A DNA stretch of 64,000 bases from Bacillus sp. DTU_2020_1000418_1_SI_GHA_SEK_038. GTDB taxonomy: Bacteria; Bacillota; Bacilli; Bacillales; Cytobacillaceae. The stretch is from positions 4,216,001 through 4,280,000 of the forward strand of contig NZ_CP135435.1 in assembly GCF_032341175.1 (NCBI RefSeq). Direction: 5' to 3'. Position numbers and translations under genes: made by a program. Shown here one piece after another: positions 1 through 64,000 of this stretch. The notes under the pieces were generated by a model. That model worked only from the letters and a program-made list of their open reading frames with translations, was not told the origin of the DNA and did no database searches. Numbering within the stretch: position 1 is the stretch's first letter; every line of letters begins with the position of its first letter.

Positions 1-218
1 TCTGTAGAATTAGAAATCGGTATAGCTGTAAAGGCTGTCCCATTATGGGAAACGACCGCTTCTTCACTATAGCGGTTATCAATTTGCGGTTTAAACACGA
101 CCATTTGCTGTTTCGCAAATTGGGCTCTGCGTACCCGACGAATCAGTTCTTCCGATTTTCCAGAGAACATACTCCCGCAAATAACCTCTACCCATCCATG
201 ATGCTTCATGACATACAT
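1..218 (-). CDS. tdk: Thymidine kinase, N-terminal part (cut by window edge)
   Basis: Phosphorylates thymidine to dTMP with ATP in the cytoplasmic pyrimidine salvage pathway. The reverse-strand reading starts [27 protein letters not shown]; the P-loop GSMFSGKS and the following RR(V/A)RRAQFAKQ segment are typical of type II thymidine kinases. Only about the first 72 residues are present because the gene runs off the left edge. The start at 218 is preceded by a strong AAGGAGG-type ribosome site. It lies just downstream of rpmE, as in B. subtilis (rho-rpmE-tdk). Confidence 0.93.
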
Positions 219-272
219 AGAAGGCCTCTCCTCCTTAAAAAACAGTGCAAAATATGCTTAAAATTGAAATAA

Positions 273-304
273 AAAACAGGCAAGAAAGAAAACTTGCCTG
301 TTTT
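273..304 (-). terminator. Rho-independent terminator after rpmE
   Basis: A perfect 12-bp inverted repeat (AAAACAGGCAAG / CTTGCCTGTTTT) with an 8-nt loop; read on the minus strand the stem is followed by a T run. It sits directly after the rpmE stop and before tdk. Confidence 0.85.
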
Positions 305-314
305 GGTTGTTGTA

Positions 315-524
315 TTATTGTTGTTGCTTAATGCCGTATTTTTTGTTGAAACGGTCAACACGTCCGCCAGCTTCAGCGAATTTTTGACGTCCTGTATAGA
401 ATGGATGGCATTCTGAACAAGTTTCAACACGGATTTCTTTTTGAACAGAACCCGTTTCAAATTCATTACCACATGCACATTTAACGATTGCTTTATTGTA
501 ATTTGGATGAATTCCTGCTTTCAT
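315..524 (-). CDS. rpmE: Ribosomal protein bL31, zinc-binding type
   Basis: Large-subunit ribosomal protein L31. The sequence begins MKAGIHPNY and contains [11 protein letters not shown] and [12 protein letters not shown], the Cys-rich signature of the zinc-containing (C+) form, about 69 residues as expected. An upstream in-frame ATG at 533 touches the GGAG ribosome site, so the second ATG at 524, with correct spacing, is the likely start and restores the family's N-terminus. It lies between rho and tdk as in B. subtilis. An R1 repeat copy lies about 170 nt upstream in the same orientation. Confidence 0.95.
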
Positions 525-693
525 TCTTTTCATCTCCTTCCGCCCTGAATCATGCTGAGACAGAGTTATATATTACGGGTCATTATTGGATGACCGTATA
601 ATCTAAAACACACTGGAATAATTATAACAAGGTCAACTTCATTTTGCAATATTTGATTTCCTATCAAAAAAGGGAATTTTTTCTTGTTTTAAA

Positions 694-834
694 AATAGGC
701 TTTTTTAATGAATTTTGTTGCCGATCAGACCGCCTTATGCATACCTGCTCTCTACGTTATTCGTCCCGAAGAAAACACGTTCGCATGCATGCATAAGGCT
801 GGTTATCAATAATAATCGCAAATATATCCTAAAA
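694..834 (-). repeat. R1 structured repeat, copy 1 (upstream of rpmE)
   Basis: Member of a five-copy family in this window. Core inverted repeat CTTATGCAT (734-742) / ATGCATAAG (789-797) surrounds a conserved loop that reads on the minus strand GAACGTGTTTTCTTCGGGA then CGAATAACGTAGAGAGCAGG. Flanks AATGAATTTTGTTG and the right-hand ATAATCGC segment recur in the other long copies. The element reads toward rpmE. Confidence 0.85.
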
Positions 835-862
835 ATAAAATTCCAGGAATGCACACGCTCTA

Positions 863-2131
863 CTAGTGAGAACGCTTCGTCTTCATTTCTTCTGCCAGGT
901 TTGCAAAAAAGTCTTCATTTGACTTCGTTTGTCTTAGCTTACGAAGGAACTTCTCGGCAAAGTCTGGTGAATCTGACATGGATTTTCGAATCGCCCATAG
1001 CATGTCAAGCTGATCCTTCTGGATGAGAAGCTCTTCTTTACGCGTTCCGGAGCGGCGGATATCAATCGCTGGGAAGATTCTTCTTTCCGCAAGTGAACGG
1101 TCAAGATGAAGCTCCATATTTCCTGTCCCTTTAAATTCCTCATAGATAACATCGTCCATTCTGGAGCCTGTATCGACAAGGGCGGTTGCTAAAATGGTTA
1201 AGCTGCCGCCTTCTTCAATATTACGCGCTGCACCGAAGAAACGTTTTGGACGGTGGAAGGCTGCCGGGTCAATCCCCCCTGACAGAGTTCTGCCGCTCGG
1301 CGGAATAACAAGGTTATAGGCCCTTGCCAATCTCGTAATACTATCCATCAAGATTACAACATCGCGCTTATGCTCGACTAGGCGCATCGCACGTTCAAGG
1401 ACAAGCTCCGCCACCTTGATATGATTTTCAGGAACCTCATCAAAGGTTGAGCTCACAACATCTCCCGCAACAGAGCGTTCAATATCGGTTACCTCTTCCG
1501 GGCGCTCATCAATTAAGAGGACGATAAGCTCCACTTCAGGATGGTTCGTTGTAATGCTATTGGCAATTTCTTTTAAAAGCATCGTTTTACCTGCTTTAGG
1601 CGGAGCGACAATTAAACCGCGCTGTCCAAATCCAACGGGTGCCAGCACGTCCATAATTCTCGTAGAAAGATGCCTTTGCGTTGTTTCCAGTTTCATGTGA
1701 CTGTCTGGATATAACGGCGTTAAGGCAGGGAAGTGCACGCGCTCCTTCGCGGTTTCCGGGTCGTCCCCATTAACAAGTTCTACTTGAAGCAAGCCAAAAT
1801 AACGTTCATTCTCTTTCGGAGGACGAACCTTACCGGACACTTTATCTCCATTCCTTAAGTCAAAACGGCGGATTTGCGAAGCCGAAATATAAATATCCTC
1901 TGAGCTTGGAGAATAATTGATCGGTCTTAAAAATCCAAAGCCCTCTGATTGGATAATTTCCAGGACACCTTCCATAAAGAAGTATCCTTCCTTCTCTGCT
2001 CTCGCCTTTAAAATCGCAAAAATTAATTCTTTCTTTGTTAATTTGCTGTAATAAGAAACTTTATATTCGCGGGCAAGTTCATAAAGCTCTTTTAACTTCA
2101 TATTTTCTAAACTGGATATATTTAATCCCAT
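863..2131 (-). CDS. rho: Transcription termination factor Rho
   Basis: Hexameric RNA-dependent ATPase/helicase that terminates transcription. 422 residues. An N-terminal helical region is followed by a cold-shock-like RNA-binding domain (about 50-125, [16 protein letters not shown]), then the ATPase domain with Walker A APPKAGKT near 176-183, the Walker B segment [16 protein letters not shown], and the Q/R-loop region [12 protein letters not shown]. The length is normal for Bacillus Rho, without a long insert domain. It lies between glpX and rpmE as in B. subtilis. The ribosome site (GTGTGGTGTC) is weak. Confidence 0.97.
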
Positions 2132-2541
2132 AATGACACCACACTTTTATTTTTTCAAACTCTTCCCCTAAAAAATTGAAATCAGTCAAACTAAAAAACA
2201 ATAAAATAAAACGGGAAAAATATGATTGGGGTAAAACGAAAACTACTATTATATATAATTAACTTGAGGATAAATCAAAAAAGGAGCCCATTTTAATCCT
2301 ACAACTTTGAAAGGTTATTTTTTGAGGTTAGCTTTATTGGAAAAAAACTTAAAAGCACTCCCCATAGGGGCCTGTATTAACTATATTTTATTTACAAATA
2401 GGAAACAAGTTAATTTTGGCAGGAAATAAGAGGATACGGTCTGACAACTTCATAGCCAGACCTTTTTATTTCTTTATCCTCTTCATTTTTTACTTGGAAA
2501 TGTTACTTCCCAAATGGAATGAACTAGCATTCTGAAGATAT
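2132..2541. other. Gene-free stretch upstream of rho
   Basis: Very AT-rich sequence that must carry the rho promoter. No credible ORF is present. It contains a plus-strand terminator-like hairpin at 2438-2470 and, further right, the R2 hairpin. I could not assign a convincing promoter. Confidence 0.5.
2438..2470 (+). terminator. Orphan plus-strand terminator-like hairpin
   Basis: GGTCTG (2438-2443) pairs with CAGACC (2457-2462) and is followed by TTTTT on the plus strand. Both flanking genes (rho, glpX) are on the minus strand, so this hairpin has no obvious plus-strand gene to end. Confidence 0.45.
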
Positions 2542-2631
2542 TATCGCAGATTAACGGGCTGTAAGACCCCCACTTCAAGTAGCTGAGTAAAACAAAAATT
2601 TCTAAGCGGGGAATCAACAGCCCGTAAAGGC
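2542..2631 (-). repeat. R2 hairpin element, copy A (3' of glpX)
   Basis: ACGGGCTGT near 2553 pairs with ACAGCCCGT near 2616, with an inner CCCC/GGGG pairing. The left end TATCGCAGATTAACGG and right end CCGTAAAGGC recur in inverted form at 23749-23832 (copy B), so this is a dispersed element rather than a unique terminator. Confidence 0.7.
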
Positions 2632-2636
2632 TCACT

Positions 2637-3599
2637 TTATCCAATGACTAGGTTTGGTTTTTTTGTTAGACTATGACGTCCTTCAATGAAACGGACTGTT
2701 CCGGATTTTGCACGCATGACAACCGTATGAGTTGACCCGTAGGTTCCTTTAAATTGTACTCCGCGAAGCAGCTCTCCATCTGTTACACCCGTTGCAGCAA
2801 AGATGGCATCATCGCCTTTTACTAAATCCTCCATAAGAAGAATTTTGTTTACATCAAGGCCCATTTTTTTGCAGCGCTCGATCTCAGCATCGTTTTGAGG
2901 AACAAGCTTTCCTTGAATTTCTCCGCCTAGGCATTTAAGTGCTACAGCGGCTAAAACGCCCTCCGGTGCACCGCCAAGACCGAAAAGAATATCGACTCCG
3001 GTATGATCAAATGCCGTGTTGATGGCACCAGCTACATCGCCGTCATTTATCAATTTAATTCTAGCTCCCGCTTCACGGAGCTGAGCCACGATGTGACTAT
3101 GACGATCACGATTTAGAACAGTTGCTACGACATCTTCAATATCTTTATTTTTCGCTTTTGCAACAGCTTTTAAGTTATCGATGACTGAAGCATTTATATC
3201 AATTTTGCCTACAGCTTCAGGGCCCACCGCGATTTTGTCCATATACATATCAGGGGCGTGAAGCAAGTTGCCATGATCTGCTACAGCTAGAACAGCAAGT
3301 GCATTCCAGCCTCCAGATGCAACAATATTCGTGCCTTCAAGCGGGTCTACCGCCACATCAACGCGCGGTCCGTAGCCAGTACCAAGCTTTTCCCCGATGT
3401 AAAGCATTGGCGCCTCATCCATTTCTCCTTCACCAATGACTACGGTTCCCTTCATAGGTACGGTATCAAACACGTTTCTCATGGCTGTTGTGGCTGCATC
3501 ATCTGCTTCGTCCTTTTTCCCGCGTCCCATCCAGCGGGCTGATGCTAAGGCTGCCCCTTCTGTCACACGGACAAGCTCCATTGTTAAACTGCGTTCCAT
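2637..3599 (-). CDS. glpX: Class II fructose-1,6-bisphosphatase
   Basis: Hydrolyses fructose-1,6-bisphosphate to fructose-6-phosphate in gluconeogenesis. 320 residues, starting [15 protein letters not shown]. Hallmarks are [11 protein letters not shown], the metal/substrate motif DPLEGTNI and [12 protein letters not shown]. An upstream extension to 3638 is open, but the GAGGGGGAA ribosome site precedes the ATG at 3599, which also gives the family N-terminus. It sits between murA and rho, the position of B. subtilis ywjI/glpX. An R3 hairpin lies just 5' and an R2 hairpin just 3'. Confidence 0.95.
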
Positions 3600-3649
3600 C
3601 CTTATTTCCCCCTCAAATCTCTGCTGTTCATCATGCATACATCCAAAAA

Positions 3650-3734
3650 CCTATGGGGCAAGCCCCTTCCGCTTTTCTATGTTCAAAAAGTGGTCCAAAG
3701 TACGGATCAAAAATTCGCCCGCATACCCCATAGG
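3650..3734. repeat. R3 hairpin repeat, copy A
   Basis: CCTATGGGG (3650-3658) and CCCCATAGG (3726-3734) form an inverted repeat. The interior (GTGGTCCAAAGTACGGATC then GCCCGCAT) is clearly related to 14288-14360 (copy B). Confidence 0.7.
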
Positions 3735-3762
3735 CAAATTTATCAAATTACTTAGTTTTTAC

Positions 3763-5049
3763 CTATGCATTTTTCATTTGTTCCTGTTCTTCTTTAGTTA
3801 AATTTTCTCGCCAGATGGTTGCTCCGAGGCCATTTAATTTTTCAACTAGGTGGCTGTAGCCGCGGTCAATATGCTCAACTCCGGTTACTTCCGTTATTCC
3901 GTCCGCCATTAGCCCAGCAATCACAAGTGCGGCACCGGCTCGTAAATCACTGGCCTTCACTTTGGCACCTTGAAGCTTGACAGGACCATGAATAATTGCC
4001 GAACGGCCTTCTACCTTAATATTCGCATTCATTCTTCTTAATTCATCAATATGTTTAAAACGGGCACTATAAATGGTGTCCGTCACCATACTCGTCCCAT
4101 CTGCACTCGTTAATAAAGTGGTAAAAGGCTGCTGGAGATCTGTTGGGAAACCTGGATAGACAAGTGTCTTAATATCAACGGCTTTTCTTTTTCCAACCGG
4201 ATGAATATAGACATGGTCATCCCCAGTTTCAATCACAGCACCCATTTCTCTTAATTTCGCAATCAATGACTCGAGATGCTGAGGGATCACATTATCAATG
4301 GTCATTCCTTCACCAACAGCTGCACCAAGTAACATATACGTACCGGCTTCAATCCGATCCGGGATAATGGTGTGCTGGCAGCCATGCAGCTGGTCTACTC
4401 CATCAATCCGAATGACATCTGTTCCGGCACCTTTAATTTTTGCTCCCATATTTGTCAGCAAAGTCGCTACATCAATAATCTCCGGCTCTTTTGCGGCATT
4501 TTCAATGATCGTTCTTCCTTTAGCTCTAACAGCTGCAAGCATTATGTTGATAGTCGCCCCAACACTGACAACATCCAGATAAATTCGAGCCCCTCGCAGT
4601 TCATCCGCACGCAGGTAAATGGCTCCCTGCTCATTCGTTACGGTTGCGCCAAGAGCCTCGAAGCCTTTAATATGCTGGTCAATCGGTCTCGGTCCAAGAT
4701 GGCATCCGCCTGGCAGACCAATCACCGCTTTTTTGAATCGGCCTAGCATGGCCCCCATTAAATAATAAGAGGCACGCAGTTTCTTTACTTTTCCATTCGG
4801 CAAAGGCATGGAAATCATCGATGAAGGGTCAACTTTCATATCTCCTTCAGCAAAGCTGACGGTCCCTCCAAGTTCTTCAAGCAGTCCTTTTAAAATTTGC
4901 ACATCCGAAATATCTGGCAGCCCTTCAATTGTGACAGGCGAATCAGCTAGAATCGTAGCCGGAATCAATGCCACTGCACTATTTTTTGCTCCGCTAATTC
5001 GAACAGTTCCTTTTAAAGGGTAACCGCCTGCAATCATAAGCTTTTCCAT
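3763..5049 (-). CDS. murA: UDP-N-acetylglucosamine 1-carboxyvinyltransferase (MurA2/MurZ type)
   Basis: First committed step of peptidoglycan synthesis: transfers enolpyruvate from PEP to UDP-GlcNAc. 428 residues; starts [24 protein letters not shown]. The catalytic cysteine lies in [15 protein letters not shown], the version typical of the second Gram-positive paralogue (MurAB/MurZ). The start at 5049 has a GAAGGGAGC ribosome site; a longer open frame to 5118 lacks one. Gene order tal-murA-glpX-rho matches B. subtilis murAB. No sign of damage. Confidence 0.93.
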
Positions 5050-5371
5050 TTTTAGCTCCCTTCTACGCCGTAAAGTATATGAAAAACGCTGCGTGGGTAA
5101 TGAAATGTTTGCATCCATCTTGAACTATGTAGGAATTATTTAGCTTGTCCTTTGCTTCACTAATAGAACTGACAACAGGTCGCTTCCTGTTTATTCCGAC
5201 ATGATCCTTATCTTCTAGTTTACACGAAAATGCCATTCCCATGTGTGGTTATGAAAATAAAGTTCCGATTCGTTCAATGTCTGCTATTGCTTGCTACTAA
5301 CACTTTACCCCAAATTAGCCATTGGTAAAACCCAAACTTATACAAAAAATGGATGCTTTTCCATTTAACTT
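5050..5371. other. Gene-free stretch between murA and tal
   Basis: About 320 nt upstream of murA on the minus strand; presumably carries the murA promoter. I see no repeat family member and no convincing hairpin with a T run here. Confidence 0.4.
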
Positions 5372-6013
5372 TTAGCGAGCATTCCAGTCAGCAAGAAATG
5401 CTTCAATTCCTTTATCCGTTAGCGGATGTTTAAATAATTGCATAATCACTTTATAAGGGATCGTTGAAATATGAGCACCTCTTAAAGCGGCATCTGTTAC
5501 GTGCTGAGGGTGACGAATGGATGCTGCAATAATTTCCGTTTTAATGTCATGGATAGCAAATATTTCAGCAATCGTAGAAATTAAATCCAGCCCGTTATGG
5601 CCAATATCGTCTAATCGGCCAAGGAAAGGAGAAACATACGTTGCCCCTGCTCTTGCTGCCAGCAATGCTTGGTTAGCACTGAAAATTAACGTCACATTTG
5701 TTTTGATTCCTTCTTTTGAAAAAGTATGAACGGCCTTTAATCCGTCAGGTGTCATTGGGACTTTAACCGTAATATTAGGCGCAATGGCCGCTAATTCGCG
5801 TCCTTCTTTAATCATGCCTTCTGCGTCTAAAGCGATAACCTCTGCACTTACTGAACCTGGAACAAGCTCTGTAATTTCTTTAAGTCGATCATGGAAAGAA
5901 ACATTCTTCTCCTTCGCCACCAAAGAAGGGTTAGTAGTAACCCCATCTAAAATACCTAAAGCATGTGCTTCTTTAATCTCATCCATATTCGCTGTATCGA
6001 TAAAAAATTTCAT
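5372..6013 (-). CDS. tal: Transaldolase-like protein (fructose-6-phosphate aldolase family)
   Basis: Class I aldolase-fold enzyme of the small transaldolase/FSA family, 213 residues, acting on C6/C7 sugar phosphates in the cytoplasm. Starts [16 protein letters not shown]; contains [13 protein letters not shown] and the Schiff-base lysine in [15 protein letters not shown]. It has a good GAGGAGG ribosome site. It lies between fba and murA, where B. subtilis has ywjH/tal. Whether it acts as a true transaldolase or as an F6P aldolase cannot be decided from sequence alone. Confidence 0.92.
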
Positions 6014-6106
6014 AATAAAATCCTCCTCAAAAAAAATAAATTGTACTTTTATGGAAGCAGGCTTAAACCTTCCTGCCCGAAAATTTCCTGTTAGCCAAGA
6101 AATGAA

Positions 6107-6140
6107 TCAAAACCGCCTCTATCTTAAAGGCGGTTTCCTA
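6107..6140 (-). terminator. Probable terminator after fba
   Basis: AAACCGCCT (6110-6118) / AGGCGGTTT (6128-6136) inverted repeat directly 3' of fba. On the minus strand the tail is TTTTGATTC, a short T run. Confidence 0.6.
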
Positions 6141-6157
6141 AAAAAATCTCACTGCTA

Positions 6158-7015
6158 TTAAGCCTTTCCAGAAGAACCAAACTCACGCATTTTTCCAATA
6201 ACGGTTTCCTTAATGGCCTCTCTAGCAGGCCCTAAGTATTTGCGCGGATCATACATTTCTGGGTTGGCTGCTAACACCTCACGAACTCGCTTGGCAGAAG
6301 CAATCTGATTCTCTGTATTCACATTAATTTTTGCTGTTCCTAACGAAACCGCTCTTTGAATATCCTTCGTTGGAATTCCCGTGCCGCCGTGCAGAACAAG
6401 CGGTACGCCTGTCAGTTGGCCGATTTCTTCCATCTCAGCAAAACCAAGATTTGGCTCACCTTTGTAAGGACCATGAACGGATCCTAATGCAGGAGCTAGA
6501 CAGTCAATTTTCGTTCTTTTTACAAGCTCTTCACATTCTTTTGCATCCGCGTAAATCACGCCATCCGCAATAACATCATCCTCTTGTCCGCCGACCGTTC
6601 CTAATTCAGCTTCAACTGAAACACCGCGGGCATGTGCATATTCCACAACCTTTGAAGTAGTGGCTACATTTTCTTCAAAAGGATCATGAGAAGCATCAAT
6701 CATGACTGAAGTAAAGCCAGCATCGATCGCCTCTTTACATTTATCAAAGCTTGAACCATGGTCTAAATGAATGGCTACAGGTACTGAAATTTTATAATCT
6801 TCAAGTAAGCCTTCCACCATTTTTACAACGGTTTTGAATCCGCCCATATATCGTGCGGCCCCTTCGGACACACCAAGAATAACAGGGGATTTTTCTTCCT
6901 CTGCTGCTTGAAGAATCGCTTGAGTAAACTCAAGATTATTTAAGTTAAATTGACCTACTGCATAACCCTCCGCTTTTCCCTTGTTCAGCATGTCAGTCAT
7001 TGATACTAAAGGCAT
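6158..7015 (-). CDS. fba: Class II fructose-1,6-bisphosphate aldolase
   Basis: Zinc-dependent glycolytic/gluconeogenic aldolase, 285 residues. Starts [24 protein letters not shown]. Metal-ligand motifs are HLDHGSS and, toward the C-terminus, [20 protein letters not shown] is the family signature. An AAGGAGG ribosome site fixes the start at 7015 rather than the upstream open codons. Neighbours spo0F and tal reproduce the B. subtilis order. Confidence 0.96.
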
Positions 7016-7201
7016 ATTTCTTCCTCCTTCATCATCATCGCTTCTAATTTTCACAGGATAAGTCTTCCCTTGTTACTTGTGTTTATGTATTCTCCTGTTT
7101 AAACGGAACCGATCCAATAGAATTCATTTGTATCATACCAAAACGGAAAAAGAAATGCCATTACTCCGAAAGAATTTTCATGAGAAAAACGGGGCGTGAC
7201 A

Positions 7202-7272
7202 AGAAAAGCCTGTGAGGCGATAGCGTGCAGAAATTTTACAGGTGAATTCTGCCGTTGATCGCCCACAGGCTA
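7202..7272 (-). terminator. Long hairpin terminator after spo0F
   Basis: AGCCTGTG/GGCGAT sequences around 7208-7222 pair with GATCGCC/ACAGGCT at 7257-7271. On the minus strand the stem ends CACAGGCTTTTCTTG, consistent with intrinsic termination of spo0F. Confidence 0.65.
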
Positions 7273-7281
7273 GTTGTTAAA

Positions 7282-7656
7282 TTAAAACGAATTAGCTATT
7301 GGCACATGCTTTTTAACGGCTGCCCTAATATCATCAATATCAAAAGGCTTTGCGAAGTGCGTTAATGCCCCTAAATCGCGTGCTTCCTGAATCATATCCA
7401 GCTCACCATAGGCTGTCATAATGATGACACGAATTTCTTTGTCAATAACCCTCATTCTCTTTAAAATTTCGATTCCATCCATTCCAGGGATTTTCATATC
7501 GAGAAGTACTAGATCAGGCGAATGCTTGGAGACAATGTCAAGTGCCTGAATCCCATTTGCAGCTTGGTATGTATCATAGCCTTCCTTCTGTAAAACTTCA
7601 TTTAGCAAAATGCGAATACCGAATTGATCATCAACGATTAATATTTTCCCCTTCAA
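7282..7656 (-). CDS. spo0F: Sporulation phosphorelay response regulator Spo0F
   Basis: Single-domain receiver that passes phosphate from sporulation kinases to Spo0B and on to Spo0A. 124 residues with the TTG start at 7656, which has a GAAGAGGTGGG ribosome site; this equals the B. subtilis length. Acidic pocket VDD at 8-10, phospho-acceptor Asp near 53 in [12 protein letters not shown], the Thr of IIMTAYGE and the Lys of HFAKPFD are all present. There is no output domain. A sigma-H type promoter lies upstream at 7738-7767. Its presence implies an endospore former. Confidence 0.96.
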
Positions 7657-7737
7657 TCTACCCACCTCTTCCCTTCGTCTCAAAAACTCTGTCATTTGTT
7701 GTTATTGTATCTACCCAATTAGAATTCCCCTTCCCTT

Positions 7738-7767
7738 TAATTCTATCAGCTTACTCAAAATTCCTGC
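7738..7767 (-). promoter_or_regulatory. Sigma-H type promoter of spo0F
   Basis: On the minus strand GCAGGAATT (7759-7767) fits the sigma-H -35 consensus RnAGGAwww and ATAGAATTA (7738-7746) fits the -10 consensus RnnGAATww, with a 12-nt spacer. B. subtilis spo0F is known to have a sigma-H promoter; the match here is seen directly, its use is inferred. Confidence 0.7.
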
Positions 7768-7902
7768 CTCTTCTAAAATTTTGCCTGCTGCATTTTTTTT
7801 ATACTATGGAAGGCCATTGTTACTGTGATCCCATTTTACCTTTTGGTTTGCATTTCATATAATTGATCTATCGAATCTTTGAATACAGATAGGAGAGACA
7901 TG

Positions 7903-8427
7903 ATGTTAAAAATGTTTTCTACACAGCTTTCCGGGCTGTTTAAAAGAATCCAGGAAAAAGAAGAATTTGCGATGGAAGACGGTGCCAGACTACTAGCCCA
8001 GGCGGCTGTCGGAAATGGTAATATTTATATCTTTGGGGCCAATGAGATGAATGCCGTTGCTTATGAAGCAACCGAGGGACAAGAGCCATTAAAAAATGCA
8101 GCTCTCTGGCCATTGGATCGTCCGTTGGATGATCTTTCAGAGACAGACAGATTTCTAATCGTCACCCGAAATTCTACAGATGATGAAGCTGTGAAAATGG
8201 GTGAAATTCTTGTTGAAAAGCAGATTCCATTTGTAGGAATTTCGACAATTCTAGAAGGTCACGGCCTCGATGATTTGGCTGATGTACATATTGATTTAAA
8301 GCTTACCAAAGGGCTGCTGCCAGATGAAACTGGCAATCGATTTGGCTATCCTTCCTCGATGGCTGCGCTTTTTGTATACTATGGGATCAAATTTACATTG
8401 GATGAAATTTTGGAGGAGTATGAATAA
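7903..8427 (+). CDS. ywjG: DUF2529 family protein YwjG
   Basis: Conserved Bacillales protein of unknown function, about 174 residues, transcribed divergently from spo0F as in B. subtilis. The sequence resembles a sugar-isomerase (SIS)-like fold: glycine-rich NGNIYIFGANEMNAV, then FLIVTRNSTDDEAVKMG and VGISTILEGHG. AGGAGAG at 7891 best suits the ATG at 7903; the ATG at 7900 and a TTG at 7879 are alternatives. It has no signal peptide or membrane segment. I assign no reaction. Confidence 0.85.
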   Translation: MLKMFSTQLSGLFKRIQEKEEFAMEDGARLLAQAAVGNGNIYIFGANEMNAVAYEATEGQEPLKNAALWPLDRPLDDLSETDRFLIVTRNSTDDEAVKMGEILVEKQIPFVGISTILEGHGLDDLADVHIDLKLTKGLLPDETGNRFGYPSSMAALFVYYGIKFTLDEILEEYE

Positions 8428-8522
8428 AGGGTTTTAAGAATTAATCTTAAAAAAACGTGCCTTCGCCGTTTACTGACCTCTTTATTCATTCATGGCTGCT
8501 GTTGTCACTAACTTTTAGGATT

Positions 8523-8768
8523 GATGGTAGCCATGAACTATTCATAGTTAGTGTTTTTATACCAACTCCTGTAAAACACGTTCCATGAACCTTTCATAGT
8601 CACCATTTTTACACCTACTCCTGCAAAACACGTTCCATGAACCTTTCATAGTGATCGTTTTTACACATGCCCCTGCAAAACGCGTTCCATGAACCCTCTA
8701 TAGTTACCGTTTTCACACCTACACCTGCAAAACACGTTCCATGAACTCTCCATAGTTGCCGTTTTTCA
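8523..8768. repeat. R4 tandem array, locus 1 (52-bp period)
   Basis: CCATGAAC begins at 8531, 8583, 8635, 8687 and 8739, exactly 52 bp apart each time. The unit includes TTCATAGT, a GTTTTTACACC segment and CCTGCAAAACACGTT. The same 52-bp period recurs at 19838, 51895 and 60275. A short ORF on the minus strand is only repeat read-through. Confidence 0.9.
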
Positions 8769-8779
8769 AAATCACAAAA

Positions 8780-8845
8780 AAGGAAGACCCCACAAAGCAC
8801 CAGCCCCCACCGTCGGGGACTGATACTCAGCAGTCTTCCTTTCCT
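8780..8845 (-). terminator. Terminator after pyrG
   Basis: GGAAGAC near 8783 pairs with GTCTTCC near 8832, enclosing an inner CCCCCAC/GTCGGGG-type hairpin. On the minus strand the outer stem is followed by TTTTTT. It directly follows the pyrG stop. Confidence 0.7.
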
Positions 8846-8846
8846 C

Positions 8847-10460
<1,614 letters not shown>

Positions 10461-10529
10461 TCATTACAGTTTGTGCATATTCTTCTTTAATTAATGAATA
10501 AAAATAATGAATTTTACTTAATGCCTGCC

Positions 10530-10580
10530 AAAAAAAATAAATAGCGCTCCACTTACTTTCAACAAGTAAGGGAGCGCTAT
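10530..10580 (-). promoter_or_regulatory. pyrG leader attenuator hairpin
   Basis: A strong hairpin: TAGCGCTCC (10542-10550) / GGAGCGCTA (10571-10579) plus CTTACTT / AAGTAAG, followed on the minus strand by TTATTTTTTT. It lies between the pyrG transcription start and the gene, so it ends leader transcripts when CTP is plentiful. Its 5' arm, read on the minus strand, is pyrimidine-rich (GCTCCCTTAC) and could pair with a poly-G 5' end. Confidence 0.85.
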
Positions 10581-10614
10581 ACGCGTCTAATGATTCGTTC
10601 CTTTTTAAGGAGCC

Positions 10615-10651
10615 CAAAAAGTATTCTACAAGCCTATAAATAAAAAGTCAA
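10615..10651 (-). promoter_or_regulatory. pyrG promoter with GGGC start
   Basis: On the minus strand: TTGACT (10646-10651), 17-nt spacer, TAGAAT (10623-10628), then 7 nt to GGGCTCC with the first G at 10615. The GGGC initial transcript is what permits G slippage when CTP is low in the B. subtilis system. Confidence 0.85.
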
Positions 10652-10755
10652 GATAGCACGATTAATTTCGGCTTGGTAAAATTGCGTCAGATTTTTTCGA
10701 GCGAAGCTAAATAATTTCCCACCAAAAATCTGAGGCATCCGATAGGAATATAAAA

Positions 10756-11328
10756 TTAATCTAATTCTTCCTCGTCTAATTCCAGTTCTTCATCTTCTTC
10801 TATATCCTCATCCTCATCTCCAAGGTCATACTCCTCATCCTCGTCAATCAGGTCATCGTCCTCATCTAGATCCTCGTCATCAATTATTTCATCGTCTTCA
10901 ACGATTTCATCTTCCTCTTCAAATTCATCATCTATGTCATCGATATCATCATAATCGATATCTTCATCGTCCAGATCATCGTATTCAAGATCTAGATCGT
11001 CCTCATCCTTCGCCTTCTTCGCCTTTTTCTTCTTCGGCTTAATTTCCGTTACGACATCCTCTTCCTGCTGCTCAATTGGGTACCAAACACGAAGTCCCCA
11101 ACGATTGTCTCCTAAGCCTAAAAAACGGCCATCAATGTTTAAATCTGTATAGAATTGAGCAATTTTTGATTTCACCTGATCCTCTGTAAGATCAAGAAGG
11201 GTAGTCAATTCATTCATTATATCCTTAAATGCCATCGCATCTTTTCTGCCTTTTAATAGTTCATAGGTGACTTCAATGAATGACATTTCCTTTAATTCTT
11301 CTTTTGTAAGTTCATATAAACTCAACAT
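10756..11328 (-). CDS. rpoE: RNA polymerase delta subunit
   Basis: Gram-positive RNA polymerase accessory subunit that promotes recycling and weakens nonspecific nucleic-acid contacts. 190 residues: an N-terminal HARE-type winged-helix domain (about 1-90, with IAQFYTDLNIDGRFLGLGDNRWGLR), a basic bridge PKKKKAKKAKDED, then an almost purely Asp/Glu tail of about 80 residues. The ATG at 11328 has an AAGGGAC ribosome site; a GTG at 11334 is too close to it. An R1 repeat ends about 24 nt upstream of the start codon, in the same orientation. Confidence 0.95.
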   Translation of the reverse strand: MLSLYELTKEELKEMSFIEVTYELLKGRKDAMAFKDIMNELTTLLDLTEDQVKSKIAQFYTDLNIDGRFLGLGDNRWGLRVWYPIEQQEEDVVTEIKPKKKKAKKAKDEDDLDLEYDDLDDEDIDYDDIDDIDDEFEEEDEIVEDDEIIDDEDLDEDDDLIDEDEEYDLGDEDEDIEEDEELELDEEELD

Positions 11329-11351
11329 TAGCACGTCCCTTCACTATGTAA

Positions 11352-11510
11352 CGCTTTTTTAAAAGGCTTTGTTAATGAATTTTGTTGGCAATTAGACCGC
11401 CTTATGCATACCTGCTCTCGCATTTTTTTGTAACGAATAAAACCCGTTCGGCATGCACACATAAGGCTGGTAATCAACAAAAAATCGCTAATATAGCCTT
11501 TTAAAAAGCG
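11352..11510 (-). repeat. R1 structured repeat, copy 2 (upstream of rpoE)
   Basis: The best-preserved ends of the family: CGCTTTTTTAAAAGGCT (11352-11368) is nearly the perfect inverse of AGCCTTTTAAAAAGCG (11495-11510). Inside are AATGAATTTTGTTG, CTTATG...CATAAG stems and, on the minus strand, GAACGGGTTTTATTCG. The usual GGGACGAATAAC half of the loop is replaced here by TTACAAAAAAATGCG. It reads toward rpoE. Confidence 0.85.
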
Positions 11511-11645
11511 AAAAATAAACAGCTTATTCAAAATTAGTTTTATTGATAATTTGGGCACCATTTTAAAACTTGGATTTTTAAGCCTTTAGGCACCCTCAAG
11601 AATACATATTCTCCATTATAAACAATATTTTGGTGTTTATGCTAG

Positions 11646-11837
11646 CTATATCTTTCGCCCTTTATCTTTTTCATTTTTAGCTGAATCATTCGTTTTTTGC
11701 GAGAGCTGGCTATAGGCGAGAGAAAATAATAAAATCGATATTAAAAAGAAAGGAATCGCACCTAACTGCTTTTGGTAAAGGTAATAAAATCCGATACTAA
11801 TTCCGATGGTCGCTGCAAATAAAAAAATTCGCTTCAC
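11646..11837 (-). CDS. Small two-helix membrane protein
   Basis: About 63 residues: a basic N-terminus (KRIFLF), a first hydrophobic segment (AATIGISIGFYYLY), a short linker, a second hydrophobic segment (IPFFLISILLFSLAY), and a polar, charged tail NDSAKNEKDKGRK. GTG at 11837 with TGTGGGG upstream looks better than ATG at 11849, which abuts its ribosome site. Gene lies upstream of rpoE on the same strand. I do not recognise a family; function unknown. Confidence 0.6.
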   Translation of the reverse strand: MKRIFLFAATIGISIGFYYLYQKQLGAIPFFLISILLFSLAYSQLSQKTNDSAKNEKDKGRKI

Positions 11838-12046
11838 TTTTCCCCACATCCTGCTTTATGATCCTTGAAGAAACAAACCAGCTCTACGGTTCTAATCTGA
11901 TTATATCGAATTTAGCGAAGAATTGTATAAGCTTGAATTAATTTTATTGCTTCTCCTATTTAACGAGTCTAATCATCCCTCTTTTTATAAGAATAAACTA
12001 GTAAGGACAAAGGATAGAGCTCAAGAAGGAGGGAATAGCAATAGAG

Positions 12047-14266
12047 ATGGCCTATCAGCAATTGGAAGAAAAACTAAAGTCGCTTGCCAAACAAAGCCCG
12101 TATATTTCTTTAGAAACCATTGGAAAAACAGCATCTGGCCTCAACTTGTATTGTGTCATTATTAGCAAAGACGCGGCCACATATAATTTGGCGTACTGTC
12201 AAACTCAGGCCCATCAGATGATCACCAGCCCTAAAGAATTTTTGCAAGGCGAAAAAAAGGTTCCGATCATGATTAATGCTTCCCTTCATGGGAGTGAATT
12301 ATCTGGGACAAACGCTGTACTTCATTTAATCGAACGAATCGCGATAAAGAAAGATAAGGATATTTTGCGTCTATTAGAGAATATTATTTTGTTATGTGCC
12401 GTTTGTGCTAATCCAGAGGGAAGGAAACAAAATACAAGGTATAACGGAAACGGGTTTGACTTAAACCGCGATTTCATTACACAGTCCCAAGAAGAAACAA
12501 AAGCAGTTGTACAACTGATCTCAAGCTGTAATCCTCTTGTTTTCCTAGACCTTCATGGCTACGTGAATAAAGATGAGAAAAAAATTGGCCTTATAGAGCC
12601 TTGCACTCCCCCACACAATCCTAACTATGAATACGATTTATATGAAAAATGGGCTTTTCCGATGGCACAATCTATTGAATCCTATCTTTTAAATAGAAAA
12701 GACAGCTTCCAATCCGATCAGTATAAAGGCATGACAGGAACTTTTATTCCCTTTCGAGACAGCACTAAAGGGTGGGATGATTATGGCGCCTATTATGCAG
12801 CGATGTACGCGATGCTCCATGGAACACTCGGCGTAACGATCGAGGCCCCTACTAGAGGAAATGATGGGGAACTCTGGCTATATTATGTCATGCTTGCGGC
12901 TTGTGAGTTTGTTCGAGTCCAAAAATCAGAGTTGCTACAAAACATTCTTTCCTTTTTTTACCGCGGTACCGAAAGCAACCATCCCCATCACGCAGCCGGA
13001 TTTTTTCCAGAAGCGTATATCATTCCAGTTCCGAGGGACGATGCATCTCCAGCTTATCAAGTAATTGATCACCTCATAAAAAATGGAGTAAGTGTAGAAA
13101 TCGCTGAAAAAGGCTTTATTTACGAAAAAAAAGTATTTCTAAAAGGCACATTCATCATACAAATGAATCAACCGAAAGCTGTGTTAGCCAACACCTTTTT
13201 ATGGACAGGAGAAAATCTCTCAAATGGCCCGATGAAAATAACGAATTTAAGTGCATGGAGCTTGCCGCTTCTTTGGGGTGCCGAATGTATTCCTGTTAAA
13301 AAAGGGAGTCCATTAGCTGTAAAAACAACACCTGTTTCTCGTTTAGTGAAGAAATATTATGTTAGTGGAGATGGTCCTTTTATCCTTAATAGCCGTTCCA
13401 TTGAAGGCATTGCCTTCATTCAAAAGTTATTAGCACAGGGTATTTCGGTCAAGTGCACAAAGTCAGGAGAATTTCTCATTGAAAATAAGGGAAAAAACTG
13501 GCTCAGGAAACAAGCAAGAGGAACAGGACTTACATTAAGAACCGGATCCTCTTCTAAAAGCCTCACTATTTTACAAATAAAAAAGGCTGCTATTATTCAA
13601 GATAATGGAATATTCCATGCACAATCCCATGCTGGAACAAAAGAAGCACTAAAGAAAATGGGTTTTCAAGTAAAAGAAATCCACCCAAGAAGTTTAACGG
13701 ATGAAGCCCAATTAAAAGACGTTGACGTTTTAATCTACAGCGGTGTAGAGCAATTATTCTATCTTCCATCGAAGGTTTCGTCACGTTACCATCACGCAAT
13801 CCTAAAGTCAGAAGAACAGCTGGCTCAATGCAAAGAAACAATTATAGCTTTTATCGAACGGGGCGGGCGCTTTATCGGAATAGGTGCAGGAGCAGCCAGA
13901 GCTGCTAAAAAATCTTTAGGTGTAACGAATGTCGGCATTCAAACAGACGGCTCCACTAACCACGCAATCTTAAATATCAATTATTTGCCAAGCCCACTCA
14001 CATACGGATATTCATCTGGCAGCATTGGATTTGTCTATCGTCCCGTTTGGTTTACGAATACAAAAGGGGCTGTAGTAGCAGCAACCTACTCTAAGGCTTC
14101 TGATTCTCTCATTTCCGGTTATTGGCCGGGCTACGAAAAGGCGCAAGGGCAGCCGGTTATTATAGCGGAAAAAGACAATCGGGTGATTCTGATCGGTATG
14201 GACATTGGCTTTCGGCAGTATCCGTCTTATCTTTATGGCTTGCTGGCTAATGCGATTTATTTATAA
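12047..14266 (+). CDS. M14-family zinc carboxypeptidase-like protein with extra C-terminal domain
   Basis: 739 residues. The N-terminal half is an M14 peptidase fold: zinc ligands HGSE (in NASLHGSELSG), the third zinc histidine in LDLHGYV, the NGFDLNRDF segment and a likely catalytic Glu in GVTIEAPTRGNDGE. From about 490 the protein has a second domain with IIQDNG, DVDVLIYSGVEQLF and FIERGGRFIGIGAGAARAAKK, resembling a class I glutamine-amidotransferase-like fold without an obvious catalytic Cys. No signal peptide is visible, unlike most secreted M14 enzymes. AAGGAGG lies about 14 nt before ATG, a long spacing. Substrate unknown. Confidence 0.8.
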   Translation: MAYQQLEEKLKSLAKQSPYISLETIGKTASGLNLYCVIISKDAATYNLAYCQTQAHQMITSPKEFLQGEKKVPIMINASLHGSELSGTNAVLHLIERIAIKKDKDILRLLENIILLCAVCANPEGRKQNTRYNGNGFDLNRDFITQSQEETKAVVQLISSCNPLVFLDLHGYVNKDEKKIGLIEPCTPPHNPNYEYDLYEKWAFPMAQSIESYLLNRKDSFQSDQYKGMTGTFIPFRDSTKGWDDYGAYYAAMYAMLHGTLGVTIEAPTRGNDGELWLYYVMLAACEFVRVQKSELLQNILSFFYRGTESNHPHHAAGFFPEAYIIPVPRDDASPAYQVIDHLIKNGVSVEIAEKGFIYEKKVFLKGTFIIQMNQPKAVLANTFLWTGENLSNGPMKITNLSAWSLPLLWGAECIPVKKGSPLAVKTTPVSRLVKKYYVSGDGPFILNSRSIEGIAFIQKLLAQGISVKCTKSGEFLIENKGKNWLRKQARGTGLTLRTGSSSKSLTILQIKKAAIIQDNGIFHAQSHAGTKEALKKMGFQVKEIHPRSLTDEAQLKDVDVLIYSGVEQLFYLPSKVSSRYHHAILKSEEQLAQCKETIIAFIERGGRFIGIGAGAARAAKKSLGVTNVGIQTDGSTNHAILNINYLPSPLTYGYSSGSIGFVYRPVWFTNTKGAVVAATYSKASDSLISGYWPGYEKAQGQPVIIAEKDNRVILIGMDIGFRQYPSYLYGLLANAIYL

Positions 14267-14287
14267 GCTTTATTTATAATAAGAAAA

Positions 14288-14360
14288 GCCTATGGGCAAG
14301 CATTCAGAAAGTGATCCAAAGTCCAGATCAAAATTTTGCCCGCATGGGGGTCCTATGGGC
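14288..14360. repeat. R3 hairpin repeat, copy B
   Basis: GCAAGC..AAAGTGATCCAAAGT then AGATCAAAATTTTGCCCGCAT is clearly related to 3650-3734. Here CCTATGGGC occurs at both ends in direct rather than inverted orientation. Confidence 0.65.
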
Positions 14361-14385
14361 GATTTCCAAAATAACCACAGTCAAC

Positions 14386-14424
14386 TAAAGCCCGCTGAAA
14401 TCATTTCAGCGGGCTTCACTTCTC
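14386..14424. terminator. Bidirectional terminator between M14 gene and icmF
   Basis: AGCCCGCTGAAA (14389-14400) / TTTCAGCGGGCT (14404-14415), a 12-bp perfect stem with a 3-nt loop, between convergent genes. Confidence 0.85.
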
Positions 14425-14434
14425 ACTTTTAAAC

Positions 14435-17400
14435 CTACATATTTCTTCTATACTGCCCGCCTACTTCATACAGGGCTCGTGTGATTTGGCCAAGGCTTGC
14501 CACTTTTACGGTTTCCATCAGCTCAGCAAAAACATTTCCGCCTGATACAGCTGTTTCTTTTAAGCGTTTGATCGCTTCTTCTGTTTTGTCTTTGTTGCGC
14601 TCCTGGAAGCTGCGCAAATTTTGGATTTGCGTTTCTTTTTCTTCTTGTGTGGCTCTTGCAAGCTCCATATTGTTCACTTCTTCTTCAGAAGGAGGGTTCG
14701 GATTTAAATACGTATTAACCCCGATAATCGGCAGCTCGCCTGTGTGCTTTTTCATTTCATAATGCATGGATTCATCTTGGATCTTTCCGCGCTGGTATTG
14801 CGTTTCCATTGCACCGAGAACACCGCCGCGGTCATTAATGCGTTCGAATTCCTGCAGCACTTGCTCTTCAACAAGGTCTGTTAGCTCATCAATAATAAAG
14901 GCACCCTGCAGCGGGTTTTCATTCTTCGTGAGACCGTGCTCCTTAGTAATGATCATTTGAATCGCCATCGCGCGGCGCACAGACTCCTCTGTCGGTGTTG
15001 TAATGGCCTCATCATAGGCATTCGTATGAAGGGAATTACAGTTATCATGCAGCGCCATTAAAGCCTGCAGAGTCGTACGAATATCATTGAAATCAATTTC
15101 CTGCGCATGCAGTGAACGTCCAGATGTTTGAACATGATATTTTAGCTTTTGGCTGCGCTCATTTGCTCCATATTTGTCTCTCATGACAGTCGCCCAAATA
15201 CGGCGTGCCACACGGCCAATCACCGTATATTCCGGATCAAGCCCATTTGAGAAGAAGAAAGAAAGATTAGGTGCAAAGTCGTCAATATCCATGCCTCTGC
15301 TCAAATAGTACTCCACATACGTAAAGCCGTTCGCCAATGTGAACGCTAATTGTGAAATCGGATTCGCTCCAGCCTCCGCAATATGATAGCCCGAAATCGA
15401 AACAGAATAATAGTTACGCACCTTTTGGTCGATAAAATACTGCTGGATATCTCCCATCATGCGAAGAGCAAATTCGGTTGAGAAGATACAAGTATTTTGT
15501 CCTTGATCTTCTTTTAAAATATCAGCTTGAACAGTTCCTCGCACGGTTTGAAGCGTACGTGCTCTGACTTCTGTAAATTCTTCTGCCGTTAGGATACGGC
15601 CGAGTTCTTTTTCCTTTGCTTCGATCTGCTGTTCAATAGCCGTATTCATAAACATCGCCAAAATAATCGGAGCTGGGCCATTAATGGTCATCGATACAGA
15701 GGTAGATGGATGACAAAGATCAAAACCGTCATAGAGCTTTTTCATATCGTCCAACGTACAGATGCTGACTCCGCTTTCACCAACTTTTCCGTAAATATCA
15801 GGACGGTAATCCGGATCCTCTCCGTAAAGGGTGACAGAGTCAAAGGCAGTACTTAAGCGTTTAGCTGAATCATCCTTTGACAAATAGTGAAAACGGCGGT
15901 TCGTTCTTTCCGGTGTTCCTTCCCCAGCAAACTGTCTTTTTGGGTCCTCCCCTTCACGCTTGAACGGGAATACGCCAGCCGTATAAGGGAATGAGCCTGG
16001 AACATTTTCTCTATAAACCCAGCGGATAATTTCGCCGTAATCCTTGTATTTAGGAAGAGCAACCTTAGGAATAGACAAACCGGAAAGGCTCTTCGTTTTT
16101 AACACTGTAATAATCTCTTTATCACGGATTCTCGTGACAAACTGATCTCCTGAATATTTTTCCTTAAGTGAGTCCCAGCCCTCAAGGATTTTCTTCGTTT
16201 CAGCAGTCAGCTTGGCTTCCACATTGGACTTGATAGCCTCTAATGAAGCGACCACTTCCTCATTTGCCTCCTGCTCCTTGACAGCAAGAATCGCTCCTTC
16301 AAGCTGGAAAAGCTTGCGGGCAAGATTCGCCTGTTCCTCTGCCTTCTTGTGATAGCCGCGTACCGTTTCCGAAATCTCTCGTAAATAATAGCGCTGCTCA
16401 TTCGGGATAATCACATTTTGCTTTTCCACAAGTGCATGTTTGGAAAAAGTAGTACTCCATTCCGTGCCTGCTTTTTCGTTTAATTTTTCAATAATAGCCG
16501 CGAAAACAGCATTTGTTCCTGGGTCATTGAACTGGCTGGCAATCGTGCCATAAACAGGCATCTCATCTAAATCTTTTTCAAAAAGCATGCGGCTTCTTTG
16601 GTATTGCTTCTGCACTTGGCGCTTCGCATCCTCAGAACCCTTGCGCTCAAACTTATTGATCACAATTAAATCGGCATAATCGATCATATCGATTTTTTCA
16701 AGCTGGGACGGTGCACCGAATTCACTCGTCATGACATACATCGAAACGTCACAAATTTCAGTAATTTCCGCATCCCCTTGCCCAATTCCGCTTGTTTCCA
16801 CAACAATTAAATCAAATCCGGCTGCTTTGACAACAGAAATCGCGTCTTTAATCGCAAGTGATAGCTCACTTTTCGAATTTCTTGTCGCTAAGCTTCTCAT
16901 ATAAACACGCGGGTTAAAAATCGCATTCATGCGGATTCGGTCGCCAAGAAGAGCTCCGCCCGTCTTCTGCTTTGTCGGATCTACGGATAAAATGGCTACT
17001 TTTTTCTCAGGAATTTCATTAATAAAACGGCGAATCAATTCATCGGTTAATGAGCTTTTTCCAGCCCCGCCTGTACCGGTAATTCCTAGAACAGGAACAG
17101 ACTTTTCCAATGATTTCACTTTTTCCATAACAGAATCAAGTGCGGCTGCCGTTTCTTTTTCAACATTGACATGGTGCTCAGCAAGGGTAATAAGCTTGGC
17201 GATTGCATTCGTATTCCCTTCCTGAAGCTTTTCAATCTGCTCTGTAGCTTCCGGAGTAAAAGTCGAGAAATCACATTCTTCAATCATGAGATTGATCATG
17301 CCTTGAAGCCCATGCTGACGGCCATCCTCAGGTGAAAAAATTCTCGCAATTCCGTAGTCATGCAGCTCTTTAATTTCCTTTGGAATGATGACACCGCCGC

Positions 17401-17701
17401 CGCCCCCATAAATGCGGATATGGGAAGCGCCTCTTTCCTTTAACAGGTCATACATATACTTAAAGTATTCCACATGTCCTCCCTGATAGGAAGAAATTGC
17501 AATACCTTGAACATCCTCTTGAATAGCCGCATTGACCACTTCTTCCACAGAACGGTTATGGCCTAAATGAATGACCTCCGCCCCGCTTGCCTGGATGATT
17601 CTTCTCATAATATTAATCGATGCATCATGCCCATCAAAAAGACTGGAGGCCGTCACAAAACGAATATGATTCTTTGGCTTATATACTACTGGATTACTCA
17701 T
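14435..17701 (-). CDS. icmF: Fused isobutyryl-CoA mutase IcmF
   Basis: Adenosylcobalamin-dependent mutase interconverting isobutyryl-CoA and n-butyryl-CoA, fused to its own G-protein chaperone; 1088 residues. Order: B12-binding domain (about 1-145, [14 protein letters not shown]), MeaB-like GTPase (about 190-420, P-loop [23 protein letters not shown]), then the substrate-binding/TIM-barrel mutase domain to the end ([35 protein letters not shown]). A GGGGGAG ribosome site supports the start. It sits with acyl-CoA dehydrogenase, hydroxyacyl-CoA dehydrogenase and thiolase genes, suggesting that branched-chain acyl-CoA is routed into beta-oxidation. Confidence 0.95.
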
Positions 17702-17761
17702 TTTTCTCCCCCTGTTCGTATTAAAGCAGGTTCTGTAATACCTTTTTTATTGAAAAGTTAA

Positions 17762-17857
17762 TTATTTGGACAAGTATTCAGGGAAACCCCTTTACCTGTC
17801 CAGATAAGTGGGTTATTTGGACAAGTATTCAAGAAGCCGCCAAAACCTGTCTAGAAA
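17762..17857. repeat. R7 repeat pair, locus 1
   Basis: TTATTTGGACAAGTATTCA begins at 17762 and again at 17813 (51-bp period), each followed by an ACCTGTC segment. Related units occur at 34742-34832. Confidence 0.75.
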
Positions 17858-17904
17858 CTAGAGTCGACCATTAGTTTTAAAAGTTCCCACAGGACGTGGC
17901 GTTC

Positions 17905-18543
17905 TTAGTAGGACCGCACTTCCGCTTGTTTAATTCCTTGAAAAAGCAATTCCGTTTGAAGCTGGATATACTCGTCTAGCGTGTACATTTTTTTCAATGA
18001 CCAGCGGCGGAAGGCCCACATTTGTCCCTGTACAAAAATATTATGGGCAATCATTTTGATCTGGTCTTCGGTTAAATCCAATTCTTTATTTTCCACGCAT
18101 CTCGTTACGATTTGCTCAAACATCTCAACCATTTCGATTTCTTTCTTCAGCACATATGGAAGGGCATCCTTTGTTAATGATTTCACTTCCTGATACATAA
18201 CAAGGACTTCATCCTGCAATTCATCCACAACACGAAAATAATCAGCAATCCCGCGCTTTAGGCTTTCAAGCGTACCTTGATCGGTATTGAGATCCTTTTG
18301 CAGACGGTCACTAACCTGGTCGTAGATGCTGTCACAAACGAGATATAGGACATCCTCTTTTGTGCGGATGTATTCATATAGTGTTCCGATGCTAAAGCCT
18401 GCCGCTTTCGCAATTTCTCTTGTCGTTGTGCGATGGAAGCCTTTTTGAATAAACAGGGTCACAGCCCCTTTGATCATCTGGTCCCGTCTTTTTTTAACAA
18501 GGCGCTCGTCTTTGACAGACGCCTGTACTTCACGTTTTTTCAT
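17905..18543 (-). CDS. TetR/AcrR-family regulator of the acyl-CoA cluster
   Basis: 212 residues. The N-terminal helix-turn-helix (about 20-65) reads GAVTLFIQKGFHRTTTREIAKAAGFSIGTLYEYIRTKEDVLY, classic TetR; the C-terminal part is the variable ligand/dimer domain. It lies between icmF and acdA on the same strand, so it probably controls the fatty/branched acyl-CoA genes; an acyl-CoA effector is plausible. A FadR-like operator before fadF (26100-26117) is a candidate target. Ribosome site AAGGACGG. Confidence 0.85.
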   Translation of the reverse strand: MKKREVQASVKDERLVKKRRDQMIKGAVTLFIQKGFHRTTTREIAKAAGFSIGTLYEYIRTKEDVLYLVCDSIYDQVSDRLQKDLNTDQGTLESLKRGIADYFRVVDELQDEVLVMYQEVKSLTKDALPYVLKKEIEMVEMFEQIVTRCVENKELDLTEDQIKMIAHNIFVQGQMWAFRRWSLKKMYTLDEYIQLQTELLFQGIKQAEVRSY

Positions 18544-18643
18544 TTTACCTACCGTCCTTCTATATTCGGGGTGCAGAGTCGAGACCTTAGGCCAAGTCTC
18601 TCCTCTGCAAAAACCTTTTTTTAATAGAATAAATGATAGGAGC

Positions 18644-19783
18644 CTATTTTGTCAGCATACGAGAAATAACGAGGCGTTGAATTTCCTGTGTGCCTTCATA
18701 TATTTGGGTGATTTTCGCATCACGCATAAAGCGTTCAACTGGATAATCCTTTGTATAGCCATAGCCGCCAAAAATTTGAACAGCATCTGTCGTAACCTTC
18801 ATAGCAGTGTCTCCAGCTAATAGTTTGGACATCGCAGACTCTTTTCCATATGGAAGTCCTTCAGATTCAAGCCATGCAGCTTGGTAGGTTAATAGTCTAG
18901 ATGCTTCAATGCTTGTTGCCATGTCCGCCAATTTGAAGCCAATTCCTTGTTGAGCCGCAATTGGTTTGCCAAATTGAACGCGTTCCTTTGCATATTCAAT
19001 GGAGGCATCTAATGCACCTTGCGCAATTCCCACTGCTTGAGCAGCGATTCCATTTCGACCGCCATCTAGGGTCATCATCGCAATTTTAAAGCCTTCTCCC
19101 ACATTGCCAAGAACATTTTCTACTGGAACCTTACAATTATCGAAAACAATTTCCGTTGTTGGTGATGAACGAATGCCGAGTTTTTTCTCTTTTTTGCCGA
19201 CTGAGAAGCCTTCAAAGTCAGCCTCAACGATGAACGCGGTCGTTCCTCTATGTTTTTCTGCCGGGTCTGTTAAGGCAAAAACAACATAAATATCCGCAAT
19301 TCCGCCGTTTGTGATGAAGATTTTTGAACCATTCAAAACGTAGTGATCCCCTTCAAGACGAGCCGTTGTTCTCATTCCGCCTGCATCTGAACCACTGCCC
19401 GGCTCTGTTAGGCCATATGCGCCGATTTTCGTTCCTTCCGCCATTGGACGCAAATATTTTTGCTTTTGCTCTTCACTGCCGAATTTGAAAATCGGCCAGC
19501 CAGCTAATGATGTATGCGCCGAAAGGGTTACACCTGTTGAAGCACACACTCTCGAAAGCTCCTCAACAGCAATACAGTAGGCAAGGTAGTCACTGCCAAT
19601 GCCGCCGTATTCCTCAGGCCATGGAATTCCAGTCAGTCCAAGCTCCGCCATTTTGTCGAAAATTTCACGGTCAAAGCGCTCTTCCTCATCACGCTCAGCA
19701 GCCGTTGGGGCCACTTCATTCTTTGCAAAATCGCGTACCATTTTTCTAATCATTTCATGCTCTTCTGATAATTGAAAGTTCAT
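18644..19783 (-). CDS. acdA: Acyl-CoA dehydrogenase
   Basis: FAD enzyme oxidising acyl-CoA to trans-2-enoyl-CoA, passing electrons to ETF. 379 residues. Signatures: [14 protein letters not shown], the [14 protein letters not shown] segment, and the catalytic-base Glu in [14 protein letters not shown]. The ATG at 19783 ([14 protein letters not shown]) has a GGGGGA ribosome site; a start at 19798 would overlap it. It resembles B. subtilis AcdA, which lies between fadF and rpoE; here the neighbourhood is expanded by extra beta-oxidation genes. Chain-length preference cannot be read from sequence. Confidence 0.92.
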
Positions 19784-19837
19784 GTCCCTATCCCCCATTA
19801 AATTTAGCGTAATTGATATGATTGTTGAATTTCTTTG

Positions 19838-19985
19838 AAAACTCGCACTATAAAGCGGTTATGATTAGCGTTTTGGGTGAGGCCCTTTCGAAACACGCAC
19901 TATGAAGCAGTCATGGTTAGCCTTTTTGGTGGGTCCCTCTCAAAACACGCACTATGAACCCCTCATGATTAGAGTTTTAAGTGAG
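19838..19985. repeat. R4 tandem array, locus 2 (52-bp period)
   Basis: CGCACTATGAA-type units begin at 19844, 19896 and 19948, exactly 52 bp apart, each with a TCATG-TTAG-GTTTT segment. It lies between the two acyl-CoA dehydrogenase genes. Confidence 0.85.
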
Positions 19986-19992
19986 TTCGCTA

Positions 19993-21123
19993 CTACAGAT
20001 GTTTACTGATGACCAATCGCTGAATTTCGCTAGTACCCTCGTAAATCTCGGTGATTTTCGCGTCCCGGAAATAGCGTTCGACCGGATAATCCTCGGTGTA
20101 GCCATAGCCGCCAAATACTTGGATAGCATCTGTTGTTACTTCAACTGCTGTTTTTGAAGCAAACAGCTTTGCCATAGATGCTTCCATTCCGCATTTGATT
20201 CCTTTTTGGCGAAGATTAGCTGCACGGTAGATTAATAGCTTCGAGGCTTCAACAGCCGTGGCCATATCAGCTAATTTGAATCCGATCCCCTGCTGAGCGG
20301 CAATCGGCTTTCCGAATTGGACACGCTCTTTCGCGTATTCCGCCGCCGCTTCCAGAGCCGCTTCTGCAATTCCGAGAGCCTGAGCAGCGATGCCTATTCG
20401 CCCAACTTCCAGGTTGGCCAGGGCAATCTTAAAACCATGTCCTTCCTCACCAAGAAGATTCTCTGCAGGAACTTTCATATCCTCGAAACTCAGCTGAAGC
20501 GTTCTGGAACCATGCAAGCCCATCTTTTTCTCGTCTTTTCCGATCACAAGACCAGGTGTATCTTTGTCAACAATAAAAGCGGAAATCCCTCTGCTTCCGA
20601 GCTCCAGATTATTCGAAGCGAATACAATATATACATCCGCTTCCCCGCCGTTTGTGATAAATACCTTTGAGCCGTTAATCACATAATGGTCACCTTTTTT
20701 TACAGCCTTTGATTTCAAGCTTCCCGCATCAGATCCTGCACTAGGCTCTGTTAAGCAGAAGGCGCCAAGATACTCTCCTGAGGCAAGCTTCGGAATATAC
20801 TTTTGCTTTTGTTCCTCAGTACCGAAATAAAGGATCGGATTGGTCCCTACAGAGGTATGGACGGAGAGGATGACGCCGATGGTCGCACTCACCTTTGACA
20901 GCTCATTGATGGCAATGATGTAGGAGGTAAAATCCATCTCCGCACCGCCATACTGTTCCGGAATGGGAATTCCCATTAGGCCAAGCTCTCCCATTTTCCG
21001 TAAAATTTCACGAGGAAACTCCCCCTGCTCCATTTTTTCAATAAATGGTGCTATTTCGGCCTGGGCAAAGTCACGCACCATTTTTCTCATCATTTCCTGC
21101 TCTTCTGTAAATCTCAGGTTCAT
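19993..21123 (-). CDS. Acyl-CoA dehydrogenase (second paralogue)
   Basis: 376 residues, close to the neighbouring AcdA (shared runs such as [20 protein letters not shown]), suggesting an old tandem duplication. FAD/substrate motifs [14 protein letters not shown] and catalytic Glu in [14 protein letters not shown] are intact. Similar to short/branched-chain enzymes such as MmgC or Bcd, but assignment is tentative. GGAGGGC ribosome site. It is directly followed, in transcription order, by acdA and preceded by hbd. Confidence 0.9.
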
Positions 21124-21173
21124 TTGCAGCCCTCCGTTATTCCGATCGGATGATTTTTTTAAAAAGAATATGC

Positions 21174-22025
21174 CTATTCGTACGTATAAAAGCCTCTGCC
21201 TGTTTTACGTCCGAGCCAGCCGGCCTTCACGTATTTCCTTAACAGCGGGCATGGGCGGTACTTATCGTCACCAAAGCCCTCTTGGAGCGTTTCCATGATA
21301 TATAAACAAGTATCGAGCCCGATAAAATCTGCCAAAGTAAGCGGCCCCATCGGATGATTCATGCCAAGCTTCATCACTTCATCAATGGCTTCCTTAGAAG
21401 CCACCCCTTCATATAGGGTAAAAATGGCTTCGTTAATCATCGGCATCAGCACTCTGTTTGACACGAAGCCTGGGAAGTCATTGACTTCTACCGGTACTTT
21501 TTTGAGCGTTTTTGTTATGTCCTCGATTGTTTGATAGACTTCATCCGTTGTTGCAAGGCCACGGATAATTTCTACTAGCTTCATAACCGGAACTGGATTC
21601 ATAAAGTGCATTCCAATCACTTTTTCAGGTCGCTTTGTGGCAGCTGCAATTTCTGTGATTGGCAGGGATGACGTATTACTTGCCAAGATGGTGTGTAAAG
21701 GTGCAATTTCATCCAGCTGGCTGAAAATTTTCGTTTTAATTTCCATATTTTCCACGGCTGCTTCGATAATGAGATCCACAGCTTTGGCATCCTGCAGATC
21801 AGTTGATGGTGTGAGATTATTGAGAATCTCTTCCATTTGCTCAGCTGTCATGCGTTCTTTTTCAACCTGGCGGGAAAGGTTTTTCTTGATCACACCTAAA
21901 CCGCGATCAACAAACTCCTGTTTTAAATCATTTAAAAATACGCTGTAGCCTGCTTGTGCACAAACCTGGGCAATCCCTGAGCCCATTTGACCGGCTCCGA
22001 TTACCATAATTTTTTGTACGTTCAT
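21174..22025 (-). CDS. hbd: 3-hydroxybutyryl-CoA dehydrogenase
   Basis: NAD(P)-dependent oxidation/reduction between 3-hydroxybutyryl-CoA and acetoacetyl-CoA; 283 residues. The Rossmann motif [18 protein letters not shown] is near the N-terminus, followed by [13 protein letters not shown], the catalytic His segment [15 protein letters not shown] and the C-terminal helical domain with [19 protein letters not shown]. Corresponds to MmgB of B. subtilis. Ribosome site CGGAGGAA lies within a CCGATCGG palindrome; a similar CCGATCGG lies before the next gene. Confidence 0.93.
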
Positions 22026-22057
22026 TTTTATTCCTCCGATCGGTTGGATGTATATAT

Positions 22058-22186
22058 TGGCTGATGATTATTAACCTTGGTTTGGCTGATAAATTCATTA
22101 TTTAGCTGATAAACATGCAAATTTGGCTGACAAACCTAATGATTTGGCTGATAAATACAGTGAATTGGCTGATAAATTCAGCTTTA
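22058..22186. repeat. R5 array, locus 1 (about 21-bp period)
   Basis: Six copies of (T/A)GGCTGATAAA-like units begin near 22059, 22084, 22104, 22125, 22146 and 22167. The reverse complement, TTTATCAGCCAA, forms the array at 31240-31375. Confidence 0.85.
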
Positions 22187-22259
22187 GTCGTTATTCAATC
22201 AAAATTTGACCGTTATAACGATGAATTCTGCCTGTAAACTAATCCTCTAGGTCATTCAT

Positions 22260-23447
22260 TTAGTTTTTCGGAACCTCAATCATGATGGCATCCCCTTGGC
22301 CACCGCCGCTGCAAATGGCCGCGATGCCGATGCCGCCGCCTCTTCGCTTTAACTCATGCATTAATGTCAAAATAATTCTCGCCCCGCTTGCCCCAATCGG
22401 ATGTCCAAGCGCAACAGCACCGCCATTCACGTTCACCTTATTTTCATCAAGGCTGGCTATTTTTCCGCTCGTTAGCGCGACAGCTGCAAATGCCTCATTA
22501 ATTTCAAAAAGATCAATTTCCTCAATGGATTTCCCCGTCTTTTTCAAAAGCTCGTTGATCACAAGTCCTGGTGTTTTCGGGAAATCCTTCGCTTCCACCG
22601 CAATGGCCGTGTGACCAAGAATAACCGCTGCAGGCTCTTTTCCTTCACGGGCAGCCCTTTCCTCACTCATTAACACGAATGCTGCCGCTCCATCATTCAC
22701 TCCAGGCGCATTGCCGGCCGTGATCGTGCCATCTGGACCGAATGCCGGGCGCAGCTTTGCCAATTTATCAATGGATGTATCCTTTCGAGGAGATTCATCT
22801 TCGGAAATTATGATGGGCTCTCCTTTTCTTTGCGGAACCGAGACGGGAACAATCTCTTCTGCCAGCCTTCCAGCTTCTATTGCGTCAATAGCCAGTTCAT
22901 GACTTCTAAGTGCCCAGCGGTCCTGCTCTTCCCGGCTAATGTCCATTTCTTCCGCTGCCTCATTTCCGTATGTCCCCATATGAACACCTGTGAAACTGCA
23001 GCTTAATCCATCATGTGTCATTAAATCCTTAACTTGCGCATCTCCCATACGGAATCCCCATCGAGCAGTTGGCAGGAAATAAGGCGCTTGGCTCATGGAT
23101 TCCATTCCGCCAGCCACGATTACCTCTTCATCACCGAGGCGGATGATTTGATCCCCTAATGTGACACTGCGCATGCCTGAAGCACAAACCTTATTAACGG
23201 TTTCTGTTTTCACATTCCACGGGATCCCTGCTTTTCTTGCAGCCTGACGGGAAGGAATTTGGCCTTGCCCACCTTGGAGTACCGTTCCGAGAATGACTTC
23301 ACCGACCTCCTCCGGTTTCACACCAGCACGAACTAAAGCCTCTTTCACAGCGAAACCGCCAAGGTCTGAAGCAGAAAAGCTGCTTAATCCCCCAGCAAAC
23401 TTACCAAATGGCGTTCTTGCTCCACCTAAAATTACGGTTCTTCCCAT
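22260..23447 (-). CDS. Acetyl-CoA C-acetyltransferase (thiolase)
   Basis: Thiolytic cleavage or condensation of acetoacetyl-CoA; 395 residues. Catalytic residues: Cys in VNKVCASGMRSV, His in ALGHPIGASGARI, second Cys in AAICSGGGQGDA. The ATG at 23447 (MGRTVILGGARTPFGKF) has an AAAGGAGAG site; an open extension to 23537 is not used in the family. Together with hbd and the acyl-CoA dehydrogenase it mirrors B. subtilis mmgABC. A cre-like box lies at 23566-23579, suggesting carbon catabolite repression. Confidence 0.93.
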   Translation of the reverse strand: MGRTVILGGARTPFGKFAGGLSSFSASDLGGFAVKEALVRAGVKPEEVGEVILGTVLQGGQGQIPSRQAARKAGIPWNVKTETVNKVCASGMRSVTLGDQIIRLGDEEVIVAGGMESMSQAPYFLPTARWGFRMGDAQVKDLMTHDGLSCSFTGVHMGTYGNEAAEEMDISREEQDRWALRSHELAIDAIEAGRLAEEIVPVSVPQRKGEPIIISEDESPRKDTSIDKLAKLRPAFGPDGTITAGNAPGVNDGAAAFVLMSEERAAREGKEPAAVILGHTAIAVEAKDFPKTPGLVINELLKKTGKSIEEIDLFEINEAFAAVALTSGKIASLDENKVNVNGGAVALGHPIGASGARIILTLMHELKRRGGGIGIAAICSGGGQGDAIMIEVPKN

Positions 23448-23565
23448 CAGAATCTCTCCTTTGTTTAATGTGATTTTTTCAATGTGCTTGCCTAATGGAT
23501 TCATTGCGGCCAGGCATTTGACTGAACGCTCGCTCAATATCCATTCAAAAAAATAACCCCTAAAT

Positions 23566-23579
23566 TGTAAGCGCTTTAT
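23566..23579. promoter_or_regulatory. Candidate cre (CcpA) site upstream of the thiolase gene
   Basis: TGTAAGCGCTTTAT closely fits the CcpA operator pattern TGnAAnCGnTnnCA-like with a central palindromic AAGCGCTT. It lies about 120 nt upstream of the thiolase start. B. subtilis mmg genes are known to be catabolite-repressed; use here is inferred. Confidence 0.6.
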
Positions 23580-23638
23580 CTATAATTCTATTTTACTTTA
23601 AAAATAGTAAAAATTAAAACAATTTGCGAAAAATTCAT

Positions 23639-23876
23639 ATAGTTCAACTCAATCCGCAAGGAATGCGGATTGTTAGTTGAACTTAATCACGCTTATAGCG
23701 CCACGTCCTGTGGCTTTCGCCTGACTAGGACATCCTGTCCGTCGTCGGGCCTTTACGGACTGTTAATTCACTTTAGACTTTTTTAACATTTACTATCTTA
23801 TAGTGGATTTTACAGTCCGTTAATCTGCGATATAGTTCAACTTCAATTAGCGAAAATACCAATTGAAGTTGAACTA
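23639..23876. repeat. Hairpin cassette containing R2 copy B, flanked by AGTTCAAC hairpins
   Basis: Left end: AGTTCAACT / AGTTGAACT hairpin with AATCCGCA/TGCGGATT inside (23641-23683). Right end: AGTTCAACTTCAATT (23834-23848) / AATTGAAGTTGAACT (23861-23875). Between them lie CACGTCCTGTGG- and GGACATCCTGTCC-type hairpins and the R2 element (23749-23832), which shares its ends with 2542-2631. It fills the gap between fadF and the thiolase gene. Confidence 0.75.
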
Positions 23877-23884
23877 AAAATTTA

Positions 23885-25996
23885 TTAAGAAACTAAAGTT
23901 TGTTTTTCCCCGATGACTGATTTTTCGAGAATTTCTGCTACATCATACGTATGAACGGTTTCTTCCACTTCTTTCGCCTTCGTTCCGTCCGATAGCATCG
24001 TTAAGCAGTATGGACAGCCTGAGCTAATGACGGATGGACCTGCGGCTAATGCTTGTTCTGTACGAGATACGTTAATGCGGTGTCCGGTTTCTTCCTCCAT
24101 CCACATTAAGCCGCCTCCTGCTCCACAGCACATGCCGGTCTCACGGTTTCTCTCCATTTCCACAAGCTTCACACCAGGAATGGATTTCAAAATTTCGCGT
24201 GGCGGATCATAAACCTCGTTATAGCGGCCTAAATAACAAGAATCATGGAACGTAATCGTTTCATTTACCGGATATTGCGGCTTCAGCTTGCCTTCCTCAA
24301 CAAGCTGCGCAAGGATTTCTGTATGATGGTAAACCTCTGCTGTAAGCCCGAAATCAGGATATTCATTTTTGAAAATATTGTAGGCATGAGGGTCGATTGT
24401 GACGATTTTCTTCACTTCAGCCTTTTCAAATTCCTCAATATTTTTTGTAGCTAACTCCTGGAATAAGAACTCATTTCCAAGACGTCTCGGCGTATCTCCA
24501 GAGTTCTTCTCCTTGTTTCCAAGAATGGCAAACTTCACGCCAGCTTCATTCATTAATTTTGCAAAAGAAAGAGCAATCTTTTGGCTGCGGTTGTCAAATG
24601 AACCCATTGATCCTACCCAGAATAGGTACTCAAACTCTTCCCCGGCTTTATTCATTTCTTTTACAGTTGGTATATGAACATCCTCGCGGGCTTCACGCCA
24701 GTTTTCCTTCTCCTTGCGGTTTAATCCCCAAGGATTTCCTTGACGCTCAATGTTCGTCATAGCACGCTGAGCATCTGCATCCAGCTTCCCTTCTGTTAAA
24801 ACTAAATAACGGCGAAGATCAATAATCTTATCTACATGCTCATTCATAACCGGGCATTGATCTTCACAATTTCGGCAAGTTGTACAAGCCCAGATCTCTT
24901 CTTCTGTAATGACATCCCCAATTAAACTTGGGCTGTAAGCTAATCCAGCAGCCGCTTCCTCTGCCGCTTTTCCCGCACCAGCTAAGGCAATCTGATTGCC
25001 CATTGTATTCGAAAAAGCGAAGGTTGGCACCCACGGCTGTTTGGAAGTAACGGCTGCCCCATGATTCGTTAAATGATCACGAAGCTTTAGAATTAAATCC
25101 ATTGGTGACAGCATTTTGCCTGTTCCCGTTGCTGGACACATATTCGTACAGCGTCCACATTCCACACAAGCATAGAAATCAATCATTTGAAGCTGAGTGA
25201 AATCTTCAATTTTTCCGACTCCAAAGCTCTCCTGTGTTTCATCTTCGAAATCAATTTTTGTTAATTTACCCGGCTTTTCAAGACGGTTGAAATAGACATT
25301 GGCTGGCCCTGCGATTAAGTGCGCATGCTTCGATTGCGGCACATATACAAGGAATGCTAATAGGAAAATTAAATGGATCCACCAAGCAATATAGAACACA
25401 ACAATGGAGGCTGTTTCGCCCATCCATGAGAAAGCTCCTGCAATGACTGATACAACTGGTTCTGTCCATGCTGCTTCATGTCCGTGCCAGATCATGCTCA
25501 TCCCATTTCCAAGTAAAACGGAAAGCATTAATCCACCGATAAAAATAAGCACAAGACCTGATTTAAAGCCTCTTTTTAAACGAACAAGCTTTTCTACATA
25601 TCTGCGGTAGAAGGCCCAAATCACAGCAACAAGAATCATTAAAGTAACAAGTTCCTGGAAAAACGTAAATCCTGAATATAAAGGTCCAAGCGGCAAATGT
25701 GCACCTGGTTTGATTCCCTTAATGATGAAATCAATCGCACCAAATTGGACAAGAATAAACCCGTAGAAAAACATGACGTGTATAATCCCACTTTTCTTAT
25801 CCTTCAACAGCTTCTTTTGGCCAAAGACGTTCACCCAAATTTTATTTAGACGTTCCTTAACATTGTTATCAAACTCTACCTTCTTTCCGAGTTTGATATA
25901 TTCAATTCTCGTTTTAACAACATACACAAACAAACTGACTGCGTAAGCGGTTACAAGGAGAAATCCAATTAGATTCACCCACAACAATCCTGTCAT
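23885..25996 (-). CDS. fadF: Membrane iron-sulfur oxidoreductase FadF (ETF:menaquinone oxidoreductase-like)
   Basis: 703 residues. The N-terminal third carries about six membrane segments and histidines resembling a b-type-haem NarI-like domain; then two 4Fe-4S motifs, CVECGRCTNMCP near 277 and CTTCRNCEDQCP near 371; then two cysteine-rich CCG domains (HDSCYLGRYNEVYDPP..GMCCGAGGG and SSGCPYCLTML). This is the B. subtilis YwjF/FadF family. It probably passes electrons from acyl-CoA dehydrogenases via ETF into the menaquinone pool; that role is inferred. ATG at 25996 with GAGGGGAGAG; first gene of the acyl-CoA region. Confidence 0.9.
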   Translation of the reverse strand: MTGLLWVNLIGFLLVTAYAVSLFVYVVKTRIEYIKLGKKVEFDNNVKERLNKIWVNVFGQKKLLKDKKSGIIHVMFFYGFILVQFGAIDFIIKGIKPGAHLPLGPLYSGFTFFQELVTLMILVAVIWAFYRRYVEKLVRLKRGFKSGLVLIFIGGLMLSVLLGNGMSMIWHGHEAAWTEPVVSVIAGAFSWMGETASIVVFYIAWWIHLIFLLAFLVYVPQSKHAHLIAGPANVYFNRLEKPGKLTKIDFEDETQESFGVGKIEDFTQLQMIDFYACVECGRCTNMCPATGTGKMLSPMDLILKLRDHLTNHGAAVTSKQPWVPTFAFSNTMGNQIALAGAGKAAEEAAAGLAYSPSLIGDVITEEEIWACTTCRNCEDQCPVMNEHVDKIIDLRRYLVLTEGKLDADAQRAMTNIERQGNPWGLNRKEKENWREAREDVHIPTVKEMNKAGEEFEYLFWVGSMGSFDNRSQKIALSFAKLMNEAGVKFAILGNKEKNSGDTPRRLGNEFLFQELATKNIEEFEKAEVKKIVTIDPHAYNIFKNEYPDFGLTAEVYHHTEILAQLVEEGKLKPQYPVNETITFHDSCYLGRYNEVYDPPREILKSIPGVKLVEMERNRETGMCCGAGGGLMWMEEETGHRINVSRTEQALAAGPSVISSGCPYCLTMLSDGTKAKEVEETVHTYDVAEILEKSVIGEKQTLVS

Positions 25997-26090
25997 TATC
26001 GTTAGCTCTCCCCTCTTCAAATGGATTGTCCAGCTTATAATTCTAAAATTTTCAACACAATGAAATTTTCAGAAATTATTCTTTGTCTCT

Positions 26091-26118
26091 ATTATATTAT
26101 GAATGAGCATTCAGTCAA
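26091..26118 (-). promoter_or_regulatory. fadF promoter with embedded FadR-like operator
   Basis: On the minus strand TTGACT (26113-26118), 16-nt spacer, TATAAT (26091-26096). The plus-strand sequence TGAATGAGCATTCAGTCA (26100-26117) matches the B. subtilis FadR consensus TGAATGAnTAnTCATTCA at all but two defined positions and fills the spacer, ideal for repression by a TetR-type regulator. Confidence 0.75.
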
Positions 26119-26236
26119 CACATTTTATTTTAAAAATTTTTCAGTTGACCAACTTACTGCTATATGCTAAGAAAATCATCATATAAATGATTGATCTGGA
26201 GATAATAATTGGAAACCATCACGAGGAGCAGATACG

Positions 26237-27439
26237 ATGAAAGTAACCTCCATCCTTTTTGTAATCTTACTTTTGATCGCTCTTTGGCTGATACTTGATT
26301 TTTACTTTGGGAGACGAAATCAAATAAGCAAACTGACTAAAAAAGAATATCCTTATTGGAACAGCAGCCTAGATTTTTTTGCAAAGGGGCCAGATTTGTT
26401 CGAGGATCTCTTTTCGGAGCTGCAGAAAGCAAAACATCACATTCACATACTATTTTATATTGTAAAGGACGATCGAATTAGTACAGAATTTTTAAATCTC
26501 CTGAAGCAAAAGGCGCGTGAAGGGGTTGAGATCCGCCTCCTTCTGGACTGGCTGGGGAGCCATTTAATTGATAAAAAAACGATCCAATCTTTAGAGAGTG
26601 AGGGTATTCTGTTTTCTTTTTCCCAGCGGCCTAAGTTTCCTTTCCTCTTCTATACGCTGCAGGCTCGCAATCATAGAAAAATTACAGTTATTGACGGGAA
26701 GATTGGGTATATCGGCGGTTTCAATATCGGCAAGGAGTACATCGATTTAGATCCAGTCTTGAGTCCTTGGCGGGACTATCATTTGAAAATAGAGGGTGAG
26801 GGTGTAACTGGGCTGCAAAAGGAATTTCTGATGAATTGGCACCATGACAGCAAGGAGGAATTACTGGATCAGCCAAGCTATTTTCCCACACTCCCTCAGG
26901 GACCGTGCAGACATCAGTTAATTCCCTCGAAAGGTGCATTTCTGGAGGATACCTATACCTCGCTTATTCGGAAGGCAGAAGCGAATATTACCATAGGAAC
27001 ACCTTATTTTATTCCGAGCCGAAGACTGCTGCATGAATTGTCCGATGCCCTTGCAAGAGGAGTCAGCCTTACCGTACTTATCCCAAAGACACCGGACCAT
27101 CCTCTTGTAAAGGAAGCTTCGTATTATTTCTTTAGAAAATTAATCAGGCAAGGTGCGGTCGTTTACAAATTTAAAAATGGCTTTTATCATGCTAAGACCC
27201 TTATTATTGATGATCAAGTATGTGATATTGGCACAACTAATTTTGATCTTCGAAGCTTTTTTTTAAACTATGAAATTAATTGTTATATCTATGATTATGA
27301 CTTTATCCAGAAGGTGCGTCAGGTTATTCAATCAGACATTCGCCAATCCGAACGAATGACACTGGCAGAACTTAATCAATTCAACCCCATCCGGTCGTTT
27401 AAGGAATGGGCGGCGCACTTGATTATTTTGTTTTTGTAA
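26237..27439 (+). CDS. clsB: Cardiolipin synthase-like phospholipase D family protein (YwjE)
   Basis: Joins phosphatidylglycerol molecules to make cardiolipin, by homology. 400 residues: one N-terminal membrane helix (about 3-24), then two HKD catalytic modules, NHRKITVIDGKIGYIGG and YHAKTLIIDD..GTTNFD. It has fewer N-terminal membrane helices than the major ClsA, as expected for YwjE. GAGGAGC ribosome site before ATG at 26237. Transcribed divergently from fadF, as in B. subtilis ywjE-ywjF. Confidence 0.88.
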   Translation: MKVTSILFVILLLIALWLILDFYFGRRNQISKLTKKEYPYWNSSLDFFAKGPDLFEDLFSELQKAKHHIHILFYIVKDDRISTEFLNLLKQKAREGVEIRLLLDWLGSHLIDKKTIQSLESEGILFSFSQRPKFPFLFYTLQARNHRKITVIDGKIGYIGGFNIGKEYIDLDPVLSPWRDYHLKIEGEGVTGLQKEFLMNWHHDSKEELLDQPSYFPTLPQGPCRHQLIPSKGAFLEDTYTSLIRKAEANITIGTPYFIPSRRLLHELSDALARGVSLTVLIPKTPDHPLVKEASYYFFRKLIRQGAVVYKFKNGFYHAKTLIIDDQVCDIGTTNFDLRSFFLNYEINCYIYDYDFIQKVRQVIQSDIRQSERMTLAELNQFNPIRSFKEWAAHLIILFL

Positions 27440-27469
27440 TATCCTTTGATTCCTGTTTTTCTTGGATTC

Positions 27470-27690
27470 GTGGAAATTTTGGAAACAAACATGTTTTCAT
27501 TCCCGATTTTCTCGAAATCGCTAAAATTTGGGAAACATAACTTGTTTTCTTTCCCGTTTTTCCAGTAATCATTAAAATTTAGGAAACATATCTTGTTTTC
27601 TTTCCCGTTTTTCCAGTAATCACTAAAATTTAGGAAACATATCTTGTTTTCTTTCCCGTTTTTCCGAAAATCGCTAAAATTTAGGAAACA
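27470..27690. repeat. R6 tandem array (51-bp period)
   Basis: GGAAACA begins at 27481, 27531, 27582, 27633 and 27684 (spacing 50 then 51). The unit contains TTGTTTTCTTTCCCGTTTTTCC and AATC(A/G)CTAAAATTT. Because 51 is a multiple of three, the minus strand stays open and would encode a 17-residue repeat (NGKENKICFLNFSDYWK); no good ribosome site or conserved start is seen. Confidence 0.85.
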
Positions 27691-27694
27691 AACA

Positions 27695-27770
27695 AAAAAG
27701 CTGGCATGTAATTGGGAGGGAGAGCCCGCTCGATGGGGCTCTCCCTCTCTTTTACATGCCAGCAATCTTT
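27695..27770. terminator. Long bidirectional terminator between clsB and argS
   Basis: AGCTGGCATGTAA (27700-27712) / TTACATGCCAGC (27752-27763) with an inner GGGAGAGCCC / GGGGCTCTCCC stem. The minus-strand side is followed by TTTTTTG, fitting termination of argS. Confidence 0.85.
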
Positions 27771-29441
27771 TTACATTTTCTCCGGAGCCGATACTCCAAT
27801 TAATGCAAGTGCGTTTTTCAATGTGGTTTTTACTGCTTTGATTAATGCCAGTCTTGCTTGCGTCCGTTCTGGGTGCAAGGTATCCAATACTTTCTCAGCG
27901 TTGTAGAAGCTGTGGAACGCAGATGCCAATTCGAAAATATAATTGGTGATTCGGTGCGGTAACCGTTTTTGTGCGGCTTCACCGACTGCTTGTGGGAATT
28001 CACCCAGCTTCTTCAAAACGTCAATTTCCTTTTCAGCTGAAATCAAGGAGAAATCTGCTGAGCTGCTCACCGTTAATCCCTGCTCTTCGCCCTGTCGTAA
28101 AATACTGCAAATCCGCGCATGAGCATATTGCGCATAATAAACAGGGTTTTCATTAGACTCGGAAACGGCTAAATCTAGGTCAAAGTCCATATGCGTATCC
28201 GCGCTTCTCATTGCAAAGAAATAACGAGTTGCATCTAAGCCTACCTCTTCCACTAGATCACGCATCGTTACCGCTTTTCCTGTCCGTTTACTCATTTTCA
28301 TTTTTTCGCCGTTTTTGTATAAATGAACGAGCTGAATAATTTCTACTTCAAGTGCATCACGGTCATAGCCTAATGCTTGAATAGCTGCTTTCATACGCGG
28401 AATATAGCCGTGATGGTCAGCTCCCCAAATATTAATCAGCTTTTCAAAGCCGCGCTCCAGCTTATCCTTGTGGTACGCAATATCTGGTGTTAAGTACGTA
28501 TAAGAACCGTCATTTTTGATCAAAACGCGGTCTTTATCATCGCCAAATGTGGTCGAACGGAACCATGTTGCCCCTTCTTCCTCATAAATATGGCCGTTGT
28601 CCTTTAATTTTTGTAAAGCCGTATCAATTTTTCCATTATGATATAGAGATGTTTCAGAATACCACACATCAAACGGCACACGGAATTCTTCTAGGTCAGC
28701 TTTTAGCTTTGCCATTTCAATCTTTAATCCATATTCACGGAAGAAGTTGAAGCGCTCTTTTTCGTCAGTATGAACGTATTTGTCGCCGAATTCCTCAGCA
28801 AGCTTTTTCCCAATTCCAATAATATCCTCGCCATGGTAGCCGTCAGCAGGCATTTCTTTTTCCAATCCTAATGCCTGGAAGTAACGGGCTTCAACTGAAT
28901 ACGCAAGATTATTAATCTGGTTTCCCGCATCATTAATATAATATTCGCGTGAAACATCGTAGCCAGCTTTCGCTAAAATATTGCACAAAGAATCCCCTAC
29001 AGCCGCACCACGCGCATGCCCAAGGTGAAGGTCCCCAGTCGGATTGGCAGATACAAACTCAACCTGAACCTTTTGATTTCCTCCGACATTCGTTTCCCCG
29101 TACCCATCGCCTGCTTCAAGTACAGCAGGAATTAAGTTCGTTAAATAGCTGTTGTCCATGTAAAAATTAATAAATCCTGGACCTGCAATCTCCATTTTTT
29201 CAATTGAGGCTTGCGATTTATCAAAATTTGCAATCAGGGCCTCCGCAATCATTTTCGGCGCCTTTTTCGCTACGCGTGCAAGCTGCATCGCCATATTCGT
29301 GGAATAATCCCCATGTGCCTTTTCCTTCGGCGTTTCCAAAATAACGTTTGGAATTTGTTCTTCAGTCGCTAAATTCGCTTTGATGACAGCTGCTTTTATT
29401 TCCTGTTTCAGCTTTTCTTGCATTTGTTCTACACTGTTCAA
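27771..29441 (-). CDS. argS: Arginyl-tRNA synthetase
   Basis: Class I aminoacyl-tRNA synthetase charging tRNA-Arg; 556 residues. Additional N-terminal domain (1-110), then [19 protein letters not shown] with the HIGH-type motif HLGH, the KMSKS equivalent [11 protein letters not shown], and the C-terminal anticodon-binding domain. It uses a TTG start at 29441 behind AGGAGGAAG; the TTGA overlaps the ywiB stop, showing translational coupling. No T-box leader is visible. Confidence 0.96.
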
Positions 29442-29860
29442 CTTTCTTCCTCCTCTTGGAAATGAATAGATAAATGATATGTACCTGTGCTAGCGCCTTG
29501 CATTTTCATTTCATATAAAAGATCGATAGACCCGGTCCCCGTTTGCTCGTCAAACTGGTGATCCAGCCTTTTTGTCATCGTATCGATTTCAAACACGCCA
29601 TAAGGTGTATGGTAGCTTCCTTTAAGCCTTTTATTCATGATAAAAGGGAGCCTCATTTTCACTGCACCGCTTCGCAATATAAGACCTTCTTTATCAGATA
29701 CTTTGATAATCGTTTTTGCCATTCCTTCTTCCATGGCTTCTTCATATTGAAGAAAGCGGGCATTTTCTTTTATATAGTATCGACCAAATGCGATGAGTTC
29801 AAAAGTATCTTTGCTTTGCCCATCCCGAATATCTGTCTTCACGTTAATTTTAACAGGCAT
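29438..29860 (-). CDS. ywiB: DUF1934 family beta-barrel protein YwiB
   Basis: Small conserved Bacillales protein that forms a calycin-like beta-barrel in known structures; role unclear. About 140 residues from ATG 29860 ([21 protein letters not shown]), with GCGGAGC just upstream; GTG 29893 and TTG 29884 are alternatives. Motifs include [18 protein letters not shown] [14 protein letters not shown] and [11 protein letters not shown]. It overlaps argS by 4 nt, the same pair as in B. subtilis. Confidence 0.85.
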
Positions 29861-29950
29861 TTGCTCCGCTGGTCTAGTAGACAACGGCCACACATCCTTT
29901 TCGTAACATTATAGTAGACTTTTGCAAAAGGTTCTACTTTTCCCTGTATG

Positions 29951-30045
29951 AAGGCTTGGTGATAAGTCTTATGCATACCTGCTCTCTACGTTATTCGTCC
30001 CGAATAAAACCCGTTTGCATGCATGCATAAGACTTAATATAGCCT
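29951..30045 (-). repeat. R1 structured repeat, copy 3 (upstream of ywiB), short form
   Basis: AAGTCTTATGCAT and ATGCATAAGACTT form a perfect 13-bp stem around the conserved minus-strand loop AAACGGGTTTTATTCGGGA..CGAATAACGTAGAGAGCAGG. It lacks the outer AATGAATTTTGTTG arm. Ends AAGGCT / AGCCT match copy 2. Reads toward ywiB-argS. Confidence 0.85.
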
Positions 30046-30056
30046 ATTTTAAAAAT

Positions 30057-30083
30057 GGAAAAAACGGAGACCCCTGTCTCCGT
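30057..30083 (-). terminator. Terminator after speB
   Basis: ACGGAGAC (30064-30071) / GTCTCCGT (30076-30083); on the minus strand the stem is followed by TTTTTT. Confidence 0.85.
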
Positions 30084-30115
30084 CATCGTTTTTTAAAAAA
30101 GCGCCGCCACTTTTC

Positions 30116-30988
30116 TTATTTCACCCAGCCCAAAATCATTTCCCGAATAAGCTTGCTTGCTGTGTTAGCTGTTTGCTCGGACGGGTCGTAGATAGGTGCA
30201 ACCTCTACAAGATCGCAGCCCACCACTTTTACATTAGAGCGGGCAATTTCATGAATGGAAGCTAAAAGCTCCTTCGAAGTAATGCCTCCTGCGTCCACAG
30301 TGCCAGTTCCCGGAGCATGTGCAGGGTCAAGCACATCAATATCGATTGTTACATATACCGGACGTCCCGCAAGCTTTGGCAGGATTGCTTTTAACGGCTC
30401 TAACACATCAAATTTCGAAATGTGCATGCCGACTTCTTTTGCCCATTGGAATTCTTCCTTCATACCGGAACGGATGCCAAAGGAAAATATATTTTGAGGC
30501 CCGATTAGATCACATGCTTTGCGGATTGGCGTTGAGTGGGATAATGGCTCCCCTTCGTAATTCTCACGCAGATCCGTATGTGCATCCATATGAATAATTG
30601 CTAAATCGGGATATTTTTTATACATTGCTTTAAAAACCGGCCATGAAACTAAATGCTCTCCACCCATGCCAATCGGGAATTTTCCCTCTGCTAAAAGCTG
30701 GTCAATAAATTCCTCAATTAAATCCAAGCTTTTTTGCGGATTTCCGAATGGAAGCGGAATATCACCGGCATCATAGTATTTCACTTCTTCTAATTCGCGC
30801 TCTAAATAAGGGCTATATTCCTCGAGCCCAATAGACACCTCACGAATGCGGGCAGGGCCAAAACGGGAACCCGGACGGTAACTGACGGTCCAGTCCATCG
30901 GCATTCCGTAAATGACCGCTTCACTTTCCTCGTAATTCGGATGGCTTTTTATAAAAACATTGCCAGAGTATGCTTCATCAAAACGCAC
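30116..30988 (-). CDS. speB: Agmatinase
   Basis: Mn-dependent ureohydrolase converting agmatine to putrescine and urea, the polyamine route used by Bacillus. 290 residues from the GTG at 30988 (reads MRFDEAYSGNVFIKSHP), matching the B. subtilis length; the ATG at 30997 lies against the GAGGG site. Metal ligands: GMGGEHLVSW, HMDAHTDLRE, TIDIDVLDPAHAPGTG. It is next to speE as in B. subtilis, but a 410-nt gap holding R1 and R5 repeats separates them. Confidence 0.95.
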   Translation of the reverse strand: MRFDEAYSGNVFIKSHPNYEESEAVIYGMPMDWTVSYRPGSRFGPARIREVSIGLEEYSPYLERELEEVKYYDAGDIPLPFGNPQKSLDLIEEFIDQLLAEGKFPIGMGGEHLVSWPVFKAMYKKYPDLAIIHMDAHTDLRENYEGEPLSHSTPIRKACDLIGPQNIFSFGIRSGMKEEFQWAKEVGMHISKFDVLEPLKAILPKLAGRPVYVTIDIDVLDPAHAPGTGTVDAGGITSKELLASIHEIARSNVKVVGCDLVEVAPIYDPSEQTANTASKLIREMILGWVK

Positions 30989-31095
30989 CACTGTCATCCC
31001 TCGTTCGTATTTAATTTGGGGTCACTAGCCCCTTGATCGTGCTAAAATCAGCGATATTTTTGAATGATCGCTGAATCCCATGTGCTTTTTTATCT

Positions 31096-31230
31096 AGACT
31101 TTTGTTAATGAATTTTGTTGGCGATCAAACCGCCTTATGCATACCTGCTCTCTACGTTATTCGTCCCGAATAAAACCCGTTCGCATGCATGCATAAGCCT
31201 GGTATCAACAAATAATCGCTAAAATACTTT
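31096..31230 (-). repeat. R1 structured repeat, copy 4 (upstream of speB)
   Basis: A full-length copy: AATGAATTTTGTTGGCGATC, stem CTTATGCAT / ATGCATAAG, loop GAACGGGTTTTATTCGGGA..CGAATAACGTAGAGAGCAGG on the minus strand, then the CAACAAATAATCGCT arm. Reads toward speB. Confidence 0.87.
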
Positions 31231-31239
31231 ATCTGAAAA

Positions 31240-31375
31240 ACAGTTTATCAGCTAAATTTACTCATTTATCAGCCAGATTACCTGTTTTGTCAGCCAATTT
31301 TTCAGTTTATCAGCCAATTTGACGGTTTTGTCAGCCAATTTTTCGATTTGTCAGCCAATCGGCATTTTGCTGCCA
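31240..31375. repeat. R5 array, locus 2 (20-21 bp period)
   Basis: TCAGC(C/T) begins at 31248, 31269, 31290, 31310, 31331 and 31351. The unit TTT(A/G)TCAGCCAATTTTTCAG is the reverse complement of the locus 1 unit. Confidence 0.87.
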
Positions 31376-31400
31376 ATTAACATACTTCTAAAATTAGAAT

Positions 31401-32228
31401 TTACTCCACTAAATCCTTCACAAATTTCGGCAATACAAAAGCAGCCTGATGAAGTTCTTTCGTATAATATTTTGTTTCGATTTCATGGAAACGCTCTTCA
31501 CTTACCTCTAGTGGATCATACTTTTTAGAACCGATAGTAAATGCCCATAATCCGCTTGGATACGTAGGGATGTTTGCCACATAAAGACGTGTAATCGGGA
31601 AAATTTCCTTAACGTCCTTTTGAACACTGCGAATTAAATCAGCTTTAAACCAAGGGTTGTCTGATTGCGCAACAAAAATTCCGTCTTCCTTTAAAGCTTT
31701 GGAAATCCCAGCATAGAATCCTTTTGTAAAAAGGTTCACGGCTGGACCAACAGGCTCAGTGGAGTCAACCATAATCACATCGTATTCATTTTCACTTTCA
31801 GCAATGTGCATGAAACCATCGCCAACCTGAACATCTACACGCGGATCATCTAGCTTGCCAGCGATTTCTGGAAGGTACTTTTTAGAATACTCAATGACCT
31901 TTCCGTCAATATCAACAAGCGTTGCTTTTTTCACGCTTGGGTGCTTAAGAACTTCGCGGATTACCCCGCCGTCCCCGCCGCCAACAACTAACACATTTTC
32001 AGGGTTTGGATGTGTAAACAACGGTACATGTGCAACCATTTCATGATAGACAAATTCGTCTTTCACAGAAGTCATCACCATGCCGTCTAGTAAAAGCATA
32101 TTGCCCCATTCTTCTGTTTCTACCATTTCAAGCATTTGAAAATCTGTCTGTTCTGTATGTAAAGTCTGCTTAACCTTCATTGTGATGCCAAAATTCTCTG
32201 TTTGCTTTTCAGTAAACCAAAGTCCCAT
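31401..32228 (-). CDS. speE: Spermidine synthase
   Basis: Transfers an aminopropyl group from decarboxylated SAM to putrescine. 275 residues; the SAM-fold motif [18 protein letters not shown], the active-site segment [10 protein letters not shown] and the [13 protein letters not shown] segment are intact. GGAAGGAATGG ribosome site. It acts directly after agmatinase (speB) in the pathway and lies 5' of it. Confidence 0.95.
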
Positions 32229-32280
32229 TTATCTAACCATTCCTTCCGTAAAAATCGATTATTATTACATTTCTCTTTCC

Positions 32281-32442
32281 CGAGTTTGAGAACTGTCTAG
32301 CTCCAGTGCCCAGCGCCTATTGGACTTCCTTCCCCCTCCCTACGATAAGTCAACATCGAATCGCTCTCGCTCTTCGTGTTTCCTTTATCTCAGTCGCGGT
32401 CAGTCCAGTCCATACGGCGCTAAGCGGGGCACTTCCGCTTTT
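32281..32442 (-). repeat. R8 structured repeat, copy a
   Basis: Reverse-orientation member of the family whose plus-sense ends are AAAGCGGAAGCGCC and GAGCTAGACAGTTCTC-AACTCGA. Here it reads GAGTTTGAGAACTGTCTAGC at one end and CACTTCCGCTTTTC at the other. Related copies at 40071, 44271 and 53731. It lies between speE and pbpG. Confidence 0.75.
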
Positions 32443-32649
32443 CTTTTTATAGTCCCCAATCTAAATAATTACAAACATGAGAAAAAGTATAGATGAATCT
32501 AGCAAAAAAGCAAGAAAAAATTGAATTTTGCTTAAGAGAAATGTTTAAAACGAAAGGTTTGTTTCAATACTATTGAGAGATGGAATTTTTACCAAATTAG
32601 AAATATATAAAACCTAGTAAAAAATTTTGGAGAGGTGGTGGTTTTCACA

Positions 32650-34710
32650 ATGGAGATTATGACGAATCAACGTTTTAAAAAAGCTGGTAAGTATTTCCGC
32701 GCCATTTTTATTTTAAGTTTAATTGGTTTTGCCTTGGCTGCTATTATCATGGCTGGTATTTTGATTTATGCAAAGGTTCTTGGACCGCCTCCTCTAGCCG
32801 TTCCGCAGTCGACCTTATTCTATTCTGATGATGGAACCGTGATAGGGGAAAGTCATAATGGCCAAAAGCGGTATTGGGTAGAGCTCGATGACATTAGCCC
32901 ATACTTAGTGAATGCCACCGTATCGATTGAAGACCGGAAATTTTACTCCCATCATGGATTTGATTATAAGAGAATTGCAGGTGCCATCCTTGCCGATATT
33001 AAGGCAATGGCCAAGGTGCAAGGGGCTAGTACCATTAGCCAGCAGTACGCCCGAAATCTATTTCTTGAACACGAAAAAACATGGAAGCGTAAATTGAAGG
33101 AAGCCTTCTATACGATTCGGCTTGAAATGAATTATTCAAAGAAAGAGATTCTTGAAGGCTATTTAAATACTATTTATTATGGGCATGGCGCTTACGGAAC
33201 AGAAGCAGCAAGCCAGTTTTATTTTGGGAAGCCTGCTCGTGATTTAACCATTGGAGAGGCTTCGATTTTAGCTGGAATTCCAAAGGGGGCTGGCATTTAT
33301 TCCCCACTCGTATCACTCGAAAATGCGAAAAACCGGCAAAGGATTATTTTGAACACGATGGTCGAAAATGACTATATTGATAAAAAAGCGGCCGAAGCAG
33401 CAGTGCAAGAACCGTTGACCTTTGTAGGGAAGCATCTCCATACTAAAGCAAAAACAGCCCCTTACTTTCAGGATGCGGTTCGCCAAGCATTGAAAACAGA
33501 GCTGAAACTGGATGACCGGATCATTGAATTAGGGGGACTAAAGGTTTACACCACTTTGGATATGAAACAGCAGGAAGTCGCGGAACAGACAGTTGATCAA
33601 TTAATCTCAAAGGAATCTGAAATCCAGGTTGGAATGGTTTCGATGAATCCGAAAAACGGGCATGTCAAAGCGATGATCGGAGGAAGGGATTACGCGGAGA
33701 GTCCTTTTAACCGTGCCGTTCAGGCAATTCGCCAGCCCGGATCTACGATGAAGCCTGTGCTCTATTACGCTGCCTTGGAAAATGGATTTACTCCTTCCTC
33801 TTTAATGCGAAGTGAGCCAACCACTTTCCGATTCGATGACGCAAGACCTGACTATACACCGAAAAACTTTAACAGCCAGTATGCGGATGGCGATATCACC
33901 ATGGCTCAGGCACTAGCCCTTTCGGATAATATTTATGCTGTTAAAACCCATCTTTTTTTAGGAATTGATACACTCGTTAACACAGCTCAGAAATTTGGAC
34001 TCTCTACAAAAATGAACAGAGTCCCTTCCCTGGCGCTAGGCACATCTGGTGTTCGGGTGATCGAAATGGCAAATGCTTATAGTATATTTGCGAACGGCGG
34101 AAAAAAAGTGGCACCTGTCTTAATTACAAGGGTTGAGAACCATAAGGGAGAAATCATTTACGAACAGGAAAAAGAGGCCCTCCCAATATTGCGCCCCGAA
34201 TTAGCCTATGTGATGACCCAAATGATGACGGGTATTTTTGACCCGAAGCTGAACGGATACACTAGTGTCACGGGGCGATCCGTTATCAATGATATGACTC
34301 GGACCTACGCGGGGAAATCCGGCTCAACGGATACCGACAGCTGGATGATCGGCTATTCCCCGCAGCTTGTTTCCGCCGTTTGGACTGGCTTTGACAAGGG
34401 AAAAACGATTCATAAAACCGCAGATAAATCATATGCAAAAAACATCTGGATTCGCTTTATGGAGGAGGCACATCAGGGCTTGCCGGTCAAAGGCTTTAAA
34501 CCGGTAAAAGGAACAGTCGGCGTCTATGTAAATCCAGAAAACGGCAAATTAGCCACCGATGAATGCCCTGTTAAGCGTCTAACGTATTTCGCCAAAGGCA
34601 CAGAGCCAACCGAATATTGTACAGCTCACTTGTTATATCAAGAGGAGAAACCAGATGGAAATGAGCAGCCAGCGAAGAAGCCTTGGTATAAGCGGTTGTT
34701 TAATTGGTAA
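32650..34710 (+). CDS. pbpG: Class A penicillin-binding protein (PbpG/YwhE type)
   Basis: Bifunctional peptidoglycan glycosyltransferase/transpeptidase. About 686 residues; a cytoplasmic start, one membrane helix (about 18-45), a GT51 domain with VSIEDRKFYSHHGFD and QGASTISQQYARN, then a transpeptidase domain with the nucleophile in RQPGSTMKP (SxxK), SDN in ALSDNIYAVK and the KSG/T box in AGKSGSTDTD. ATG at 32650 after AGAGGTGG; 32659 is an alternative. B. subtilis has ywhE next to speE-speB, where PbpG functions in spore germ-wall synthesis. Confidence 0.93.
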   Translation: MEIMTNQRFKKAGKYFRAIFILSLIGFALAAIIMAGILIYAKVLGPPPLAVPQSTLFYSDDGTVIGESHNGQKRYWVELDDISPYLVNATVSIEDRKFYSHHGFDYKRIAGAILADIKAMAKVQGASTISQQYARNLFLEHEKTWKRKLKEAFYTIRLEMNYSKKEILEGYLNTIYYGHGAYGTEAASQFYFGKPARDLTIGEASILAGIPKGAGIYSPLVSLENAKNRQRIILNTMVENDYIDKKAAEAAVQEPLTFVGKHLHTKAKTAPYFQDAVRQALKTELKLDDRIIELGGLKVYTTLDMKQQEVAEQTVDQLISKESEIQVGMVSMNPKNGHVKAMIGGRDYAESPFNRAVQAIRQPGSTMKPVLYYAALENGFTPSSLMRSEPTTFRFDDARPDYTPKNFNSQYADGDITMAQALALSDNIYAVKTHLFLGIDTLVNTAQKFGLSTKMNRVPSLALGTSGVRVIEMANAYSIFANGGKKVAPVLITRVENHKGEIIYEQEKEALPILRPELAYVMTQMMTGIFDPKLNGYTSVTGRSVINDMTRTYAGKSGSTDTDSWMIGYSPQLVSAVWTGFDKGKTIHKTADKSYAKNIWIRFMEEAHQGLPVKGFKPVKGTVGVYVNPENGKLATDECPVKRLTYFAKGTEPTEYCTAHLLYQEEKPDGNEQPAKKPWYKRLFNW

Positions 34711-34741
34711 AATAGAACCAGTATTGTATGGGACTTAAGCT

Positions 34742-34832
34742 TTTGGACAGTTTTCAGGGATTTTACTAAAACCTGTCCGAATCAGCTCGGTTTTTGACAG
34801 CTTTCTGGGTTTTCTACTAAATCTGTCCAAAT
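34742..34832. repeat. R7 repeat pair, locus 2
   Basis: GACAG-TTTC-GGG-TTT-ACTAAA-CCTGTCC units begin near 34746 and 34796 (about 50-51 bp period), related to 17762-17857. Confidence 0.7.
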
Positions 34833-34852
34833 AAACTCGCTTTGACAAAGTG

Positions 34853-34884
34853 AAAAACCTCGTGCCAAAAGGCCCGAGGTTTTT
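34853..34884. terminator. Terminator after pbpG
   Basis: AAAAACCTCG (34853-34862) / CGAGGTTTTT (34875-34884). Symmetric A/T flanks allow action on both strands; ywhD ends just to the right. Confidence 0.8.
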
Positions 34885-35013
34885 CGTGTCCTAGTTCTAT
34901 ACAGTGCATTCACACTGTTAAATAGTGTACTATTTTTTATTGGATTTGGGCAAGTAGTTAGAAATTTAAGTCAGTAATCTGTCACAATTTCGTCATAAAT
35001 TAAAAAGATTATT

Positions 35014-35526
35014 TTAATTTTCTTGCAAACCATCCTTCAGTTGTTGTAGAGAGCGTTCCCACATGCCTACATCGTGATTTTTCAGAAAATCGCTTAGAAC
35101 TTTCTTCGATTTGGCATCCATATGATCAACCATAATATGGCGTTTAATCGACTTATCCATGCGGTTCACATGTTCCGGCAAAGATTTATAACCCCTGCGA
35201 ATTTCTCGATCTACCGTCATTTCACAAGCCGTCACACCTGCATAATAAGGACCGTCCTCTTTGCGGTCAATCGTTACCCATATCAGCCAATACGGCTTTC
35301 CATTTGGCACATCTTTCTTATTGGGCAGGAATTTAATACCCTTTTCTACTGGACTGCGGGCATGCAACGCACCCACTTCAATCGATGCCTCCCCCGCCTC
35401 CACGTCAATGATGACAGGCGAAACATTATCCAAACTTAACGCCCCCGAGCCAAAGCCTCCATGTCCGTCAGTCGGATCACTCTTAATAATATTGAATGCA
35501 ATATTTTTCTTCTTTTTTTCTTCCAA
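35014..35526 (-). CDS. ywhD: YwhD family protein
   Basis: Conserved Bacillales protein of unknown function, 170 residues, no membrane segment. Recognisable by NIIKSDPTDGHGGFGSGALSL, an APTSIDAS-region equivalent (VSPVIIDVEAGEASIEVGALHARSP split by Pro) and VDHMDAKSKKVLSDFL. It ends in a helical, charged tail. The ywhC-ywhD pair is conserved as in B. subtilis. I assign no function. Confidence 0.85.
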   Translation of the reverse strand: MEEKKKKNIAFNIIKSDPTDGHGGFGSGALSLDNVSPVIIDVEAGEASIEVGALHARSPVEKGIKFLPNKKDVPNGKPYWLIWVTIDRKEDGPYYAGVTACEMTVDREIRRGYKSLPEHVNRMDKSIKRHIMVDHMDAKSKKVLSDFLKNHDVGMWERSLQQLKDGLQEN

Positions 35527-35558
35527 CTTGAAGTTCCTCCTTTTTTCAAAAAAGCTTT

Positions 35559-36215
35559 TTATAAAAATATCCCGCCAAAGAAGTTAGCTAACCCATCTGC
35601 AACGACTGGTAAAACGTAACGAAAAATTGGCTGAATCGTATATTGGTCGAGCGGCGTAATGACTAGTATTAAGAAAATCACCGACCCGTATGCCTCATAC
35701 TGAGTTAAACGCGGTCGAATCGATTTTGGCATTAAATCCTCCACAATGCGATATCCGTCCAAAGGCGGGAGCGGGATTAAGTTAAAAATAAACAAAACTA
35801 AATTGAGATGGATAAAAATATTTAAAAAATCAGGGACAAAAGATGGTAATCCAGCCGCGAGACCCATTCCGACCATAGCATACCAAATGAGAAACCCTAG
35901 GCTCGCCATGATTAAATTGCTGATAGGACCGGCAATGGATACCGAAATTCCTGCTAAACGCGGATTTTTAAAGAAGAATCTGTTAACCGGAACAGGTCTT
36001 GCCCAGCCAAAGCCTGCAATAAAAATCAGAATGGTTCCAATTGGATCTAAATGCTGAATCGGATTTAACGTCAGCCTTCCTTGATTTTTCGCTGTTGGGT
36101 CGCCGAATTTATAGGCGACAAACGCATGAGCAAATTCATGAACGGTAAAAGCAATCATTAATGTAATCGCCACATAAGGAATTTCCTTTAAATTAAAGGC
36201 TAAAAATTGTTCCAA
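35559..36215 (-). CDS. ywhC: Site-2-protease-type membrane metalloprotease (M50, YwhC)
   Basis: 218 residues with several membrane helices. The zinc motif HEFAH is in FTVHEFAHAFVAYKFGD and the second ligand region is NLIPLPPLDGYRI, the short-form rhomboid-unrelated M50B family seen in YwhC/YydH-like proteins. The TTG at 36215 has the best spacing from AAAGGGG; TTG 36221 is nearer. Probably cleaves a membrane-bound substrate, which is unknown. It has no PDZ domain. Confidence 0.88.
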   Translation of the reverse strand: MEQFLAFNLKEIPYVAITLMIAFTVHEFAHAFVAYKFGDPTAKNQGRLTLNPIQHLDPIGTILIFIAGFGWARPVPVNRFFFKNPRLAGISVSIAGPISNLIMASLGFLIWYAMVGMGLAAGLPSFVPDFLNIFIHLNLVLFIFNLIPLPPLDGYRIVEDLMPKSIRPRLTQYEAYGSVIFLILVITPLDQYTIQPIFRYVLPVVADGLANFFGGIFL

Positions 36216-36389
36216 GGCCAAAACCCCTTTAATTACAACTTAAAAAAAATTATACACGATATCGAGGATAAAAGGAAAAAGAACAAACCACTTGCACATT
36301 TTTCTGAAATATGGAAAACTACAAGCATTAAGGAATCCGCCTGTAAAATCAAAGCGGAATGCCCCAGCTCACAAAAAGGAGAGATCCCC

Positions 36390-36575
36390 ATGCCATATGT
36401 AACAGTTAAAATGCTAGAAGGCCGCACAGAGGAACAAAAGAAATCACTCGTTGAGAAAGTAACAGACGCAGTAAGCGAGACAACAGGAGCACCGAAGGAT
36501 AAGGTCGTTGTGTTTATCGAGGAAATGTCTAAAAATCATTACGCTGTTGCTGGCAAGCGACTAAGCGATCAATAA
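36390..36575 (+). CDS. ywhB: 4-oxalocrotonate tautomerase family protein
   Basis: 61-residue tautomerase. Starts MPYVTVKMLEGRTEEQKKSLV; the catalytic Pro1 follows the initiator Met, and Arg and the EMSKNHYAVAGK segment fit the family. AAAAGGAGAG ribosome site. An open upstream extension to 36207 is unused. It is divergent from ywhC, as in B. subtilis. Natural substrate uncertain. Confidence 0.92.
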   Translation: MPYVTVKMLEGRTEEQKKSLVEKVTDAVSETTGAPKDKVVVFIEEMSKNHYAVAGKRLSDQ

Positions 36576-36604
36576 TTTATGCAGGGGTGCGGTCATGTAC
36601 CCCA

Positions 36605-36639
36605 AAAGCCGGGCTTACTCAATGCCCGGCTTTCTTTTT
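36605..36639 (+). terminator. Terminator after ywhB
   Basis: AAAGCCGGGC (36605-36614) / GCCCGGCTTT (36624-36633) followed by CTTTTT on the plus strand. It overlaps the 3' end of ywgA. Confidence 0.85.
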
Positions 36640-37128
36640 CAAGCTTTCAATATATTGATAAGCAGCCTCCACTTCTTCCTCCGTATAGCGCTGCTTGCTT
36701 TTTAACGTAAAAACCTTCTCCTTCACTTCTTCTTTCGGCAGGTTTTCAAAAAATAGTACGGTTGAAACAAGCTCAAGGAATCTTGCATTTTGACTATTCA
36801 TATCAGTCAAGCAATCTTGAAGATTAGGCATTGAAACCCCTTCATTCAGGCTTAGGAACTCCTTGCCATTGTCCGTTAACGTGTACCGGTACTGATAATA
36901 GCCGCCCTTCTTCTCCTTTAATTCATTAAGGAAGCCCATATTGCAAAGCTCCTCCACTCTCAAAGTCAGCTCCTCTGAATAAGGTCCATAAAAATGAAAT
37001 TGAAATCTTTCCTGGAAAGGGAATTCTAGTTTTTTTGCGATATAGACCATTTTCTGAAGCCTTTTCCGTCCAATAATTTCTTCAGAGGCAGCAATGGCAT
37101 GAATGATTTTAGCATGATCTTTCAACAA
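36619..37128 (-). CDS. ywgA: YwgA family protein
   Basis: 169-residue conserved protein of unknown function. N-terminal segment EEIIGRKRLQKMVYIAKKLEFPFQERFQFHFYGPYSEEL resembles a winged-helix-like fold found in regulators and antitoxin-like proteins; the C-terminal part is helical. TTG start (37128, with a second TTG at 37125) behind AGGAG. The ywgA-ywfO pair overlaps closely, suggesting one transcript. Confidence 0.83.
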   Translation of the reverse strand: MLKDHAKIIHAIAASEEIIGRKRLQKMVYIAKKLEFPFQERFQFHFYGPYSEELTLRVEELCNMGFLNELKEKKGGYYQYRYTLTDNGKEFLSLNEGVSMPNLQDCLTDMNSQNARFLELVSTVLFFENLPKEEVKEKVFTLKSKQRYTEEEVEAAYQYIESLKKKAGH

Positions 37129-37150
37129 GATACGTCAACTCCTACTCCAC

Positions 37151-38464
37151 TTAATACCGTGACACGTCTATTTCAAGCAGCTTGCAAATGTCCTTTTTTA
37201 AGGCTGATTCCGTTGAAAAGTCTTTTAGAAAATCTGCTGGATAATATAATTTATGGTCGGTCCTTCTTTTTCCAGAGATCGCATCGACAATTTCAGACTC
37301 CCGGGAAAGCTCCCGAATCTCCCCATTTTTCATTAGCAAAGAAATCGGCAGCCGTTCTTCCTCTTCCCCCGGCCGGTAAAAATCATACGGGAGATCGGAT
37401 GAGGAATCGACAACCAGATAATATTCAGGATCAATTCCTGCCTTCTGAAATAGATTGGACAGCTCCGCAAGCTTTTTATATTCCTTTGCTGGATCAAATT
37501 CAGCATATTTAAATAGATTTCGATTCATAAAGCGGCGGCAAAGGTCCCGTATAATAGGATCGTCTTCCTCCTGCCACATTTGAAAATAATAAAGAATGAT
37601 TGCTTCATCAAGTTTAATATAATCTTCAAGTGTAATTTTCCCATCGAACATCGAAAAGAAATGATAAGGATGTGATTTAAAAGAATAGCCCTGCTTATGT
37701 AAGTCTTTGGCACGGTGCAAAATTTTCGTCAAAATCACTTCGGCACTTCTCGTCACAGGGTGGAAGTATACTTGCCAATACATTTGGTACCGGCTCATAA
37801 TATAGTCCTCAACAGCGTGCATGCCGCTATGTTTAAAGACAACCTGGTCTTCCCCCGGCTGCATGACGCGCAAAATCCGCTCCATATCAAAATGGCCATA
37901 GCTGACCCCTGTATAGTAGGCATCTCTTTGCAAATAATCCATACGGTCGGCGTCAATCTGGCTGGAAATCAGGCTTACAACTAGTTTGTTTTTTGAGGTT
38001 TTCGCGATGACTTCTGCTACCTTCATAGGAAAATCAGCACTTATGGTAGATAGAACGTGGTTGACTTCCGTTTTTCCGAGAATGATAGCTCTTGTATAGT
38101 GCTCATGGTCGAGGTCAAAGACTTTTTCAAACGAATGGGAAAATGGGCCATGTCCTAAATCGTGGAGTAAGGCTGCGCATAGGGAGAGGAGGCGGTCATC
38201 TTCATTCCATTCCGGCCTGCCCTGAAAAAGATCATCTGCAATTCGACGAATAATTTCGTAAACCCCTAGGGAATGATTAAAACGGCTATGCTCGGCCCCA
38301 TGAAATGTTAAATAAGTAGTCCCGAGCTGCTTAATTCGTCTAAGGCGCTGAAACTCCTTCGTCCCAATTAAATCCCAGATTACCCGATCCCTCACGTGAA
38401 TATAGCGATGGACAGGGTCTTTAAATACCTTTTCTTCACGTAATTTCTCCACCGGATATGCCAT
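37151..38464 (-). CDS. ywfO: HD-domain phosphohydrolase YwfO
   Basis: 437 residues. HD metal motif: RFNHSLGVYEIIRRIADD, ALLHDLGHGPFSHSFEKVFD and, further on, SSQIDADRMDYLQRDAYYTG, as in dNTP triphosphohydrolase-like HD proteins (SAMHD1-related). A nucleotide phosphohydrolase activity is likely; substrate not defined by sequence. GGAGG stands before two adjacent ATGs (38467, 38464); the second has better spacing. Downstream gene ywgA is probably co-transcribed. Confidence 0.88.
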   Translation of the reverse strand: MAYPVEKLREEKVFKDPVHRYIHVRDRVIWDLIGTKEFQRLRRIKQLGTTYLTFHGAEHSRFNHSLGVYEIIRRIADDLFQGRPEWNEDDRLLSLCAALLHDLGHGPFSHSFEKVFDLDHEHYTRAIILGKTEVNHVLSTISADFPMKVAEVIAKTSKNKLVVSLISSQIDADRMDYLQRDAYYTGVSYGHFDMERILRVMQPGEDQVVFKHSGMHAVEDYIMSRYQMYWQVYFHPVTRSAEVILTKILHRAKDLHKQGYSFKSHPYHFFSMFDGKITLEDYIKLDEAIILYYFQMWQEEDDPIIRDLCRRFMNRNLFKYAEFDPAKEYKKLAELSNLFQKAGIDPEYYLVVDSSSDLPYDFYRPGEEEERLPISLLMKNGEIRELSRESEIVDAISGKRRTDHKLYYPADFLKDFSTESALKKDICKLLEIDVSRY

Positions 38465-38661
38465 CATTTACCTCCGATTTTCTAATGTGTCTCTATTATA
38501 GCCCGTTTCCTTCCGCAATTCACTACAGAAAATCTGCTAATTCTGCAGAATTCAACGAAAGCCTTGATGTGGACGGGTTTGAAAAGTTTTCGCTTGAAAT
38601 GTCCGCTTCCACTCCTCTTTCGGACACTTCGCACCTTTCTTGTCAAATAACCGAAAAAAAC

Positions 38662-38697
38662 AAAAATCACCTCAAGGCGATCTGTAAGGTGATTTTA
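38662..38697 (-). terminator. Terminator after the DUF1450 gene
   Basis: AAAATCACCT (38663-38672) / AGGTGATTTT (38687-38696); on the minus strand followed by TTGTTTTTTT. Confidence 0.8.
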
Positions 38698-38919
38698 TTT
38701 CTTTAGCTTTTTATTAACTTTTTCCATTAATTCCTCTTCTGTTAATCCAGCGAGCGGACGATTATTAACGAAGGCAAATGTTTTCTTACGGCCTGGTCCA
38801 CAATAAGATTGGCAGCCTATTTCGATCTTCGCTTCTGGATCTATTTCCTTCAAACGGGGAATTAAGGTTTTTAAATTAACACCCTGACAATCGTCGCAAA
38901 CACGAAATTCGTTTGCCAT
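38695..38919 (-). CDS. DUF1450 family cysteine-rich protein
   Basis: 74 residues. Cys pattern: VCDDCQG near the N-terminus and [18 protein letters not shown] in the middle, resembling YuzB-like DUF1450 proteins, which look like small thioredoxin-fold ferredoxin-type proteins. Function unknown. Ribosome site AAAGGGTTG. It stands alone with its own terminator between ywfO and rsfA. Confidence 0.8.
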
Positions 38920-39319
38920 ATCTATTACAACCCTTTCTATGGTCTATCTTAAAAAATATTTATACAAAATGGGGCAAACGCCGCCTTAACTTTAAGATAA
39001 AATGAAATATTAAACAGCAGCGGTCCTGCAGTTTGTTAAACGCTATTTGATAAGTAAGTTAACAGTCTAATTAAGGCGCTTCCGCTTTTCGATTCTCTTG
39101 CTGTATTTTACAGCTTCTTTCCTTCTAATGCAAGCTGTCGCCTATATCAAGCACTGAAAAAAGGCAAATAAACATATGAATCTAAAGTGTTTACAATACC
39201 TATCTATTGAAAAAATAAAAAAATCTACTATCCTTTTAATTCACTTTGTATATTTTTCTTCTGAAATGTCCATCCTTATATTAAGAATAAAAAATGTAAA
39301 TGAATTGGGAGTTGAAGAA
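38920..39319. other. Gene-free stretch between the DUF1450 gene and rsfA
   Basis: About 400 nt between divergent genes. It holds a partial R8-like end (GGCGCTTCCGCTTTTCGATTC at 39077, split) but no full repeat. RsfA promoters should be here; I found no confident sigma-F or sigma-G match. An open frame from 39176 runs into rsfA without a ribosome site. Confidence 0.4.
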
Positions 39320-40066
39320 ATGAAAGTTCGTCAGGATGCATGGACCGAAGAAAATGATTTATTACTAGCTGAAACCGTATTAAGACATGTAAGAGAGGGA
39401 AGTACACAATTAAATGCTTTTGAAGAGGTGGGCGATCGACTCGACCGAACTTCTGCGGCATGTGGATTTCGCTGGAATGCTGTTGTAAGGCATCAATATG
39501 AAAAGGCTTTGCAGCTCGCTAAGAAACAGCGGAAGCAAAGACAGCGCTTGCTTGGAAAAGATCAGGGCGGAAAGAAAAAGCTGCTATATGCACCGCCAGT
39601 ACCATCCATTTCAGAGGTTGAATCCGTACCCGCAGCGGCAATGATGTTATCAGCACCTGCAGAACAGGATGATTCATTGGAAATTATCGAAGCAAGGCCT
39701 GTTCCTTCCTATATCGAGGAACCGAGCTACACAAGCGGAACTCACATTGGCGCCAATGATTTAAATCTTGATCGCGTCATTACTTACTTACAATCTTTAA
39801 AACACTCGAGTATTCAATTAGATATTTTGAGAAATGAGAATGAAAGATTGAAGCGTGAGAATGCACAGATTAAGAGCCGAAACGATGAGCTGGAGGGTAA
39901 GATTAACCAGCTTGAAGAAAATACGGAAACGATCCAAGAAGATTACGAGACGTTAATGAAGATCATGAACCGTGCCCGCAAACTCGTACTCTTTGAGGAA
40001 GAAGAAAGACCAGCGACTAAGTTCAAGATGGATCGAAACGGAAACCTAGAAAAGGTAGCAGAATAA
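39320..40066 (+). CDS. rsfA: Prespore-specific transcriptional regulator RsfA
   Basis: DNA-binding modulator of sigma-F-dependent gene expression in the forespore. 248 residues from ATG 39320 ([19 protein letters not shown]); the N-terminal Myb/SANT-like domain (about 5-60) includes [16 protein letters not shown], then a basic stretch, a variable linker and a C-terminal coiled coil (about 175-230, [20 protein letters not shown]). Ribosome site GGGAG. Position next to lipL matches B. subtilis ywfN-ywfL. Confidence 0.92.
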
Positions 40067-40070
40067 CAAG

Positions 40071-40265
40071 AAAAGCGGAAGCGCCTCGCCCACCCCCGAC
40101 AAGCACAAGTCGAGCCTTCCGGAAAGGTGTTCTTTACCTTTTTGGGAGGATTGGCTTGTGACCTCGAGGGGGTAGGCGCTCCTCCTAAAAGCTAGCGCTT
40201 CTACTCGTGCGATGATTATGCTGTCGAAGCGTTCCTTATGGAGCTAGACAATTCTCAAACTCGAA
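40071..40265 (+). repeat. R8 structured repeat, copy b
   Basis: Begins AAAAGCGGAAGCGCC, ends GGAGCTAGACAATTCTC-AAACTCGA. The interior GACAAGCACAAGTCGAGCC .. GGTGTTCTTTACC .. GGATTGGCTTGTGACCTCGAG is closely related to copy d and can fold on itself. It directly follows the rsfA stop. Confidence 0.8.
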
Positions 40266-40341
40266 AAATGTTTAATTTATTCTTTAAATATAAAACTTCC
40301 AATTTTGGGAGCAGGAGAAGGAATTACATCCTCGATTTTTT

Positions 40342-40376
40342 AAAAAAGCCGTAACGCTGCCGTTTACGGCTTTTTC
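40342..40376. terminator. Terminator after lipL
   Basis: GCCGTAA (40348-40354) / TTACGGC (40364-40370) with flanking A6 and T5 runs; works for lipL on the minus strand and possibly rsfA on the plus strand. Confidence 0.8.
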
Positions 40377-40381
40377 ATATT

Positions 40382-41209
40382 TCACCGGAGCACCTTTTCA
40401 TTTCGCTCGACCATACGCTGATAATACCCTTCAAACAGCGAAATCTCCTCACCCTGCAGTTCACCTGAAAATAAGTGGTTGGAACGATTCTTTAATGCTT
40501 GCAAAAACCGAAGCATTACATCCTGTATTGAAAGTTTTTGCCCCAGCAATTCAGATAAAGAGGCCATCACCTCAGGCTTTATTTCAGGAAAAAGGAATTT
40601 AGAGTCTGCATCCTTCTTGGAAGTTGCATAAAAACGTTCAATTTGTTCAGCACGGGCACTCCCGCTTCCTTGTACACAGAGATAAATCTGTACAGCTACC
40701 CCATTTCGCAGGCGCCTTTGGGAGATACCAGCGAACTTTTTTCCGCCTATACTTAAGTCATAGCTGCCCGGACAATAGGAGCCAACAATCTCCCTTGCCT
40801 CTATTTCCTTATTAAAATCGGAAAACATTTCCTTAACGAGCATCCACATTGCATCATAGCCGCGATTAATATCAATACCCTTATCACTTTCGGAAAAAAC
40901 TAGAGTTAAATTTAAGACCCCTTCATCCAAAACAACGGCCAATCCGCCAGAATTTCTGACAATGACATGATAACCCTCGTTTTGCAAATAGCCTATCCCC
41001 TCTTCCAGAAAGGGAAGCTTTGTATCCTGGATGCCTAAAACAACTGTATCCCGGTGAACCCAAGCCCTTGCCGTTGGTGGAGCCATTCCGCTCCCAACCG
41101 ATGCACAGAGGGTATCATCCATTCCGAATGAATATAAAGCATGTAAATGGACGGCTGCTGACGACTGATCAATCACTCTCCATTGATCTTGCTGTAGTAA
41201 ATCATTCAT
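40382..41209 (-). CDS. lipL: Octanoyl-[GcvH]:protein N-octanoyltransferase LipL
   Basis: Amidotransferase that moves octanoyl from GcvH to E2 lipoyl domains in the Bacillus lipoylation relay. 275 residues; BPL/LplA fold with [20 protein letters not shown], the acyl-accepting Cys in [16 protein letters not shown] and the Lys of [17 protein letters not shown] ribosome site. Same neighbourhood as B. subtilis ywfL (between pta and rsfA). Confidence 0.92.
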
Positions 41210-41341
41210 ATAGTGGTTCTCCTTTGAGCGAATCCTTTCAATATAACGCTAATATGAAATAGTTCTATATTATGGTTTTCATCCTTCTCTTCCAATAACA
41301 CTTATTTCTCAACCAAAGGACATTATATCAGCAAAAATCGC

Positions 41342-41372
41342 GAAAAAAAAGAGACCGACTTAAGTCCGTCCC
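41342..41372 (-). terminator. Terminator after pta
   Basis: GACCGACTT (41352-41360) / AAGTCCGTC (41361-41369); on the minus strand followed by TCTCTTTTTTTT. Confidence 0.75.
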
Positions 41373-41387
41373 TCACGTCTAGCCTAA

Positions 41388-42365
41388 TTAATCTCTCAAT
41401 GCCTGTGCGGCGGTAATTAAGGCTAGTTTATAGACATCCTCTTCATTGCATCCGCGGGAAAGGTCGTTAACTGGCTGGTTCAACCCTTGTAAAATAGGGC
41501 CGATTGCTTCAAACCTCCCAAGACGCTGAGCTATTTTATAACCAATATTTCCTGCCTCCAAGCTTGGGAAAATAAAAACGTTCGCATCCCCTTGGATCGG
41601 TGAATCCGGTGCCTTCTTCTTAGCTACAGATGGGACAAATGCTGCATCGAACTGAAATTCCCCATCAATTAATAATTGCGGATTCCGTTTTTTTACCTCT
41701 TCAACGGCCGCAATGACCTTTTCGGTTTCCGGGGACTTCGCTGATCCCTTTGTTGAGAAGCTTAGCATCGCTATCCGCGGCTCGATATCAAACATTTTCG
41801 CTGTTTTGGCACTTTCAATGGCGATCTCCGCCAAATCCTGACTGTCCGGAGCAATATTTATGGCACAATCTGCAAAAACATACTCTTCATCCTCCCGAAC
41901 CATGATGAAGACACCCGATGTTTTCCTTACACCATCAATTGTTTTGATAATCTGCAATGCGGGACGAACGGTATCAGCCGTTGAATGAGCAGCCCCGCTT
42001 ACAAGTCCATCCGCTTTATTCATATATACGAGCATGGTTCCGAAGTAATTTTCATCGAGAAGAATTTTTCTTGCATCCTCTTCAGAAGCTTTTCCGTTTC
42101 TTCTTTCTACAAAGGCAGCCACCATTTCATCAACTAATGCATTTTTGTTTGGATCATAAACTTCCGCACCCTCTAGTGAAATGTTCATCTCCTTCGCCTT
42201 TTCCTCAATTTCGGTAAGCCCGCCAATTAAGATAGGCGTCAGTATTTTCCCTTCCGCCAGCCTTCCTGCAGCTGCTAGTATTCGATTATCCGTCCCTTCC
42301 GGAAAAACAATTTTTATATTCTTCCCCTTGACCTTTTCCTGTAACTTTCTAAATAAATCAATCAT
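41388..42365 (-). CDS. pta: Phosphate acetyltransferase
   Basis: Converts acetyl-CoA to acetyl phosphate for overflow metabolism. 325 residues, the short Gram-positive form without N-terminal regulatory domains. Signatures: VFPEGTDNRILAAA, DGLVSGAAHSTADTVRPALQ, ALSFSTKGSAKSPE-like MLSFSTKGSAKSPE and NVFIFPSLEAGNIGYK. AAAGGAGAG ribosome site. Divergent from hemQ, as in B. subtilis. Confidence 0.95.
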   Translation of the reverse strand: MIDLFRKLQEKVKGKNIKIVFPEGTDNRILAAAGRLAEGKILTPILIGGLTEIEEKAKEMNISLEGAEVYDPNKNALVDEMVAAFVERRNGKASEEDARKILLDENYFGTMLVYMNKADGLVSGAAHSTADTVRPALQIIKTIDGVRKTSGVFIMVREDEEYVFADCAINIAPDSQDLAEIAIESAKTAKMFDIEPRIAMLSFSTKGSAKSPETEKVIAAVEEVKKRNPQLLIDGEFQFDAAFVPSVAKKKAPDSPIQGDANVFIFPSLEAGNIGYKIAQRLGRFEAIGPILQGLNQPVNDLSRGCNEEDVYKLALITAAQALRD

Positions 42366-42610
42366 TACTTACTCTCCTTTAGCTGGAAAAAGTTAGTCAC
42401 AATTTTAATCTACGGCTTAATACTATTATCGTCAAATTCAATCATTCAATATTTGGCTCTTGTAACAAAGTATCCACAATTCTGCCATACTATACGGCTT
42501 TCCTCTGCCTTTTCAAGTTTTATAAAGTGGTTAATTGGAGAAACTGTGATATAGTAATGGTGTAATTTAGGCGCTTCCGCCTTTCTAAGTACATAATAGG
42601 AGTGATAGTT

Positions 42611-43357
42611 ATGAGTGAAGCAGCAAAAACGCTCGAGGGCTGGTATAGTTTACATGACTTCCGTGCTATTGATTGGACGTCTTGGAAGATGCTTTCTAGT
42701 GATGAGCGCCAAGCAGCTATCCATGAGTTTGTAACCCTGGTTGACAAATGGAATGGGGTTCAGAGTGAGAAAAAAGGCAGCCACGCATTGTATACAGTTG
42801 TTGGCCAAAAAGCCGATTTTATGATGATGGTGTTACGACCAACTTTAGAAGAATTAAATGAAATTGAAAATGAATTTAATAAAACTAAGCTAGCTGAATA
42901 TACGGTTCCTGTGTATTCCTATGTGTCCGTTGTGGAACTAAGCAATTACTTGCCTTCCGATCAGGACCCTTACCAAAGCCCAGAAGTACTTGCCCGCCTA
43001 TATCCAATTCTGCCTAAGGCTAAGCATGTATGCTTCTATCCAATGGACAAACGCCGTCAAGGCAATGATAACTGGTATATGCTTCCGATGGAAGACCGCC
43101 GCAATATGATGCGCAGCCATGGGATGATAGGCCGCCAATATGCAGGCAAGGTGAAACAAATTATTACTGGTTCTGTCGGTTTAGATGACTACGAGTGGGG
43201 CGTTACGCTATTCTCTGATGATGCACTTCAATTCAAAAAGCTTGTATACGAAATGCGTTTTGACGAAGTAAGTGCTCGCTATGGAGAGTTTGGCTCCTTC
43301 TTCGTTGGAAATCTGCTTGAGGAAAATCAAATTAGCAAGCTGCTGCATGTCAATTAA
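42611..43357 (+). CDS. hemQ: Coproheme decarboxylase HemQ
   Basis: Last step of the coproporphyrin-dependent haem pathway of Gram-positives: decarboxylates coproheme to haem b. 248 residues, chlorite-dismutase-like fold. Signatures: [30 protein letters not shown], the haem-ligand region [17 protein letters not shown] and [35 protein letters not shown] at 42611 after AGGAGTG; a GTG at 42602 overlaps that site. An R8-like fragment GGCGCTTCCGCC lies upstream. Confidence 0.95.
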
Positions 43358-43365
43358 CTGTTTTA

Positions 43366-43396
43366 ACTCCTAGATTTGATCTAGGAGTATTTTTTA
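43366..43396 (+). terminator. Terminator after hemQ
   Basis: ACTCCTAGAT (43366-43375) / ATCTAGGAGT (43379-43388) followed by ATTTTTTATT. Confidence 0.9.
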
Positions 43397-43757
43397 TTGA
43401 AATCCTTCTTTTTCCCCTCCCCCTTATTGAGGCTCTTCTTTTTTATTCATAAAAGCATAAAGGAACAAGCATGAACATACTAATGAATTAGTGAGCGGTT
43501 ATCCAATCCTTTTTATGAGTTTTTCCTAGTTTCCTTCATGGCGTTTATGAGGGAAAAATCTCTGATAATCTATTAATTATGATCCACTTCCCTTGAGAAA
43601 AAATTCTGCGATGCTTCAAGGTTCTTTTTTATGAAGGAAATGGAGTGGGAGCTCACATATTTAAGTGGGATACATAGCTCCGCTCACACCGCCATTTTGA
43701 ATAATAGTTCTTAAAAATGGGGTACTGTTTAACTATTTAAGCTTGGGAGGGGAAAAA
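43397..43757. other. Gene-free stretch upstream of gerQ
   Basis: About 360 nt. It holds diverged sequence reminiscent of the R4 family (CATGAAC, GAGCGGTT, TTCATGGCG) but without a clean 52-bp period. The gerQ promoter must be here; no sigma-E match was convincing. Confidence 0.4.
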
Positions 43758-44267
43758 ATGAGTCAATCAGGTTTTAATCCATATGGAACACCTTATTATG
43801 GGTTTCAGCAGCCTATGGCAGGTGTGCCGGGACAAAAGCCTTCAATGAGTGCCCAGCCTGTCATGCCACAAATGCCAACAGTTCAGCAAACAATGGGGAT
43901 GATGCCAACTGGCGGGATGCTTCCTCCGCAAACCACTGGAATGAGCCCACAAACAACTGGCCCGCAGGTACCTGGCATGCTTCCGATTGAACAATCTTAT
44001 ATCGAGAACATTCTGCGCTTAAACAAAGGAAAGCTTGTCACCGTTTATGCAACCTTTGAGAACAATAGAGAATGGAATACGAAAAAATTCGAGGGAATCA
44101 TTGAAGCTGCTGGAAGAGACCACTTGATATTAAGTGATCCTCAATCAGGCATGAGATTCTTAATTCCAATGGTGTATGTAGATTATGTGACATTCTCCGA
44201 AGAGATCGAATACGAGTACCCAGGGTTCACACCACCTGGAATGTTATCGCAATTTAGCCCTAGATAA
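43758..44267 (+). CDS. gerQ: Spore coat/germination protein GerQ
   Basis: Inner spore coat protein needed for localisation of the cortex hydrolase CwlJ, cross-linked by transglutaminase in B. subtilis. 169 residues: a low-complexity N-terminus (1-80) rich in Pro, Gln, Met, Gly with TTGMSPQTTGPQ, then a conserved C-terminal domain LPIEQSYIENILRLNKGK, EGIIEAAGRDHLILSDP and YVDYVTFSEEIEYEYPG. ATG at 43758 after GGGAGGGG; the upstream start at 43743 overlaps it. Confidence 0.94.
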   Translation: MSQSGFNPYGTPYYGFQQPMAGVPGQKPSMSAQPVMPQMPTVQQTMGMMPTGGMLPPQTTGMSPQTTGPQVPGMLPIEQSYIENILRLNKGKLVTVYATFENNREWNTKKFEGIIEAAGRDHLILSDPQSGMRFLIPMVYVDYVTFSEEIEYEYPGFTPPGMLSQFSPR

Positions 44268-44270
44268 TTA

Positions 44271-44374
44271 CGAAAAGCGGAAGCGCCTTCGGAACAATCA
44301 AAGGGCAATTGTTCGTGCGATGATTATGCTGCCGAAGCGTTCCTTGTGGAGCTAGACAGTTCTCTAACTCGAGT
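44271..44374 (+). repeat. R8 structured repeat, copy c
   Basis: A short form: CGAAAAGCGGAAGCGCC at the left, GGAGCTAGACAGTTCTC-AACTCGA at the right, sharing TTCGTGCGATGATTATGCTG with copy b. Directly follows the gerQ stop. Confidence 0.78.
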
Positions 44375-44400
44375 AAAGTTATTCTTTCTTATCTACAGCC

Positions 44401-44438
44401 AAAAGAAGCTTTGACAAACTAGTCAAAGCTTCTTTTGG
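44401..44438. terminator. Bidirectional terminator between gerQ and ywdK
   Basis: AGAAGCTTTGAC (44404-44415) / GTCAAAGCTTCT (44422-44433) with T/A flanks, between convergent genes. Confidence 0.85.
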
Positions 44439-44445
44439 TTTTCAC

Positions 44446-44817
44446 TTATAAATATTTCACAGCAGCTACAATCAATAGCACCCAAGCTGCCAAAAAGGAA
44501 ACCCCGCCTAAAGGTGTAATTGCGCCAAGGATACTGATTTGAGTAACGGTTAAAGCGTATAAGCTGCCTGAGAAAAGAACAATCCCAATGAGCATCATCC
44601 AGCCAGACCACGATAATAGGGCATTTGCCGGCATTTTACCAAGCAGTACTCCTATAACTAACAGGCCAGTAGCATGAAACATTTGATATTGAACACCTGT
44701 CTTCCAAATTTCCAGATACTTTGGTTCTACCATTTTTTCAAGCCCATGAGCACCAAATGCACCCAAAGCCACAGATAAAAAGGCATTTAGCGCCCCGAGA
44801 ATAATAAATAATTTCAT
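44446..44817 (-). CDS. ywdK: DUF423 family membrane protein YwdK
   Basis: 123 residues with four hydrophobic helices; starts MKLFIILGALNAFLSVALGAFGAHGL, the DUF423 signature, and has YQMFHATGLLVIG. Function unknown. Two adjacent ATGs (44820, 44817) follow GAGGGAAG; the second is better spaced. Confidence 0.88.
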   Translation of the reverse strand: MKLFIILGALNAFLSVALGAFGAHGLEKMVEPKYLEIWKTGVQYQMFHATGLLVIGVLLGKMPANALLSWSGWMMLIGIVLFSGSLYALTVTQISILGAITPLGGVSFLAAWVLLIVAAVKYL

Positions 44818-44858
44818 CATACTTCCCTCACAAAATGTACTTAGACTTCTATTAAATT

Positions 44859-45140
44859 TTAAAAATCAAATAAAGATTCCCCGTTAGCACTATCATCCAT
44901 TTCCATTCGCTTCGGCTGCTGAATGGGAGCTGCTGGCTGAACGTCCTGTACAGCTGGAGCCATGTAAGAATTTATTGAAGGGGTTAAGCCCTTTTCCTGT
45001 GCCGGCTCGTCAAGAATTAACTCACATAAAGATTTAATCGCATGAATTCTTTCACGTAGCCTTGCCGTTGTTGAACTATCTTTTGCTTCCTTCAATTCTT
45101 TTTCCATCTTCCCTAAAAGCTGCTGGACAGAAATGTTCAA
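44859..45140 (-). CDS. ywdI: YwdI family protein
   Basis: About 93 residues, soluble and charged, with an N-terminal helical part (QQLLGKMEKELKEAKDSS, ERIHAIKSLCELILDEP) and a Pro/Ala-rich middle before a short acidic C-terminus NGESLFDF. AAGGAG precedes several possible starts (TTG 45149, GTG 45143, TTG 45140); 45140 is chosen for spacing. It lies near ywdK as in B. subtilis. Function unknown. Confidence 0.75.
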   Translation of the reverse strand: MNISVQQLLGKMEKELKEAKDSSTTARLRERIHAIKSLCELILDEPAQEKGLTPSINSYMAPAVQDVQPAAPIQQPKRMEMDDSANGESLFDF

Positions 45141-45194
45141 CACAATCAACTCCTTCGTGCCTATTTGTTAAAAATATGGAAAATCCCTAGACAG

Positions 45195-45377
45195 CTATTT
45201 ATCTCCCTTTCTTTCAAAACGTAAGCACGGTTGCCCCGATGCGCGCAATACCTCCATTGAAGGAAGCTTTGCTGTTTTGAATTGAAAAGCTTTACAGCCT
45301 TTAGGAAATCTTTGATCCCACGTTACATAGAAAAATTTACACTTAAAACAATCTACTCTCTTTGCCTTCATTTTCAT
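45195..45377 (-). CDS. Small cysteine-rich, probably zinc-binding protein
   Basis: 60 residues. Cysteines in VDCFKCKFFYVTWD, KGCKAF and QPCLRF give a C-x2-C..C..C set suited to a zinc or iron knuckle. The TWDxxxPxGCxxF..PSxxV..GxxC pattern recurs, as far as I recall, in uncharacterised proteins of many bacteria. Ribosome site GGGGAATGA. Same strand as ywdI, 55 nt apart. Function unknown. Confidence 0.75.
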   Translation of the reverse strand: MKMKAKRVDCFKCKFFYVTWDQRFPKGCKAFQFKTAKLPSMEVLRASGQPCLRFERKGDK

Positions 45378-45472
45378 TCATTCCCCAATTAATCATTCTA
45401 CATTATACATGATAGCAAATGAATTTTCGATCACACTGTATTATTGAGAGGCCCCTTTTGCCAAATCCTGTC

Positions 45473-45488
45473 TGTTTCACGTGAAACA
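45473..45488. other. parS site (ParB/Spo0J binding site)
   Basis: TGTTTCACGTGAAACA is a perfect 16-bp palindrome and exactly fits the B. subtilis parS consensus TGTTnCACGTGAAACA. It lies in the gap between the small Cys-rich gene and moeB. Its presence suggests that this window lies in the origin-proximal part of the chromosome. Confidence 0.88.
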
Positions 45489-45522
45489 AGGCGAATGATG
45501 TAGAAATCACCAAAATAGAACC

Positions 45523-45565
45523 TTAAAAAGGGTCCTACTCATTACAGATTAGGACCCTCTTTTAT
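45523..45565 (-). terminator. Terminator after moeB
   Basis: AGGGTCCTA (45529-45537) / TAGGACCCT (45550-45558); on the minus strand followed by TTTTTAAGG. Confidence 0.8.
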
Positions 45566-45616
45566 CATTATCTTTTAGGCTTTGTAAATGTATCGTTTTA
45601 CTTAGCCACTAATTCC

Positions 45617-46636
45617 TTATCCAAGCAAACGCTGATAAATCGCTTTAGCCTGTGTTAAATCATTTGTGCCATGAATGAGCGCCCGGCCATCATTAAAAAT
45701 AACGAGACGCTGCTCATCCATTTCAACAGAAAGTAAATAAGGATTTCCCTTCACCTGGTAGCCGAGCGTTCTTAACTGACGAGATAAATCACCTAACTGA
45801 ATTTGCTGCTGTCTTGGCGGACGAATTTGCACGGTATCCCTTCCACAAAGAACTGTTGATTTCATCATGTTTTCGCTGTCAAGGTACGGATAGGTTCTCA
45901 TTTCTCCACACGACAAACAGCCTGTATCCTTTGCCTTCGAAACCTTCATACTAGTATATTGATTTCTCCATAAATCAAAGCTGACAAAGGAGGTTCTAAC
46001 AGCATCCCAGTCTTCCACAAGAATTTTCAAAGCTTCTGCGGCTTGGTGTGAAATGGCCATCTGTACAGCTGGTCCAATGATTCCGCCCGTATCACAGGTC
46101 ATCCCTTGAACAGGAATCGTTTTAAGCAGGCAATTCAAACAAGGAGTCTTTCCAGGTATAATGGTCAGGCTCATGCCAAAGCTCCCAACGCATCCCCCAT
46201 AGATCCACGGGATATGATGCTTTTGTGAGATATCATTGATCATCATTCTTGTTTCGAAATTATCCGTTGCATCGATGATTAAATCTACACCTTGAATTAG
46301 GTCCTCCATCATTTCTGGATTCGCATCCGCAATCACAGCTTGGATGTTAACGTCTGAATTAATGGCTTGCAGCCGCTTCGCAGCCGCTGCCGCCTTCGGA
46401 AGTTTCTCTTCCACATCCTGCTCCGTATAAAGCTGCTGGCGCTGCAGATTGCTTGCCTCCACATAATCGCGGTCGATGATCGTTAATTTTCCAATGCCCG
46501 CTCTGGTTAAAATTTCAGCATTGCCTGAACCTAAAGCACCCGCTCCAATCATCAATACATGCTTGGAACGGATTTTCTCCTGCCCCTCTTTCCCTATGAA
46601 CGGAAACAGGGTCTGCCGGGAGTATCGATCATCCAT
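45617..46636 (-). CDS. moeB: Molybdopterin-synthase adenylyltransferase MoeB (ThiF/MoeB family)
   Basis: Adenylates the MoaD C-terminal glycine so that sulfur can be added. 339 residues: Rossmann motif HVLMIGAGALGSGNAEIL, DRDYVEASNLQRQQLY, catalytic DATDNFETRMMIND, and zinc Cys pairs CLNCLL and CLSCGE. The C-terminal ~90 residues go beyond the short E. coli MoeB. The gene follows moaD by 6 nt, which favours MoeB over ThiF, although Bacillus proteins of this family can serve thiamine synthesis too. Confidence 0.87.
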   Translation of the reverse strand: MDDRYSRQTLFPFIGKEGQEKIRSKHVLMIGAGALGSGNAEILTRAGIGKLTIIDRDYVEASNLQRQQLYTEQDVEEKLPKAAAAAKRLQAINSDVNIQAVIADANPEMMEDLIQGVDLIIDATDNFETRMMINDISQKHHIPWIYGGCVGSFGMSLTIIPGKTPCLNCLLKTIPVQGMTCDTGGIIGPAVQMAISHQAAEALKILVEDWDAVRTSFVSFDLWRNQYTSMKVSKAKDTGCLSCGEMRTYPYLDSENMMKSTVLCGRDTVQIRPPRQQQIQLGDLSRQLRTLGYQVKGNPYLLSVEMDEQRLVIFNDGRALIHGTNDLTQAKAIYQRLLG

Positions 46637-46642
46637 AGTACA

Positions 46643-46876
46643 TCAGCCTCCACTGACCGGAGGAATAAACGCAACTGTATCCCCAGCTTGAGTAACCTCT
46701 TCATTAGATGCAAACTCTTCATTAATAGCCGTCATGACATTTTCCAGATTAACGGACTCATATTTTTCAGAAATAAGCTGTTTCAGCTCGGCAACGGTTT
46801 TTCCGCTCACATCCAGCTGGACAGATTCCTCTCCAACGGCGTCACGCAAATGAGCAAAAAATAAAACTTTAATCAT
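46643..46876 (-). CDS. moaD: Molybdopterin synthase sulfur carrier subunit MoaD
   Basis: 77-residue ubiquitin-fold sulfur carrier. Ends PPVSGG with the conserved Gly-Gly that is adenylated and thiocarboxylated. Starts MIKVLFFAHLRDAVG. It overlaps the moaE stop by 8 nt and is followed by moeB, so the three are translationally linked. Confidence 0.93.
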   Translation of the reverse strand: MIKVLFFAHLRDAVGEESVQLDVSGKTVAELKQLISEKYESVNLENVMTAINEEFASNEEVTQAGDTVAFIPPVSGG

Positions 46877-47336
46877 TTAGGTCACTCTCCTCCGGTTTTC
46901 CTTTTGGATAGGCAACCGTTTCAAGCTGGTTGCCAATCCATTCCTCTCCATCCTCCCAATGCTCCTTTTTCCAAATCGGAACAATCTCCTTAATTCGTTC
47001 AATTGCATATCGATTTGCTTCATAAGCATCAGCTCGATGAGGGGTTGAAACCGCAATAACAACGGCAATATCAGTAATATCAAGCTTCCCGACACGGTGA
47101 GTAATCGCGACTTCTGCCCCGCTCCAGCGCTCCTTTATTTCATGCCCAATCTGTTCAAGCTTCTTTACTGCCATTGCTTCATAGGCCTCATAAATTAAGT
47201 ACAATGTCTTTTTTCCATGAGTTAATTCGCGCACTGTACCGATAAAGGTTGTAATGGCCCCCGCCTCACGCTGGACCACTTTATCGATCACTTCTTGAAT
47301 GACAATCGGCTCCTTAGAAATCTCGTAAAAATTCAA
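46869..47336 (-). CDS. moaE: Molybdopterin synthase catalytic subunit MoaE
   Basis: Inserts sulfur from MoaD into precursor Z. 155 residues; signatures AGAITTFIGTVRELTHGK, LIYEAYEAMAVKKL, ITHRVGKLDITDIAVVIAVSTPHR and the catalytic Lys region WKKEHWEDGEEWIG. It is first in moaE-moaD-moeB. moaA, moaB/C and moeA are not within this window. Confidence 0.94.
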   Translation of the reverse strand: MNFYEISKEPIVIQEVIDKVVQREAGAITTFIGTVRELTHGKKTLYLIYEAYEAMAVKKLEQIGHEIKERWSGAEVAITHRVGKLDITDIAVVIAVSTPHRADAYEANRYAIERIKEIVPIWKKEHWEDGEEWIGNQLETVAYPKGKPEESDLND

Positions 47337-47438
47337 GTAATCCCCTCCCGATTTAATGTAGGTAGTTTATTTGTTTTCAGTAAAAGTTTATTACTATCAA
47401 CATATCAAATTTCTGGACAGATTCCAAAGGGGATGCCT

Positions 47439-48044
47439 TTATTTAAGCTTAAAATCAGACTCCATTTTTACTGCCCTTTCAAAATCTTCTTGATGATTCA
47501 TGTTGAAAAAGTGCTGTTCCTGATAATGGTATTGAAGCTTCTGAAGACAAGCTTCTGTAACGAATTTCGTCTTAGTATGTTTAAAAAACTGCCTGATTCG
47601 CAGTTCCTGATTTTGCAAGGATTGATGTACTTCTCCAATAGTATCCTTCCGGTAGGCAGCAAACAATGGATGAAGCTGGCCTGAAATATGAGGGACAGCG
47701 ACTTGATAATCATCTAAAAGGGTCAGCAAAATCCCACCTAATTGAGATGAAATAAACGGCATGTCACACGCCACGATAAGATTTTTTTCTGTGCTGGAGG
47801 CACTCAAGCCAGCATGGATTCCAGCCAGCGGCCCCATGTCCTTCCATATGTCCTTAACCATTGGGAGCCTTAAAAATTGATAGTCCTCAAAAGTATTAGT
47901 GACAATGACAATGTTTGAGACTATCTTATTTAGCTCCATCACAATTCGTTCTATCACTGTTTTTCCACCGATGGGCAACAGCGCCTTATTCGTCCCCATT
48001 CTGCTCGACTTGCCGCCAGCCATGATAATCCCTGTTGATTGCAT
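47439..48044 (-). CDS. mobA: Molybdenum cofactor guanylyltransferase MobA
   Basis: Adds GMP to molybdopterin, implying enzymes that use the guanine-dinucleotide form (DMSO-reductase family, such as formate dehydrogenase or nitrate reductase). 201 residues. Nucleotidyltransferase signature GIIMAGGKSSRMGTNKALLP and metal Asp in VACDMPF. AGGTGAGG ribosome site. It precedes moaE on the same strand, 100 nt away. Confidence 0.93.
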   Translation of the reverse strand: MQSTGIIMAGGKSSRMGTNKALLPIGGKTVIERIVMELNKIVSNIVIVTNTFEDYQFLRLPMVKDIWKDMGPLAGIHAGLSASSTEKNLIVACDMPFISSQLGGILLTLLDDYQVAVPHISGQLHPLFAAYRKDTIGEVHQSLQNQELRIRQFFKHTKTKFVTEACLQKLQYHYQEQHFFNMNHQEDFERAVKMESDFKLK

Positions 48045-48299
48045 TTCCTCACCTGCCTATCTTTGAAGGAACCAATAGTCCCTAGCTTCCTATCATTCCA
48101 TTTTCTCAACATCTTCCCTTAAGTATACCCTTTGCTTTGCCATCAAGCATGTATTTCTTAATCACTCATATAGGCAAACAATTTGAAGGATTTGTGTCTT
48201 CACAAAACGTTCAAATTAAAGTCTCGTGTTTATTAACCGAATCTTAACAATCCAAATTTATACTGAGGGCGAAATCATAAGAAAGGAAGGAAGATATAA

Positions 48300-49238
48300 A
48301 TGAAAAAACTTTTTCTATCCTCTGTTCTTGGAATCATTTCATTATTAGTGCTGGGCTTTACATTGACTTATTTCATTGTAAAAGATCCAGATAAACATAT
48401 GGCAGCAGATTCACAGCCAACAAATGCAAATCAAGAGCAAACAGGGGAAACTGTTAAACATCCGTATGCCCCGCCAAGCCTTGACGATGTACCCGTGGGA
48501 GAAGAGGGAGAATTAATTAAGCTCGGCCACAAATATGCAACTGAAACAAGCACCGCATTGGACGGATATGTTGGAAACACCTTAAGCTGTGCAAGCTGCC
48601 ATGCCAACGGAGGATATGAAGGATCCCTTGATCTAGTAGGAATTTCAAAAACTTACCCGCAGTATAATCCCAGAGCTGGGAAAGAGGTCACAATTGAGGA
48701 TCGAATCAACGGCTGTTTCAAAAGAAGCATGAATGGAAAACCACTGCCAAAGGATTCACAAGAAATGAAAGCGATGGTTGCATTCTACGATTATATTTCG
48801 CAAAATGTTCCTGATGGCACAACAGAAAGACCGTGGGCTAAGTTAAAAAGGTCGGAAGCGGATATTGAAAATGTCGATATTGAAGAAGGCCGAGAGCTTT
48901 ACAATAAAGCCTGCATAACCTGCCATGGTGAAAATGGCGGTCAAGGTACACCTCTAGCTCTTTGGGGTGACGATTCATATAATATCGGAGCTGGGATGGC
49001 TAGACTAAGAACAGCCGCAGGCTTTATTAAAGAATATATGCCCAAGGCGGAAGTTGGGGGTTACTCACAAGGTTCTCTTACCGATGAGGAAGCTATGAAT
49101 ATAGCAGCCTATATTAATGCCCAAATGCGTCCTGACTTCCCTGACAAAATTTATGATTGGCCAAACGGAGATGCCCCTGACGATGCTGCATACGAAACCA
49201 TTGCCGGGAAAAAGAAGGATAACACCGCGAAAAAGTAG
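48300..49238 (+). CDS. tsdA: TsdA-like dihaem cytochrome c (probable thiosulfate dehydrogenase)
   Basis: 312 residues. An N-terminal membrane anchor/signal helix (about 5-27, FLSSVLGIISLLVLGF) carries the protein outside the membrane. Two haem c sites: CASCH at 97-101 and CITCH at 205-209. IEDRINGCFKRSMNGKPLP (Cys near 139) is typical of TsdA, where the Cys ligates the active-site haem. Likely oxidises two thiosulfates to tetrathionate, or the reverse; inferred. AAGGAAGGA ribosome site, own terminator. The anchor lacks a lipobox. Confidence 0.87.
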   Translation: MKKLFLSSVLGIISLLVLGFTLTYFIVKDPDKHMAADSQPTNANQEQTGETVKHPYAPPSLDDVPVGEEGELIKLGHKYATETSTALDGYVGNTLSCASCHANGGYEGSLDLVGISKTYPQYNPRAGKEVTIEDRINGCFKRSMNGKPLPKDSQEMKAMVAFYDYISQNVPDGTTERPWAKLKRSEADIENVDIEEGRELYNKACITCHGENGGQGTPLALWGDDSYNIGAGMARLRTAAGFIKEYMPKAEVGGYSQGSLTDEEAMNIAAYINAQMRPDFPDKIYDWPNGDAPDDAAYETIAGKKKDNTAKK

Positions 49239-49256
49239 GCCTAAAAACTTTTACAG

Positions 49257-49280
49257 AACCCGGTTTTATCCGGGTTTTTG
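49257..49280 (+). terminator. Terminator after tsdA
   Basis: AACCCGG (49257-49263) / CCGGGTT (49270-49276) then TTT, separating tsdA from the response-regulator gene. Confidence 0.85.
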
Positions 49281-49385
49281 ATATTTTTATGAACAATTCT
49301 CGGACTCTTTCAAATGGAGAATGGATTTCTATATAATAAAACGAGAGACCAGATTGAATCATTCGCAAAGGGGTGTGACTTTTTG

Positions 49386-50075
49386 ATGGAGAAGCTTAGG
49401 GGAAAAACGATACTGATTGTTGAAGACGAGGAAAGAATTAGAAGGTTAATAAAACTATCTTTACAAAGAGAAGGCTATGAAATATTAGAAGCAGCTAATG
49501 GCTATGAAGCAAAGGAACAATATTTAAAATATGACCCGTGCTTTATTATTCTAGATATGATGCTTCCCGGCTTAACCGGAAACGAGATTTGCACCTGGCT
49601 GCGTGAAGACTTGAACAGCAATGTGCCTATTATTATTCTTTCAGCCAATCACAGTGAAAGAGACCGGATTGAAGGTTTGAAATTGGGTGCAGACGACTAT
49701 ATGGCTAAACCCTTTAGTTTAGAGGAATTAACGACCCGAATTGAAACGGTTTTAAGAAGAACAGCGAACCGGTGCAGCAAAATCAGCTATCGCGGGCTCA
49801 CACTTAAACCGATCGTTGGCATGGCCAAATTTGTAGATACACCCCTAGACCTAACCCTCTTTGAATATAAATTGCTTTACCTTTTTATGACTCATCCTGA
49901 TCAAGTATTTTCGAGAGAACAAATTATTTCATTAATCTACAATCATGAAGAAAAATTAATTAACGAACGCACGGTTGATGTGCACATTAAAAACCTTCGT
50001 GAGAAAATTGCCCATTACTCAGACTACCCTTTTATCCAAACGGTTCGGGGAATTGGCTATAAATTCACAACATAG
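49386..50075 (+). CDS. OmpR/PhoB-family response regulator (orphan)
   Basis: 229 residues. Receiver domain with acidic EDEE near 12-15, phospho-acceptor Asp in FIILDMMLPGLTG, Ser of IILSANHSE and Lys of YMAKPFS; C-terminal winged helix with LFEYKLLYLFMTHPDQVFSREQII and RTVDVHIKNLREKI..TVRGIGYKF. ATG at 49386 after AAAGGGGTG (long spacing). No histidine kinase gene follows; the next thing downstream is a deletion scar on the opposite strand. Target genes unknown; neighbouring tsdA is a candidate. Confidence 0.9.
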   Translation: MEKLRGKTILIVEDEERIRRLIKLSLQREGYEILEAANGYEAKEQYLKYDPCFIILDMMLPGLTGNEICTWLREDLNSNVPIIILSANHSERDRIEGLKLGADDYMAKPFSLEELTTRIETVLRRTANRCSKISYRGLTLKPIVGMAKFVDTPLDLTLFEYKLLYLFMTHPDQVFSREQIISLIYNHEEKLINERTVDVHIKNLREKIAHYSDYPFIQTVRGIGYKFTT

Positions 50076-50563
50076 AAGGAAAAACATCCCCCAATCAGAA
50101 GGATGCTAGATTTCTTTTCTTTGAAAATAGGTAAATCTTGATAGAAAAAATAAAACAAGCTGCCGATGACAACGATAAACAATGTTTCGAACGATACATT
50201 CAACGCGCCAAAGCTTTCTCCTTGTCCAGGCATCATAAGCAGAAATGGCTGTGCCCACGGATAATAAAGACCGAATTTCTCTGAATTCACGATTAGAATA
50301 TTGGGCAATGTAAAAATCACATTAATCGCTAGTGGTGCTGCAAAGCTTGACCAGGCAGTTGACACAAAAAGCTGTAAAGCAGCAAGTGGCATACAGGCAA
50401 CCCAGCCTCCGATTACACTAATCGCAATGATTTTCCATGGAATGGCTGCTTCATAGCCTTTAAGCTGCCCGATAAGCAAAAGCCCTCCCGTAAAAAGATT
50501 TTGAGTCAGTGCAAGTAACCCCATCACGATGATGAATTTCGCTATATAGACATTGCCCCTTAA
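50057..50563 (-). pseudogene. Remnant of an ABC-2 type permease (lantibiotic-immunity-like)
   Basis: About 165 residues of a membrane protein lacking its N-terminal half: LRGNVYIAKFIIVMGLLALTQ, then several hydrophobic helices and the near-terminal FFYQDLPIFKEK. This resembles the C-terminal part of NisE/SpaE/MutG-type immunity permeases. No start codon with a ribosome site precedes it; instead the reading frame is joined at about 50564 to the remnant of a response regulator in another frame. Its 3' end runs into the convergent regulator gene. Confidence 0.7.
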
Positions 50564-50564
50564 A

Positions 50565-50756
50565 CCGCTGGCCAATCGTAAAGCCATCAAGACCCGGCAG
50601 CAAAACATCTAATATGACGAGGTCATGATCTGAGACCATTTTTTCAGCTCCATCACCCGATTTTAACCATTCAACCTTATATCCCCTTTGCTCTAAATCT
50701 TCTTTTACCCAGCTGCCAATCTCCAAATCATCTTCTATATATAAAATTCTCCTCAT
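50565..50756 (-). pseudogene. Truncated response regulator (N-terminal 64 residues)
   Basis: MRRILYIEDDLEIGSWVKED through VILDVLLPGLDGFTIGQR is a good OmpR-family receiver start including the phospho-acceptor Asp. After about residue 64 the frame turns into unrelated sequence because the DNA switches to permease sequence. Most of the receiver and the whole output domain are lost, so it cannot be functional. It keeps its own start codon at 50756. Confidence 0.8.
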
Positions 50757-50906
50757 TATTCATCACCTAAGCTTATAATAGAGAAAACGAACTGGAAATA
50801 AAAGCCTATAATAATAAAGTTTCAGCTAATAATAATTATTGCTATAATTAAAAATGGATAAAAAATTAATCAAATCGAAACCTGAATTTTGGGAGGAAGG
50901 TATCAC

Positions 50907-51737
50907 ATGACAATGAAAAAAGTTCTAACAATTGCTGGCTCAGACACAAGCGGGGGTGCCGGAATTCAAGCTGACCTTAAAACATTCCAGGAGCTTGGCG
51001 TATATGGAATGACGGCTCTGACTACTATCGTAACGATGGATCCGAAAAATAATTGGAACCATAACGTGTTTCCAATTGCGCTCGACACTCTTGAGACTCA
51101 GCTGGAAACGATTCTTTCAACAGGCATTGATGCAATGAAAACAGGTATGCTTGGTTCAGTCGAGATCGTTGAGCTTGCAGCCAAAACAATTGATGAGAAT
51201 CAATTAGATAAAGTAGTCATTGATCCGGTTTTAGTTTGTAAAGGAGAAGATGAAGTTCTTCACCCTGAAACAGCAGATGCGTTAAGAAACATTCTTGTCC
51301 CTCGTGCAACAGTTGTGACACCTAACCTTTTTGAAGCGTGGCAGCTGGCACAAACAGGACCAATCAAAACAGTGGACGATATGAAGGAAGCCGCTGTGAA
51401 AATCCATGAACTTGGAGCAAAATATGTTGTAATCAAAGGCGGCAGCAAGCTAAACCATCCTACAGCCGTTGATCTTTTCTACGATGGAAAGGAATTCAAG
51501 CTTTTGGAATCTGAGTTGGTCAACACAACCTATACACATGGGGCAGGCTGCACATTCGCATCAGCCATTGCAGCTGAGCTTGCGAAAGGCAAAACGGTTG
51601 TTGAAGCCGTTGAAACAGCAAAAGATTTCATTACTGCTGCTATTAATCATGGCTTTAAATTAAATCAATACGTGGGGCCAACGATGCACGGTGCATACCG
51701 TCTGTTTGGCGCTGGGCGATCAGGAGCAACTGAATAA
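50907..51737 (+). CDS. pdxK: Pyridoxine/pyridoxal kinase of the ThiD fold (PdxK)
   Basis: Phosphorylates B6 vitamers for salvage of pyridoxal 5'-phosphate. 276 residues. Starts MTMKKVLTIAGSDTSGGAGIQAD; has AMKTGMLGSVEIVEL, DPVLVCKGEDEVL and the Cys-containing lid THGAGCTFASAIAAE, as in B. subtilis PdxK (YwdB). The family also contains HMP kinases, but WNHNVFPI and YVGPTMHGA follow PdxK. ATG at 50907 after GGGAGGAAGG. Confidence 0.88.
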   Translation: MTMKKVLTIAGSDTSGGAGIQADLKTFQELGVYGMTALTTIVTMDPKNNWNHNVFPIALDTLETQLETILSTGIDAMKTGMLGSVEIVELAAKTIDENQLDKVVIDPVLVCKGEDEVLHPETADALRNILVPRATVVTPNLFEAWQLAQTGPIKTVDDMKEAAVKIHELGAKYVVIKGGSKLNHPTAVDLFYDGKEFKLLESELVNTTYTHGAGCTFASAIAAELAKGKTVVEAVETAKDFITAAINHGFKLNQYVGPTMHGAYRLFGAGRSGATE

Positions 51738-51894
51738 GTTTTTTTACTGTAATTTTACAGGGCCTTTTTGGCTCTGTTTTTTTGCAAAAATGCTCCATTC
51801 ATTGGTACGTTCACGCTATATCTCATCATATAAGCGTTATTTTCGCATTTATTGTCTATTTTTAGTAATATAAATGGGGAAAATTAAATTACGT

Positions 51895-52085
51895 GGTTCA
51901 TGAGTCTTTCATAGTGAGCGTTTTTATTGAAGACACACAAAATCGCAGCCCATGAACCTTTCATAGTTAGCGTTTTGATTGGGGATACACTAAAACGCAT
52001 TCCATGAACCCTTCATAGTTAGCGTTTTGATTGGGAACTCACTATAACGCGTTCCATGAACTTCATGGTGAGTGGTTTTCAAAAC
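51895..52085. repeat. R4 tandem array, locus 3 (52-bp period)
   Basis: CATGA begins at 51899, 51951, 52003 and 52055, exactly 52 bp apart, with CTTTCATAGTTAGCGTTTTGATTGGG-like units (split here). Lies between pdxK and yojF. Confidence 0.88.
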
Positions 52086-52165
52086 TCAGTAACAAAACAC
52101 TCCCTATTAACACTAAAACCGATGTTGTCAAATAACCATAATATAAATTGGAAAGGAGGCCCATT

Positions 52166-52510
52166 ATGGAATCAGTAATAATCGAGAAGGTGCAAAAGGA
52201 AATAGACCGCTTTGCTAAGAAAGATGTATATATTCATTTGGAAACGACTAACGGGGCCTATGCTTCCCATTTTGATAAGTCTTTTTTCTCTTCGGGGGCC
52301 TATATTCGAAATGCTCTTCTGCAATATGAGCACGGAAAAATAGTAGGAAATGGACCTTATCGGGTTGGGCTCAAAATGAGCTTTGGCTGGGTATATGCTG
52401 AAGGAATCACCCATTTTGAAATCGATGAAAAGGGGCGTCTCCTTTTAGCCGGACATGATAACGAAGGCAGGCTCGCTGTCGCGCTGCAAATTAGCGAGAC
52501 ACCTTTTTAA
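52166..52510 (+). CDS. yojF: DUF1806 family protein YojF
   Basis: 114-residue conserved Bacillales protein found next to the BshB2 gene. Sequence features: LETTNGAYASHF, SGAYIRNALLQYEHGKI and GNGPYRVGLKMSFGWVYAEGITHFE. No membrane segment. ATG at 52166 after GAAAGGAGG. Its function is not known; constant pairing with bshB2 suggests a role in bacillithiol metabolism. Confidence 0.88.
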   Translation: MESVIIEKVQKEIDRFAKKDVYIHLETTNGAYASHFDKSFFSSGAYIRNALLQYEHGKIVGNGPYRVGLKMSFGWVYAEGITHFEIDEKGRLLLAGHDNEGRLAVALQISETPF

Positions 52511-52529
52511 AGTGAGAATATTGACTTTT

Positions 52530-52668
52530 ACTAAGACTAAATTAGTGATTGTATTGATTTAGCTATATGTGTGCATGTGAACGGGTTCTTTTAGGGACGA
52601 ATAACTTAGAGAACATGCGCACATATGGCGGTTCTACATCTACAATATTATTTAACATAGCCTTTACT
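52530..52668 (+). repeat. R1 structured repeat, copy 5 (upstream of bshB2)
   Basis: A diverged copy on the plus strand: stem ATATGTGTGCATGT / ACATGCGCACATAT around the conserved loop GAACGGGTT..GGGACGAATAAC..TAGAGA. Stem bases differ from the other copies on both sides, keeping pairing. Outer arm TTAGTGATTGTATTG / CTACAATATTATTTAAC and end CATAGCCTTT also match. It ends about 20 nt before the bshB2 start. Confidence 0.82.
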
Positions 52669-52688
52669 ATAAGAAAGGAGACATCACA

Positions 52689-53354
52689 ATGGAAAAAGAA
52701 AGACATATTCTTGTCGTATTCCCCCATCCCGATGATGAGGCATTTGGTGTATCTGGAACGATTTCCTCCCATATCGAAAGTGGGACGCCTGTAACATACG
52801 CCTGCCTGACTTTGGGTGAAATGGGGCGAAATATGGGAAATCCTCCTTTTGCCACAAGAGAATCCTTGGCCCATATTCGCAAAAAGGAATTACAGGATGC
52901 TGCGAATATTCTAGGGATTACTGATTTAAGAATGCTTGGCTACCGAGATAAAACAATTGAATTTGAAAATGAGGAAGTGGTCGCTGCCCATATGGCGTCC
53001 ATTATTAAAGATGTAAATCCTTCTTTAATCATCACATTCTATCCAGGCTATGCTGTGCATCCAGACCATGATGCCACAGGTGCAGCCGTCATTCGGGCGG
53101 TTAGGGAAATGCCTGCTGAAGAACGTCCAAAGGTTCATTGTGTGGCCTTTTCTCATAATTGTGAGGAAGAACTGGGCCAGGCAGATGTCGTCAATGATGT
53201 ATCCGCCTTTGTTCATAAAAAGATCGCCACCATTAAAGCACATGTATCGCAAACCCAGCTGGTCGTAAGTCAAATGGCGATAAACCTAGAGAACCAGGAT
53301 CCCGAGTATTTAGCCAGATTTCATAACGAGCGCTTTTGGACCTATTCGTTCTAG
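52689..53354 (+). CDS. bshB2: Bacillithiol biosynthesis deacetylase BshB2
   Basis: Zinc-dependent LmbE-family enzyme that deacetylates GlcNAc-malate in bacillithiol synthesis and may also act on bacillithiol conjugates. 221 residues; zinc motif PHPDDEAFGVSGT and second ligand region YAVHPDHDATG. AAAGGAG ribosome site. It follows yojF with an R1 repeat between, and is followed by a rhodanese lipoprotein gene. Confidence 0.93.
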   Translation: MEKERHILVVFPHPDDEAFGVSGTISSHIESGTPVTYACLTLGEMGRNMGNPPFATRESLAHIRKKELQDAANILGITDLRMLGYRDKTIEFENEEVVAAHMASIIKDVNPSLIITFYPGYAVHPDHDATGAAVIRAVREMPAEERPKVHCVAFSHNCEEELGQADVVNDVSAFVHKKIATIKAHVSQTQLVVSQMAINLENQDPEYLARFHNERFWTYSF

Positions 53355-53372
53355 ACGAAGGAAGTGGCTAAA

Positions 53373-53729
53373 TTGAGGAAGTTATTCTTATTTATACTTT
53401 TGGCTAGTCTATTAACAGTTGCAGGCTGCAGCTCAAAAGCATCCTTTGAAACTGTCAGCATCGAAAAGGCGAAAGAATTAATTAACGAGGGAAAAGTAAC
53501 TGTTATTGATGTCCGTTCCCAGGATGAATATAACGAAGGGCATATCCCAGGGGCCACATTAATTCCCCTTCCTGAGCTAAAAGATCGTACAGATGAGCTT
53601 GATAAGGATACCCATTACTTAATTGTTTGCCGCAGCGGAAACCGCTCTGCACAAGCAAGTGAAATCCTAGTTGATAACGGCTTTAAGCACATCTATAACC
53701 TCGAAAAAGGCATGAATGAATGGAAATAA
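53373..53729 (+). CDS. Rhodanese-domain lipoprotein
   Basis: About 118 residues: signal peptide with lipobox LTVAGC (lipidated Cys near 19), then one rhodanese domain ending in the active loop CRSGNRSAQ with catalytic Cys. An extracytoplasmic sulfur-transfer or persulfide-handling protein is likely. TTG at 53373 has GGAAGTGG at good spacing; a GTG at 53364 overlaps it. It starts 18 nt after bshB2, so the two are probably co-transcribed. Confidence 0.85.
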   Translation: MRKLFLFILLASLLTVAGCSSKASFETVSIEKAKELINEGKVTVIDVRSQDEYNEGHIPGATLIPLPELKDRTDELDKDTHYLIVCRSGNRSAQASEILVDNGFKHIYNLEKGMNEWK

Positions 53730-53730
53730 T

Positions 53731-53872
53731 TCGAAATGCGGAGAGTGCCTGCTTATCGGCGACAAGCATAAGACAAGCCAGCAGGAAGGTTGTTCTTTAA
53801 CCTTCTTGATGGATTGGCTTATGACCTCGAGCCGATGGCACTCGCAGCTAGACAGTTCTCTAATTCGAGAAA
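53731..53872 (+). repeat. R8 structured repeat, copy d
   Basis: CGACAAGCATAAGACAAGCC, a GGTTGTTCTTTAACC hairpin and GGATTGGCTTATGACCTCGAG parallel copy b closely; right end CGCAGCTAGACAGTTCTC. Directly follows the rhodanese gene. Confidence 0.8.
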
Positions 53873-53895
53873 ACTTATACTTTCATTCTTTAAAC

Positions 53896-53937
53896 AAAAG
53901 CAGCTTACCCGAAACAGTTGGGAAAGCTGCCTTTTTC
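53896..53937. terminator. Bidirectional terminator
   Basis: AGCAGCTT (53899-53906) / AAGCTGC (53924-53930) followed by CTTTTT, between the convergent rhodanese and SRPBCC genes. Confidence 0.7.
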
Positions 53938-54385
53938 ACGAATCTTCCTTTTTTCCCTCAAGCATTTCTTTTAAATACTCAAGCTGAAATCCGTCTTCTC
54001 TTTTTATCATTTTGACAATTAAGCGTTTCGTTAATTTCATCCTAAGGCCGCTCGTTTTCACAAAGGCATCCATCTCCACCTGGGTTCCTTCCTCAATCTC
54101 ATGGAAAGCGTAAGCATACTCGGTGATCAACCCGTTAGAGTTGCTCCTAGTTGTGAATGCTTGATCCTGTATATATTGAATCATCTCAATGTCTGCATTA
54201 ACGGTATTTCCTCGAACGGATCGGCTTTCCTTGAATCTTGTTCCTTTGCCAATCGGCCCTTCTGTGAGCTTTTCCATTTTCACGACATTGGGCATGAGTT
54301 CGGGAACATTCTCCATACTGGCCATGTAATGAAAGACTTCTGAAATTGGTTTATGAATAATTACACTAGAACGGAAATCTGCCAT
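53936..54385 (-). CDS. SRPBCC (START-like) family protein
   Basis: 149 residues, one START/Bet v1-like domain. N-terminus DFRSSVIIHKPISEVFHYMASMENVPELMPN and GPIGKGTRFKESR are characteristic of polyketide-cyclase/dehydrase-like SRPBCC proteins that bind hydrophobic ligands. AGAGGTGC ribosome site. Same strand as the Crp-type regulator gene upstream, 64 nt apart. Function unknown. Confidence 0.82.
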   Translation of the reverse strand: MADFRSSVIIHKPISEVFHYMASMENVPELMPNVVKMEKLTEGPIGKGTRFKESRSVRGNTVNADIEMIQYIQDQAFTTRSNSNGLITEYAYAFHEIEEGTQVEMDAFVKTSGLRMKLTKRLIVKMIKREDGFQLEYLKEMLEGKKEDS

Positions 54386-54449
54386 AGCTAAAGCACCTCT
54401 GCACCCTTTTAAATACCTTTATTATACATAACTCTATTAAAATAAACTA

Positions 54450-55160
54450 TTAGAGTTTATTGTGAAATAGGGAGCAAAAGCGGCACCAATCTGTAATAAT
54501 AATGTTCTTCCCGCTAACTTCAAGAAGTCCATCCTTTTTGAGCTTTGAAAAAACCCGGCTGACGCTTTCTCTCGTTGTTCCAACTAGAGTAGAAAATTCT
54601 TGTACGGTAATCGGAAGCTCGATATGCATTCGGTTACAATGATTGGCACCAAACTTTTCAGCCAAACGTTCTAATGCCCGGATCGTTTTCATATAAACAT
54701 CAAGTAAAGCAATATCCCGCAGAATCGAAGTAAAATCACGTAGCTGCACACTCATATAGCGAATCATCTGAACCGCCAACTCTGGGGAAACTAGAAACTC
54801 TTGCTCCAAGTCTTCCGTTTTCAAAAAATACACTTCTCCGTCCTGAATCATGGTCGCGGTTGCTGGATAGCAAGTTCCCTCCTCATTAAATAAGCATGCC
54901 TCAGCGAAGAGCTCCCCCTTCTTCTTAATACAAGTGATCATCTCATTCCCTTGATCGTCCTGCTTCGTCAATTTGACAATGCCTGAATGAACAAAGAATA
55001 TTCCTTCTGCCTTATCATATTCTGAAATAACTTTTTCTCCTTTTTTAAAGGGTTTCTTACTAATTCTTTTATGAAGCAGCTGATAAGATTGTTTTGGGAG
55101 ATCCTTAAATATCTCAATTTTTTCTAAAAAATGTTCGATGTCTGATTGATGTGCTTTCAT
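54450..55160 (-). CDS. Crp/Fnr-family transcription regulator
   Basis: 236 residues. Cyclic-nucleotide-binding-like domain (about 15-130, FFVHSGIVKLTKQDDQGNEMI), a long dimer helix, and a C-terminal helix-turn-helix (about 185-225) with TVQEFSTLVGTTRESVSRVFSKLKKDG. It lacks the cysteine cluster of B. subtilis Fnr but has a C-terminal CRFC that could be redox- or metal-sensitive. GGGGGTG ribosome site. Signal and targets unknown. Confidence 0.88.
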   Translation of the reverse strand: MKAHQSDIEHFLEKIEIFKDLPKQSYQLLHKRISKKPFKKGEKVISEYDKAEGIFFVHSGIVKLTKQDDQGNEMITCIKKKGELFAEACLFNEEGTCYPATATMIQDGEVYFLKTEDLEQEFLVSPELAVQMIRYMSVQLRDFTSILRDIALLDVYMKTIRALERLAEKFGANHCNRMHIELPITVQEFSTLVGTTRESVSRVFSKLKKDGLLEVSGKNIIITDWCRFCSLFHNKL

Positions 55161-55318
55161 ACTGATACACCCCCGATTTCATTTACACTTACTATCATTG
55201 TATCGGAGGGGTATGCCATAAAGTGTGAGCAATCGCACACTTTTACCAACTTCAGAGTAATTGGACTAAACACCTTAATTTGTTCATAAAGCCTTATTAA
55301 ATAATACATATTACAAAA

Positions 55319-55332
55319 TGAGTGATTACTCA
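55319..55332. promoter_or_regulatory. Operator 1 of the ABC-exporter operon
   Basis: TGAGTGATTACTCA, an inverted repeat TGAGT-n4-ACTCA, just upstream of the -35 box. The same core recurs 49 bp downstream. The likely binder is the TetR-type protein encoded at the end of this operon. Confidence 0.75.
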
Positions 55333-55333
55333 C

Positions 55334-55362
55334 TTTACAACTTGCAAAATTTCACATAAACT
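55334..55362 (+). promoter_or_regulatory. Promoter of the ABC-exporter operon
   Basis: TTTACA (55334-55339), 17-nt spacer, TAAACT (55357-55362). The expected start site falls inside operator 2, so the promoter is bracketed by two operators. Confidence 0.65.
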
Positions 55363-55365
55363 ATT

Positions 55366-55383
55366 AGTGAGTGATTACTCACT
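55366..55383. promoter_or_regulatory. Operator 2 of the ABC-exporter operon
   Basis: AGTGAGTGATTACTCACT, a perfect 7-bp inverted repeat around GATT, 20 nt before the ATPase start codon. Confidence 0.78.
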
Positions 55384-55403
55384 TTAAAAAAGAGGTGACA
55401 ATA

Positions 55404-56129
55404 GTGGAAGATAATATTGTTTCAATTCGAAATGTGTCTAAAGCTTTTGGCAAACATGACGTACTGAAAAACATCAGCCTTGAGATTGCACCCGGAGAAA
55501 TTTTTGGCCTTCTTGGCCCTTCTGGCGCTGGAAAAACGACATTAGTTAAACAGCTAGTCGGACTTGATCTCCCAACTAAGGGAGAAAACTTCATTTTTCA
55601 AGAGAAAATGCCTAAACTCAATCTTATTGAAAAGATCGGGTATATGGCCCAGTCAGATGCTTTATATGGAGAGCTTTCTGCTAAAGAAAATCTTGAATTC
55701 TTCTCTGCCCTTTACGGTTTAAAAGGGGAAAAACGAAAGCTTCGGATTCATGAAGTAATGGAGACGGTCTCCTTATCTGAACATGTCAACAAGCTTGTTT
55801 CGGCGTACTCTGGCGGAATGAAACGGCGCCTTTCGCTGGCTATCTCGCTTTTACATCAACCGAAGTTGCTGATTCTTGACGAACCGACAGTCGGCATCGA
55901 TCCTGTTTTAAGAAAGAGCATTTGGGAAGCTTTTTATAAGCTTAAGGATGACGGCACAACCATTATTTTGACGACCCATGTAATGGATGAGGCAGAGAAA
56001 TGTGACCGGCTTGGCATGATTCGAAATGGAAGGCTCATAGCAGTTGGCACGCCAGACGAATTGAAGGAAAAAACAAATTCCCATAATATTGAGGAAGCTT
56101 TCCTTGTGTATGGAGGTGCTGAAGGATGA
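55404..56129 (+). CDS. ABC transporter ATP-binding protein (drug/antibiotic exporter type)
   Basis: 241 residues from a GTG start at 55404 behind AAGAGGTGA. Walker A GPSGAGKTT, ABC signature YSGGMKRRLS, Walker B LLILDEPTVGIDP, H-loop TTHVMDEA. Resembles DrrA/YhcG-type exporters. It overlaps the permease gene by 4 nt (ATGA). Together with the permease and the TetR gene it forms an apparent self-regulated export operon; the exported compound is unknown. Confidence 0.92.
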   Translation: MEDNIVSIRNVSKAFGKHDVLKNISLEIAPGEIFGLLGPSGAGKTTLVKQLVGLDLPTKGENFIFQEKMPKLNLIEKIGYMAQSDALYGELSAKENLEFFSALYGLKGEKRKLRIHEVMETVSLSEHVNKLVSAYSGGMKRRLSLAISLLHQPKLLILDEPTVGIDPVLRKSIWEAFYKLKDDGTTIILTTHVMDEAEKCDRLGMIRNGRLIAVGTPDELKEKTNSHNIEEAFLVYGGAEG

Positions 56130-57154
56130 GGATTTCCGCTCTAGTTATTCGAATTCTGCGCCAAATTGTCCGGGATAAGCGGACAATGGCCCTCTTAATT
56201 TTTGCGCCCATTCTAGTCCTGTCTATGCTCTATTTAGTCTTTAATGGCGATGATTATGAACCGAAAATTGGTTTAGTAGATGTGCCTGAGCAAATAGCAG
56301 ATGTGCTAGATTTAGATCATGCTGAGGTTACAAGATATGACTCTATTCAAGAGGCTAAGAAGGATTTAGCAAATAAAGCATTAGATGGGTATATCATGTT
56401 TGAAAATCAGCAGCCTGCTGTATTCCTTGAAGGAAGTGATCCAGGTGCGAACGGCTCTGTTATGAAATGGTTACAGGATGCACTAAAGCCTTTACAACAA
56501 GGCGGGCAACAAGAGGCGGCAGAAATTAATTATTTATATGGTTCGAGCGAAATGGGTCAGTTTGATTATTACGGTCCGATTCTCCTAGGTTATTTCGTCT
56601 TCTTCTTTGTATTCCTAATTGCTGGCGTCTCCTTTTTACGGGAAAGGACGACAGGAACGCTGGAAAGGCTCTTATCAAGTCCTCTTAGGAAATGGGAAAT
56701 CGTTGCTGGCTATGTTTTCGGCTTTGGAATATTTACGGTGATTCAAGCAACGATCATTGCTTGGTATTCCATCTATGTGCTAGGTATGATAATGGAAGGC
56801 GCCTTCGGCTATGTTCTTCTTATTACATTACTCGTTTCTCTTACGGCCTTAACGTTAGGAACTTTATTATCATCCTTTGCCAATAATGAGTTGCAAATGA
56901 TTCAATTTATCCCGCTTGTGATTGTTCCGCAGCTGTTCTTTTCCGGTTTATTTAACCCTGACACCATTTCAAAGTGGCTCAGCTGGATTGGTCCTTTGAC
57001 CCCTCTTTATTATGCGAATGAGGCGTTGCGAAATGTGATGATCAGAGGGTTTGGCTGGGATATGATTTATCAGGACTTGCTTATATTAGCGGGATTTTCC
57101 CTGCTATTTATGATGCTTAATGTTGCTGCACTAAGAAAATACAGAAAGCTATAA
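56126..57154 (+). CDS. ABC-2 type transporter permease
   Basis: 342 residues. One N-terminal membrane helix (about 22-40), an extracytoplasmic loop of about 110 residues (to about 145), then five C-terminal helices with FLRERTTGTLERLLSSPLRKWEIVAGY, the ABC-2 coupling signature. Pairs with the preceding ATPase (4-nt overlap). Similar to DrrB/YhfE-like drug exporters. Confidence 0.9.
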   Translation: MRISALVIRILRQIVRDKRTMALLIFAPILVLSMLYLVFNGDDYEPKIGLVDVPEQIADVLDLDHAEVTRYDSIQEAKKDLANKALDGYIMFENQQPAVFLEGSDPGANGSVMKWLQDALKPLQQGGQQEAAEINYLYGSSEMGQFDYYGPILLGYFVFFFVFLIAGVSFLRERTTGTLERLLSSPLRKWEIVAGYVFGFGIFTVIQATIIAWYSIYVLGMIMEGAFGYVLLITLLVSLTALTLGTLLSSFANNELQMIQFIPLVIVPQLFFSGLFNPDTISKWLSWIGPLTPLYYANEALRNVMIRGFGWDMIYQDLLILAGFSLLFMMLNVAALRKYRKL

Positions 57155-57232
57155 AAGCGAGATGCATTTATTTATAATAGATAAAGAAGATGTCGAAAAA
57201 AGGAGCTGTTCACCATATTTGAGCAAGATTCA

Positions 57233-57862
57233 TTGATTACCCAACTTTTCGATGATGAAAAAGAGTTAACAGATAAACAGAAAAAGATTATTCTCGCCGC
57301 GATTGACTCCTTTTCTGAAAAGGGCTATGCTGCTACATCAACAAGTGAAATTGCGAAGAAAGCAGGTGTAGCGGAAGGGACGATTTTCCGGCATTATAAG
57401 ACAAAAAAAGATTTGCTATTAGGTATTGTTGCTCCTACAATGGCTAAGCTGCTTGCCCCTTTTGTCATTAAGGATTTATATAAAGTGCTTGATACGAAAT
57501 ACGAGAATTTTGAAGACTTTCTAAGAGCCATGATTGAAAACCGCGTGGCCTTTGCGAAAAAAAATATGCCTCTCTTGAAAATTTTGATTCAGGAAATCCC
57601 GTTTCACCCTGAGCTTAAAGAGCAATTTTTCGAACATATTGCCAAAAAGGTATTTGAACGCTATGTGAAAGTAACGGAGCATTATCAAGAAAAAGGGCAG
57701 ATTATCGATATTCCTCCACAGCAGGTCATCCGCTTAACGGTTACAACCATCATGGGTTATCTTATCGGACGGTATATTCTGTTCCCTGATGCTACTTGGA
57801 ACGATGAGGAAGAAATTGAACTTACCATTAAATTTCTTATGCGAGGTCTAGCCCCTAATTAG
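57233..57862 (+). CDS. TetR/AcrR-family regulator of the ABC exporter
   Basis: 209 residues as given. Helix-turn-helix at about 20-60: IDSFSEKGYAATSTSEIAKKAGVAEGTIFRHYKTKKDLL. The C-terminal half is the variable effector domain. TTG at 57233 lies 27 nt after the only ribosome site (AAGGAG at 57200); an in-frame ATA at 57215 has ideal spacing, so translation may start there with a rare codon. Expected to bind the twin TGAGTGATTACTCA operators. Confidence 0.85.
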   Translation: MITQLFDDEKELTDKQKKIILAAIDSFSEKGYAATSTSEIAKKAGVAEGTIFRHYKTKKDLLLGIVAPTMAKLLAPFVIKDLYKVLDTKYENFEDFLRAMIENRVAFAKKNMPLLKILIQEIPFHPELKEQFFEHIAKKVFERYVKVTEHYQEKGQIIDIPPQQVIRLTVTTIMGYLIGRYILFPDATWNDEEEIELTIKFLMRGLAPN

Positions 57863-57949
57863 CATCTGACATCTCTTAAAACTTGGTGCCAGGCACCGTT
57901 CATGGAAAAACGCAGGTAATTGTCCATGTGTGGTGGACATTTTAGTTTA

Positions 57950-58007
57950 TCTAAAAAAGAGAATTGTCCTCTCTGTTATGATTATCAGAAGGGACAATTC
58001 TCTTTTC
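57950..58007. terminator. Bidirectional terminator
   Basis: AAAAGAGAATTGTCC (57955-57969) / GGACAATTCTCTTTT (57992-58006), between the TetR gene and the convergent stress-protein gene. Upstream at 57882 lies a small GGTGCCAGGCACC hairpin. Confidence 0.85.
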
Positions 58008-58070
58008 ACTTTTAACTTAATTTAACAAATATCTGCTATATGAAAATGTAAAGCTAGTGCTCGGCCTCTA

Positions 58071-58427
58071 TTAAAAAGTACTGCCAATTGTACGCTCGTC
58101 CTCCTGAACAAACAACAGGATCTTTCCACGATCCAGTTTCATTTCGTACACATCCGCTTCTTCTTTGGAAAGCCCCATCTCTTGTATTTTATGACGGAGG
58201 ACATCTCCTCTGCCTTCAAATAAATTCTTAACAGCTGTACCAAGGCCTTCTTCCTTTATACCAATTGTATTAATGCCCAATTGCCCTGCTAACTCATCCG
58301 TCCGACTTTTTTCATGCGCCAACACATACATATCATCTGGCTGGACTCCACTGAATTCAAATGCTTTAACCTCATTTAAGACCTGGACCACATTATCACA
58401 TTCTCTGACAATTAATTTTGTATTCAT
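58071..58427 (-). CDS. YflT-like general stress protein
   Basis: 118 residues. N-terminal VQVLNEVKAFEFSGVQPDDMYVLAHEKSRTDELAGQLG fits the heat-induced stress protein YflT domain (GSP17M-like). The middle contains LGTAVKNLFEGRGDVLRHKIQEMGLS. GGAGGGA ribosome site. Family members are usually sigma-B controlled; I saw only a weak GTTTTA/GGTACA candidate. Biochemical role unknown. Confidence 0.85.
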   Translation of the reverse strand: MNTKLIVRECDNVVQVLNEVKAFEFSGVQPDDMYVLAHEKSRTDELAGQLGINTIGIKEEGLGTAVKNLFEGRGDVLRHKIQEMGLSKEEADVYEMKLDRGKILLFVQEDERTIGSTF

Positions 58428-58664
58428 TGAATTCCCTCCATTAGTAATTTATTTCGGTTGCTCACTGCAACCTTGCTTAATATGTACCACCGTCTATTAA
58501 ATCTAAAACTCTTATTTTTCCATTTAATATTTTTGTAACAGGATTGAAAAGAGAGATTACTAGATAACATGTTTTGAAAGAAAAGATGAAGGGTATACAT
58601 ATGAAAAATAGCAGGAGGTGAAATGAAGAAGGCTCAAACCAAAACTTTTAGAGGAGGAGTTACA

Positions 58665-58937
58665 ATGAGACAAGCCTTACGTATGACATCCGTAGTGGCG
58701 GCAGGGGCAGGTGTATCAGCTGCTGCAGTATGGTTATCTTCTAAATCTAATAGATTAAAAGCCGGAAATGTATTAAGAGACTGGAAACGAAAAATCAAGC
58801 CATCTCCATTAGATAAAAGTAAAATTCTCCCGATTGAAAAGGCGGGAAACCCACACCCACAAGATATTGAGGACAATAAAATGGTTGATGAGGGAGCCTT
58901 GTATTCGGTTAAATATTATAATCAAAAAATGCAATAA
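58665..58937 (+). CDS. Small protein with N-terminal membrane helix, unknown function
   Basis: 90 residues from ATG 58665: a short basic start, a hydrophobic stretch TSVVAAGAGVSAAAVWL, then a basic and polar tail (RLKAGNVLRDWKRKIKPSP). A strong GAGGAGG precedes it, but an upstream in-frame ATG at 58623 also has AGGAGGTG, so two starts (104 or 90 residues) are possible. Similar in style to YtxH-like small membrane proteins; no family recognised. Confidence 0.7.
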   Translation: MRQALRMTSVVAAGAGVSAAAVWLSSKSNRLKAGNVLRDWKRKIKPSPLDKSKILPIEKAGNPHPQDIEDNKMVDEGALYSVKYYNQKMQ

Positions 58938-58969
58938 AAAGGTTGGGCCTCGGGGCCCAACCTTTTTTT
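58936..58969. terminator. Bidirectional terminator
   Basis: AAAAAGGTTGGGCC (58936-58949) / GGCCCAACCTTTTT (58954-58967), a 14-bp stem with a 4-nt loop between convergent genes. Confidence 0.9.
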
Positions 58970-60038
58970 ATTGAGATGCCAACGGGATTCGATATAATTT
59001 ATCATCCCTATCAAGCGGATTTCCGCGACCATCCGTATTATTGCTAATAAAATAGAGAGTATTATCCTTGATGAAAACATCACGTATTCGCCCGAGTCCT
59101 GAAATGATTTCTCGCTGCTCCCCCGTTTGCAGATTAAATTCCATTACAGCATTCCCTCTTAATGCCGCAACATAAAGCTTTCCGCTGGCATAAGCCATAC
59201 CTGAGGGTGCCCACGTATGGTTGGCCCCAGAAGTAAACAATGGCGACTCCATGCCTGCTCTTTTCTCTGTCCCTTTGATGAGCGGCCATCCATAATTTTT
59301 TCCAGCCTGTATGACATTAATTTCATCATTGGCTGAAGGGCCATGCTCACTTTCATAAAGGGCACCATCTGCAGTCCAAGCAAGCCCTTGAGGATTACGA
59401 TGTCCATAGCTATACAGGTATGAATTCGGAAGTGGGTTATCATTAGGGATAGATCCGTCCAAATTCATTCTTAAGATTTTTCCGCCTAAAGAAGCGAGAT
59501 CCTGAGCGATTTCCGGATTAGTAGCAGCATCCCCAGTTGTTGCATACAGTTTGCCATCCGGCCCAATTTTTAGCCTGCCGCCATGATGAAATTGTCCACT
59601 CGGTATTTTATCCAGGAGCAGCCTCTTTTCACGCCAAACATTATTCTCAAGCTGGAGCACGACAATCCGGTTAAATTGGCCAGCCTGATCCGCGTAGGTA
59701 TAATAGGCAAATGCCTCATTGGTTTGTAAAAAATCAGGTGAGAGTACAAATCCTAAAAACCCAGCCTCTGCAGCCGTAGCAAGCGGTTTTTCAAATTCAA
59801 CCTTTTGCCGCTCTGTTCTTCCCTCTTCCACTTTCACAACTGCCCCAGGTCTTTCAGATAGATAAAAGCTGTCGCCAACTGAAGAAATCGACCATGGAAT
59901 TTGCAGCTCATCGGCTATAACTTGCGGAGCAGATACTGGAATGCTTGCTTCCTGATCCTCAGCATCCCGCTTTCCTTCATTTGAACACCCAATCATGACC
60001 ATACTTGCAAGACATATCATCGTTAGTAAACGTTTCAC
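58968..60038 (-). CDS. PQQ-dependent sugar dehydrogenase-like lipoprotein
   Basis: About 356 residues. Signal peptide with lipobox MIGC (Cys near 18), then a six-bladed beta-propeller of the soluble glucose/sorbosone dehydrogenase family: GFLGFVLSPDF, FHHGGRLKIGPDGKLYATTGDA, YSYGHRNPQGLAW, YESEHGPSANDEINVIQAGKNYGWP and the RIRDVFIKDNTLYF blade. Anchored outside the membrane. GTG 60038 is better spaced from GGGAGGG than ATG 60041. True substrate and PQQ use are unproven in this family. Confidence 0.88.
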   Translation of the reverse strand: MKRLLTMICLASMVMIGCSNEGKRDAEDQEASIPVSAPQVIADELQIPWSISSVGDSFYLSERPGAVVKVEEGRTERQKVEFEKPLATAAEAGFLGFVLSPDFLQTNEAFAYYTYADQAGQFNRIVVLQLENNVWREKRLLLDKIPSGQFHHGGRLKIGPDGKLYATTGDAATNPEIAQDLASLGGKILRMNLDGSIPNDNPLPNSYLYSYGHRNPQGLAWTADGALYESEHGPSANDEINVIQAGKNYGWPLIKGTEKRAGMESPLFTSGANHTWAPSGMAYASGKLYVAALRGNAVMEFNLQTGEQREIISGLGRIRDVFIKDNTLYFISNNTDGRGNPLDRDDKLYRIPLASQ

Positions 60039-60404
60039 CATATCCCTCCCTTTCCAAAATTCCCATCATTCAAATATTAGTGTTTTCGCCATTTGATTGG
60101 ATTCTTAAACATATTCTATTTAATTTCCATATGAAAAACAGGGAAAACATACTAAGATTAATAGTTCATAAAATTTATCAACCAATTTGAGATCATTTAT
60201 CAGCCAATAATAGGATTAGGTCATGTTTATTAGGAAAGTATTACATTTATTCAACGGTATTTATGTTTTTAGTGTATGGAGCGCGTTTCCACATAATATC
60301 ATCAATAACGATCACCATGAACCACTCATGGAGTGCGTTTCCACATGATTCCAACGAAAACGATCACCATGAACGCTTCATAATCTCAGCCAATGGTTCA
60401 TTTC
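60039..60404. other. Gene-free stretch with R5 and R4 repeats
   Basis: AT-rich. Contains two R5 units (TTTATCA(A/G)CCAA at about 60172-60209) and the R4 array at 60275-60378. No ORF with a ribosome site. Confidence 0.5.
60275..60378. repeat. R4 array, locus 4 (52-bp period)
   Basis: GCGTTTCCACAT begins at 60283 and 60335, and CACCATGAAC at 60314 and 60366, both exactly 52 bp apart. Confidence 0.78.
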
Positions 60405-61061
60405 CTAAATATATTTACTTCCTTCCCTAACACTTAAGCTTGCCAGCGAAGTCGATTCGATAAATCCTTTAACCGATTCCGGATTAGTTTTGGAGTATTC
60501 CCTTAAAGCCCAGCCAATCGCTTTTTGTATAAAGAACTCTTTGCTGTCTTTATTTTGCTCGATGCAGCGGTATAAGAGATCCTTATCTGTTTGGCCCTTA
60601 TATTTCAACTGAAAAAGGATGGCGGTTCTGCGGAGCCAGAGGTGATCCCCAAACGCCCAGCCTTCAATGGTTTCAGCAATAACCTCTGGGTACTTTTCAG
60701 CTATTGTCCCTACAGCTTTTGATGCGAGCAAATCAACTGTATCCCACCAAGACTTTGTCGTAATTAATTGCTCCATCAATGAGAGATGCTGCTTGTCTAG
60801 CTTTTTCAAACTCCTCTCTATATAATCCATGGCGGCATATTGGTATTCTCTTTCTTCCTTTTCCCATAAAGCTAAGACAAATTCCGGTTGAAATTCTTGC
60901 TTTAGCAGCCCGCTTTCTTGAAAAAATTGCCGGACTAATCCCTTCCGATCAGGCGACTTAATCCCGAGAAAGGAGAAATGGTTTTTCATGTAGGCTTCCA
61001 TTGGTCCGGCTTTCTCGAGATCCCGGTTCTGTTCAAAAAGTTCAACTAATAATTCGATCAT
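60405..61061 (-). CDS. AlkD-like DNA alkylation repair protein
   Basis: 218 residues, HEAT-like repeat DNA glycosylase family that removes N3- and N7-alkylpurines. Signatures: FSFLGIKSPDRKGLVRQFF, EYQYAAMDYIERSLKKL, TTKSWWDTVDLLASKAVG, LWLRRTAILFQLKYK and FIQKAIGWALREYSK. GAGGT ribosome site. Stands alone. The aromatic and Asp residues of the AlkD DNA-binding groove (WWDTVD, LRRT) are present. Confidence 0.9.
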   Translation of the reverse strand: MIELLVELFEQNRDLEKAGPMEAYMKNHFSFLGIKSPDRKGLVRQFFQESGLLKQEFQPEFVLALWEKEEREYQYAAMDYIERSLKKLDKQHLSLMEQLITTKSWWDTVDLLASKAVGTIAEKYPEVIAETIEGWAFGDHLWLRRTAILFQLKYKGQTDKDLLYRCIEQNKDSKEFFIQKAIGWALREYSKTNPESVKGFIESTSLASLSVREGSKYI

Positions 61062-61375
61062 ATTATGTACCTCAAATTCTTTTTACTATTATTTTAGCTT
61101 ATTCATTCAGAAAGAAAACAGCACAACCGCTATTTCAAAAGTTTTGCTTGCATCTTACGTAACGGTCCCTTCTACCGAGAGTTGGCAAAACAGCAGTTTG
61201 AATATAAATACTAAATGAAAGGGCCTGCCGTCTAAGATGGCAGCCTCTACATCCGCATTCTATTCGGGAAAACTAGTATTCCGCCTCATTTATTCAGAAT
61301 TAAAGGAATATAGCGAATTTTGTAGAATGTATACTAAGTTGAAGGAATTACTTTTACAAGAAAGGGGTTTTTTGG
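61062..61375. other. Gene-free stretch between alkD-like gene and the transporter
   Basis: Divergent intergenic region of about 310 nt. TAGAATGTATACT near 61322 could supply a -10 box for the transporter gene; no clear -35, repeat or riboswitch seen. Confidence 0.35.
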
Positions 61376-62695
61376 ATGAAATCATTAGTATCTTTTTTTA
61401 ACCGGCTTATGCAGCGGTACTTGCCTGATCCATTTTTATTTGTCATTATTCTTACCTTTGTCGTTTTTGGATTGGGGCTCATTTTCACAGACAGTGGACC
61501 ATATCAGATGGTTCAGCACTGGGGTTCAGGGTTTTGGGGATTGCTTACGTTTTCCATGCAGATGGTTCTTGTCTTAGTGACAGGACATGTTCTAGCTAGC
61601 AGCCGAATTTTTAAAAAGGGGCTTGGAGCACTAGCAGGAACTGCTAAATCACCAGGGCAGGCTATTATTATTGTAACTATTGTTTCTATCATTGCTAGCT
61701 TAATTAACTGGGGCTTTGGCCTCGTAATTGGGGCTTTATTTGCAAAGGAATTAGCGAAAAAGGTTAAAGGCGTAGATTACCGGCTATTAATTGCAAGCGC
61801 TTACTCAGGGTTTATCGTTTGGCATGGGGGGATTTCTGGCTCTGTTCCATTAACGATTGCGACAAATGGACATTTTACTGAGGATTTAATTGGGGTTATT
61901 TCAACTGATCAAACTATATTTGCAGGATTTAATTTGATGATCATTGCCATAATGTTTCTGATTCTGCCATTTGTCAATCGTTTGATGATGCCATCAAAGG
62001 AAGAAACCATCACAGTAGATCCCGCTGTATTGCAGGACGATGTTCAGGCAGCTTCGTTGGAAAAAGGGGCTATGACCCCTGCTGAAAGGCTTGAGAACAG
62101 CCGGGTCGTTTCTTTACTCATCGGGATTTTCGGACTAGTTTTCTTATTCTATTATTTCGCCACAAATGGATTTAAATTGAATCTAGATATCGTCAATTTC
62201 TTATTCCTGTTCTTAGGCATTCTATTCCACGGAACACCAAAGCATTTCCTTGATGCCGTGCTGAATGCTGTAAAAGGAGCAAGCGGAATTATTGTTCAAT
62301 TCCCTTTCTATGCGGGAATTATGGGCATGATGACAGCTTCCGGATTAGCTGCTGTCATTTCAAATGCCTTTGTATCGATTTCCAATGATTTTACGTTCCC
62401 ATTCTTCGCTTTTATTAGTGCGGGAATTGTGAACGTCTTCGTTCCATCCGGGGGAGGACAATGGGCTGTTCAAGGACCGATCATGCTTGAAGCGGCTCAA
62501 GTACTGAATGCCTCCATTCCGAAGACAGCCATGGCTGTCGCATGGGGAGACGCGTGGACGAACTTAATCCAGCCGTTCTGGGCCCTTCCTGCTCTGGCAA
62601 TTGCCGGGCTGCGTGCAAAGGATATTATGGGCTATTGTGTGCTTACACTTGTTGTTACGGGAGTTATTATTTCAATTGGACTGACATTTTTCTAA
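61376..62695 (+). CDS. Short-chain fatty acid transporter (AtoE family)
   Basis: 439 residues with about ten membrane helices. AtoE-family signatures: LPDPFLFVIILTFVVFGLG, WGSGFWGLLTFSMQMVLVLVTGH, AYSGFIVWHGGISGSVPL, and VPSGGGQWAVQGPIM near the C-terminus. Likely imports acetoacetate or short-chain fatty acids such as butyrate, which could feed the acyl-CoA genes at 14-26 kb. AAAGGGG ribosome site and own terminator. Confidence 0.88.
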   Translation: MKSLVSFFNRLMQRYLPDPFLFVIILTFVVFGLGLIFTDSGPYQMVQHWGSGFWGLLTFSMQMVLVLVTGHVLASSRIFKKGLGALAGTAKSPGQAIIIVTIVSIIASLINWGFGLVIGALFAKELAKKVKGVDYRLLIASAYSGFIVWHGGISGSVPLTIATNGHFTEDLIGVISTDQTIFAGFNLMIIAIMFLILPFVNRLMMPSKEETITVDPAVLQDDVQAASLEKGAMTPAERLENSRVVSLLIGIFGLVFLFYYFATNGFKLNLDIVNFLFLFLGILFHGTPKHFLDAVLNAVKGASGIIVQFPFYAGIMGMMTASGLAAVISNAFVSISNDFTFPFFAFISAGIVNVFVPSGGGQWAVQGPIMLEAAQVLNASIPKTAMAVAWGDAWTNLIQPFWALPALAIAGLRAKDIMGYCVLTLVVTGVIISIGLTFF

Positions 62696-62705
62696 TAGAT
62701 TTTAA

Positions 62706-62734
62706 GGAGGATGAGCGATCATCCTCTTTTTTTC
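62706..62734 (+). terminator. Terminator after the AtoE-type gene
   Basis: AGGATGA (62708-62714) / TCATCCT (62719-62725) followed by CTTTTTTT. Confidence 0.85.
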
Positions 62735-62885
62735 TGTGTAAAACTAAATTCTGGGTTGCTGGTAGCCGCACATGATTGTTTTATTTAGTTTGATAATTAA
62801 GACTTTGGGGTAAGTTATTGTTGTATTTACGGTTTTGCATTAAAATAAGCTTCTGTTAATAAATATTTAATAAAAGGTGATAGTT

Positions 62886-64000
62886 TTGAACGGTACAGCT
62901 AGAAGAAAAACAGCTCCTGCAGATTATATAAAGTTCTTGATCCCATCACTTATTGGTATAAGCTTATTCATGGTACCGATTAAATTTGAGGGCGATATTA
63001 CAATTCCAATTGCCATTTTATCCGGGTGGATTCAAGGGGTTCTTGGTCCATACCTTCCGGCCATTATGGTATTTATTATCGTGTTTACGTTAATCGGGAC
63101 ATTGGCAGCTAAGATATTTCAGCCATTATTCATTGTTAAAAGTCCCTTTCTAAACAATTTATTAAACGTCCCGAAAGTATGGGCTATTGCTAGAATATTA
63201 GGCGGAATTTTCGCAGTTATGACCTTGTTTAAAATCGGGCCGGAATTTATTTGGTCTGAAAATACAGGGGGATTATTATTAAATGACTTGCTTCCTATTC
63301 TTTTTTCAGTCTTTTTGTTTGCTGGGTTATTTCTCCCTTTGCTATTAAACTTTGGACTGCTTGAGTTCTTTGGAACAATGTTTACGAAAATTATGCGTCC
63401 CATTTTTAAGCTTCCCGGGAGGTCTTCCATCGATTGTGCAGCTTCATGGCTTGGAGACGGGACGATTGGCGTTTTGTTAACGAGTAAGCAGTATGAAGAA
63501 GGGTATTATACGAAGAAGGAAGCCGCGATTATTGGGACAACCTTTTCTGTCGTATCCATTACATTTAGTTTAGTTGTCATTTCACAGGTAAATTTAGCTC
63601 ATATGTTTGTTCCTTTTTATGCAACTGTGACACTATCTGGGCTAATAGCTGCGATTATCTGCCCGAGAATCCCGCCTCTTTCCAGAAAGCCGGAAACGTT
63701 TTACAGGGAGCAGGTGAAGGAGCTTGATGAAACGGTCCCTAACGGCTATACGTCATTTAGCTGGGGACTCCTCCAGGCAGTAGATAAAGCCCGAACGAAT
63801 CAAAGTGTAAGAAGCTTCTTTGAACAGGGATTAAAGAATATTCTTGATATGTGGATGGGTGTTGCGCCGATTGTCATGGCACTTGGAACGCTGGCACTCG
63901 TATTGGCAGAATACACTCCTGTTTTTAAAATTCTAGGATTGCCTTTCATTCCATTGCTTGAACTTATGCAGGTTCCTGAGGCAAGGGCGGCTTCAGAAAC
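62886..64000 (+). CDS. YjiH-family nucleoside-recognition-domain membrane protein (cut by window edge)
   Basis: At least 371 residues, running off the right edge. TTG start at 62886 behind AAAAGGTGA. Multiple membrane helices; two nucleoside-recognition (Gate)-like regions: FSVFLFAGLFLPLLLNFGLLEFFG..RSSIDCAASWLGDGTIGVLLTSKQY, and a second near DMWMGVAPIVMALGTLAL. Resembles YjiH/YtpB-region transport-like proteins whose substrate is not known. No damage visible in the part present. Confidence 0.8.
   Translation, partial: MNGTARRKTAPADYIKFLIPSLIGISLFMVPIKFEGDITIPIAILSGWIQGVLGPYLPAIMVFIIVFTLIGTLAAKIFQPLFIVKSPFLNNLLNVPKVWAIARILGGIFAVMTLFKIGPEFIWSENTGGLLLNDLLPILFSVFLFAGLFLPLLLNFGLLEFFGTMFTKIMRPIFKLPGRSSIDCAASWLGDGTIGVLLTSKQYEEGYYTKKEAAIIGTTFSVVSITFSLVVISQVNLAHMFVPFYATVTLSGLIAAIICPRIPPLSRKPETFYREQVKELDETVPNGYTSFSWGLLQAVDKARTNQSVRSFFEQGLKNILDMWMGVAPIVMALGTLALVLAEYTPVFKILGLPFIPLLELMQVPEARAASE

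Follow-up and report, generated by a model that had tools for sequence, protein, structure and literature searches.

In the B. cereus group, bcr1-bcr3 are described as short, structured, MITE-like repeats that often occur in UTRs and operon gaps (PMC3446304). PMC6542083 ties bcr mobility to a TTTAT motif and confines the repeats to B. cereus s.l. Pneumococcal BOX, RUP and SPRITE are MITE-like repeats that fold and probably affect the genes with which they are co-transcribed; roughly 61% of BOX and RUP copies occupy the leading strand, with an excess between convergent genes, and the same source presents ERIC and Correia as folded repeats altering transcripts upon read-through (PMC3049150).

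The R1 family, of which five copies lie in the window (the whole analysed stretch of 64,000 nucleotides), resembles bcr1-bcr3 in being short, MITE-like and structured, BOX, RUP and SPRITE in being folded and MITE-like, and ERIC and Correia in being a folded repeat. The likeness to bcr repeats proposed in a preliminary description of this DNA holds for the general kind of element, but not for the TTTAT link, as R1 has varied 8-bp target site duplications (TSDs) and IS1595-like ends, which set it apart from the bcr repeats described in PMC6542083. Neither the TTTAT motif nor the restriction to B. cereus s.l., both given there for bcr1, was found for R1. Unlike BOX and RUP, compared here by their published description, 54 of 83 R1 copies have tandem neighbours and 18 have convergent ones, as raw counts. 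Insertion sequences of the IS1595 family have a similar end pattern and similar 8-bp AT-rich duplications. However, they encode a transposase, whereas R1 has no gene, and no R1 core was found inside the IS1595 loci examined. ERIC and Correia have hosts, ends and sequences other than those of R1. Our literature search found no paper describing the R1 family, and no Rfam family matches it: at cut-off, the only match in the window was the L31 leader at 534-565, outside R1, and lax scans of three copies gave matches far below cut-off, mostly to miRNA families.

R1 is a MITE, a non-autonomous transposable element, as indicated by its terminal repeats, its 8-bp TSDs, a site free of R1 in relatives and the existence of autonomous IS1595 elements with similar ends. 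Very probably, the results as a whole are best explained by a MITE of the IS1595 group that has a strand-specific folded interior and a candidate effect at the RNA level.

All five copies in the preliminary description are present, with refined boundaries (Table 1), and all five read toward the next gene. The full-length ones are 128-134 bp long with imperfect terminal inverted repeats. In c3, both terminal repeats are shortened internally; c4 lacks a clean TSD at the given ends and reaches 7/8 only with ends shifted by eye. The gene downstream of c2 is rpoE (RNA polymerase delta subunit), c3 is flanked by speB (agmatinase) and ywiB (a name taken from the preliminary description), and c5 lies in the gap between bshB2 and a gene which we take to be yojF. 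Copy c1 sits upstream of a gene named rpmE in the preliminary description. The claim that R1 is always 5' of and co-oriented with a gene does not extend to the genome, where the gene on the 3' side is co-oriented for 15 of 20 copies and opposed for 5.

Table 1. R1 copies and associated target duplications, in window coordinates
Feature	Position	Strand	Type	Length	Target duplication	Context
c1 target duplication, 3' side	690..697				TATTTTTA/TATTTTTA pair	
c1	698..829	-	A	132 bp		between rho and L31 leader
c1 target duplication, 5' side	830..837					
c2	11365..11498	-	A	134 bp	TTTTAAAA/TTTTAAAA	
c3	29953..30044	-	A core	92 bp	none	
c4	about 31097..31229	-	A	about 133 bp		upstream of speB
c5	52535..52662	+	B	128 bp	TTTACTAA/TTTACTAT	

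R1 is short and non-coding. Its inverted ends follow the pattern GGCTnTnTTA...TGTTGAT and pair imperfectly, and it is flanked by AT-rich TSDs varied in sequence. The TSD test covered 51 of the 83 copies, and 28 of them matched at 7-8 of 8 positions (18 perfectly), as against 1.3% of mismatched cross-copy pairs. Where both ends are recognisable (n=51), 49 copies measure 115-138 bp and the remaining two 84 and 142 bp. The yojF-bshB2 gap is free of R1 in all 29 other genomes examined within the genus, a comparison of one site, at which gaps differ among relatives, so that the exact 8-bp target is unreadable. No insertion shared between genomes was found by comparing neighbour genes; four pairs of these exceeded 45% identity, none with R1 on the same side and at the same distance. 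The earlier reading of R1 as a mobile miniature element is supported by these results.

Two degraded elements (L056 and L057) with the same end pattern and 8/8 TSDs pointed the search to IS1595. At 15 of 29 fetched transposase loci, autonomous elements measuring 1.45-2.2 kb have 8/8 TSDs and ends resembling (G/A)GCTnTnTTA..TGTTGAT, with candidate end pairs ranked by how well their TSDs and ends match, and their transposases score to NF033547 (IS1595) and PF12762. R1 has the IS1595-like ends and the equal TSD length by which a MITE is assigned to this family. Further MITE types carry R1-like ends as well, i.e. several MITE types in these bacteria use one set of IS1595-like ends. ISL3 had been guessed as the mover from the 8-bp AT-rich TSDs; PF01610 had no match in the genome, and the guess was replaced because BLAST matches to the ends alone led to IS1595.

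An IS1595-type transposase probably moved R1 in trans. A helper transposase was not found in the present genome, which points to a past or transient helper; its presence in the same genome is not required if it was lost. In the family scan, an IS1595 transposase at E<=1e-10 was found in 0 of 10 R1 genomes versus 85 of 183 others (p=0.0027), so we infer the helper only from ends and TSDs. Detection was by protein query, which was adopted because PF12762 alone is a poor detector and missed a truncated IS1595 transposase in G014. The R1 core model reached at most 26 bits in the autonomous IS loci, with weak matches near the ends, and R1 was not recognised as an internal-deletion derivative of a known IS.

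The interior of R1 forms a strand-specific fold. Its main stem has 16 pairs and is accompanied by tandem G.A/A.G mismatches, an asymmetric loop that is conserved, and a further stem (TTATTCG/CGAATAA). The fold of every window copy is better than that of all 200 dinucleotide-shuffled versions (z -3.5 to -6.2). The swap of stem sequences with pairing kept, noticed earlier, is real, and covariation goes beyond chance. In 82 distinct copies, all five covariation measures exceed 500 of 500 shuffles, the alignment being fitted to the main stem with the second stem outside the model; 19 of 23 pairs and 220 cells are changed on both sides, which 0 of 500 shuffles reach, although relatedness alone can beat such shuffles. 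Correct partners are paired in 90.0%, versus at most 50.6% for slid partners. For 21 copies in a structure-free alignment, three of five measures exceed all 500 shuffles, and the measures of pairs changed on both sides (213 of 500) and of further pair types (270 of 500) do not. The stem covaries across genera, and conservation of the asymmetric loop extends across families. The tandem G.A pairs were judged by eye as a possible kink-turn, an idea that was dropped. Two candidates of the order scan (G288 and G316) proved to be simple palindromes that have similar ends but lack the conserved loop, and they are excluded from the R1 counts.

The core is less diverged than the ends in 49 of 61 copies (out of 83, assigned by eye to four subtypes), a contrast inflated by the harder detection of copies with a decayed core, for which end-first scans are only a partial answer. 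From TSD-intact to other copies, divergence goes from.095 to.209 in the ends and from.048 to.055 in the core of type A (5 intact copies), from.158 to.34 and.127 to.154 in type B (2 intact), and from.175 to.276 and.054 to.074 in type C (3 intact). Thus, in these three types the ends decay and the core stays. Type D, with most young copies, differs: its outermost end positions (.071) are better conserved than its core (.125), and its core/end contrast is not significant (p=0.13).

Judging from the sequences, including the sense bias between tandem genes given below, a candidate RNA-level role of R1 is supported. An IS1595 transposase, past or transiently arrived, would have moved R1 in trans, and copies in a 5' leader or operon gap would be transcribed with the message. 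The folded R1 RNA may then change or protect this message, most likely in its processing, stability or translation, and hosts would keep the core and drop the ends because of this effect. More tentatively, and with somewhat less than even confidence, we propose that R1 is a portable RNA device on IS1595-type ends, with a conserved loop (perhaps a protein or RNase site), which inserts in sense and is kept as a cis-acting mRNA element after loss of ends and transposase, while its stem is rewritten by compensating changes across families.

R1 could instead be a plain palindromic MITE without RNA function, in which strand-switch repair toward a perfect palindrome changes the stem pairs without selection and recent source copies pass on the loop. 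We consider this unlikely, although some observations suit it: the interiors of other MITE types with these ends are unrelated, and several are visibly palindromes, in type D conservation of the core does not exceed that of the ends, and no insertion was found shared between genomes. However, the asymmetric loop is conserved across families, a feature for which arm repair cannot account; the cores that outlast the ends in types A-C and the sense bias also speak against it. This bias is seen between tandem genes, where R1 lies with the genes in 41 cases and against them in 13 (p=1.8e-4; 13:1 in this genome), contexts being taken from a codon-based gene caller and not from annotation; a cruder caller gave 42:10.

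The non-random orientation claimed earlier stands over all copies, but not in G203 (4:5), and it is confounded with replication direction. Alternatively, the hairpin could act in DNA: folded in single-stranded form, it would assist transposition or be favoured on one of the two strands at the replication fork, and its orientation would follow replication. Indeed, 17 of 20 copies in this genome lie with replication, GC skew is positive along the element in 63 of 83 copies (19 of 29 between convergent or divergent genes), R1 follows the skew in four of the five cases where tandem genes oppose it, and the sense bias is already 19:3 in TSD-intact copies. Yet we consider such a DNA-level role improbable, as the autonomous IS loci yielded no R1 core, conservation in types A-C is highest in the core and not at the ends, and the 14 non-tandem copies with 14-20-kb windows split into 8 with and 6 against the local strand majority. 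It is very improbable that R1 is a regulatory leader of the host, either a riboswitch or a protein-binding leader, that is dispersed and merely happens to recur; the preliminary description also suggested a dispersed regulatory leader. Folding and covariation would suit a leader, as would the 20 of 52 co-oriented downstream genes that start within 60 nt, but terminal repeats, R1-free relatives, patchy spread and the missing Rfam match would not. The TSDs largely refute this suggestion, which lacks support because R1 copies look like insertions and no gene was found to carry one in two genomes.

R1 occurs in 20 copies in this genome, in many in some relatives and in few in other families of the order, with a patchy spread among genomes; Cytobacillus depressus and two Bacillus sp. 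strains are the hosts known by name. With at most 16 candidates scored per genome in the family scan, counts for the relatives are to be read as 'at least': copy numbers in G022, G027, G029, G066 and G007 are lower bounds, with further matches there, and a later scan showed that G203 holds more copies than counted. No blastn match to R1 turned up among plasmids or phages in the collections searched. The dataset comprises 83 copies from nine genomes, i.e. 91 rows minus four duplicates and four wrong-strand palindromic matches; 78 of 80 loci were scanned, omitting L117 (the same copy as in L104) and L153 (one further G203 copy). R1 is thus a folded mobile repeat family without Rfam match for which a likely mover can be named, and its aligned copies, young and old insertions alike, provide a testbed for whether mobile hairpins turn into functional parts of bacterial messages.

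R1, the repeat family with five copies (c1 to c5) in the window, is a transposable element. Each full copy consists of a core (a 16-pair main stem, an asymmetric loop and a second small stem) between imperfect terminal inverted repeats. The five copies lie where the preliminary description had placed them, apart from small corrections at their ends. In the direction of the GAACGGGTTTTATTCGGGACGAATAAC loop, a full copy of type A (types A to D are subtypes assigned by eye) has the left end GGCTATATTAGCGATTATTGTTGATTACCA followed by the stem arm GCCTTATGCATGCATGC, and after the loop the second arm GCAGGTATGCATAAGGC and the right end ...CAACAAAATTCATTAACAAAGCC. The folding of every window copy beats 200 of 200 shuffles. 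Throughout the host genome, G000 (G numbers denote genomes, L numbers fetched loci), blastn gave 17 matches, the last a marginal one of 27 nt. A covariance model built from 21 copies gave 25 at E<=0.1, namely 20 copies, all at E 5.2e-6 or less, four wrong-strand matches falling on palindromic copies, and one marginal match.

Mobility is recorded in the flanks of the 83 distinct copies counted in nine genomes. Both ends are recognisable in 51 copies, and 28 of these have an 8-bp direct repeat at their flanks that agrees in 7 or all 8 positions (18 perfectly); left and right flanks drawn from different copies matched equally well in 1.3%. A comparison of the copies' neighbour genes found no insertion common to more than one genome. 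Orthologous sites without R1, which the preliminary description proposed to look for as empty sites, were found for c5, which lies between bshB2, identified by TIGR04000, and a 5' gene that we take to be yojF. All 36 genomes of the genus have bshB2, and in each of the 30 loci fetched from them yojF is its co-oriented neighbour. Among these 30 loci, the R1 model matches the gap between the two genes in this genome only; the gap measures 178 bp here and 23-98 bp in 27 of the 29 other genomes. Two relatives have gaps of 161 and 206 bp (L281, L285), holding other inserts similar in size to R1.

R1 copies and other repeat features in the window and elsewhere
Feature	Position	Description	Flanking duplication
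c1		type A	TATTTTTA on both sides
c2		type A; upstream of rpoE	TTTTAAAA on both sides
c3		type A; core kept, inner portions of both ends gone	no clean duplication
c4		type A	no clean duplication
c5		type B, different stem sequence; upstream of bshB2	TTTACTAA/TTTACTAT
R1 copy, G000		upstream of rpoB	
R1 copy, G022		between panC and panD	
L31 ribosomal leader (RF03156)	window 534-565	downstream of c1; sole Rfam match over cut-off in the window	
Tandem arrays, 51-52-nt units	window 8479-8790, 17752-17853, 19833-19988, 27441-27690, 51898-52053, 60276-60379	common unit length, sequences mostly different	
Tandem arrays, ~20-21-nt units	window 31244-31346, 22097-22166	form TTTATCAGCCA...	
Array of the TTTATCAGCCA form	L003, about 2740-2900	near an R1 copy elsewhere in G000	
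Second dispersed repeat	window 40205-40280, 44313-44388, 53846-53884	AGCTAGACAGTTCTC...; three copies	
L330	G000 1011380	third MITE type	
L333	G000 3986569	third MITE type	TTTTTATA on both sides

Movement in trans by an IS1595 transposase is the best-supported step of the mechanism proposed for R1. When one R1 copy was compared by BLAST with 61 genomes, right-end-only matches appeared in G014, G031 and G043, besides longer matches. Those in G014 and G031 (L056 and L057) belong to larger elements with ends like those of R1 and duplications matching at 8 of 8 positions (TAAAATTA, AAAAAGAA); they carry passenger genes and IS1595-like transposases in a degraded state. The third match (L031) lies in an element of 144 bp with an interior unlike R1 and TAACAAAA on both flanks. 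Relatives of the L057 transposase, used as query, occur in 85 of the 193 family genomes. With end pairs ranked by duplication and end match, 15 of 29 transposase loci (L222-L250) hold an element that is 1.45-2.2 kb long, ends in (G/A)GCTnTnTTA..TGTTGAT-like sequences and has a duplication of 8 of 8; one further locus has 7 of 8, and the remainder have no convincing end pair. Both the L247 transposase (342 aa) and that of L236 (363 aa) score to NF033547, the IS1595 family model, and to PF12762/PF12760. On the autonomous transposase loci the R1 model reached at most 26 bits, close to the ends. At E<=1e-10, none of the ten R1-bearing family genomes, two of them just 81-88% complete, contains the transposase, versus 85 of the 183 others (Fisher p=0.0027). 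The mover is thus deduced from the ends and the duplications, and the helper was presumably lost, or is transient and comes and goes.

An action of R1 as RNA is suggested by its sense bias, by the covarying stem, by conservation of the asymmetric loop and by the persistence of the core. The stem, which in the window was noted to differ between copies while pairing is kept, is rewritten in every subtype, and the loop is largely unchanged. A structure-free alignment of 21 copies has 92.3% of cells paired; of five covariation measures, three surpass every one of 500 shuffles and the other two fall short of that. For 82 distinct copies, aligned by fitting to the main stem, pairing reaches 90.0% of cells, with at most 50.6% for slid partners. 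Both sides changed in 19 of 23 pairs (220 cells vs 67 in shuffles), and none of 500 shuffles, which leave relatedness in place, reached the observed value on any covariation measure. The second stem, outside the model of that alignment, has 85.9% of its cells paired, and in five of its seven pairs both sides have changed, though in few cells. Of 86 rows, 58 and 57 retain a tandem G.A/A.G adjoining the main stem; at the position pair that follows, 55 have C-G and 14 have T-A. The loop takes the form GTGAACGGGTTTTATTC..GAATAACTTAGTGAAC in G203; related loops occur in G064, G066, G063 and G089, and also in G315, G340 and G445, members of other families, the last with TATAC/GTATA as second stem. 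R1 matches no Rfam family, and it looks unlike an intrinsic terminator because, by eye, neither strand has a U-tract after the hairpin.

Measured against subtype consensus, 49 of 61 copies have fewer substitutions in the core than in the ends (Wilcoxon p=1.8e-8): 11/14 for type A, 12/12 for B, 15/16 for C and 11/19 for D (p=0.13, not significant). From copies with intact duplications (7-8 of 8; n=5, 2 and 3 for A, B and C) to the rest, end divergence goes from.095 to.209 in A,.158 to.34 in B and.175 to.276 in C, whereas core divergence barely changes (.048 to.055,.127 to.154 and.054 to.074). Type D has intact duplications in 14 of 19 copies and no core/end contrast; its outermost end positions are better conserved than the core (.071 vs.125), the pattern expected of recently mobile copies. 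The contrast could also reflect detection, since copies with ruined cores escape it. A scan with just the type A right end gave R1 in seven of seven matches in G000 and three of four in G022 (Cytobacillus depressus BZ1). A laxer scan returned many ends without an R1 core, and the 16 of these loci that were inspected held MITEs of other types, ends standing alone and some additional copies of R1; the seven best matches in G000 (0-1 mismatch) comprised four R1 copies, two of a third type (L330, L333) and one solitary end (L324). The objection is weakened and still stands.

In gaps between tandem genes, 41 of the 83 copies point with both genes and 13 against both (p=1.8e-4); of the remaining copies, 18 have convergent and 11 divergent neighbour genes. 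By genome, with:against is 13:1 in G000, 9:2 in G022, 3:0 in G007 (Bacillus sp. FJAT-29790), 1:0 in G027 (Bacillus sp. FJAT-29937), 9:3 in G064, 2:0 in G066, 4:5 in G203 and 0:1 in both G089 and G063. The bias is already 19:3 in copies with intact duplications, and 22:10 in the others. Replication could account for it as well: 17 of the 20 G000 copies are co-directional with the fork, with dnaA at base 1 and the terminus assumed near 2.1 Mb. GC skew is positive in the orientation of the element for 63 of 83 copies and for 19 of the 29 non-tandem ones. Where tandem genes oppose the skew (five cases), the element agrees with the skew in four; among non-tandem copies with 14-20-kb windows (n=14), eight follow the local strand majority and six oppose it. 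Sense bias is thus confounded with replication direction, and the two causes are inseparable in the present data.

Taken as a mobile element acting as RNA, R1 would be moved in trans by an IS1595 transposase. Inserted copies sit in leaders and gene gaps, such as those at bshB2, rpoE, rpoB and panC-panD. Where flanking genes are co-transcribed, R1 would form part of the message. It may affect processing or protection of that message, an action chosen because ERIC, Correia and BOX elements offer an analogy (PMC3049150).

R1 occurs in 10 of the 193 family genomes. A scan of 397 genomes of the order, which its named members identify as Bacillales, used stricter filters than the family scan and gave six with matches; two were plain palindromes, leaving R1 in G000, G315, G340 and G445. 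In the open-access literature searched, nothing was found describing R1 or an IS1595 MITE in Bacillaceae. Stem-loop families Bhal-1 and Bhal-2 are listed for B. halodurans (PMC2267715). We provisionally file R1 as a new family among the folded MITEs, a known kind, marked by its IS1595 connection and well-conserved loop.

Paired ends at MITE spacing matched in 18 of the 193 family genomes. The matches were R1 copies in G064; in the other 17 genomes the interiors are unlike R1 and, judged on 80 letters, mostly of one GC-rich type. Such IS1595-like ends also frame another MITE type, found in many family genomes (L252-L268, L320, L335, L344), whose interior is GC-rich in most copies (GGAGCGGAAGGCGCGAAG...). 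The third type shares these ends around a long hairpin and includes L031, from another genus. Another family of the order has perfect palindromes of ~50 nt between ends of this kind (L312 in G288, L314 in G316), and in G203 a repeat bearing the end-like sequence GGCTCTTTTCTCAAACATTGTTGCT occurs in many places across many contigs.
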